37,840 bases of DNA from assembly GCA_020852295.1 (NCBI GenBank), contig JADZBC010000011.1:1-37840 (forward strand). Direction: 5' to 3'. The notes beneath the pieces are model-generated. The model saw only the letters and a list, made by a program, of their open reading frames with translations. It made no database searches and was not told the origin of the DNA. The stretch is from a bacterium (GTDB taxonomy: Bacteria > Patescibacteriota > Saccharimonadia > CAILAD01 > JADZBC01). Below are positions 1 to 37,840 of the stretch, piece after piece. The first letter of the stretch is position 1; each line of letters opens with the position of its first letter. A program made the translations under genes and the position numbers.

Positions 1-187
1 CCTGATTTACACCCCAAGTCAGAGCATCGGCAGTCAGGATCTCACGAAAATGCCCAATATGATAGCTTGCCGAGGGACTAATGCCACTCGATACTACGAT
101 CTTGTCTTCGGAGTAGTGATTTGCGATGTTCTGAGCCGCTACATTTATCCAGTAGTTAGACTCCGAACCATTTGCAGGTGTATTCAT
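1..187 (-). CDS. lysS: Lysyl-tRNA synthetase, class I (N-terminal part, runs off the window)
   Basis: Own translation of the minus strand from ATG at 187: MNTPANGSESNYWINVAAQNIANHYSEDKIVVSSGISPSASYHIGHFREILTADAL. The SGISPSxxxHIGHFREIxTADA pattern is typical of class I LysRS. Confidence 0.75.
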   Translation of the reverse strand, partial: MNTPANGSESNYWINVAAQNIANHYSEDKIVVSSGISPSASYHIGHFREILTADALTWGVNQ

Positions 188-219
188 AGAAGTATTATAG
201 GTCGTATTACTATCTGTCG

Positions 220-690
220 CTAGCCGATGTCGACGATTTCGTACACGATAGTTCCAGCTGGAACCTCGACTTCTACGGCATCGCCTTTTTTGCTGCCGAG
301 CAAAGCTTTGCCGATTGGTGACTCATTGGAGATCTTACCGCTCGATGGGTCAGCTTCGGTGCTGCCAACAATCTCAAACAGCTGCTCGCCCTCGGCTACC
401 TTCACTTTCACCTTTGAGCCGATGGCTACCGTCCCACCCTTACTGCGCTTGATAGTCTTGGCGTGTTTGATGATATTTTCAATCTCCGCAATGCGGCCCT
501 CAATGAAGACCTGTCGGTCTTTTGCATCATCCCAGCTTGAATTCTCACTCAAATCACCAAACTCTTTTGCTTCTTTTAATGCTTTCGTGACTTCTTTCCG
601 CTTCGTGGTTACCAAGTCATCCAACTCTTCCTGTAGCTTCGCGAGCCCCTCTTCACTCAGATAAAATTCTTTTTTCCTGTTCATAAACAC
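220..690 (-). CDS. greA: Transcription elongation factor GreA (start may be the second Met)
   Basis: YLSEEGLAKLQEELDDL...DLSENSSWDDAKDRQ...ESPIGKALLGSKKGD matches GreA N- and C-terminal signatures. Confidence 0.93.
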   Translation of the reverse strand: MFMNRKKEFYLSEEGLAKLQEELDDLVTTKRKEVTKALKEAKEFGDLSENSSWDDAKDRQVFIEGRIAEIENIIKHAKTIKRSKGGTVAIGSKVKVKVAEGEQLFEIVGSTEADPSSGKISNESPIGKALLGSKKGDAVEVEVPAGTIVYEIVDIG

Positions 691-855
691 AGAACCCTTT
701 CCGCCGTTTGATCGGCAGACGTCACTCAGTTTAACTAAAAATGGGCCTCAGCCCGTCACCCTCCGGCGCTTTTTAACTTGCGCGAGTACGTCCATTACAT
801 GAAGTTTGTTTTACATTCTACTCCGTTGATTTGATCTGTCAAGCGAGAAATCTCA

Positions 856-2829
856 CTAAGGTCGGCCACCAAAATACCATTTCAAGATATTGCGCGTCAC
901 GGGTGCCGCAAAAAGCGCTCCCTCACCAGCATTCTCAACGAGCGTCACAATGGCAATCTGCGGCTTGTCGGCCGGTGCGTAAGCGATGAACCAAGCATGG
1001 GGCTTGGTACGCGGATTTTTGCCATCAAAGCCTTCTGAGCTTGTCTCGGCAGTTCCAGTCTTAGCCGCTACTTTGACTGACACCTCGGCCTTGATCAGAC
1101 AACAACCAGTTCCCTCTTCGACCACCTTCTCCATGCCAACCTGTACGGTTCTGATATTTTCAGGTGAGATAAAGCCCTTACCGGCAACTTCAGGCTTAAT
1201 TTCCTGCACAACCTTACCGCTATTGTCCACGATACTCTTTGCGAAATGAGGTACATAGACTGTGCCACCATTAGCCACCGTGCCCAAGGCAACAGCGAGC
1301 TGTAGCGGTGTTATTCTCATATCACCCTGACCGATCGACATATTGTACGTGTCACCAACATACCAGGGCTCTCCGGTCTTCGCCTCTTTCGAGTCTGGTG
1401 TCGGCAGATAGCCAGCCGACTCATCCGCAAGATCAACGCCTGTCCGCTTACCAAGGCCAAATTTCTTGTAGTAGTCAACCAGCCGATCAATGCCGAGGCC
1501 CTTGAAACCCTGAAATCCACCACCAACGATGTAGTAGAAAACATCTGAACTCAAAGAAATTGCCCGAATCACATTGACGAGCCCAAGGGCCTTGCTGTCA
1601 TAGCCCTTGAAGGTATACACGACTGATGGATTGTAAATATTGGGGACGTCGATCTTACCTTTGTCATCGATCGTTGTCGAAGCAGAAATCACCCCCTCCT
1701 GGAGCGCTGCCGAGGAAATAAATGGCTTGATCGTTGAACCAATCGGATAGCTCCCACCAAGCACGCGATTAAACAGTGGGTTGTTTGGGTCGCTCAAAAG
1801 CTTACTATAGTCGGTCTGCGAGATGCCCTTTGCAAACAGATTATTGTCGTATGTCGGATAATTGACCGCGCCGAGCACCTGACCATTTTGTGGGTTGAGC
1901 GCGATACTGACACCCCGATTACTGCCGGCTCGCTCGACACCTTCCTTGAGATACTGAGCCATCTTTTTCTGAAGATCACCGTCGATCGACAGCATGAGAT
2001 TATTGCCCGGTTGAGCAGGATAAGCCGCCAGAGATTTGAGTCGACGACCAGTAGCATCAACTTCAACTCGCTCCTTGCCGTCGACACCTTTGAGTTCCTT
2101 CTCGTAATAGGATTCGAGGCCACTCTTACCGATATAGGCGGTCGGTAGGTAATCGGGGTTTCGCTTGTACTCTTCAGCTGATATGCGCCCGATGTAGCCC
2201 AAGAAGTGTGACAAGCTCCCGCCGTCAAGATACTCTCGGGTCGGATTGACATCGACATCTACGCCTTGTAGTAGGGGGCCTTTTTCGTCAAAGCTAAGGG
2301 TTTGCTCGCGATTTATATTTTCAGCGACAAGCACAGGCTGGGTGTAGTATAGACCGGACGCTTCGGCTTTTTTCTTGACCTCATCGACCGGAATTGCCAA
2401 TATCTTGGCCACGGTTTTGTAGACCTCCGTCCGCTTTGTCTCGTCGGGCGGCAGCAGCGATGGATTAATTGTCAGATCAAAGTTTGCCTGATTGCGCGCT
2501 AACAACTTACCGGCATTGTCATAGATCGCTCCACGTGGCGCGCGAATAGTGAACTCGCGCACACGGTTGCCTTCAGCGAGACTCTGATTGCGCTGGCCGT
2601 TGGCAATCTGTAGATTGAAAAGCTGCCACGACAATAGTCCACCAATGACTATCACCGCAAAAAGGTAAACCGGCACAAATCGTCGACTGATTGGATCTTC
2701 GAGGTTGATCGCATCACTACTACCACTCAACGCCGCGGCTGCCCAGTCCTCACTAGCGATTACGGTCTGCTCTTTTTTTGATTGTCGATAGGAAATTGCT
2801 CGGTTGTAGAAATCTCCGAATATATTCAT
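856..2829 (-). CDS. mrdA: Penicillin-binding protein 2 (peptidoglycan transpeptidase)
   Basis: N-terminal TM helix, RAPRGAIYDNAGKLLA, GSTIKPF (SxxK), AAKTGTAE (KTG); adjacent to mreDCB. Confidence 0.93.
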   Translation of the reverse strand: MNIFGDFYNRAISYRQSKKEQTVIASEDWAAAALSGSSDAINLEDPISRRFVPVYLFAVIVIGGLLSWQLFNLQIANGQRNQSLAEGNRVREFTIRAPRGAIYDNAGKLLARNQANFDLTINPSLLPPDETKRTEVYKTVAKILAIPVDEVKKKAEASGLYYTQPVLVAENINREQTLSFDEKGPLLQGVDVDVNPTREYLDGGSLSHFLGYIGRISAEEYKRNPDYLPTAYIGKSGLESYYEKELKGVDGKERVEVDATGRRLKSLAAYPAQPGNNLMLSIDGDLQKKMAQYLKEGVERAGSNRGVSIALNPQNGQVLGAVNYPTYDNNLFAKGISQTDYSKLLSDPNNPLFNRVLGGSYPIGSTIKPFISSAALQEGVISASTTIDDKGKIDVPNIYNPSVVYTFKGYDSKALGLVNVIRAISLSSDVFYYIVGGGFQGFKGLGIDRLVDYYKKFGLGKRTGVDLADESAGYLPTPDSKEAKTGEPWYVGDTYNMSIGQGDMRITPLQLAVALGTVANGGTVYVPHFAKSIVDNSGKVVQEIKPEVAGKGFISPENIRTVQVGMEKVVEEGTGCCLIKAEVSVKVAAKTGTAETSSEGFDGKNPRTKPHAWFIAYAPADKPQIAIVTLVENAGEGALFAAPVTRNILKWYFGGRP

Positions 2830-2841
2830 GCGCCCTCCCCG

Positions 2842-3336
2842 CTAGCGATGTAATCGCAGACGTGCTTGCTGATCTTTCGTTCGTCGTAGCTGGCCTATGC
2901 CGATAATTGCCAGCAGAATGACTTCATTATATATCATTTCGACGACAATGCGGCCGAGTAATGCCATCCACGGTCGACTCACACCGACTTGCAGGTAGCT
3001 AATCGCGATTGCGAAATTATAGGCAATGGTCATGATGACGAGCAAAAGCGATTGGGCCAAGGCGCGCAACCGCAGTTCCTCCAAATGAAAGATAGCCTTG
3101 CAGGCAAGACCCACCAAAAAGAAAAAGGCCATATTGAGACCAAAATTTGCACCAGAGAAAATGTCGAAAATAAATGCAGCCGGCAATGCAAAACCCAGTA
3201 CGACACCAAGGCGTTCGCGGGCGCTGATGATGATAACCGCTATGAGGAGTAAGTTGGGCTTAATGTTCCACCCAAACTTTCCCAACTGAAGCGTCACCAC
3301 TGCAAGCCATGCACAGACATATCGAACGATTCTCAT
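2842..3336 (-). CDS. mreD: Rod shape-determining protein MreD
   Basis: Small multi-TM protein between mreC and mrdA; position and hydrophobicity. Confidence 0.75.
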   Translation of the reverse strand: MRIVRYVCAWLAVVTLQLGKFGWNIKPNLLLIAVIIISARERLGVVLGFALPAAFIFDIFSGANFGLNMAFFFLVGLACKAIFHLEELRLRALAQSLLLVIMTIAYNFAIAISYLQVGVSRPWMALLGRIVVEMIYNEVILLAIIGIGQLRRTKDQQARLRLHR

Positions 3337-4130
3337 TTGTTTGCTGAAGTTACCACAAAAACAATTTCGAGCTTATTCAGGTTAATCGCAGGCTTGACGT
3401 CGGCCGTCTGAAAAATCGCGTTATCGCTACGCTCAACCGATTCAACCTGACCGATAACAATTCCCTTTGGCACCAATTCGCTACCGGCGGTAATAATTGT
3501 CTCACCTACTTTAATGACTTCGTTCTGGGCTATTCGATCCATCACGTAGCCCTGACCAATCTGCCCTTTAATTGTGCCTTGAGCTCGGTTATCTTGCCCA
3601 AGCGCCCGTATCCGAAAATCTGGATCGGCCGCCAGAAACACCTGAGAGCTAAACGTACTCACATTCTCAATCAAGCCAACCAGTACCCCATTGCTGATTA
3701 CCGCCATTCCCTGTTTCACACCCGAGTTGCTACCCCGATCGATTGTGACGAAACGACGAACATTATCTGGCTCATAGCCAACCACGCGAGCTGGAGCCAG
3801 CGTAAGATTTTGTCGCGCCGAAAAACCAAGTTGGCTACGAAGCTGGTCGTTTTCATAGCTTATCTCTTTGACATTGGCAAGTTGTTGCTTCAACTCGGCA
3901 ACTTGTGTTTCCAGATCTTTATTTTGCTTCGCGATCGAGCCGAGCGAACCAAATAGCCGCACATTGTCGGCGACAGAATTACCAACATTACCAACCACTC
4001 GAACCACAGGAGCAAAAATCGCATCGACCACAATGCGCACCGGTCGAAGCCAGCCTAAGAAATTGAGCATGACGAGTAGGAGCGAAATACCAAGCGCAAC
4101 AACGAGACTAGTACGCACTTTTTTCTGCAC
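3333..4130 (-). CDS. mreC: Rod shape-determining protein MreC
   Basis: N-terminal TM, coiled coil, beta domain (PARVVGYEPDN...VTIDRGSNSGVKQGMAVISNGVLVG). Confidence 0.92.
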   Translation of the reverse strand: MQKKVRTSLVVALGISLLLVMLNFLGWLRPVRIVVDAIFAPVVRVVGNVGNSVADNVRLFGSLGSIAKQNKDLETQVAELKQQLANVKEISYENDQLRSQLGFSARQNLTLAPARVVGYEPDNVRRFVTIDRGSNSGVKQGMAVISNGVLVGLIENVSTFSSQVFLAADPDFRIRALGQDNRAQGTIKGQIGQGYVMDRIAQNEVIKVGETIITAGSELVPKGIVIGQVESVERSDNAIFQTADVKPAINLNKLEIVFVVTSANK

Positions 4131-4133
4131 TGC

Positions 4134-5186
4134 TTAACGCCTCTTCTTGTCGTACTGGGTAGCCACTAAGACATCACGCAAGGTGTCGAGGTCTTCAAGT
4201 ACGAGGCCGGTACCGCGCACAACGGCCGTTAGGGGGTCATCAGCAATGTGTACAGGCATCTTGGTCTGTGAAGCCAGTAATGAATCAAGACCACGCAAGA
4301 GCGCGCCACCACCGGCCAAAAAGATCCCCTTATCCATAATGTCGGCAATCAACTCTGGCGGAGTCTCCTCAATAGTGCTCTTGACGGCGTCAACAATCGC
4401 TCTGACACTTTTACTCAGTGCTGCCCGCACTTGATCAGAATTTATAATAATTTCTTTCGGAAGCCCGGTGACAATATCACGACCCCGTATCGGCGCTTCT
4501 AGTACTTGCCCGACTTTAGCTGCCGAACCGATATTGATCTTGATGGTCTCAGCGGTGCGCTCACCGACCTGCAAATTAAACTCTTCCTTGGCGTAGTTGA
4601 TGATGTCTTCAGTCAACTCGTCACCAGCAATTCGTATACTTCGACTGGCGACGATTCCCCCCAGCGAGATCACCGCTACTTCTGAAGTTCCGCCGCCGAT
4701 ATCGACGATCATACTGCCAGCCGCGTCGTGTACTGGTAGATGTGAACCAACTGCCGCGGCCATCGGCTCTTCAATCAAAAAGGCCTGGCGTGCACCTGCA
4801 TTGGTGGTGGCATCCTCAACCGCGCGTTTTTCCACCTCAGTCACACCTGAGGGTAAACCAACCACGACACGTGGGCGCGGGAAAAATGCAAAGGACTCTT
4901 TGTGAACCTTCTCAATGAAATACTTGAGCATCTGCTCGGTGATTTCAAAATCACTCACCACTCCATCGACCAGCGGTCGTGACGCTACGATATTGGCCGG
5001 CGTTTTACCAACCATTCGCTTCGCCTCGTCACCAATCGCCAGGATTTGCTTAGTGCGCGTGTTGACCGCGACAACGGATGGCTCATTGATAATAATCCCC
5101 TTACCACGTACATACACGAGGGTATTCGCGGTACCGAGATCAATACCAATATCGTGCGAAAATTTTCCCAATAGGTTGTTGAGCAT
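4134..5186 (-). CDS. mreB: Rod shape-determining protein MreB (actin-like)
   Basis: DIGIDLGTANTLVYVRGKGIIINEPSVVA; DIGGGTSEVAVISLGG; LAGGGALLRGLD. Confidence 0.97.
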   Translation of the reverse strand: MLNNLLGKFSHDIGIDLGTANTLVYVRGKGIIINEPSVVAVNTRTKQILAIGDEAKRMVGKTPANIVASRPLVDGVVSDFEITEQMLKYFIEKVHKESFAFFPRPRVVVGLPSGVTEVEKRAVEDATTNAGARQAFLIEEPMAAAVGSHLPVHDAAGSMIVDIGGGTSEVAVISLGGIVASRSIRIAGDELTEDIINYAKEEFNLQVGERTAETIKINIGSAAKVGQVLEAPIRGRDIVTGLPKEIIINSDQVRAALSKSVRAIVDAVKSTIEETPPELIADIMDKGIFLAGGGALLRGLDSLLASQTKMPVHIADDPLTAVVRGTGLVLEDLDTLRDVLVATQYDKKRR

Positions 5187-5239
5187 ATTTATTCCTTAAC
5201 TCTAGTGTAACAAGCCGAGGCGAGCCGTACCAGATGGAA

Positions 5240-5989
5240 TCAGCGCAAAATACCCGTAACGGCCAAAAACGCCAGTAGATTGTTGATGGTATGCAGGACA
5301 ATACCGGGGATGATACTGCCAAGTCGACGATACATCAGCGCCAAAATAATACCGAGGATGAAGGTATATATCGCAACATTGGCCTGAAAATGCAACACAG
5401 CAAAGGTGAGACTCGTCAGTAGCAACCCGAAAAATGGGCCAAAGCTTTTTTCAAAGGCCGGCAGAACAAAGCCACGAAACTGGATTTCCTCGATGATTGG
5501 CGCAATCAAAACGGAGGCAGCAAAGCTCACGATCAACCCCCAATGTGAGCGACCAAACTCAAAGGCGGGTGACTGCGCTTCATTTACATCAATGCTCGGG
5601 AAAAGCACTGCCACGAGCGTAAACACCACAATGACACTCAAACTAAAGCCAACGTAGACCCCTAGAATCGTCAAAATGCTTTTGATCCAGGGAAACTTCT
5701 TCAGACCGAAATCGCTCCATTTTTTCCCGTAACGTCTGAGCACCCACCAGAGGAGTAGCCACTCAATCGCCAAAGTCAGTAGGTAGCGAATAGCCCCCGG
5801 CATTAAGCCGTCTGAAACCAGAAATTGGCCTACCGCGCGCGGATATAAACCGAGCCGACCAAGGCCAATCACAATCAATAACACGATGGCGGGGAGAGCG
5901 ACGGTTAAGCCTAATACAATAATGACATCGGCGAAGCCCCAGGCAGGTGCCGGGATGAGGTTTTTCTTCTTAGCGGGCGTGCTGCTCAC
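5240..5989 (-). CDS. CPBP-family intramembrane metalloprotease
   Basis: Multi-TM protein with EEIQFRGFVLP and the LHxxxN-type C-terminal motif (IVLHTINN). Confidence 0.85.
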   Translation of the reverse strand: MSSTPAKKKNLIPAPAWGFADVIIVLGLTVALPAIVLLIVIGLGRLGLYPRAVGQFLVSDGLMPGAIRYLLTLAIEWLLLWWVLRRYGKKWSDFGLKKFPWIKSILTILGVYVGFSLSVIVVFTLVAVLFPSIDVNEAQSPAFEFGRSHWGLIVSFAASVLIAPIIEEIQFRGFVLPAFEKSFGPFFGLLLTSLTFAVLHFQANVAIYTFILGIILALMYRRLGSIIPGIVLHTINNLLAFLAVTGILR

Positions 5990-7068
5990 TTCCCAAATCG
6001 ACTTATGTCGGATAGCGCCACAAAGATCATGAGTCCGATCAAAGCCACGAAACCAACCAGATGGAGTGCGTTTTCGACACGGTGCGAGACGCGAATATTG
6101 CGTCGGTTGAGCAGTACTAACAGCCAGCGACCACCATCAAGCGCCGGGATCGGCAGAGCATTGATCACACCAAGCGAGAGAGAGATCGATGCCATTAGGG
6201 CTAGCACATATTGCCAGCCAAACTTCATGACTTCTCCAAAGATCATCGTGATGCCGATTGGTCCCGTCACACCATCGGTCACCTTCGCTTGGGTAAATAG
6301 GCTGACAATCAGACCACCAAAGGCGCCAATCGTGGCAACTACCAGCTTGGCCATGATTCCAACTGCTGCGATTGGCGCTTGGTACCACGGGTAGCGAGCC
6401 AGTTTCATATTGAATGCCGCGACACCAAGTACACCCGCCTTCTCGTCTTGACCAAGTGTCACACGATAATCTTTGTCTCGTCCATCCTCGCGAAGCGTAA
6501 CGGTTACTTCATCGCCCTTATGATCTTTAGTGAACGCACGCAACTGCTCATTTGAGTCGAGCTTCTGTCCGTCGATTGCTACGAGCACCTTACCGGCTGT
6601 TATGCCAGCTTTTTCGGCGGGCGACCCTTTGGCGACCTGAAACACTGTCAAACTTGGATCGTCTGATTTGATCGGCGCAATTGGCCCAAAGCTTGGCGCC
6701 GTTTCGAAATAGACAGGCGGCAGTCCGGTTGCACACAGTAGCGTAATAATGGCGTAAGCCAGGCCGATATTCATCGTCACACCAGCCAGTAAGATCTTGG
6801 TCTTTACCCAAGTGGACTGTGCTGCAAAACTATCCTTTGCCTTGTCGGAGCCAACTTCACCACGCAGGCGCACAAAACCACCCAAGGGCAGTAAGTTGAT
6901 TGTGTAGAGTGTTTTTTTACCCTGCCAACCAAAAAGCTTTGGCGGAAAACCAATACCAAACTCCTCGACCTTGACACCGGCCCGGCGGGCGGCGATAAAG
7001 TGGCCAAGTTCATGAATGATTACGAGTAACGAAAAAGCAAAAACGACGAGAATAATCGTCAAAATCAT
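5986..7068 (-). CDS. rseP: Site-2 protease, RseP/RasP family (M50, with PDZ)
   Basis: HELGHFIAARRAGVKVEEFGIGFPPKLFG, PDZ-like GSPAEKAGI, NALPIPALDGGR. Confidence 0.93.
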   Translation of the reverse strand: MILTIILVVFAFSLLVIIHELGHFIAARRAGVKVEEFGIGFPPKLFGWQGKKTLYTINLLPLGGFVRLRGEVGSDKAKDSFAAQSTWVKTKILLAGVTMNIGLAYAIITLLCATGLPPVYFETAPSFGPIAPIKSDDPSLTVFQVAKGSPAEKAGITAGKVLVAIDGQKLDSNEQLRAFTKDHKGDEVTVTLREDGRDKDYRVTLGQDEKAGVLGVAAFNMKLARYPWYQAPIAAVGIMAKLVVATIGAFGGLIVSLFTQAKVTDGVTGPIGITMIFGEVMKFGWQYVLALMASISLSLGVINALPIPALDGGRWLLVLLNRRNIRVSHRVENALHLVGFVALIGLMIFVALSDISRFGK

Positions 7069-7772
7069 TATTTACCAAATCTCCTGCTTCTATTGTGATA
7101 GTGTTCGAGCACATTATCAAGCTTATGCTCGTCAAAATCTGGCCAATAGGCGGGTTCGAAGTATAACTCGGCGTAGGCGGCCTCCCAAAGTAGAAAGTTA
7201 CTCGTGCGTTGCTCACCAGAAGTACGAACGATCAGATCGGGATCTGGCACTTGCGGTGCGTAGAGATATTGCTGCACAAGCTCAGGACTAACTGACTGCG
7301 GGTCGATTTTTTCTTTGAGCATTGATTGGATAGCCTCAACGATCTCCTGGCGACCACCATAATTAAAGCAAACGCAGAGCGTCCCGCGGCTGTTATCTTT
7401 CGTCTGCTCAACCGCGTTCTCGATCGCACGACGGAGCTTATCGTCGACATTATCGCGACTGCCAAGCCAAACCAAACGGATACCTCGCTCATTCAGCTCA
7501 GCCAAATCTTTGACACTCATCTGGTATGCAAAGTCCATCAGGAAGCTCACCTCATCCTTCGATCGCTGCCAATTTTCGGTCGAGAAGATATAGGCACTCA
7601 CGTACTCGACACCACGATCAAAGCAGGCTTCGGTAATTTTCTTAAGGTTTTCGTAGCCACGACGGTGTCCTTCGAGCGTGGGTAGCTTGTGGTCTTTTGC
7701 CCAGCGCCGATTGCCATCGAGGATAAATCCGATGTGTCGCGGGACGCTGTTTTGTGGCGACTCAGCGGCCAA
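7068..7772 (-). CDS. uppS: Isoprenyl (undecaprenyl-PP) synthase
   Basis: HIGFILDGNRRWAKDHKLPTLEGHRRGYENLKK; DLIVRTSGEQRTSNFLLWEAAYAELYF. Confidence 0.96.
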   Translation of the reverse strand: MAAESPQNSVPRHIGFILDGNRRWAKDHKLPTLEGHRRGYENLKKITEACFDRGVEYVSAYIFSTENWQRSKDEVSFLMDFAYQMSVKDLAELNERGIRLVWLGSRDNVDDKLRRAIENAVEQTKDNSRGTLCVCFNYGGRQEIVEAIQSMLKEKIDPQSVSPELVQQYLYAPQVPDPDLIVRTSGEQRTSNFLLWEAAYAELYFEPAYWPDFDEHKLDNVLEHYHNRSRRFGK

Positions 7773-8333
7773 TTAGATCTCCATGATTTCAGATTGTTTT
7801 TGCTGCAAGAGTGCGTCAGCTTGCTTCTGGAAATCCTCAATGAGCTTATTGAGCTCTTTTTCGAGCCGACGCGAATCATCTTCAGTGATCTGCTTATCTT
7901 TGAGGGCTCGCTTGGCTTGATCCATGCCGTCATGACGAGCGTTGCGCAGGCTAACCTTGGCGCCCTCGGCCTTCTCACCAAGGAGTTTTGCGAGCTGCGT
8001 ACGGCGCTCTTCGGTCATTGGCGGAATGTTGATCTTGACCATCAGTCCATCGGTTGCCGGATTAAGCCCCAGTGCTTGATTTTCGCGAATGGCCTTCTCG
8101 ATCATCGGTAAGTTACCGCGATCCCACGGCTGTACCAAAATCGTCCGAGCATCAGGAGTAGTAACGTTGGCGATTTGCTTCAGCGGCATCTGCTGGCCAT
8201 AGACATCAACCTTAACGCCATCAAGCAAACTAGCTGAGGCGCGGCTGCCACGCACCGACCCAAGCTCTTGCTCAAAATGAGCAATTGCCTGAGTCATCTT
8301 CATTTTGGTGTCACGTATATATTGGTCAATCAT
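7773..8333 (-). CDS. frr: Ribosome recycling factor
   Basis: GSVRGSRASASLLDGVKVDVYGQQMPLKQIANV; NIPPMTEERRTQLAKLLGEKAEGAKVSLRNAR. Confidence 0.96.
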   Translation of the reverse strand: MIDQYIRDTKMKMTQAIAHFEQELGSVRGSRASASLLDGVKVDVYGQQMPLKQIANVTTPDARTILVQPWDRGNLPMIEKAIRENQALGLNPATDGLMVKINIPPMTEERRTQLAKLLGEKAEGAKVSLRNARHDGMDQAKRALKDKQITEDDSRRLEKELNKLIEDFQKQADALLQQKQSEIMEI

Positions 8334-8360
8334 AGTGGCATCATTATAGCACTTTGCGCG

Positions 8361-8963
8361 CTACACTTCGTCGCTTTGGCCAAGCTCCATGCGGACAAAT
8401 CGCTTGACGATAATGTTCTCACCGACCTTCGCAATCATCGACTTAGTAAGCTCTTCGATGCTGGTGGCTGGATCCTTTACGAAGGCTTGCTTGTTGAGAC
8501 AAATACCTTCGTAAAACTTATTGAGCTTGCCTTCGACAATCTTGTCAGCGTGTTCAGCCGGCTTGCCGCTGGCGATAACTTCTTCTTTGTAAACAGCCTT
8601 TTCTTTTTCCACAACATCAGCGGGAACATCCTCTGGGTTGAGATACTCTGGGTTGGCTGCCGCAACGTGCATACATAGATCACGGACAAAATCCTGGAAG
8701 TCTTCGGTGCGCGCTACAAAGTCAGTTTCACAAGCAACTTCGACGAGTACACCAATCTTCCCGCCGTGGACATAGCTACCAACGAGACCATTTTCGGTTG
8801 CTCGATCAGCTTTCTTGGCAGCCGAGGCAATACCTTTCTTGCGCAACAGTTCCATAGCTTTTTCTTGATCGCCGTTTGCCTCTTCGAGGGCTCGCTTGGC
8901 ATCCATCATGCCGGCACCACTCATATCACGAAGCTTCTTGACGTCTTCTGCAGTAATACTCAT
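8361..8963 (-). CDS. tsf: Elongation factor Ts
   Basis: VKKLRDMSGAGMMDAKRALEEANGDQEKAMELLRKKG; VLVEVACETDFVAR. Confidence 0.97.
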   Translation of the reverse strand: MSITAEDVKKLRDMSGAGMMDAKRALEEANGDQEKAMELLRKKGIASAAKKADRATENGLVGSYVHGGKIGVLVEVACETDFVARTEDFQDFVRDLCMHVAAANPEYLNPEDVPADVVEKEKAVYKEEVIASGKPAEHADKIVEGKLNKFYEGICLNKQAFVKDPATSIEELTKSMIAKVGENIIVKRFVRMELGQSDEV

Positions 8964-8968
8964 ATATC

Positions 8969-9724
8969 TTATTCCTCCGATTTGTTGCTGTTGACTTTTT
9001 GTGCGTAGGTAGCGGCGCCCGTCTTGGCAGCGGCAGCAATTTTCTCGGTAATGAGCTTGATTGCACCGATCGCGTCATCGTTACTTGGAATGACATAGTC
9101 TGCCTGATCAGGGTCGGCATTAGTATCAACAGTCGCAATGACTGGGATGCCGAGTTTGTGAGCCTCCTTGATGGCGATATCTTCGCGTGGCATATCAACC
9201 ACAAAGATCGCAGCAGGCACGCCCTCCATATCGCGAATGCCACCGAAAATGCGGTTAAGGTGCGCAATCTCGTTGGTCATGTCGAGCTTTTCTTTCTTGG
9301 TCATGTCGCCAAAGTTTTCTTCAGCCACAATGTTCTCGAGCTTCTTGAGGCGAATAATTCGCGCCTTGATCGTCTCGAGGTTGGTTAGCATACCACCGAG
9401 CCACCGCTGGGTGACAAATGGCATACCGGCGTCACGAGCCGCCGCCTCAACGATAGACTTTGCCTGACGCTTGGTGCCGACAAAGAGAATCTTGCCACCT
9501 GCGGCAGTAGTTTGTTCAACAAACTTCATCGCTTCATTTAGTAATACAGCCGTCTTTGTAAGATCGAGCACGTGCACGCCATTGCGAGCCGTGAAGATGT
9601 ATTCGGCCATCTTTGGATTCCAGCGACGGGTCTGGTGACCAAAGTGAACGCCAGCCTCCAAAAGCTCCTTGAGCTCAGCTGGCACGGTTGATTTGGTATC
9701 TTTTTTTGCAGTTGCTTCTGCCAT
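8969..9724 (-). CDS. rpsB: 30S ribosomal protein S2
   Basis: LLEAGVHFGHQTRRWNPKMAEYIFTARNGVHVLDLTKT; QRWLGGMLTN. Confidence 0.97.
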   Translation of the reverse strand: MAEATAKKDTKSTVPAELKELLEAGVHFGHQTRRWNPKMAEYIFTARNGVHVLDLTKTAVLLNEAMKFVEQTTAAGGKILFVGTKRQAKSIVEAAARDAGMPFVTQRWLGGMLTNLETIKARIIRLKKLENIVAEENFGDMTKKEKLDMTNEIAHLNRIFGGIRDMEGVPAAIFVVDMPREDIAIKEAHKLGIPVIATVDTNADPDQADYVIPSNDDAIGAIKLITEKIAAAAKTGAATYAQKVNSNKSEE

Positions 9725-9734
9725 ATGTACTCCT

Positions 9735-9835
9735 TATGTCCTGACACCGGCGCCCGATCAAGCGGGAGGATACAAGCCGATGGGTGTTATTTATAATGAC
9801 CGAACTATTCTAACAGGTTTGAGGCTAGGGGTCAA
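9735..9835 (-). promoter_or_regulatory. rpsB promoter plus structured leader
   Basis: Minus-strand TTGACC (9830-9835), 17-bp spacer, TAGAAT (9807-9812). The leader can fold with ACACC/GGTGT (9744-9748 / 9783-9787) enclosing CCCG/CGGG. Confidence 0.55.
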
Positions 9836-9921
9836 TTGATAAATTTCGCAACTAGCATCATATGAAGACTCCACCACAATTATCTAGCAATGAAACATTA
9901 TCAGATAACTAATGTGGAGTG

Positions 9922-9953
9922 TTCCCCGGTCGGGCCTTGGCCCGACCGGGGAA
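9922..9953 (-). terminator. GC-rich hairpin ending the AAA ATPase cassette (no U tract)
   Basis: Perfect inverted repeat ttccccggtcgggccttggcccgaccggggaa. Confidence 0.7.
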
Positions 9954-9993
9954 GTCACTCACAACCCCCCGTGCAGGAGGACTTGTCGCCGAG

Positions 9994-11433
9994 CTAGCTC
10001 GGCGAGGAACCGTTGGTGGACAGCGTGAGGCCCTGGGGCCGATCGCCGTCCATCAGGTGCGTCTCGTTGATGATGCCACGCACCTCGCCTTCCACGAGAC
10101 CCCGCAGGGCCTCGTCGAGCGAGGGACGCGTCCCCATCTCCTCGGCGGCCTCCATCATGTCGTGCTGAGCCCGCAGGCTCTGCGCGGCGGCGACGATGTC
10201 CTCCGTGGTGATGGTCATGTTCTTGAAGGAGTTGGTCCGGATGAAGCTGTAGCGCGTCGCCCGGCTGGCCGCCTCCTTGACGAAGGCCGGGAGGAACCCG
10301 TCCATCGCCTCGAACACCTTCCCCCAGTCGATCTTCTTCGCGAGGCTCCCCTGGGGGATCGCGACGCGAACGAGCTGGGTGACGCCCTCCATGTCCAGCG
10401 GCCCGATGTCGATGATCGAGTCGAGCCGACCGGGCCGGAGCATCGCCTTCGGCAGCACCTCGATCCGGTTGGTGGTCATGACGGTGACGACCTCGACGCC
10501 CTTGTTCTTGAGCCCGTCGAAGAGCTCCAGGGTGCGGGCGAGCTTGGTGAGGTCACCATCCTGCTCGACGACGCTGTCGATGTCCTCGATGAAGACCACC
10601 GAGGGCCCGTACTGGATCGCCATGTTCATGGCGTCCTCCACGGACTCGCCGGGGCGGCAGTAGATGAACGTCCAGCCGTTGGCGACGGCGATCTGCGCGG
10701 TGAGGTAGCCGGCGAGGGTCTTGCCCGTGCCGTACTGCCCGTTGAGGACGACCGCCCGCCGCAGCGGGATGTTGTTCTCGCGCATCTTGTCCGAGTGCTC
10801 GAGGAGCGCCCAGACGTCCGCCTGCAGCTGCTGGTTGACGTGCGACGAGTAGACCACGTCGGTGGGCTTGACGCCCGTCAGATCCAGGAAGCTGATGTTG
10901 GTGCCACCGAAGAAGGCCTTGCCGCGGTAGATGGACGACTGCTTGAGCCGCTCATCGATCGCCGCGAAGACCTGCTCGACGATGGCCTTGTACTTCCTCG
11001 GGCCGTAGACGTGCATGAAGAAGACCGGCGCACCGGTGCCCTCGTCCTTGCGCTCGTGGAAGCCGATCTCGGTGTCCTTGAGCTGCGCGACCTTGAAGTG
11101 CCCCCAGGGCACCTGCTTGGTCTCGCCCGGCCCGATCTCGACCAGCTCCATGCTCGGCGGGATGTCGCCGAACCAGCTGGGGATCGGCTTGCCGTCGACG
11201 ATGCCGAAGGTCTCGTAGAGGACGGCGATGGCGGCGAGCGCCCCGTCGAACGGGCGGTACGGGAAGGTCCGCTTGAACTCGGTCTGCGCGTCGAAGCCGT
11301 CGGACTTCTCCTCCAGGGCCTCGATGGCCTCGTCGAGCGTCATGCCGGCGGGGAGGACGAACGTCGTCCCCTCGAACTTGACGTCATCGTCGAGGCTGGC
11401 CCAGGGGTCGATGGTCGAATCCTGCTTGGTCAT
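9994..11433 (-). CDS. AAA-family ATPase, GC-rich cassette 1
   Basis: Walker A GQYGTGKTLAGY, Walker B VVFIEDIDSV, MTTNRIEVLPKAMLRPGRLD. Start moved from ORF-track 11445 to ATG 11433, preceded by GGAGGT. Strongly GC-biased third codon positions. Confidence 0.88.
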   Translation of the reverse strand: MTKQDSTIDPWASLDDDVKFEGTTFVLPAGMTLDEAIEALEEKSDGFDAQTEFKRTFPYRPFDGALAAIAVLYETFGIVDGKPIPSWFGDIPPSMELVEIGPGETKQVPWGHFKVAQLKDTEIGFHERKDEGTGAPVFFMHVYGPRKYKAIVEQVFAAIDERLKQSSIYRGKAFFGGTNISFLDLTGVKPTDVVYSSHVNQQLQADVWALLEHSDKMRENNIPLRRAVVLNGQYGTGKTLAGYLTAQIAVANGWTFIYCRPGESVEDAMNMAIQYGPSVVFIEDIDSVVEQDGDLTKLARTLELFDGLKNKGVEVVTVMTTNRIEVLPKAMLRPGRLDSIIDIGPLDMEGVTQLVRVAIPQGSLAKKIDWGKVFEAMDGFLPAFVKEAASRATRYSFIRTNSFKNMTITTEDIVAAAQSLRAQHDMMEAAEEMGTRPSLDEALRGLVEGEVRGIINETHLMDGDRPQGLTLSTNGSSPS

Positions 11434-11527
11434 TGTTGGTGACACCTCCGTGTCGGTTGGGTTGGTTGTGAGTGGGTTGTTCAGGTCCCCCCGATTAGCG
11501 ACCGTGGGTCGCGTAGGGTTGCCGCCA

Positions 11528-11556
11528 ATAATACTATATTTATAGATTTATGTCAA
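11528..11556 (-). promoter_or_regulatory. Promoter of the AAA ATPase cassette
   Basis: Minus strand TTGACA (11551-11556), N17, TATTAT (11528-11533), in an abruptly AT-rich block. Confidence 0.75.
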
Positions 11557-11569
11557 TATATATTAAGCG

Positions 11570-13351
11570 CTACGCGAGTTCGAATTTCTTGAGTTTTTCT
11601 TTGGTTTCTTTGGTGGCGGGCATGGTCTGGAGCTTGAGCAGCTCAGCGTAAATTCCATTGCCCTTGGCAAGCTCAGCTGGCGTACCAATCTCAGCCACTT
11701 TGCCACCACGAATACCGACCACGAGATCCACGCCAGCAATGGTACTGAGGCGGTGAGCAATGATCAGTGTCGTGCGTCCATGCATCAGCCGTTCCAAAGC
11801 TTCCTGCACTTCTCGCTCTGCCTTACTGTCGAGCGAACTGGTCGCCTCATCGAGCACTAGAATTGGAGCGTCTTTCAAAATAGCCCGCGCTATCGCAATA
11901 CGCTGCTTCTGACCACCGGACAGCTTCACGCCGCGCTCACCGATCTGGGTATCGAAACCATCAGGTAGTTTCTTAATAAAATCATAGGCATTGGCCGCCT
12001 TGGCAGCCGATTCGAGGTCCTTGCGCGAGGCATTTGGCCGAGCATAGGCGATGTTTTCACGGATCGTGCCAGAAAAGAGCTGGGGTTCCTGGAAAACAAC
12101 CCCAATGTTTCGGCGCAAGCTCGCCTGCGACACCTTGGCGATCGACTGGCCATCGATCAAAATCTCGCCACCATTGAGATCATAAAAACGCAGCATCAGA
12201 TTGGCGATCGTGCTCTTACCCTCACCACTCTCACCCACGAGGGCCACCTTACTGCCTGACTCCATCGTGAAGCTTATCTTATTGAGCACATTTTTCTTAT
12301 TGTCATAGGCAAAATCAACCCCGCGATACTCAACCTTACCCTGCTTCACCTTCAGTTCGCGTGCACCGGCCTGATCTGTGATAGCCGGTTCAAGCTCCAT
12401 AACCGAGAAGTAATCTCGACTGTCCGCCGTAGCACGCTGCAAGGCGTCGATGATAAATGAACTTCCAAACAGTGGAAACTGTGCCTGGTTTACGAGCGTA
12501 ATGAGCAAAGTCAGTACGCCGATACTGTACTGCCCGTTGTACGCTTGCCAAAAGATAATGCCATAGATCAAGAAAAAAACGATATTGAGGGTGATTCGGC
12601 GCCAGGCATCATACTCGTGCCACTTGAGCGACTGGCCCTTGGTCTGTTTCTCGATACTATCGCGTTTGCGTTTGTAGAAGCTCAACTCGCGCAGATCTGT
12701 TACAAACGATTTAACCACCCGAACCTGTCCGATCGACTCGATAAAGCGGCCATTCGCCACATCAATATCAGCATTGATGCCCATCTGACGCTTTTGCCAA
12801 TCTTTTGAACTAAGGTGGGTAATCCAGATGTACGTCGGGAAAATTACGATCAACAGCAACGCCACTGGCCAGGAGTAGAGTGCAATTACCACCAGTGTCA
12901 CAATCGTTGTGAGGAAAAACTGGATAAAGTTATTGCTCAGTGTCTGCATCAACGTACTGATCGTGTTGATCGAGCGCTCCAGTCGAGCCGTGATTTTTCC
13001 AGTTATTTCGTTGTCGTAGTAGCTGATCGGTAAGCGCATCAGTTGCTCAAAATAGCGCTTCGACAGAAGGCTGTTGAGTCGCACTGACATCATGTCGCCG
13101 ATATGGCCATTGATGTTGCTCAGGAGCGTGACCGCAAAACCGGCTATCAAAGTCAGTACAAGAAGCCAGATCAAATACGAAAACTGCACCGCCTGTCCGC
13201 TGGTCTTGGCCACCACTGCATCAACTAGATATTTGGTCAAAAAAGGCACGGCCAACTGTAGGCCCGCCAAGATCACCACAAAAAAGGTAATCGCTACATA
13301 ATAGCGCCACAGCTGCTTCGAGTATCGAACAATCTTGATAATTTCTTTCAT
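11570..13351 (-). CDS. ABC transporter, fused permease/ATP-binding exporter
   Basis: N-terminal TM domain; Walker A GESGEGKST; signature LSGGQKQR; Walker B ILVLDEATSSLD. Confidence 0.95.
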   Translation of the reverse strand: MKEIIKIVRYSKQLWRYYVAITFFVVILAGLQLAVPFLTKYLVDAVVAKTSGQAVQFSYLIWLLVLTLIAGFAVTLLSNINGHIGDMMSVRLNSLLSKRYFEQLMRLPISYYDNEITGKITARLERSINTISTLMQTLSNNFIQFFLTTIVTLVVIALYSWPVALLLIVIFPTYIWITHLSSKDWQKRQMGINADIDVANGRFIESIGQVRVVKSFVTDLRELSFYKRKRDSIEKQTKGQSLKWHEYDAWRRITLNIVFFLIYGIIFWQAYNGQYSIGVLTLLITLVNQAQFPLFGSSFIIDALQRATADSRDYFSVMELEPAITDQAGARELKVKQGKVEYRGVDFAYDNKKNVLNKISFTMESGSKVALVGESGEGKSTIANLMLRFYDLNGGEILIDGQSIAKVSQASLRRNIGVVFQEPQLFSGTIRENIAYARPNASRKDLESAAKAANAYDFIKKLPDGFDTQIGERGVKLSGGQKQRIAIARAILKDAPILVLDEATSSLDSKAEREVQEALERLMHGRTTLIIAHRLSTIAGVDLVVGIRGGKVAEIGTPAELAKGNGIYAELLKLQTMPATKETKEKLKKFELA

Positions 13352-13381
13352 GCCGGCTTATTATAGCTGAAAATCGCACTA

Positions 13382-13409
13382 TAAAAAAGAAAGCGCCCGG
13401 AGGCGCCTT
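13382..13409 (-). terminator. Intrinsic terminator after the first fasciclin gene
   Basis: Minus strand GGCGCCTCCGGGCGCTTTCTTTTTT. Confidence 0.7.
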
Positions 13410-13434
13410 CTTTATTGCACACGTTTTTTTGTAT

Positions 13435-14112
13435 TTATGGCAGAAGAACTGTGTCGATAACGTGGATCACACCATTGCTGGTACGAATGTCATAGACTAC
13501 TACCTTACTGTCATTGATGAAGAGGTCCCCGTTGCGAATGCTGATGTTCACATTCGCGCCATTGACGGTTGGTGCACTCGTCAAAGTTTTTGCGGTTGCG
13601 GCTCGAACATCACCACTGACCACGTGGTAGGTAAGGATATTGGTCAGAGTTGGAATGTCGTTGAGCAGAGCCTCAACTGTACCGGCTGGCAGTTTTGCAA
13701 AAGCCTGATCAGTCGGTGCAAAGACGGTGAATTTACCTGGGCTCTTGAGCGTATCTACCAGACCTGCAGCGCCGACGGCAGCCGTCAGGGTCTTGAAGTT
13801 ACCATTTGCTACCAAGGTGTTTACTACATCTTGATCGGCGACACAGTTGCGAGCATTGTCGCGATTCACCCAAAACTGGATGCGCTTCACGATACGGTCA
13901 TTGTTCTGGTCAAAATTGCCAAACAAACGAGCCTGCTTGTGGTCAATGTAGTTGCAGCGGGCTGCTTGCCAACGCTCGGCGCGAGCCTCGCGCCAGTTGC
14001 CGCCCCAGCTGCCGTGCGCAGCAGATGCTGCTAGTGGCATGAGCGTAAAGCTCATTGTAGCGACTCCTGAAGCAACAAACAGACCAATTTTCTTTGCGAT
14101 ATTCATATACAT
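13435..14112 (-). CDS. Secreted fasciclin (FAS1) domain protein
   Basis: Signal peptide; FAS1 motifs [48 protein letters not shown]. Confidence 0.93.
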   Translation of the reverse strand: MYMNIAKKIGLFVASGVATMSFTLMPLAASAAHGSWGGNWREARAERWQAARCNYIDHKQARLFGNFDQNNDRIVKRIQFWVNRDNARNCVADQDVVNTLVANGNFKTLTAAVGAAGLVDTLKSPGKFTVFAPTDQAFAKLPAGTVEALLNDIPTLTNILTYHVVSGDVRAATAKTLTSAPTVNGANVNISIRNGDLFINDSKVVVYDIRTSNGVIHVIDTVLLP

Positions 14113-14130
14113 CCTCCTTTTATAGTTATC

Positions 14131-14682
14131 TTATTGAGCCGATGGGATCAGCACGCTATCGATAACGTGGATCACACCATTGCTTGTTTTGATATCGGTT
14201 GTTACAACCTTGGCACCATTGATAGTGACACCACCGTTGGCGTCAGTCGCAATCTTCACTTCAGCACCATTGACAGTCTTGGCACTCGTAAGCTTCACAA
14301 CATCCTTGGCCAGTACTTCACCGGCTACGACGTGGTAAGTCAAGATCTTTTTGAGCTCTTCTGGCTTCTGCAGGAGGCCATCAAGCGTACCGGCTGGTAA
14401 CTTAGCAAAAGCTTCGTTGGTTGGTGCAAATACGGTGAACGGTCCTGGACCAGATAGAGTCTCTACTAATCCGGCAGTCTTCACGGCGGTTACGAGTGTC
14501 GTAAAGTCACTGTTTGCTGCTGCTGTTTCAACTATATTTTTTGCCGCTGGGCTCTGTCGAGCGGCCGACGGGCTTGGCGTGGTCTCGGTCTTCATACCCG
14601 ATCCAGCGAATGCCCAGATGCCACCGATCACTACGACGGCTGCTATCACGATCCCGATGATCATATTACGTTGTTTGTCCAT
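14131..14682 (-). CDS. Membrane-anchored fasciclin (FAS1) domain protein
   Basis: N-terminal [50 protein letters not shown]. Confidence 0.93.
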
Positions 14683-14756
14683 TTACTAATCTCCAATTGT
14701 GTTATATAATAGTTTTGCTTGAAAGGTCGGCGCTTCATTGAGACGCCGGCTTTTTT
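14682..14756 (+). ncRNA. Candidate short RNA: promoter followed closely by a terminator
   Basis: Plus strand TTTACT (14682-14687), N17, TATAAT (14705-14710), then hairpin gtcggcgcttcattgagacgccggc + TTTTTT (14727-14756), with no ORF between. Confidence 0.3.
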
Positions 14757-14791
14757 GTATGAGCCTTTGGCTCATCGACATCTTTTTCAAT

Positions 14792-15367
14792 TCATACACC
14801 CCTCCTTTCAATTGATCGCAATATAAAGTTGGAAATTGTCTTGGCTAGGTCTTCCCGTTCCTTACCGGTCGGCGTTTCAGGATAATACTCCAACAGATAG
14901 CCATTAATAGCATGAGTAATCACTTTGGCCTCACTTGGAATGTCGAGTTCAATAAACTCGCCAGATTCCACCCCGCGCTCAAGCACTTCCTCAATATGGA
15001 GGTATGCCTTAGGTGGCACATAGCCCTTATCTGATTGCTTTTCAAACTTTTTGCGGTTATAGAGGTAATACTTGAGAACAAACACCACGTCTTCAGCATG
15101 GTCTATCTGGAAAAGGACGCGCTCGTGCATCATCGCCCGAGCGTCTTTTGATACCTTCAGAGCGGCCCGCTCTTGACCAAGTCGATGGCTGGTCTCATCG
15201 AAAATAACCTGAAGAAGCTCATCTTTATCCTTGAAGTAGTGATATATCACTGAGGGAGAGATTTTGGTGTCTTTAGCGATGTTGCGCATCGACAGGAGTG
15301 CATAGCCAGTCAGGGCAAACTGTCGCTTGGCGTGCTCCATAATGTGGGTTCTAGTTTCTTGTGTCAT
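14792..15367 (-). CDS. TetR/AcrR-family transcriptional regulator
   Basis: N-terminal HTH: HAKRQFALTGYALLSMRNIAKDTKISPSVIYHYFKDKDELLQVIFDE. Confidence 0.93.
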   Translation of the reverse strand: MTQETRTHIMEHAKRQFALTGYALLSMRNIAKDTKISPSVIYHYFKDKDELLQVIFDETSHRLGQERAALKVSKDARAMMHERVLFQIDHAEDVVFVLKYYLYNRKKFEKQSDKGYVPPKAYLHIEEVLERGVESGEFIELDIPSEAKVITHAINGYLLEYYPETPTGKEREDLAKTISNFILRSIERRGV

Positions 15368-15383
15368 TGTCTTGCTCCAATTT

Positions 15384-15403
15384 AGATCGAACGTTCGTTC
15401 TAT
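15384..15403. promoter_or_regulatory. Candidate TetR operator
   Basis: 20-bp palindrome tagatcgaac|gttcgttcta with one mismatched pair, just upstream of the TetR start codon and downstream of its minus-strand TTGACA (15435-15440). Confidence 0.65.
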
Positions 15404-15463
15404 TTACAGGTATAGTATAGGTTTTACATGCCATTGTCAACAAAAAAATGTGCATCAAAATGC

Positions 15464-15492
15464 TTGACAAAGTGCTTGTGTTTGTATATAAT
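15464..15492 (+). promoter_or_regulatory. Perfect sigma70-type consensus promoter of the Rpf-like gene
   Basis: TTGACA (15464-15469), N17, TATAAT (15487-15492). Confidence 0.8.
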
Positions 15493-15513
15493 AGCCGCGT
15501 TCTAATCAATTGC

Positions 15514-15536
15514 GACCTGTTCATCAGGTCTTTTTT
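15514..15536 (+). terminator. Terminator/attenuator-like hairpin in the Rpf gene leader
   Basis: gacctgttcatcaggtc followed by TTTTTT, about 15 nt after the predicted TSS and 70 nt before the start codon. Confidence 0.6.
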
Positions 15537-15606
15537 GATGGAACAAAGTACATTAACGAGAAAGGAAAGTTGCAGTAGTAAGCGAGGGTGAACTTGTCTT
15601 ACATAT

Positions 15607-16173
15607 ATGCGTAAACTTTTCGGTGCGTTCGTATCTATCATGATACTCGCCAACCAGGCAACTACTCTGGTACCAAACTCCGTTGCCGACTCAGTCCAGG
15701 CTCCCGCCAAAACTGAGGGTATCTACACCTTGAAACTAAACACCAACAAGGTGGCAGCTATTGAGGTCAAATCAACCTCTGGCTCATTTAATCAGGTAAA
15801 AGAACACCTGATCAACGAGCAAAACGCCAAGGCTGAAGCCGACGCCAAAAAGGCCGAGGAAGCCAAGCAAGCTGCTATCCGAAAACAGCAGGCTGCCGCA
15901 GCCGTGGTCCAAAACCCGGTTGTAAAGGTCTCTACTGGTGATGTTTGGGAACAGCTTCGTATGTGTGAAGCTGGTGGTAACTATGCTCGAAACTCGGGTA
16001 ACGGTTACTACGGTGCCTATCAGTTCGATATCGGTACCTGGGGTGGATATGGTGGCTACGCACGTGCCGACCTAGCCCCTCCTGCCGTACAGGACGAAAA
16101 GGCTCGCCTTACCCACAACGCCCGTGGATGGTACCCATGGCCTGCCTGTGCACGTAAGCTTGGTCTTATCTAA
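15607..16173 (+). CDS. Secreted Rpf-like transglycosylase-fold protein
   Basis: Signal peptide, Ala/Lys-rich linker, C-terminal domain VWEQLRMCEAGGNYARNSGNGYYGAYQFDIGTWGGYGG...GWYPWPACARKLGLI as in actinobacterial Rpf domains. Confidence 0.88.
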   Translation: MRKLFGAFVSIMILANQATTLVPNSVADSVQAPAKTEGIYTLKLNTNKVAAIEVKSTSGSFNQVKEHLINEQNAKAEADAKKAEEAKQAAIRKQQAAAAVVQNPVVKVSTGDVWEQLRMCEAGGNYARNSGNGYYGAYQFDIGTWGGYGGYARADLAPPAVQDEKARLTHNARGWYPWPACARKLGLI

Positions 16174-16190
16174 GCCACGCGCACACCAAC

Positions 16191-16224
16191 CACAAAGCCC
16201 CCGATCTTATGATGGGGGCTTTTG
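16191..16224 (+). terminator. Intrinsic terminator of the Rpf-like gene
   Basis: aagcccccgatcttatgatgggggctttt. Confidence 0.8.
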
Positions 16225-16231
16225 GTATATA

Positions 16232-16260
16232 TTGAATATATTGCATAATTATGCTATAGT
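16232..16260 (+). promoter_or_regulatory. Promoter of GC-rich cassette 2
   Basis: TTGAAT (16232-16237), N17, TATAGT (16255-16260). Confidence 0.6.
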
Positions 16261-16314
16261 ATCGCATCGGCAAACGTGTCAGCCGAGGCAAATCGCCAAA
16301 GACACAAGGAAGTG

Positions 16315-16722
16315 ATGCTGTTGCTAAACGAAGATGAGTTGCGCCGAGTGAGTGGGCGCGAGGACGCTCGACGGCGTCAGCGGCGAGTGTTTTCGATCGG
16401 GTTCCTCGTGATCTCGATCGGCATGCTCACTATGGCATGGCTCGATGCTCTCGGCGACTACACCCCAGTCCGGGTTGTCGCCGTCCTAGGGATCTGCTTC
16501 ATCCTGTCGCAGATCATCCTCTGGTGGCCCGACCACCCACTGGATGCGATCAACCAGCAGGCCCCAGACGCCTGCCCCTGTGGCAAGGAGGTCTGCCCGT
16601 TCGGCGACGAGATCTATGACTGGAACGGTCAAGAGCCAGCAGAACTGGAGTGGCCCGACCCAGACGGCGGTCCGCCCGTCGGCCGGCCGGCCAACTGCCG
16701 ACAGTTCATCAACCGCGGCTAA
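16315..16722 (+). CDS. Hypothetical small membrane protein, GC-rich cassette 2
   Basis: Two predicted TM segments (VFSIGFLVISIGMLTMAWL; VVAVLGICFILSQIILWW) then CPCGKEVCPF. Start set to ATG 16315 after AAGGAA; the ORF track gives GTG 16276. Confidence 0.65.
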   Translation: MLLLNEDELRRVSGREDARRRQRRVFSIGFLVISIGMLTMAWLDALGDYTPVRVVAVLGICFILSQIILWWPDHPLDAINQQAPDACPCGKEVCPFGDEIYDWNGQEPAELEWPDPDGGPPVGRPANCRQFINRG

Positions 16723-16778
16723 TCGGCCGCTGGCAGCGAAGTGCCATGAGTGCATACCAGCACCTTCGAATATCGCCC

Positions 16779-16806
16779 CACCTTATCAAAGAGGTGGGGC
16801 GACTGC
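16779..16806 (+). terminator. GC-rich hairpin ending cassette 2
   Basis: cgccccacctt...agaggtggggcg. Confidence 0.7.
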
Positions 16807-16826
16807 TTTTTAATATAAATCTTCTG

Positions 16827-16853
16827 GGGGTGGGCCGTTGTGCCCACCCCCAC
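16827..16853 (-). terminator. GC-rich hairpin ending cassette 3
   Basis: gggggtgggccgttgtgcccacccccacc, oriented downstream of the minus-strand gene. Confidence 0.65.
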
Positions 16854-16854
16854 C

Positions 16855-17349
16855 TCAGATGTCCTCCGGGTCTGCTCGGCGTCGGAGCTGTTCTTCGTCG
16901 CGCGTGAGCTGTTTGCGGCACCCGCTACAGCTTCTGACATGCATCTTGATCCGAAACAGATCACGCGCGTAGGGGCCCGACGTCTGATCGCGATTACGGA
17001 TGTAGAACTCGAGCTCGTAGTGCGTCAGGCAGTCGCCGATCTCCACGTCATCCATGCCATCATCGCGTCGCTCCGAGGTATCTGCCTCGTCGCAAAACTC
17101 CGACATCTGCCTGATCAGATGTACCAGGTCGAACTGCCAGAAGAACAGCAGCACAACCGCCAACAGAGCTGCTGGCGACCAACCAAGGCCTTTCCGGCCA
17201 ATCCAACACAAGAAGATCAGTCCAGCGCTACGAACGCCGAAAGCACCCAGCTGCTCAATCGCCTGCCGCTGACGCTGGGTCAGCTTCGGGTGTGTCACCG
17301 CGACGAGCCAAGCTCCGCCAATGGCAACACACAGAGTTATCGCCGTCAT
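16855..17349 (-). CDS. Membrane protein with C-terminal zinc anti-sigma-like (HxxxCxxC) motif, GC-rich cassette 3
   Basis: N-terminal hydrophobic segments; C-terminal CLTHYELEFYIRNRD...KMHVRSCSGCRKQL; AGGTGG upstream of ATG. Confidence 0.7.
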   Translation of the reverse strand: MTAITLCVAIGGAWLVAVTHPKLTQRQRQAIEQLGAFGVRSAGLIFLCWIGRKGLGWSPAALLAVVLLFFWQFDLVHLIRQMSEFCDEADTSERRDDGMDDVEIGDCLTHYELEFYIRNRDQTSGPYARDLFRIKMHVRSCSGCRKQLTRDEEQLRRRADPEDI

Positions 17350-17416
17350 GGCATCACCACCTTATGAGAACAAAAAGGAACGAGGCTACGTTAGATTAGC
17401 ACATCTGTTGCAAATA

Positions 17417-17442
17417 AAAAACACCCCGTGAGGGGCGTTTTT
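17417..17442 (-). terminator. Intrinsic terminator after the small Cys peptide gene
   Basis: Minus strand AAAAAACGCCCCTCACGGGGTGTTTTTT. Confidence 0.75.
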
Positions 17443-17455
17443 TATGATGTGATGC

Positions 17456-17557
17456 TTACTGGCAAGCCTGGCAATCTTCGATGTTGTCAGGATTGAGCGG
17501 ACATACGTTAGCCAAAAAATCTTCTTCGACTACAGCAGTAGTTTCGTCTTTCTGCAC
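17456..17557 (-). CDS. Unlisted 33-aa small peptide with three Cys
   Basis: Own minus-strand translation: MQKDETTAVVEEDFLANVCPLNPDNIEDCQACQ*. GTG start, AGGAGG 5 nt upstream, own terminator, TACAAT box upstream. Not in the supplied ORF list (too short). Confidence 0.6.
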   Translation of the reverse strand: MQKDETTAVVEEDFLANVCPLNPDNIEDCQACQ

Positions 17558-17739
17558 TTCACCCTCCTTTAGTTTTTGAAAACTTGATACTTATTGTAGC
17601 ACAACTTTTTTGATTGCAATAGGTATTTTCTGCCATATATAGTGCTTTGAGTTGATTCAATCCACCATATATAGAAATATCGACATTACGTGCGTAATTT
17701 CAGCTATTTCTAAGTTTTTCTGGGCTATACTGCTTATAT

Positions 17740-17976
17740 ATGGATACATTCCTCAAGCACAGCAAACGCCTCGTGGTTAGCATCATCGGTGTTACCGCCC
17801 TCATCGTCGGGGTTATATTCTTTGTACTGCCTGGTCCTGGCTTTATATTTGTGATCATCGGACTTGGTGTACTCGCAACCGAGTTTGTTTGGGCAGAGAA
17901 TTTACTCAATAAAGCCAAGCTCCACTACCAAACGATCCAGCAGAAAGTCGCTATCAAGCGAAAAAATAATAGCTGA
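17740..17976 (+). CDS. PGPGW-family transmembrane protein
   Basis: FFVLPGPGFIFVIIGLGVLATEFVWAENLL. Confidence 0.85.
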   Translation: MDTFLKHSKRLVVSIIGVTALIVGVIFFVLPGPGFIFVIIGLGVLATEFVWAENLLNKAKLHYQTIQQKVAIKRKNNS

Positions 17977-18031
17977 TTTCTATCCATAATCGGGTTATAC
18001 TGAGACAAAGCATAACAATTTATGAGGTCTC

Positions 18032-19765
18032 ATGAACCCACAAGACAACAAACCACGCCTGGCCCCCGAACCAAAACCAACTAATTCCAACCAAACACCC
18101 ACGCCGTCGCGGCACAATAAGAAAAAAATTGCGCTGGGCGTCATCATCGCCCTACTACTCATGAGCGGGGCAAGTGCGGCTACATACTTCTTGACCCGAC
18201 CTAAGCCCGTCGCCACCACTACACCGACGCCAACCGCTACGGCCACGCCAACGCCAACCGGCGAAATCACCATCAATGGCAATAAATACTTTGCAAAACC
18301 AAAAAAGGTTACCTATATTCCTTTACTAAGTACCGACAAGGAAGCTGCCTGCAGCAACGAGGCACCGGAGTGTAGCGAAACCTACCAAATAGGTACCGCC
18401 AAAGACGGCGCCGAAATTCTGGTACAGGTGAGCTCACAGGGCTTGGGCTACACCCAGTTTGTGTTCCTCGGTAACGCCAAGAAATACCAGATCATATCCG
18501 CCCTTGCCACTTACCTGCCTGAAAATACACCACTTGCAGCCGGCGTCAGTACGATCAGTACAAACCCCCTCAGCGAGCTACTCTTTGACGAGTCAGCCAG
18601 CGTCAGCGGCGTTAATCTGACCGGCAACAAGATACCGAACCTCATCGGCTTCTCATCGGGCCTCGGGCTCGCTACTCTAAGCGACACCGCCAAGAAGCTT
18701 GGCGAGATCAATAACAAGGTCTTTTGGTCATCGATCAAAACTGATTCTGCCAACTACCAGGTCGTCGAAAACTACGCGACATTGGGTGGCGTGATGATGA
18801 GCACGTATAAGCTGAGTGATGGCCTCATAACTGCCGATGATAAAAAAGCCAGTATCAATTGGACAAAGGGTGAAAATGTTGCCGCCCAGTTCTTTAGCGG
18901 CGGCAATGGCTGTGGCACTGTCGGCTATGTTATTACCAAAAATACGCAGTCTGGCGATCTGACTGAAGTCGGTAAGTCGGCTGATGGACGAAGCCTCTAC
19001 CAGTTACCAAATAATAACGCGCTCGTCCAAGAGCTCTACAACAAGGATTACGCCAACGGTGAATACCTCGACAATCCTGACCTCAAAAAGCTATCAATCG
19101 ATCAGTTTGTTGCCAAACACGGTTATGTCTTAGTCAAAAATGCCCTCGATCAATACGTAGTGCTTCAGCGCCGCGATATGTTCTTCCAGGGTGGCTGCGC
19201 CAAGCCAGTCGTGTATCTCTACCCAACCCAAACCACTAGCGTCTCAGTCGCTGTCGGCGCCGATGTGACCGTCTCAGAGCCACTCTACCCAGCTGGTGGC
19301 TGGCGCAATGTCATTGCCCAGCCGAACGGCCGCCTCAACTACATGGGCAAAAACTACGACTCTCTGTTCTGGGAAGGTAAAGGCAATGGCGCCTACCCGA
19401 CTATCACATCGGGTACAATCGTGCGCCAAGACCAGCTTCTGGGCACGATACGCCGCCAGCTTGCTGAGCAAGGCCTCAACGCCAAAGAAACTGCTGACTT
19501 CATGGACTTTTGGACACCAAACCTACCAAAAGACCCTTACGTACGACTCACGTGGTTTGGCAATCGTGAACTGGGTGAACTCGCACCACTCTATGTTTCA
19601 CCTCGACCAAACACCTCGATACGAGTCTTTCTCGATGCCGAGGGGCTGCTCGCACCGATTAGCATGCCGCAACAACAGCTATCTCCTGCTCCAGCCCGTA
19701 CCGGCTTAACCCTCGTCGAATGGGGTGGACTCGCTCGCTATGGCTTGAGCAACCTAAAGCGTTAG
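18032..19765 (+). CDS. Hypothetical membrane-anchored surface protein with TP-rich linker and KPVVYLYP domain
   Basis: N-terminal TM, TTPTPTATATPTPTGE linker, C-terminal GGCAKPVVYLYPTQTTSVSVAV...LFWEGKG. Confidence 0.75.
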   Translation: MNPQDNKPRLAPEPKPTNSNQTPTPSRHNKKKIALGVIIALLLMSGASAATYFLTRPKPVATTTPTPTATATPTPTGEITINGNKYFAKPKKVTYIPLLSTDKEAACSNEAPECSETYQIGTAKDGAEILVQVSSQGLGYTQFVFLGNAKKYQIISALATYLPENTPLAAGVSTISTNPLSELLFDESASVSGVNLTGNKIPNLIGFSSGLGLATLSDTAKKLGEINNKVFWSSIKTDSANYQVVENYATLGGVMMSTYKLSDGLITADDKKASINWTKGENVAAQFFSGGNGCGTVGYVITKNTQSGDLTEVGKSADGRSLYQLPNNNALVQELYNKDYANGEYLDNPDLKKLSIDQFVAKHGYVLVKNALDQYVVLQRRDMFFQGGCAKPVVYLYPTQTTSVSVAVGADVTVSEPLYPAGGWRNVIAQPNGRLNYMGKNYDSLFWEGKGNGAYPTITSGTIVRQDQLLGTIRRQLAEQGLNAKETADFMDFWTPNLPKDPYVRLTWFGNRELGELAPLYVSPRPNTSIRVFLDAEGLLAPISMPQQQLSPAPARTGLTLVEWGGLARYGLSNLKR

Positions 19766-19771
19766 GCGGTC

Positions 19772-20476
19772 ATGCACGAAAAACTCAAAGCCAAGACAAA
19801 ACTAACGCGGCGCGACATCCTGCAGGCCTGCGGACCACTCAGTGCAGATCCGGTGACCGACGCCAGACTACGCCGCATTGAGGCTGACTTTGCCGATGGC
19901 TTTGCCTTTCTCGATACTGTGCACCGTGCCGTTAGTATTTTTGGCAGCACCATTCTGCCAGAAAGTGATCCGTACTACCAAGATGCGCGTCGGCTCGCGA
20001 ACAAACTCGTTACCGAGGGCGGCTTTACTGTTATCACTGGTGGTGGGCCAGGCATCATGGAAGCAGCCAACCGCGGCGCCAGTGAGGCCGGCGGTGTTTC
20101 GGTCGGACTCAATATCGAACTGCGCAATAATCAGCCGAGCAACCAATACATCAACCGAAGCGAAAACTTCCACTATTTCTTTGCGCGCAAGGTGGCTTTA
20201 GCGTTTTCTGCTCGAGTCTATATCTTTTACCCAGGTGGCTTCGGTACACTCAACGAATTCACCGAACTGGTCATGCTCGTCCAAACTGAAAAGATTCAGC
20301 CAATTCCGATCATATGCGTTGGTTCGGACTTCTGGAACCCGATCAAGAAACTAATGGGCGAATTGCTAAAAGTAAAATTCGGCGTGATCGATGACGATGA
20401 TCTGAGTCTTTTTCAGATTGTCGACGATCATGATAAGATACTACAAACAGCCAATGAGGCGGCACGGAGGACTTAA
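19772..20476 (+). CDS. LOG-family (TIGR00730-like) Rossmann-fold protein
   Basis: FTVITGGGPGIMEAANRGA; FYPGGFGTLNEFTE. Confidence 0.92.
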   Translation: MHEKLKAKTKLTRRDILQACGPLSADPVTDARLRRIEADFADGFAFLDTVHRAVSIFGSTILPESDPYYQDARRLANKLVTEGGFTVITGGGPGIMEAANRGASEAGGVSVGLNIELRNNQPSNQYINRSENFHYFFARKVALAFSARVYIFYPGGFGTLNEFTELVMLVQTEKIQPIPIICVGSDFWNPIKKLMGELLKVKFGVIDDDDLSLFQIVDDHDKILQTANEAARRT

Positions 20477-20964
20477 TGAGTAAAAAAGCAAAAGTAAGCT
20501 CATCGATAATCATCGCTATTGTCGCGATCATTGCCGTACTGGGATTGTTAGCCCTTGTTTTCGCAGGAAAGATGCAAGCACCCCTTAGCCCTTCGACTAC
20601 ACCAAACCCCACAGCAAGTACCCAAACACAAAACTCAAGTAATGCCAATCCTGCAACGCCAGGATCATACGTCGATTACAGCGACAGCATCATTGCAAGC
20701 ACCTCGGGAATTAAGTTGCTATTTTTCCATGCCCCATGGTGCCCTCAGTGTCGAGCGCTGGATGCAAGCATCAAATCTGGTCCAATTCCAAACGGGATAA
20801 CGATTATCAAGACAGATTACGACTCCAATCAAAAGCTACGCCAAAAATATGGCGTAACAATTCAAACTACCGTAGTGCGAGTTGATGACAACGGCAATCT
20901 CGTAAAAAAATACGTTGCCTATGATAAGCCAACGCTGGAAAACGTAATCAAAAATACTCAATAA
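20476..20964 (+). CDS. Membrane-anchored thioredoxin-like protein
   Basis: N-terminal TM; LLFFHAPWCPQCRALDASI. Confidence 0.9.
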   Translation: MSKKAKVSSSIIIAIVAIIAVLGLLALVFAGKMQAPLSPSTTPNPTASTQTQNSSNANPATPGSYVDYSDSIIASTSGIKLLFFHAPWCPQCRALDASIKSGPIPNGITIIKTDYDSNQKLRQKYGVTIQTTVVRVDDNGNLVKKYVAYDKPTLENVIKNTQ

Positions 20965-20965
20965 T

Positions 20966-21685
20966 ATGCCGTTTTTGCTGATTGCTTTTCTGTCTGGTGT
21001 GCTGACGGCATTAGCACCGTGCGTCCTGCCTATTATCCCGGCGGTAATTGGCGGATCTGTCAGTGGCAATGATCACAAAAAACCATACATCGTCACTTTT
21101 TCACTATTGATATCAATCGTGGTTTTCAGTCTTATCCTCAAAGGCAGCACACTTCTCATTGCGGTGCCCGATCTATTTTGGCGGATTCTCTCTGGCGGTA
21201 TTATCATTTTCTTCGGCCTTACACTAATCTTCCCGATGCTTTGGGATAAGTTAACCAGCAGAGCTAAGCTATTTGAACGTTCCCAGAAACTACTCGGTGG
21301 CGCCTCCAAAAAAGATGGGGTTGGTGGCGCGATTCTGATTGGCATTGCGCTTGGACCAGTCTTTACAAGCTGTAGTCCAGTTTATCTGCTGATACTGTCA
21401 ACGATCTTACCGCGAAGTTTCGCTGAAGGGCTGATCGCTATAGTTGCCTATGCTCTAGGCCTCTGTCTTGTGCTACTCCTCGTTGGTATCTTTGGTCAAC
21501 GAATCATTCATCGCTTTGATTGGGCGGCAAATCCGTATGGCTGGTTCAAGCGTAGCCTTGGGGTTTTTCTGGTCTTAGCTGGGCTTCTAGTTGTTAGTGG
21601 CCTCGATCGCCAAATTCAACAACTCGTCATCACGACAGGCATTCTGGACATTACAAAAGTCGAACAACGTCTCCTCGGTCAGTAA
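20966..21685 (+). CDS. Cytochrome c biogenesis CcdA/DsbD-like membrane protein
   Basis: GVLTALAPCVLPIIPAVIGGS; GPVFTSCSPVYLLIL; adjacent to the thioredoxin-like gene. Confidence 0.9.
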   Translation: MPFLLIAFLSGVLTALAPCVLPIIPAVIGGSVSGNDHKKPYIVTFSLLISIVVFSLILKGSTLLIAVPDLFWRILSGGIIIFFGLTLIFPMLWDKLTSRAKLFERSQKLLGGASKKDGVGGAILIGIALGPVFTSCSPVYLLILSTILPRSFAEGLIAIVAYALGLCLVLLLVGIFGQRIIHRFDWAANPYGWFKRSLGVFLVLAGLLVVSGLDRQIQQLVITTGILDITKVEQRLLGQ

Positions 21686-21687
21686 TA

Positions 21688-21716
21688 TTGCTATTAGCGG
21701 TAAATTATTGTATTAT
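21688..21716 (+). promoter_or_regulatory. Promoter of GC-rich cassette 4
   Basis: TTGCTA (21688-21693), N17, TATTAT (21711-21716). Confidence 0.75.
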
Positions 21717-21758
21717 GTAGCCCTCCACTCGTCCAAACACTGAAAGTAGGTGGTTCCC

Positions 21759-22385
21759 ATGGCACGACGTCGCAACCGCGGCATCGTTCGTCGCAACATC
21801 CCGGCCGGCCTGAAAGGCTACGAGGTCATCCTCGACGAAGACGTCGAAGACCCCAAGCTGACCAAGGCCGACCGTGATCTGATCCGTCGCGCACCGCTGC
21901 TCGGCTACAAGCTCATGATCGCTCGCAGCTACGCCGACAAGTTCAAGAAGCGGGCCGACAAGGTGCTCAAGCCGCAGCTCGATGAGCTGCTACAGCAGCT
22001 GCCCGAAGGCGTCGTCGGCGTGATCTGCCGCATCGGCAAGAAGACCCGCATGAAGGTCGAGCGGGTCGCGGTCTACCGCACGGAGATCGCCGACTCACTG
22101 CTGCTGCTGCGCTACCTCGGCGAGCACGCCAACGAGGTGGTGACCGGTGTCAGCGTGCCGGTCGGACAGATGGCCGGCAACGCCGACGCGTTCCGCGCGC
22201 TGCAGTGCGCCGTCACCGACATCATGGGTGAGGGCCTCGGTCAGCACGTCCAGGTCACCATCGACAATGAGAAGCTCAACAAGCTGATCAAGGATGGCGA
22301 CCTGCCCGAGGTACCCGAGGGCGCCTTCCGTGAGGTGCTCGGCTACTACCGCATCGACGCCAAGCCGATCAACTCGGCCGCCTGA
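21759..22385 (+). CDS. Hypothetical basic protein, GC-rich cassette 4
   Basis: MARRRNRGIVRRNIPAGLKGYEVILDEDVED...; ATG preceded by AGGTGG; strong GC3 bias. Confidence 0.75.
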   Translation: MARRRNRGIVRRNIPAGLKGYEVILDEDVEDPKLTKADRDLIRRAPLLGYKLMIARSYADKFKKRADKVLKPQLDELLQQLPEGVVGVICRIGKKTRMKVERVAVYRTEIADSLLLLRYLGEHANEVVTGVSVPVGQMAGNADAFRALQCAVTDIMGEGLGQHVQVTIDNEKLNKLIKDGDLPEVPEGAFREVLGYYRIDAKPINSAA

Positions 22386-22409
22386 TCGGTGCCCCGACGA
22401 GTGGAAGAC

Positions 22410-22437
22410 TGGCTGGCGGGATTCGTCCCGCCGGCCA
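22410..22437 (+). terminator. GC-rich hairpin ending cassette 4 (no U tract)
   Basis: tggctggcgggattcgtcccgccggcca. Confidence 0.65.
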
Positions 22438-22505
22438 CCACTCCTTACTAAAGCACATATGTTATAATTATCTAGAATGTTCCCTCCCAAATAGAGGAGC
22501 TCAAA

Positions 22506-22988
22506 ATGAAATACTTCCTTGACACGGAGTTCGATGAATACGTCGATGAACTTGGCCGTGGCATTATTGCGCCTATTAGCCTCGGTTTGACTGCCGAGGA
22601 TGGTCGCGAGTACTATGCCGAATTCGCGGAATTTGATTGGCAATCTGCCGATCCGTGGTTGGTACAAAACGTGCTACCACACTTGAGCGGCCCAGTGCTA
22701 GCCCATCAAGTCATCGCCGAGCAAGTACGCCGCTTTGTGGCCGATGACGACAACCCCGAGTTCTGGGCGTACGTCGGCAGCTACGACTGGGTGGTGCTTG
22801 TGCAGCTTTTTGACAAACTCATCAGCCGACCGGCCAACTGGCCTAATCGACATCGCGAACTCAAAGATTTGGTAGAACAAGCTGGGCTTCGTAAGTCCGA
22901 TCTACCAACCCAGCTGGGCTCAGCCCATCGAGCGATCGATGACGCACGCTGGAATATGGAAGTGTATCACTTCCTGATGAGCCGCTAA
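22506..22988 (+). CDS. 3'-5' exoribonuclease, Rv2179c-like
   Basis: MKYFLDTEFDEY...IISLGLTAEDGREYYAEF...GSYDWVVLVQLF...AHRAIDDARWNMEVY (DEDD-type acidic residues). Confidence 0.8.
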   Translation: MKYFLDTEFDEYVDELGRGIIAPISLGLTAEDGREYYAEFAEFDWQSADPWLVQNVLPHLSGPVLAHQVIAEQVRRFVADDDNPEFWAYVGSYDWVVLVQLFDKLISRPANWPNRHRELKDLVEQAGLRKSDLPTQLGSAHRAIDDARWNMEVYHFLMSR

Positions 22989-23034
22989 GCCCGGTAAGGC
23001 TCGGTTTTACCGGGCCTTACCACGTTTTGTTAAA

Positions 23035-23448
23035 TTAACTCGTTTTAAATGTCAGAATCCCAAGTCCGATCATGGCCAAAATAAAACCAACGATTTTCAC
23101 AAGATCCAGCGACTCGCGCAGGAATATCACAGACAAGACGAATGCGACGACGATATAGCCGGTTGCAAGAACCGAAGCAGTCCCTACTTCAAGCGTTTGT
23201 AGTGCAAAGACAAACAGCACCGATCCAATTGCCATGCTTAAGCCGATCGCAATCCCAAGCGGCAAGGCCTTTGTCGGGATGGCAAAGTTTTTCTGCGACA
23301 ACCAAAGCATCGGAACGGCAATAAGCAACATACCAATGCTCATCAGGAAGTTTATCTGGGCAGACGACAAGTCCTTCATGGCAAATTTCATCAAAAATGT
23401 ACCGATCCCGACGATAAGCACGTAGCCAAGTATGAAAAGTATTCCCAT
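23035..23448 (-). CDS. EamA/DMT-type small transporter
   Basis: Four-TM protein: ASVLATGYIVVAFVLSVIFLRESLDLVKIVGFILAMIGLGIL. Confidence 0.8.
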   Translation of the reverse strand: MGILFILGYVLIVGIGTFLMKFAMKDLSSAQINFLMSIGMLLIAVPMLWLSQKNFAIPTKALPLGIAIGLSMAIGSVLFVFALQTLEVGTASVLATGYIVVAFVLSVIFLRESLDLVKIVGFILAMIGLGILTFKTS

Positions 23449-23473
23449 GTGATCATTATACGCCAGTACGTCA

Positions 23474-23504
23474 AAGGGCGGGGATCATCGATGTCCCCGC
23501 CCTT
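23474..23504 (-). terminator. GC-rich hairpin ending the desaturase cassette
   Basis: aagggcggggatcatcgatgtccccgccctt. Confidence 0.75.
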
Positions 23505-23570
23505 ACCTCATTCTCGTCGCGCGCAGCGCTTCTCCCAATCGCCACACGGGACATGCCCCAGCCGCCGATC

Positions 23571-24479
23571 TCAGTGCCGCATGTAGCCCTGGAAGACCAC
23601 CTCTCGCCGCGGCTGCTTGAGCCCACGCACCACACCCACCTTGCTCAGCAGCCAAAGCACGTAGTAGGTGGTGTCGATCTGCCACCAGACGAAGCCCTGT
23701 CGGACCGACTGCTGGTAGCGGTGGTGGTTGTTGTGCCAGCCTTCACCGCCGGTGTAGAGGGCGATGACCACGTTGTTACGACTGGTGTCAGTGGTGGTGT
23801 AGCGCCGGGTGCCCCAGACGTGCGCCAGGCTGTTGACCGTGAAGGTCGCGTGCCAGAGCACGACGGTGCTAAGGAAGAAGCCGATCAGTAGTCCGGCTGC
23901 CCCGCCACGCAGTACCGCCACCCAGCCGCCACCAATGCCGGTCGCGAAACCGACGAAGGCACAGAAGGATCCGGCCGTCCAGGTCGCCACCCAGTCATGC
24001 CGGTTGAGCCAGCATAGCTCCGGGAAGCGGGTGAAGTCGCGGATGTTCTCCTCTTTGGTCGCGTTGAACTTGTCACACAGGATCCAGCCAACGTGGCTCC
24101 ACCAGAACCCCTTGCGCGGCGAATGCACGTCGCGGTCGGTGTCGCTGTAGCGGTGGTGATCACGATGGTGAGCCGCCCACCAGAGTGGCCCCTTCTGAGC
24201 TGCCGTAGCTCCCCCGAAGGCGAAGACGAACTGCCAGAAGCGGTTCATCCGGTAGCTCTTGTGCGCGAAGTAGCGGTGGTAGCCCGCCGTGATGAAGAAC
24301 ATCCGGCTCCAGTACATCCACACCGCCAGCAGCCAGATCTGCCACGGGACCCCCGTGAAGATGGCCAGTAGCGGCAACAGATGCAACAACCAGAACGGGA
24401 TGGAGGTGATGGGGTTGACGCGCTCATCAGGCGCGCGCCGCAAGCGGCCGTACTCGGTCGCATCGCTGGTGACTGCCAT
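23571..24479 (-). CDS. Acyl-CoA/acyl-lipid delta-9-type fatty acid desaturase, GC-rich cassette 5
   Basis: Histidine boxes HRYFAH, HRDHH, HNNHH; multiple TM segments. Confidence 0.92.
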   Translation of the reverse strand: MAVTSDATEYGRLRRAPDERVNPITSIPFWLLHLLPLLAIFTGVPWQIWLLAVWMYWSRMFFITAGYHRYFAHKSYRMNRFWQFVFAFGGATAAQKGPLWWAAHHRDHHRYSDTDRDVHSPRKGFWWSHVGWILCDKFNATKEENIRDFTRFPELCWLNRHDWVATWTAGSFCAFVGFATGIGGGWVAVLRGGAAGLLIGFFLSTVVLWHATFTVNSLAHVWGTRRYTTTDTSRNNVVIALYTGGEGWHNNHHRYQQSVRQGFVWWQIDTTYYVLWLLSKVGVVRGLKQPRREVVFQGYMRH

Positions 24480-24556
24480 ATAGCGCTCCTAGGGTCTGCC
24501 CGACGAAGGGCGATGGAAATGAACGAGGTCTCGATTTTCGTTTATACAAACAAAAA

Positions 24557-24578
24557 CCAGCCTCATTATATAGGCTGG
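24557..24578 (-). terminator. Hairpin with T tract on the minus strand; loop contains TATAAT
   Basis: Minus strand CCAGCCTATATAATGAGGCTGGTTTTTG; TATAAT at 24565-24570 in the loop. Confidence 0.6.
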
Positions 24579-24599
24579 ATTCAATTAGTAAACCAGTGC

Positions 24600-24632
24600 G
24601 TACTGGAGCGGGGACCCTCCCCGCCCCAGTAC
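24600..24632 (-). terminator. GC-rich hairpin ending cassette 6
   Basis: gtactggagcggggaccctccccgccccagtac. Confidence 0.65.
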
Positions 24633-24652
24633 ACTGCCCCATGCCCCGATGT

Positions 24653-25027
24653 TCAGGCGCCAGCGCCGACCTTCTGCTTGGCCTTCAGGTCGTACGTGTT
24701 CGGGTCCACCAGGTGGCTGCGACCACGTCGGTCGAACTCGCCGATCCAGCGCTGGACCACATCCGGCAGCTCGGCACCCACGACCCGACCGCCCTCCTTC
24801 ACCAGCTTGGTGCCGAAGGTCTCGGCGATCGAGGATGCCAGCCTGCGACAGGATGTCCTCACCTGCTCCGCGCCGACGGTGACGCCGGCGTCGATGTCGC
24901 GCCAGGCCCTGGCATAGACGCAGTCGTGGGGGTCGCCGGGCGTACCCAGCGGGAGACGATCGAGCTGGTGCTGCCGGCACCTCCCGCGAACGCGGTTGAT
25001 GCTGTGAAGCACTTCACAGTCACGCAT
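24653..25027 (-). CDS. Hypothetical protein, GC-rich cassette 6
   Basis: MRDCEVLHSINRVRGRCRQHQLDRLPLGTPGDPHDCVYARAW...; ATG 25027 preceded by AGGAGG. Confidence 0.7.
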   Translation of the reverse strand: MRDCEVLHSINRVRGRCRQHQLDRLPLGTPGDPHDCVYARAWRDIDAGVTVGAEQVRTSCRRLASSIAETFGTKLVKEGGRVVGAELPDVVQRWIGEFDRRGRSHLVDPNTYDLKAKQKVGAGA

Positions 25028-25075
25028 GGCAAACCTCCTGGGTCTGACCTCACGGGTTGTGGGGTACTACTTATA

Positions 25076-25137
25076 GTTATACTCCTATCTCTTTGTAACG
25101 CAAGAGACTTGCTAATTTATACTTTTTATGGTATTAT
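25076..25137. promoter_or_regulatory. Divergent promoter pair of cassettes 6 and 7
   Basis: Minus: TTGCGT (25098-25103), N16, TATAAC (25076-25081). Plus: TTGCTA (25109-25114), N17, TATTAT (25132-25137). The two -35 boxes are 5 bp apart. Confidence 0.65.
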
Positions 25138-25185
25138 TGTGCCCTCAATCGGAACAAGCCGGTTGTGTACCAGGAGGTCACTGAC

Positions 25186-25581
25186 GTGCCCCTCGTCCGC
25201 ATGACACACGCGCCATATGTCGGTCCCGGCTGTGGCTCGGAGGGTCGCAACAAGAAGCTGGCTCACGCCCTGCCGGAGCTGTTCGTACAGAACTCGAGGA
25301 GGCTCGGTCTTGACGAAGACACGCCAGCGACAGCTGTCCAGGTGACCCATCACGAGTTCACCGTCGATGACGTCAACACGCCGGAGCTGTGGCTGGAGAT
25401 CTGCTTCACCGAAGAACCCCCGTCCGAGACCAAGCAGATGGAGGTCCGTTTCTACCTCGAGCAGATCATCACCAACTGGTTCGTGGAGAACGGCTACGTG
25501 ATGCCCGACATCGCTGTCGACATCTTCTGGGGCCCTGGCCGCGGCTTCTACCGCATCCAGGGCGAGTACCAGGAGTGGTGA
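25186..25581 (+). CDS. Hypothetical protein (possible tautomerase-like fold), GC-rich cassette 7
   Basis: GTG start 25186 preceded by AGGAGG at 25172-25177; MPLVRMTHAPYVGPGCGSEGRNKKLAHALPELF. ORF track start 25165 lies upstream of the SD. Confidence 0.7.
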   Translation: MPLVRMTHAPYVGPGCGSEGRNKKLAHALPELFVQNSRRLGLDEDTPATAVQVTHHEFTVDDVNTPELWLEICFTEEPPSETKQMEVRFYLEQIITNWFVENGYVMPDIAVDIFWGPGRGFYRIQGEYQEW

Positions 25582-25593
25582 AACTCCACTCCA

Positions 25594-25641
25594 CCCACCC
25601 CTCTTGGGGCTTCGCACGCAACACGCGAAGCTCCGGAGGGG
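25594..25641 (+). terminator. Long GC-rich hairpin ending cassette 7
   Basis: cccctcttggggcttcgcacgcaacacgcgaagctccggagggg. Confidence 0.65.
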
Positions 25642-25715
25642 TTTCGCATTTATATTGCCACGCACTAGTCTCACCCCATATAATAGGTGGCATCGACTAA
25701 ATTTGGAGGGAATCC

Positions 25716-26144
25716 ATGGAAGACCGCACCACAAAAGACGCTATCGAGCATTTGCTACCTGAGATCGAAGAAACTCGTCAAAAACTCAAGACCTTACGCG
25801 AGCAGCTCAAAGATATGCTTGAGCAAAACGAAGAGTACCAGGCGCTCGCCGAAGAGATCAAAGAGCTGGCCAATAAGCGCCTTGAGGCCAAGAAACTACT
25901 TCTATCTGACCAGGCTTACCAGCAGCTCAATGCCGAGGTAGATGACTACAAAAACAAGCTCAAAGACCTTCAGGAAATCATGAGTCACCACCTGGTCACT
26001 TACTACAACGAGACCAACAAAACCGAGATTGAGACCGCCCACGGCGAGACACGTCCCGTCATCTTGAGTGCCAAAATCGGTAAGCCCGAGATCAAAGTAG
26101 AGCCCGCCGGCCCACCAATTGCGCTTGAGCCGCAAGAAGGTTGA
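25716..26144 (+). CDS. Hypothetical coiled-coil protein
   Basis: Heptad-rich Glu/Lys/Leu sequence; GGAGGG upstream of ATG; TTGCCA-N18-TATAAT upstream. Confidence 0.65.
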
Positions 26145-26178
26145 CCTGGGCGTTAAAAACAGGTATACTAGCGAAGTT

Positions 26179-26517
26179 ATGAAAGCTGGAATTCACCCAG
26201 AGTTTAAGAAAACTGTTGTGACCTGCCTTGGTTGCAACACCAAGTTTGACACCATGTCGACAGTCGACGAGATCACGGTGGAGCTTTGTAGTAACTGTCA
26301 TCCGTTTTACACCGGCAAGCAGAAACTCGTAGACACCGCTGGTCGTGTTGACCGCTTTAAGGCTCAGCGTGAAGCCGCCGAAAAGCGTGCTGCAGCTCGT
26401 GTCAAAAAAGTCGAAAAGACCGTCGAAAAGGTCGAGAAAGACACTAAAGCTGAACTCAAGAAGCTCAAAGACGAGCTCAAGACCGACACAGTCGATACTA
26501 AGTCGGCCGACAAATAA
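26179..26517 (+). CDS. rpmE: 50S ribosomal protein L31 with long charged C-terminal extension
   Basis: [63 protein letters not shown] 26179, internal to the ORF-track start 26119. Confidence 0.93.
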
Positions 26518-26529
26518 CTAACTAAACAG

Positions 26530-26572
26530 AAACTACACCGAGACAATAGTCTATAATAATGGTGTAGTTTTT
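26530..26572 (+). terminator. rpmE terminator; loop contains TATAAT
   Basis: aaactacacc...ggtgtagttttt with TATAAT at 26552-26557 in the loop. Confidence 0.7.
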
Positions 26573-26578
26573 ACGTAT

Positions 26579-27637
26579 ATGCATCAAGAAAAAATCCAAC
26601 AATTCCAAGACCGCCTCGATCACGTCAACGCTGAGCTACAAAAACCCGAAGTCTATAGTAGCCCGGCAGCCGCTGCATTGGTCAACGAACAGCGCGAACT
26701 CGAAGCCAAGCTGAGCCTATTCTCGAACCTGGCACGAGCCGAATCAGAGCTTGTCGAGGCCAAAAAGCTGCTCGAGGACAAAGAGATGGCCGAACTGGCG
26801 AGTACCGAGATAACGATACTCGAAGAGGAGATTGAAGATATCAACGAGCAAATTCGACGCGCCCTTGTCCCAACCGACCCGAACGACCAGAAAAATGCCA
26901 TTATGGAAATCCGCGCCGGGGCTGGTGGCGACGAATCAAGCCTGTTTGCTGGCGAGCTGGCTCGTATGTATAGCCGCTACGCCGAAACGCACGGCCTCAA
27001 GCTAGAACTTATGTCAGAAAGCCCTGGTAGCGTCGGTGGCTATAAAGAAGTGATCTTTGAGATTACGGGGCCAAATGCCTACGGCAAGCTCAAATATGAG
27101 TCCGGTGTGCATCGCGTCCAGCGCGTGCCAGAGACCGAATCAGCCGGCCGCATCCATACCAGCACCGTTACGGTCGCCGTACTGCCAGAAGCCGAAGAAA
27201 ATGATATTGAGATCAGCCCAAGCGATCTCCGTATCGATGTATTTCGCAGCTCAGGACACGGCGGCCAGTCGGTCAACACCACCGATAGTGCGGTACGCAT
27301 CACGCACCTGCCAACCGGCATCGTGGTGACTTGTCAGGACGAAAAGTCACAGCTCAAAAACAAAACCAAAGCCCTCAGCGTACTTCGCTCCCGCCTGCTT
27401 GCCATCAAGGAAGAAGAAGAACGCAAGGCCCAGGGTGAGGCCCGCTTGAGCCAAATCGGCACCGGCGATCGCTCAGAGAAGATTCGCACCTACAACTTTC
27501 CGCAGGACCGCCTGACCGATCACCGCATCAACTACACGACTCACAACCTAACTCGCATCATGGACGGTGAAATCGAAGAGCTATTCGAGAAGCTGACACA
27601 AGCTGATGTCGATGCCGCCCTCGAAAAGTTACAATGA
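26579..27637 (+). CDS. prfA: Peptide chain release factor 1
   Basis: [51 protein letters not shown] (GGQ). Confidence 0.97.
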
Positions 27638-28446
27638 CCGTCGCTGACTGGATAAAATCGGCCACTACGCAGCTTAAAGCTGCCGAAATACCATCTGCCA
27701 AGCTCGATGCCGAGGTTCTGCTCGGTCATGTTCTCAAAAAAGACCGCGGCTGGATCATTGGCCACGGCGATACGCCGCTCGAAAAAAGCCACCTCACAGA
27801 GCTCACTCGCGCCCTCAAGAGGCGTACAAACCGCACCCCGCTGGCCTATATCACACACCGTAAAGAATTTTATGGGCTCGACCTCTATGTCGATGAGCGA
27901 GTCTTGTGTCCACGTACAGAAACCGAGTCCGCAGTCGAACAAATCATCAAGCTCGCACCGGCTAATGCCAGTGTACTAGATATGGGCACCGGCTCAGGAG
28001 CCATCGCCATTGCTATCAAGAAGCACCGTGGCGACCTGGACGCATCAGGATCGGAAGTCTCGGTTGAGGCGCTCGCAGTCGCCAAGAAAAATGCTGACTC
28101 CATCTTAGGAAAAAACGCAATAACGCTCCTCGAGAGTGATTTGTTTGATAACATTACCGCACAATATGATATCGTCGTTGCGAATCTACCTTACGTCACA
28201 AAAAGCTTTGAGCTGCTGCCCGAAGTGGCCCAAGAACCAGACGTCGCTCTCTTTGGCGGTGACGACGACGGCCTCCATCTGTATCGGAAGTTTTTCGAAG
28301 CACTTCCTAAACATCTCGCCTCACCTGGCCTGGTCTATATCGAATCCGACCCCTGGCAACAAGAAGAGCTCATAAAACTAGCTAAGCGGGCGGGTCTTGA
28401 AAAGCAATTTGAAGATTATTTTATTCTCGGCTTTGGGCGAGTTTAG
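27634..28446 (+). CDS. prmC: Release factor glutamine methyltransferase
   Basis: [24 protein letters not shown] (NPPY-like); overlaps the prfA end. Confidence 0.92.
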
Positions 28447-29645
28447 TTCTGAGCCTCTTCAAGCGTCGCTTTCGTGGTCTTTATGCCGCCATCACGATAA
28501 TAACTGATTGTGACCGCATCTCCCGGACGAAAAGAGCTCAAGATAGAGGCAAGCGAGTTGTTTTTATTGATCATCATGTCGTTAACCTTCGTGATGATGT
28601 CCCCATCCCGCAGACCGGCACGATCGGCTGGACTACCACTGAGGACTGCCGACTGACCGGCATTGGCAGTGATAAGCGCACCTTCAGAGACAGGCAGACT
28701 CTCGGACGCTGCAAGCTGCGGAGTAACCGCTACGTAGCGTACGCCTAGATAGGCCCGTACAATCTTCCCTTTCTCAAGCACACTCACGATGTCGTTACGC
28801 GCTTCGTTAATTGGAATCGCAAAACCGATATTTTGGGCGTTGCCCGCTACTGCAGTATTGATACCAATAACTTGTCCATCAATATTGACCAGTGGACCGC
28901 CTGAGTTACCAGGGTTGATAGCAGCATCGGTCTGAAAGAGATTCTGTAGGTTTTCTGCACCGCCCCCGTCGCCACTGCTCGCAGTTACAGGACGCTGAAT
29001 GCCGGAAATAATGCCGGTCGTGACAGAGTTCTGGAATTGACCAAGAGCGTTACCAATTGCGATCACGCGCTGACCAACTTTTACTTTCGAAGAGTCGCCC
29101 AACTGAGCCGCTTTTAGGTTCTTTGCGTCGATGCGCAAAAAGGCAATATCGGTGGTTGGGTCTTTCGCAACCACCCGTCCACCTTTGTACTCAGTATTTT
29201 TTCCATTGCCGTCCGTCACGATAACATTAAAGTCAGTACCGCCCTCGACAACGTGTTTGTTCGTTAAGATCAATCCATCGGTCGATACTATGATGCCCGT
29301 ACCGGATGAGGTTCCATTTGAAGTACCACCAAAAATGTCCGTCTGAGCCACACTGGACGTGATACTCACGACTGATGGACTGACATTTTGTGCAACATCG
29401 ATTATGGCCGACTCTTCGTTAACCACAATATTCCGACTCTGTTCAAGCTGCGTCCGAGCTGAGCCGCTCGTCATATAGCGCACATACACCCAGCTGCCAA
29501 GTATCCCAAGTACAAACGAAGCCAAAAGTGTGGCGCCAATGATCACGGCCAGCTTTGGCGGTCGTTTCTTCAGCTTTGGAAGACGTGGACCCTTTGGTGT
29601 AGCCGTACTAAAGTGAGCTGTTGTAGTCTTGTCATTGTCCGTCAT
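28443..29645 (-). CDS. HtrA/DegP-like serine protease with PDZ
   Basis: TM anchor; TNKHVVEGG, TDIAFLRID, NPGNSGGPLVN; PDZ GSPADRAGLRDGDIITKV. Confidence 0.95.
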   Translation of the reverse strand: MTDNDKTTTAHFSTATPKGPRLPKLKKRPPKLAVIIGATLLASFVLGILGSWVYVRYMTSGSARTQLEQSRNIVVNEESAIIDVAQNVSPSVVSITSSVAQTDIFGGTSNGTSSGTGIIVSTDGLILTNKHVVEGGTDFNVIVTDGNGKNTEYKGGRVVAKDPTTDIAFLRIDAKNLKAAQLGDSSKVKVGQRVIAIGNALGQFQNSVTTGIISGIQRPVTASSGDGGGAENLQNLFQTDAAINPGNSGGPLVNIDGQVIGINTAVAGNAQNIGFAIPINEARNDIVSVLEKGKIVRAYLGVRYVAVTPQLAASESLPVSEGALITANAGQSAVLSGSPADRAGLRDGDIITKVNDMMINKNNSLASILSSFRPGDAVTISYYRDGGIKTTKATLEEAQN

Positions 29646-29646
29646 A

Positions 29647-30423
29647 TTACTGAGTATTGCTCCATTTCGTTAGTATTATTACGAGCACAAACACGATCGC
29701 AGTTATTGCAAAATATTCAAAAACAAGGGGCTTGGTCAGTTTTTTGTTTTGTCGGTGATAATACAATCCACCCAAGCTATATCCCATACTAATAGCCAAG
29801 ACTGAACTTTGGCTGAGAATAATACCGAGTTTTGGCAATTGGTACAGACTAAGCCAGCGAGAGCCAACCCAAACGATCTCAACCACGACAACCGCCCACA
29901 CTGCAGCGAAAAATTCTGCACGCTCTCCCTGAGAAGCCGCCCACCACAGCGCGATTAGAAATTGACCAAGCCAGACAAACGCCAACGTAACCATCACAGG
30001 CCAGTGATAATACGCCAAGCCAATGCCCGTCCAGCTCAGACTCAGCCAGACAAGTACCAAGGTAATCGCGTGTTCAACGACTTGCTTACGTTCGGTGCTC
30101 AGTTCGTGCCAGGCCAGCACGCCAAGACCTATGGCGCCAATGATGAGTCCCGGCAAAAAGTACCCGAGATTGTAACCAAAAATACGGATCAACGTGTCCA
30201 TGTAGAGAAAGGTCAGACCTACCCACAGACCCATGCGCAACATCTTGAGTAATACATCAGAAGGCTTCTTACTCACCAGCTGAGAGCGCACAAACAAAAA
30301 CAAGGCGGTCATACTCAAAAACCAACCGAGTAACGGTAGAGAGATGAGGTAAATAAAGACTGTCTGCGCCACCGAAACGGCAAGCAAGCTGACGAATATT
30401 TTTCCCTGTCGTGATTTAAACAT
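29647..30423 (-). CDS. Hypothetical multi-TM membrane protein
   Basis: About seven hydrophobic segments over 258 aa; no recognised motif. Confidence 0.65.
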   Translation of the reverse strand: MFKSRQGKIFVSLLAVSVAQTVFIYLISLPLLGWFLSMTALFLFVRSQLVSKKPSDVLLKMLRMGLWVGLTFLYMDTLIRIFGYNLGYFLPGLIIGAIGLGVLAWHELSTERKQVVEHAITLVLVWLSLSWTGIGLAYYHWPVMVTLAFVWLGQFLIALWWAASQGERAEFFAAVWAVVVVEIVWVGSRWLSLYQLPKLGIILSQSSVLAISMGYSLGGLYYHRQNKKLTKPLVFEYFAITAIVFVLVIILTKWSNTQ

Positions 30424-30438
30424 ATTCCCCCGGTAATC

Positions 30439-31860
30439 TTAGCGAACTGCGTAATCGGTGCCGACAATCACTTTGACATCGGCGCCCTTACCCTCGCCTG
30501 GATCGGCGGCCTGCGAACTCACACCAAACCGATTCTCGAGATATTTTACCGTATATGGCTTCTTACCGCGAGTGTAATCGATTATTTTTGTCTGTGACTG
30601 CGAGGTTTTGGCGGTGACTGCTTCGATGACTGTGTAGTTATAGCTCTTGAGTAGTGCCGCCAATTTATCAGCCAAGCCGCGCGTTGTGGATGCGTTTTCG
30701 ATGGCCACCTTGGCCGCCTCTTCACGTATGTAGCTGTCGGCAAATATACTGTGTGCCAAAGCTTGAATATCGTCATATTCGCCAATCCCTGCAGTCGGGA
30801 CCACCACGCTCGCACCATTGATCGACTGAGTGCGAACCAAAGGCGCCGGACCAGAATCATCGAGGACCTTATTGACGACTTTTTTCTCATCGACATTTTT
30901 TGCGATCTCAGCCAATCGCTTTATCTCCCAGAGCGCCAGATCGGTTCGTACATTGTCCCCGATTGTATCAATCAGCGAAGAAATTGCTGCCGGATTGGTG
31001 AGCGTATTGAGCTGAAGTGCTTTATCACGGAGCGCTGTCAAAACTTCCTGCTGTCGTTGTGCCCGACCGAAGTCATTACCGCAGTTACCTTTGCGGCAGC
31101 GGACGTATTTTAGTGCCGTTGCACCATTCATCTTCTGCTCACCGGCTTGAATACGAAAACCACAACTCAGCCCTTCGTTGTAGTCACAAGGATAGTCCGA
31201 ATCATAAAGCGCCGTCTGGACGTCGACTGTCACGCCATTCACACTATCAATCGCACGCTTAAAGCCACTGAAGTTGACCTTCGCATAATAATGGATTGGG
31301 ATGTCGAGAACCTCGGAAACTACTTTTTTCGCCAACTCAGGCCCGCCATCCTTTTTCTCCATATCGCCATACGAATGGGCGGCGTTGATTTTGTCGTAGC
31401 CAAAACCAGGAATCTTCACATAGAGGTCTCGTGGCAAACCGAGCATCGCAACTTCGTTGTTGCGCGGATCGAGACTCATGACCATGATTGTGTCGCTCAG
31501 ATTAGCTCCGGCATGATCTGGGTCACCAACGCCCAAAAGCAGCAGATTGATCCGTCCATCACCCTCGCCTTTAAGTTGGTCAACTTTCAGATTAGCCTGC
31601 TTGAGGCCAATGGCCGATTCGCCAGTGTTGCGCTGGATCACTCGATTGAGACTAAACATCGCCTTGGCAACAAAAAAACCACCAATAATCAGAACGACTG
31701 CGAATAAACTAAGGGCGATTTTTAGTTTTTTATGTTTTTTGCGACGTGCTTTTTTGGGGTCATAGACAAGTTGCTCGCCCTCCAAAAGATTGGCACTCGG
31801 CGACGCAACATCATGCACCGCACTCGCCTGTTGCGAATGTTGTTTTTTACGTCGAAACAT
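30439..31860 (-). CDS. LytR-CpsA-Psr family protein with LytR_C-type C terminus
   Basis: INLLLLGVGDPDHAGANLSDTIMVMSLDPRNNEVAMLGLPRDLYVKIPGFGYDKINAAHSYG; CRKGNCGNDFGRAQRQQEVL. Confidence 0.94.
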   Translation of the reverse strand: MFRRKKQHSQQASAVHDVASPSANLLEGEQLVYDPKKARRKKHKKLKIALSLFAVVLIIGGFFVAKAMFSLNRVIQRNTGESAIGLKQANLKVDQLKGEGDGRINLLLLGVGDPDHAGANLSDTIMVMSLDPRNNEVAMLGLPRDLYVKIPGFGYDKINAAHSYGDMEKKDGGPELAKKVVSEVLDIPIHYYAKVNFSGFKRAIDSVNGVTVDVQTALYDSDYPCDYNEGLSCGFRIQAGEQKMNGATALKYVRCRKGNCGNDFGRAQRQQEVLTALRDKALQLNTLTNPAAISSLIDTIGDNVRTDLALWEIKRLAEIAKNVDEKKVVNKVLDDSGPAPLVRTQSINGASVVVPTAGIGEYDDIQALAHSIFADSYIREEAAKVAIENASTTRGLADKLAALLKSYNYTVIEAVTAKTSQSQTKIIDYTRGKKPYTVKYLENRFGVSSQAADPGEGKGADVKVIVGTDYAVR

Positions 31861-31915
31861 TAGTATTCATTATAGTGGCAAGCTGGCAAAGGGTAAAGAC
31901 ACCGCTTATGTCTGC

Positions 31916-31944
31916 TTGTGATGCACCGACGCAAACTCTATAAT
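31916..31944 (+). promoter_or_regulatory. lepB promoter
   Basis: TTGTGA (31916-31921), N17, TATAAT (31939-31944). Confidence 0.7.
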
Positions 31945-31951
31945 GAGAGGA

Positions 31952-32743
31952 ATGGATCCACGACTCAACAATCAACCGACTGGCCCGGCAGCAAATCCGC
32001 CTCAGCCCAATCCACAGCCAGCGGCACCTACCCCTGCGCAACCACACGTACCCCAGGCACCGCCATCGCCACCGGCCATGCCAAACGTTGCGCCTCTACC
32101 AACTCAGCCAACAACCCCAAATCCCACCAACACCCCTGATAGCGATGCGCCACCCAGTAAAGCTCGTCGATTTGTCGGTAGCTTTGTTTCATGGGTCGTA
32201 GTGCCTATCGTAATCGTCCTCGTTCTGCACACTTTTGTGTTTCAAGCCTTCTATGTCGAGGGTAGTAGTATGGAGCCTGGCTATCAGAGCAATGACTATT
32301 TGATCGTTTCAAAGCTCGACATGACATTCAATAATCTATCTGGCCTGGTCGGCATCAAGTCGAACCCAAATATTAAGCGTGGCGACGTCCTGGTATTTCA
32401 TCCGCCAATCGCCCCACAGACCTTTTTCGTCAAGCGCGCCATTGGCTTACCCGGTGAAAAAGTAATCGTAAAAAACGGTAAAGTCACCATCATCAATGAA
32501 GAACATCCCAACGGCCTTGTCCTCAAAGAGGACTACATCGATAAAAACGAACCAACGCTCGGCGATGTGTCTGTGACGGTTGAGCAAGGCAAATACTTTG
32601 TCTTGGGAGACAATCGACGACCAAGTGGTAGTTACGACTCACGGGACTGGGGTCTGCTGCCGAAAGAAAATATCATCGGCGTAGCCTACATGCGACTATT
32701 GCCTGTTTCGGCGATCGGGACACTCTCCCGACCAAACTACTAG
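31952..32743 (+). CDS. lepB: Signal peptidase I
   Basis: VEGSSMEPGYQSNDYLIV; FFVKRAIGLPGEKV; FVLGDNRRPSGSYDSRDWG. ATG 31952 preferred because the ORF-track ATG 31943 overlaps the -10 box. Confidence 0.93.
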   Translation: MDPRLNNQPTGPAANPPQPNPQPAAPTPAQPHVPQAPPSPPAMPNVAPLPTQPTTPNPTNTPDSDAPPSKARRFVGSFVSWVVVPIVIVLVLHTFVFQAFYVEGSSMEPGYQSNDYLIVSKLDMTFNNLSGLVGIKSNPNIKRGDVLVFHPPIAPQTFFVKRAIGLPGEKVIVKNGKVTIINEEHPNGLVLKEDYIDKNEPTLGDVSVTVEQGKYFVLGDNRRPSGSYDSRDWGLLPKENIIGVAYMRLLPVSAIGTLSRPNY

Positions 32744-32746
32744 AAA

Positions 32747-33658
32747 CTATTCTTCCAGACTATCGGCCCGGGCGCCGGTGATCTGCTCGTAGAGCCGATT
32801 GAGCTCTTCTTCGGAGTAGAACTCGATAACTACTTTGCCACCTTTGGCTGTTTTCTGGATCGCGACCTTCGTACCGAGAACTTTTTGCAGTCCAGAGGTG
32901 AGCCCAGTCTGATACGTATCAACTTGTCGAACCTTTTTGGTTTGAAAATCTTTAGACTGTTTATAGTTACGAGCTAGCTCTTCGGCCTGTCGAACATTGA
33001 GATTGTGCTTAATGATTAGTTTGAGCATTTCAGCCTGCTTCTGAGGATCCTCTACCGAAAGTAGGGTCCGGGCATGCCCCTCGGAAATAAGTTCACCATC
33101 GAGCGCCTTCTTGGCTTCATGCGACAGATTGAGCAGTCGGATAATGTTTGACACTGTCGAGATGGCCTTGCCGACTCGTTTTGAGATCTGATCAAGACTT
33201 AAATTGAATTGATCAGCGAGCTTCTGGTAAGCACTCGCGAGCTCAAGTGGCCTTAAGTCTGCCCGCTGGATATTTTCGATCAGGGCAATCTCAAGCTGCT
33301 CCTGCTCTGAAAAGCTACGAACTACGGCTGGGACGGTTTTTAGGCCGACTTGCTTCGCTGCGCGCAAACGGCGCTCACCAGCGATCAGCTGGTAGCCATC
33401 ATCTGCCTTCACGACCACGAGCGGCTGGACAATCCCGTGGGTTTTGATCGAATTAGCCAAGTCCTCTAAGTCGTCACCAGTAAACTGCGAACGGGGCTGG
33501 TATGGATTTGGCTTAATTTTGTCGATTGGTAGTTGCGACGCATCATCTGTAGTGAGCTTGAGCTCCTTAGGCATCGACGCGGCCGCAAATTCATCAATAT
33601 CGGTTGGGATGAGTGCATCCAAACCACGTCCTAGTCTATTGTTATCAGCCTTTGACAC
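32747..33658 (-). CDS. parB: Chromosome partitioning protein ParB
   Basis: LGRGLDALIP; KPNPYQPRSQF; YQLIAGERRLRAAK; ALIENIQRADL. Confidence 0.96.
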   Translation of the reverse strand: MSKADNNRLGRGLDALIPTDIDEFAAASMPKELKLTTDDASQLPIDKIKPNPYQPRSQFTGDDLEDLANSIKTHGIVQPLVVVKADDGYQLIAGERRLRAAKQVGLKTVPAVVRSFSEQEQLEIALIENIQRADLRPLELASAYQKLADQFNLSLDQISKRVGKAISTVSNIIRLLNLSHEAKKALDGELISEGHARTLLSVEDPQKQAEMLKLIIKHNLNVRQAEELARNYKQSKDFQTKKVRQVDTYQTGLTSGLQKVLGTKVAIQKTAKGGKVVIEFYSEEELNRLYEQITGARADSLEE

Positions 33659-34403
33659 GGGCTAACACCTCCTTGGCGAGCTTTTTATAACTTTGAGCTC
33701 CTTTACTAAATCTATCATATTGGCTAATCGGAACGCCATGAGAGGGCGCTTCAGCCAGTCGAATATTCCGCGGAATCATGGTACCCAGCAATAGGCTGCC
33801 GAAGTGTTTTTGCAACTCTGACTCAACCTGCGCGCTCAAACTCATCCGCCGCACGTGCATCGTCAACACCACGCCAAGCAACGCAAGTTCAGGGTTCAAT
33901 GCTTGACGTACGCGCTGTATGGTGGCCAGGAGCTGGCCGAGACCCTCAAGCGCATAATACTCCGACTGAACCGGGATAAGCACCCGATCAGCCGCCACGA
34001 GACCATTGAGCGTCAGAAGTCCGAGTGATGGCGGGCAGTCGATCAGGATAATGTCAAAATCAAGCTGTGCTAAGGCCTGCTTCAGTCGGAATTCGCGATG
34101 TTGAAGCGGAGCAAGCTCTACTTCGGCAGCAGCTAAAACTGGCGCGGTCGGTAAGACTGATAGGTTTTGAAACTTTGTCGCTTGTACGAGCGGTGCGACT
34201 TCGGCACCGCGCACGAGCACATCATACAGCGACTGCTTGAGCTGATCTTTGGCCACGCCAAGCCCGGAACTGCTATTCCCCTGCGGATCAAGATCAACAA
34301 TCAAGACGCGCTGACCAAGCTTACCGAGGTAAGCTCCGAGATTGATTGTAGTGGTCGTCTTACCGACACCACCTTTTTGATTGGCGACTGCGATCGTCGT
34401 CAC
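33645..34403 (-). CDS. parA: Chromosome partitioning ATPase ParA
   Basis: IAVANQKGGVGKTTTTINLGAYL; LIVDLDPQGNSSSGLG; DCPPSLGLLTLNGL. Confidence 0.96.
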   Translation of the reverse strand: MTTIAVANQKGGVGKTTTTINLGAYLGKLGQRVLIVDLDPQGNSSSGLGVAKDQLKQSLYDVLVRGAEVAPLVQATKFQNLSVLPTAPVLAAAEVELAPLQHREFRLKQALAQLDFDIILIDCPPSLGLLTLNGLVAADRVLIPVQSEYYALEGLGQLLATIQRVRQALNPELALLGVVLTMHVRRMSLSAQVESELQKHFGSLLLGTMIPRNIRLAEAPSHGVPISQYDRFSKGAQSYKKLAKEVLARVKG

Positions 34404-34549
34404 AAAACCCTCCTTACAAACTTCTGTACTATTGTACCATTTTCATCTGCCGTGCTAACTATGTTTCGGGGAAAAATCAGCACTTTACAAATAGTTTGCT
34501 ATCTGGTAAGATTCTATATTGTCTAAATTTCAAAAAGGAGTTGTGGGGA

Positions 34550-34861
34550 ATGATTGCAGTAATCGAAACAGGCTCAAAGCAGTACATCGTCGAAAAAGGC
34601 CAGTCTTTTGAAGCCGAGCTGTTGAGTAACGAAGAAAAAGTAGAATTTAAGCCACTGTTGCTTATCGATGGCGATGACGTACTCGTCGGTAAACCAATGC
34701 TCGAAAATGCCACCGTGGTAGCCAAAGTATCGGCCGAGCCAGTGAAGGGCGACAAGATACAGGTACTCAAGTACAAGGCAAAGAAACGCCAGTCCACTCG
34801 TACCGGGCACCGTCAGAGCTATAGCGTACTGACTGTGACTGAAATCAAAAAGTCCGCCTAG
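34550..34861 (+). CDS. rplU: 50S ribosomal protein L21
   Basis: MIAVIETGSKQYIVEKGQSFEAE...GKPMLENATVVAKV...YKAKKRQSTRTGHRQSYSVLTV. Start ATG 34550 after AAAGGAG. Confidence 0.94.
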   Translation: MIAVIETGSKQYIVEKGQSFEAELLSNEEKVEFKPLLLIDGDDVLVGKPMLENATVVAKVSAEPVKGDKIQVLKYKAKKRQSTRTGHRQSYSVLTVTEIKKSA

Positions 34862-34883
34862 TAGTAACTCTGAGCAAATAAAA

Positions 34884-34906
34884 AAGACCCCGACCGGGTC
34901 TTTTTC
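34884..34906. terminator. Bidirectional terminator between rplU and trxB
   Basis: aaaaagaccccgaccgggtctttttc. Confidence 0.8.
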
Positions 34907-34924
34907 TGCGTGCAGTCAACTTAA

Positions 34925-35851
34925 CTACTCTCCGAGCCGGATAAGATAGCGCTCGGCTTCTAGTGCAGCCCGACAGCCGTCACCCGCTGCCGTGATTGCC
35001 TGTCGGTAATGCGGATCAGCGACATCTCCCGCGACAAATACGCCATCAAGGTTGGTTTTAACCTGGTCTTTGGCCTTCACGTAGGCCTTATCGTCGAGCT
35101 CGAGTTGGCCGCCCAGGAAGGATGTCGATGGCTTATGGCCGATTGCGATAAAGAGACCCTGACATGGCACTTCCGAAGTCTTATCGGACTCGACATCCCG
35201 AATCTTAACACCCTCGACGAAAGACTCACCAAGCACTTCATCGACGACGGCGTTCCAAATCACACTGATTTTGTCATGCTCTAAGACACGCTTCTGCATG
35301 ATCTTGCTGGCCCGAAAGGCATCACGACGATGTACGATCGTGACATGAGAACCAAACTTCGTCAGAGTGAGTGCCTCTTCCATGGCCGAGTCGCCTCCCC
35401 CCACCACCACAATCTCCTTGTCTTTGAAGAAATAGCCGTCGCACGTCGCACAGGCACTGATGCCCCGTCCCATCAAGCGCTGCTCACTCGGTAGATTAAG
35501 CCACTGAGCCTGTGAGCCAGTTGCGATAATAACCGTCTTAGCCTCATAGTTGTGTTTGGCTGACTTAAGTTGCTTAACTTTACCCTTGAGATCGACATGT
35601 TCGATCTGATCATGGATAAACTCAGTACCAAACCGAAGCGCCTGTTTTTTCATCTCAGACATTAAGTCCGGACCCATGATACCTTCAGAAAAGCCTGGGA
35701 AATTCTCTACCTCGCTCGTCAACATCAACTGTCCGCCGGATTCATGACCGGCAATAATAGCAGTCTTTAAATCAGCACGGGCAGTATAAATCGCAGCGGT
35801 ATAGCCCGCCGGACCAGATCCGACTATTAACACATCATAGATTTTACTCAT
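34925..35851 (-). CDS. trxB: Thioredoxin reductase
   Basis: VGSGPAGYTAAIYTARADL; ACATCDGYF; GVFVAGDVADPHYRQAITAAGDGCRAA. Confidence 0.96.
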   Translation of the reverse strand: MSKIYDVLIVGSGPAGYTAAIYTARADLKTAIIAGHESGGQLMLTSEVENFPGFSEGIMGPDLMSEMKKQALRFGTEFIHDQIEHVDLKGKVKQLKSAKHNYEAKTVIIATGSQAQWLNLPSEQRLMGRGISACATCDGYFFKDKEIVVVGGGDSAMEEALTLTKFGSHVTIVHRRDAFRASKIMQKRVLEHDKISVIWNAVVDEVLGESFVEGVKIRDVESDKTSEVPCQGLFIAIGHKPSTSFLGGQLELDDKAYVKAKDQVKTNLDGVFVAGDVADPHYRQAITAAGDGCRAALEAERYLIRLGE

Positions 35852-35893
35852 ACCACTATTATAACAAGCCGACCTACATCTATAAAGCTGCCG

Positions 35894-36433
35894 CTAGCGC
35901 GTATTGCCCCCGCACGTAGTCGTCGACCAAAGGCCGCGCTGGGCCGATTCAGCCACCTGCTGAGCGGCTTTAAAGGCCGACTGATATTTGTAAGACTGTG
36001 ATTGATAGGTGTATTCATGTCCAAAACCGTCGCTTATCATTGCGAGCGCAAAATTTGTACCGTCTGGTAAAAATAGATAGGCCAACTTCCGGCCATACTT
36101 GTCCGTCTCTCCAACTAATGGATCCGACTCGAGCTTGATAGTCTTACCATCGAGCAATTGGTGAGCGTGTTCGGATGCTTCGCGACCATAACACTGTACC
36201 GGCTTCCGTGGATCGACCACTTCTGGGGTATCCAGCCCGATTAGCCGCACCTTTGTTGGCTGACCGTAATAATCTATCTCAACGGTGTCACCATCAACCA
36301 CCTTGAGAACTCGAAAGCCATCAGCTGGCGATGCGCTAACCTGCGGCCGAGCTGATTGCTGCCAAAGCCCAAAGATCGTAGCGCATAACCCCACAATCGC
36401 AACCACGAGCGCTTTTTGCTGTCGCTTGGTCAT
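35894..36433 (-). CDS. Secreted/membrane-anchored thermonuclease (SNase-like)
   Basis: N-terminal TM; VVDGDTVEIDYYGQPTKVRLIGLDTPEVVDPRKPVQCYGREASEHAHQLLDG. Confidence 0.93.
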   Translation of the reverse strand: MTKRQQKALVVAIVGLCATIFGLWQQSARPQVSASPADGFRVLKVVDGDTVEIDYYGQPTKVRLIGLDTPEVVDPRKPVQCYGREASEHAHQLLDGKTIKLESDPLVGETDKYGRKLAYLFLPDGTNFALAMISDGFGHEYTYQSQSYKYQSAFKAAQQVAESAQRGLWSTTTCGGNTR

Positions 36434-37533
36434 GAGATTGCTCGCTTTTTGCGATGGGCGTAGATACTCTGAACAACGCCAATAGCCAACATAGAAATGA
36501 GCATACTCGTACCACCTGCCGAAACGAACGGCAGCGGAATACCGGTTACTGGCAAAAGCCCCACGTTCATGCCGATATTAACAAAAAAGTGAAAGAGAAA
36601 CATGCCAGCTATACCGATCGCCAAAAAACTACCGAATCGATCGAGGCTCGTGATGGCAAGGATTAAGATTCGCGCCACAAGCAAAAGAAACAGGCCAATC
36701 GTAAGTAAGCTCCCGACAAAACCAAGTTTTTCAGCTAAGACGGCGAAGATGAAGTCCGTATGCTGAGATGGCAAGAAATTGCCCTGACTTTGACTACCAG
36801 CGCCGAGCCCCTGCCCAAACCAGCCACCACTCCCAACCGCAATAATGGCCTGATTGACGTTATACCCTGTCGTCGTCGGGTTGGCCGTCGGGTTAAAGAA
36901 GGTCAACAAACGATCTCGCTGATACGGCTGGAGGCGCGGAACGATGAGCGGTATTGCAGTAGTGAAAACGGCACCAAAGGCTACGAACCAGCGTTTTTTA
37001 AGTCGCGAGGCGAAGGCCATACAGAGCCATATAAATATCATGACGAGTGCCGTTCCGAGGTCTGGCTGGGCCATAACTAATCCAATGGGTACAAGCAAAA
37101 GCCCAAAGGAATAGAAGGTGTAGCGCAAACGATGCGACTGATCGTAATTTTTTGCATAGAAGTTGGCCAATACAACAATCAGACAAAGTTTTGCAAACTC
37201 AGATGGCTGAAACTGGAAAAAACCAATGCTGATCCAGCGCGTTGCTCCGAGACGCGTCGCCCCGAACACGTCGACCGCAAAAAGCAGTAGAAGCATGATG
37301 ATATACAGGATATAGCTATAGTTTTTCAGCACTCGGTAGTCTAGACGGCTCATAATAACCATTAGGACTAGGCCGGCACCGAAGTACATAATTTGGCGCG
37401 AGGTATCGAGCTGGTTTGCCACTTCACTCGACTTTATGGCTGAAGAATACAGCACAACCAAACCCAGAACCGACAACAAAATCGTCGGCGCTAGGCTCAT
37501 CCAGTCATAGCGTCGTAGTATACCCCACTTCAT
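36430..37533 (-). CDS. rodA: RodA-type SEDS glycosyltransferase
   Basis: Ten or so TM segments; FQFQPSEFAKLCLIVVLA; PSQHTDFIFAVLAEKLGF; GIPLPFVSAGGTSML. Confidence 0.94.
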   Translation of the reverse strand: MKWGILRRYDWMSLAPTILLSVLGLVVLYSSAIKSSEVANQLDTSRQIMYFGAGLVLMVIMSRLDYRVLKNYSYILYIIMLLLLFAVDVFGATRLGATRWISIGFFQFQPSEFAKLCLIVVLANFYAKNYDQSHRLRYTFYSFGLLLVPIGLVMAQPDLGTALVMIFIWLCMAFASRLKKRWFVAFGAVFTTAIPLIVPRLQPYQRDRLLTFFNPTANPTTTGYNVNQAIIAVGSGGWFGQGLGAGSQSQGNFLPSQHTDFIFAVLAEKLGFVGSLLTIGLFLLLVARILILAITSLDRFGSFLAIGIAGMFLFHFFVNIGMNVGLLPVTGIPLPFVSAGGTSMLISMLAIGVVQSIYAHRKKRAIS

Positions 37534-37541
37534 TGTTCCTA

Positions 37542-37840
37542 TTATACGTGCTTCTGCAGTTGTAGCGAAACTTCTCCGCCGCCGATCTTTTGCGCTGTAC
37601 TAAAGTCGGCAGACTCAAGCGAATCGACGATTTTCACCGCCAAGACTTCCTCGGCAATCTGCGAGCCAAAGTGCTCTATCGCATTACGCATAAGCTCATC
37701 GTCGCTGCTAAGATGCAGTAAAATCCTATCAGATATTTCAAGGCCAGCCTGTTTACGAGCAGACTGCACAAACCTGATAATATCTCTCATCGCGCCCTCT
37801 TCCTGAAGTTCTTGAGTAATTTCTGTGTTCATTTCGATCG
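37542..37840 (-). CDS. ileS: Isoleucyl-tRNA synthetase C-terminal end (runs off the window)
   Basis: MNTEITQELQEEGAMRDIIRFVQSARKQAGLEISDRILLHL matches the IleRS C-terminal anticodon-binding tail; gene continues past the window edge. Confidence 0.65.
   Translation of the reverse strand, partial: IEMNTEITQELQEEGAMRDIIRFVQSARKQAGLEISDRILLHLSSDDELMRNAIEHFGSQIAEEVLAVKIVDSLESADFSTAQKIGGGEVSLQLQKHV

Follow-up and report, generated by a model that had tools for sequence, protein, structure and literature searches.

GC-rich single-gene cassettes between housekeeping genes of a saccharibacterial genome: probable lateral gains kept as moron-like units

Like phage morons, the seven cassettes described here are single genes with their own terminator and, clearly in four, their own promoter, foreign in composition, and absent from relatives at the site; like integron gene cassettes, they are promiscuous single genes at intergenic positions. 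Actinobacteria are known hosts of cultured Saccharibacteria, and genome reduction is usually taken to mean little uptake of new genes. One study reported 84 events of horizontal gene transfer into CPR bacteria, measuring 518-5730 bp, in activated sludge (PMC10031880).

The initial annotation claimed a sharp switch to GC-biased codons at seven loci of the window, i.e., the whole stretch of 37,840 nucleotides analyzed. The seven segments were confirmed at 9922-11556, 16232-16806, 16827-17349, 21688-22437, 23474-24479, 24600-25103, and 25109-25641. GC3 of their genes ranged from 0.70 to 0.96 over the span 9922-25641, compared with 0.54±0.04 for their neighbours (32 native window genes: 0.539±0.042, maximum 0.62), which gave z values of 3.8 to 10.2 and left none of the seven within the native range. 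When codon log-likelihoods were calculated from 16 actinobacterial genes versus the 32 native window genes, five of the seven cassette genes were nearer the actinobacterial set, as against 0% of the native genes. The other two, the 148-aa and 164-aa genes of cassettes 2 and 3, were not, and their compositional shift was just mild. The features, in cassette order, are as follows.

9994..11433, minus strand: cassette 1 gene, coding for an AAA+ ATPase of 479 aa if read from the ATG that follows the Shine-Dalgarno sequence (longest ORF, 9994-11445), GC3 0.96
11528..11556, minus strand: cassette 1 promoter, TTGACA-17-TATTAT
9922..9953, minus strand: cassette 1 3′ hairpin, 15-bp perfect stem without T-tract, dG -32.8
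16276..16722, plus strand: cassette 2 gene, 148 aa, N-terminal half hydrophobic, no family, GC3 0.75
16232..16260, plus strand: cassette 2 promoter, TTGAAT-17-TATAGT, start codon just 15 nt downstream
16772..16803, plus strand: cassette 2 3′ hairpin, then a T-run, dG -24.3
16855..17349, minus strand: cassette 3 gene, 164 aa, N-terminal part hydrophobic, no family, GC3 0.70
16824..16853, minus strand: cassette 3 3′ hairpin, dG -25.9
21759..22385, plus strand: cassette 4 gene, coding for an orphan protein of 208 aa whose N-terminus is basic (211 aa in the longest ORF), GC3 0.88
21688..21716, plus strand: cassette 4 promoter, TTGCTA-17-TATTAT
22409..22438, plus strand: cassette 4 3′ hairpin, dG -25.1
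23571..24479, minus strand: cassette 5 gene, fatty-acid desaturase, 302 aa, PF00487, GC3 0.86
23474..23504, minus strand: cassette 5 3′ hairpin, seen in the sequence by eye, 67-97 nt past the stop
24653..25027, minus strand: cassette 6 gene, 124 aa, no family, GC3 0.84
24597..24635, minus strand: cassette 6 3′ hairpin, dG -34.4
25186..25581, plus strand: cassette 7 gene, about 131 aa (GTG after SD AGGAGG; longest ORF begins at 25165), no family, GC3 0.83
25109..25137, plus strand: cassette 7 promoter, TTGCTA-17-TATTAT, inside TTATGGTATTATTGTGC
25599..25641, plus strand: cassette 7 3′ hairpin, dG -28.7

As initially described, a GC-rich 3′ hairpin was seen in all seven cassettes (six scored at dG -24 to -34, that of cassette 5 by eye). 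An own promoter, initially claimed for most of them, was clear in cassettes 1, 2, 4, and 7, which carried near-consensus -35/-10 pairs with 17-bp spacing; in cassettes 3, 5, and 6 the candidates were weak or ambiguous.

Judged by its sequence, the AAA+ ATPase of cassette 1 is a member of a phage family, in a clade rich in actinobacterial phages. It gave a full-length profile match to phrog_10440 (E 1e-84, residues 21-461), with Walker A, Walker B, and MLRPGR motifs intact and invariant, and was 37-40% identical to Gordonia and Mycobacterium phage proteins and 42-45% identical to proteins of IMG/VR contigs, mostly GC-rich. In the tree it lay on a long branch within a supported clade with Gordonia and Mycobacterium phage and actinobacterial genome copies. 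The AF2 model (pLDDT 81) had an AAA motor fold, and the protein may remodel or unfold other proteins. A defence role as the anti-phage ATPase IetA/IteA was rejected, with 26.5 bits against a curated cut-off of 510 and a weak PADLOC match. In 16 further genomes of the order this gene was missing. In Gordonia phage Keelan, the AAA gene lies reversed between the tail chaperone and tape-measure genes, a moron-like position. This position, the phage family, and the unit layout would suit phage morons in the strict sense, left over from prophages or carried as cargo by phages infecting both Saccharibacteria and actinobacterial hosts; indeed, there is a report of phages that spacers of Saccharibacteria as well as spacers of Actinobacteria target (PMC10746230). 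We nevertheless consider this origin improbable. Neither a prophage nor any structural gene of a phage could be recognised near the cassettes, few of the GC-rich proteins scanned matched PHROGs, mainly in metabolic families, and the cassette-type promoter was not found at the phage-side AAA genes. Because, in addition, only one of the seven genes belongs confidently to a phage family, the name phage moron, in its strict sense, was unsupported.

The desaturase of cassette 5 exceeded the Pfam cut-off (PF00487, E 5e-18, 66 bits versus 29.7) and shared 57-64% identity with proteins found in 7 of 396 actinobacteria and 60-67% with those in 2 of 194 other genomes of the class. These seven actinobacterial and two saccharibacterial members interleaved with it in a 100/99 clade, placing it in the actinobacterial FA_desaturase subgroup; it may adjust membrane lipids. 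No relatives outside the own genome were found for cassettes 2, 3, 4, 6, and 7. The 211-aa orphan of cassette 4 had no family and no match in phages or IMG/VR, and among 245 genomes of the class occurred in its own genome only; one weak actinobacterial match (E 7e-4, 1 of 396) was taken as chance, and its predicted structure (pLDDT 42) was unusable. The 124-aa protein of cassette 6, compared with phage records, had no relatives there, nor had the 138-aa product of the longest ORF of cassette 7 in phages or IMG/VR. The suggested link to actinobacteria or their phages was supported by kinship for two of seven genes, the ATPase and the desaturase.

Of the 822-kb genome, a draft in 17 contigs, 533 kb (about 65%) was sampled as stretches and contained about 40 GC-rich ORFs. 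Rather than an isolated local system, the seven are the place where a set of genes spread over the genome is most crowded. The draft state might raise suspicion of an assembly chimera or of contaminating actinobacterial reads, yet the GC-rich segments are about gene-sized, have native genes in synteny on either side, occur on many contigs (one of them 384 kb long), and form complete units, and genome G005 has the same pattern; such an artefact is extremely unlikely. Apart from one tandem pair, 39 GC-rich proteins were unrelated, so no single conserved cassette family exists, although the layout and a promoter variant do recur in another genus. GC-rich proteins of 597 aa and 434 aa elsewhere in the genome had no phage or IMG/VR relatives. 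Some other GC-rich genes belong to normal saccharibacterial families: thyX-tmk is conserved as a pair in other Saccharibacteria, where its GC is native, so GC-richness alone is no proof of an actinobacterial donor. Together with gmk and cmk, also GC-rich here, this pair has an ordinary core function, as might be expected if the genes were native and their codon usage held GC-rich by selection on expression or mRNA structure. That reading, already weakened, appears very unlikely. A desaturase of genome G010, 67% identical to that of cassette 5, has a native GC3 of 0.49, which speaks against the GC-rich form being obligatory; genome G015, of equal overall GC, had no such ORF in 136 kb; and the orphan and the phage gene were absent from the relatives searched.

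Genome-wide, strong 3′ hairpins (z>3) followed 59% of cassettes, compared with 20% of native and 10% of actinobacterial genes, and promoter and hairpin occurred jointly in 35% versus 9%. Many GC-rich cassettes also have a promoter form in common, which recurs before unrelated GC-rich genes in the genus of G005. With a matrix trained on the own genome, 14 of the 40 top matches in G005 had a GC-rich gene downstream (background 8.8%, p 4e-6), and the best match in the G007 stretch examined preceded its GC-rich gene. The variant TTGAC-N-TATGNTA[ACT][CT]AT stood before GC-rich DNA in 3 of 4 G005 matches and in 7 of 7 own matches, the latter figure being partly circular because the variant was defined on the own cassettes; it had 0 matches in 956 kb of other genomes. 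In addition, unrelated cassettes shared identical or near-identical 3′ modules (L023/L050 and L042/L050); a 45-nt palindrome of L042/L050 was ruled out as attC-like, having three copies only. The recurring promoter form would be unexpected had each gene arrived independently. These recurrences could point, tentatively, to mobile single-gene units that form one class within the order, share a promoter module and terminator dedicated to them, and travel on a common vector such as a Saccharibacteria phage or plasmid. Equally tentatively, some Saccharibacteria might maintain a distinct class of mobile cassettes, with unrelated GC-rich cargo behind a cassette-specific TTGAC-N-TATGNTAAYAT promoter and before strong hairpins, exchanged through a vector or a mode of capture not yet described and set into variable slots between housekeeping genes. 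Against this, no integrase, att-like repeat, or prophage was seen, neither the promoter variant nor the 3′ module patterns matched anything in IMG/VR, and the four window promoters (cassettes 1, 2, 4, and 7) were not strict matches to the variant.

The span is located between rpsB and rpmE/prfA, among housekeeping genes. In related genera this interval is about 3-16 kb long and keeps the skeleton ABC-rpsB ... Rpf-LOG-p142-rpmE-prfA, its slots being filled with different genes. None of the seven cassette genes was found there in the relatives examined, which are distant (about 60% identical in rpsB, outside the own family). As first noted, no integrase was noticed among the window genes, and no flanking direct repeat, att site, or repeat family occurred at the cassette boundaries. 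No tRNA was found in the window, and among competence genes just a ComF-family gene was recognised in the sampled DNA.

What is observed, namely the break in composition, the relationships of two genes, the absence from relatives at conserved loci, the spread over the genome, and the enrichment of hairpins and of a promoter form, is probably explained by lateral gain, gene by gene, from high-GC donors, each gene being retained as an insulated unit much like a moron. For the donor route and vector, we infer the following. Actinobacterial phages would have donated the ATPase and actinobacteria the desaturase, host or phage DNA entering by natural transformation or transduction and integrating illegitimately into variable intergenic slots, with all flanking donor DNA lost. 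Because the phage AAA genes lack them, the promoters would have come from the recipient or been selected there, giving a putative unit of AT-rich sigma70-type promoter, GC-rich leader, one gene, and strong hairpin. Foreign-looking single-gene units make up about 5-6% of the sampled sequence of a 0.82-Mb episymbiont, some traceable to actinobacteria and phages. The shared promoter, if real, would allow saccharibacterial genomes to be searched for cargo genes and would open a route to studying gene capture by epibionts from the gene pool of their hosts.

Compared with phage morons, the cassettes agree in hairpins (7/7), clear promoters (4/7), and genome-wide enrichment of both, and in composition and absence at the site, the latter against distant relatives; unlike morons, they are scattered over a bacterial chromosome between housekeeping genes, outside any recognised prophage, with one phage-family gene in seven. 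The phrog_10440 ATPases of Gordonia and Mycobacterium phages share full-length homology, an AAA motor with the same N-terminal region, and 37-45% identity with the cassette protein, whose gene differs in being chromosomal in Saccharibacteria, with a strong sigma70-type promoter and a long branch. Unlike integron cassettes, each unit has its own promoter, and no integrase, attC array, or boundary repeat family accompanied them; the tRNA and flanking repeats of an integrative genomic island were likewise absent from the window. The available text of the reports on transfer into CPR bacteria (PMC10031880; PMC12455944) describes neither units regularly built of promoter, gene, and hairpin nor a promoter form that such units have in common. 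With those transfers the cassettes have in common short foreign segments, largely unannotated genes, and both host and phage partners.

The genome carrying the window comprises 821,689 bases in 17 contigs, with the window as contig C11, and judged by sequence it fits a saccharibacterial assignment, on which rpsB, tsf, prfA, parAB, LytR, Rpf and the kin searches agree. The window gene calls placed seven GC-rich genes between rpsB and rpmE/prfA, each in a cassette of its own:

Cassette 1: AAA+ ATPase gene (9994..11433)
Cassette 2: gene for a 148-aa protein
Cassette 3: gene for a 164-aa protein
Cassette 4: gene for a 211-aa protein
Cassette 5: desaturase gene
Cassette 6: gene for a 124-aa protein
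Cassette 7: ORF at 25186

Their GC content at third codon positions (GC3) was 0.70-0.96, versus 0.539±0.042 in the 32 native window genes, that is, those of ordinary composition for the genome. Actinobacterial codon usage fitted better than native usage in five of the seven and in none of the 32. All seven cassettes ended in a 3' hairpin, and -35/-10 pairs with 17 bp spacing preceded cassettes 1, 2, 4, and 7. The 148- and 164-aa genes, with a mild shift and native-like codons, are weak cases. Adjoining cassette 4, an RNase AS-like exoribonuclease gene (22506-22988; phrog_2259, E 1e-39; NCBIfam RNase_AS match under the cut-off) had a near-native GC3 of 0.59 and is possibly an older acquisition. 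A diverged tandem pair at 13435-14682 encodes two neighbouring secreted fasciclin-like proteins.

The AAA+ protein matched phrog_10440 over nearly its full length, its top phage matches were from Gordonia and Mycobacterium phages, and relatives were encoded on 192 IMG/VR stretches. In the tree it sat on a long branch within a supported clade of actinobacterial phages and genome copies, which leaves the immediate donor unfixed. The predicted model shows a classical AAA motor plus an N-terminal domain, for which whole-model structure searches gave no good global match. The desaturase was 57-64% identical to proteins in 7 of 396 actinobacteria and 60-67% identical to two saccharibacterial proteins, one GC-rich (genome G032) and one of native GC (G010). 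Its tree did not fix the transfer direction; because the gene is rare in the class, and given its GC3, transfer from actinobacteria to Saccharibacteria is the likelier. No credible relative of the 211-aa protein was found in phages, IMG/VR, 245 genomes of its class, or the 396 actinobacteria.

Synteny was compared with genomes all from outside the family. The ABC transporter gene and rpsB were neighbours in G001, G003, G005, G007, G008, and others, with different gene(s) between them. The stretch separating rpsB from p142/rpmE ranged from ~2.8 kb (G015) to ~16 kb (G007 and the window), with Rpf, LOG, and p142 as a recurring skeleton. Searching the sampled loci with all seven proteins detected relatives of the AAA and desaturase proteins only, none of them at rpsB loci; the longer rpsB-rpmE regions of relatives were inspected gene by gene. 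Slot genes in the relatives were mostly at native GC. The G007 interval holds a lone GC-rich gene (L240:15356-16108; GC3 0.93; phrog_4652) with a strong promoter and hairpin, in a stretch of 44% GC.

GC-rich genes recurred across the genome, sampled as 533 kb of stretches (~65% of 821,689 bases). A mechanical filter counted 40 GC-rich ORFs (7.5 per 100 kb), and high-GC segments held 5.6% of sampled bases. The products, from semi-manual gene picks, included ThyX, thymidylate, cytidylate, and guanylate kinases, GNAT, an alpha/beta hydrolase, M50 and CHAP proteins, one gamma-glutamylcyclotransferase-like protein, and many orphans; a 220-aa GC-rich protein on contig C9 (L040:306-968) weakly resembles the RNA polymerase alpha C-terminal domain. 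G005, of the same order and a different family, had 9.7 per 100 kb, comprising PurE/PurC and other unrelated genes; its GC-rich purE-purC pair lies at L187:16803-18230. None was found in 136 kb of G015, equal in GC to the window's genome, and they were few or absent in most other sampled genomes. Composition alone is no proof of actinobacterial origin, because the core pair thyX-tmk is GC-rich here (L047:6568-8795, contig C14; GC3 0.84/0.70) but of native GC elsewhere in the class, where it is common, with double-domain ThyX in 65 of 129 sampled genera and tmk adjoining in many.

The best 3' hairpin had a median dG of -23.1 in 39 hand-picked GC-rich genes versus -6.2 in 127 native genes (p 8e-15). 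With the GC effect taken out by dinucleotide shuffles, z exceeded 3 in 59% of GC-rich genes, 20% of native genes, and 10% of 31 actinobacterial genes (33% versus 14% in G005). Promoter and hairpin occurred together in 35% versus 9% (p 0.004), and in 30% versus 11% in G005 (p 0.025). GC dropped sharply ~60 nt beyond the stop and within 100 nt upstream of the ORF start, indicating that the GC-rich DNA covers roughly leader to hairpin. Two GC-rich genes that are unrelated and lie on separate contigs were followed by hairpin regions identical over 47/47 nt (L050:1476-1522 and L023:2252-2298), and the L042 and L050 3' sequences agreed at 42/45 nt. At L042:12074-13240 (contig C9), two related GC-rich genes in tandem encode proteins 37% identical and have near-identical 3' regions, whose 45-nt palindrome recurs 3' of an unrelated gene at L050:557-601.

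A promoter matrix trained on the window's genome placed 14 of its 40 top G005 matches before GC-rich genes, versus 8.8% (p 4e-6). The variant TATGNTA[ACT][CT]AT at -10 preceded GC-rich DNA in 7/7 matches in the window's genome, a partly circular count, and in 3/4 in G005, a small count independent of the definition; 956 kb of other genomes held no match. Phage AAA genes were without such promoters, so it was probably the recipient that supplied those of the cassettes. The AAA gene of Gordonia phage Keelan is reversed and flanked by tail genes. A promoter form common to many cassettes is compatible with their being a dedicated class.

We favour a course in which host or phage DNA would be taken up by the saccharibacterium and single genes then retained as insulated units. 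ComEC-dependent natural transformation has been demonstrated in a cultured saccharibacterium (PMC10633639). A ComF-family gene was the only competence gene recognised in the sampled DNA of this genome, so that uptake of host or phage DNA is a putative entry route here. Phages targeted by both partners are on record (PMC10746230).
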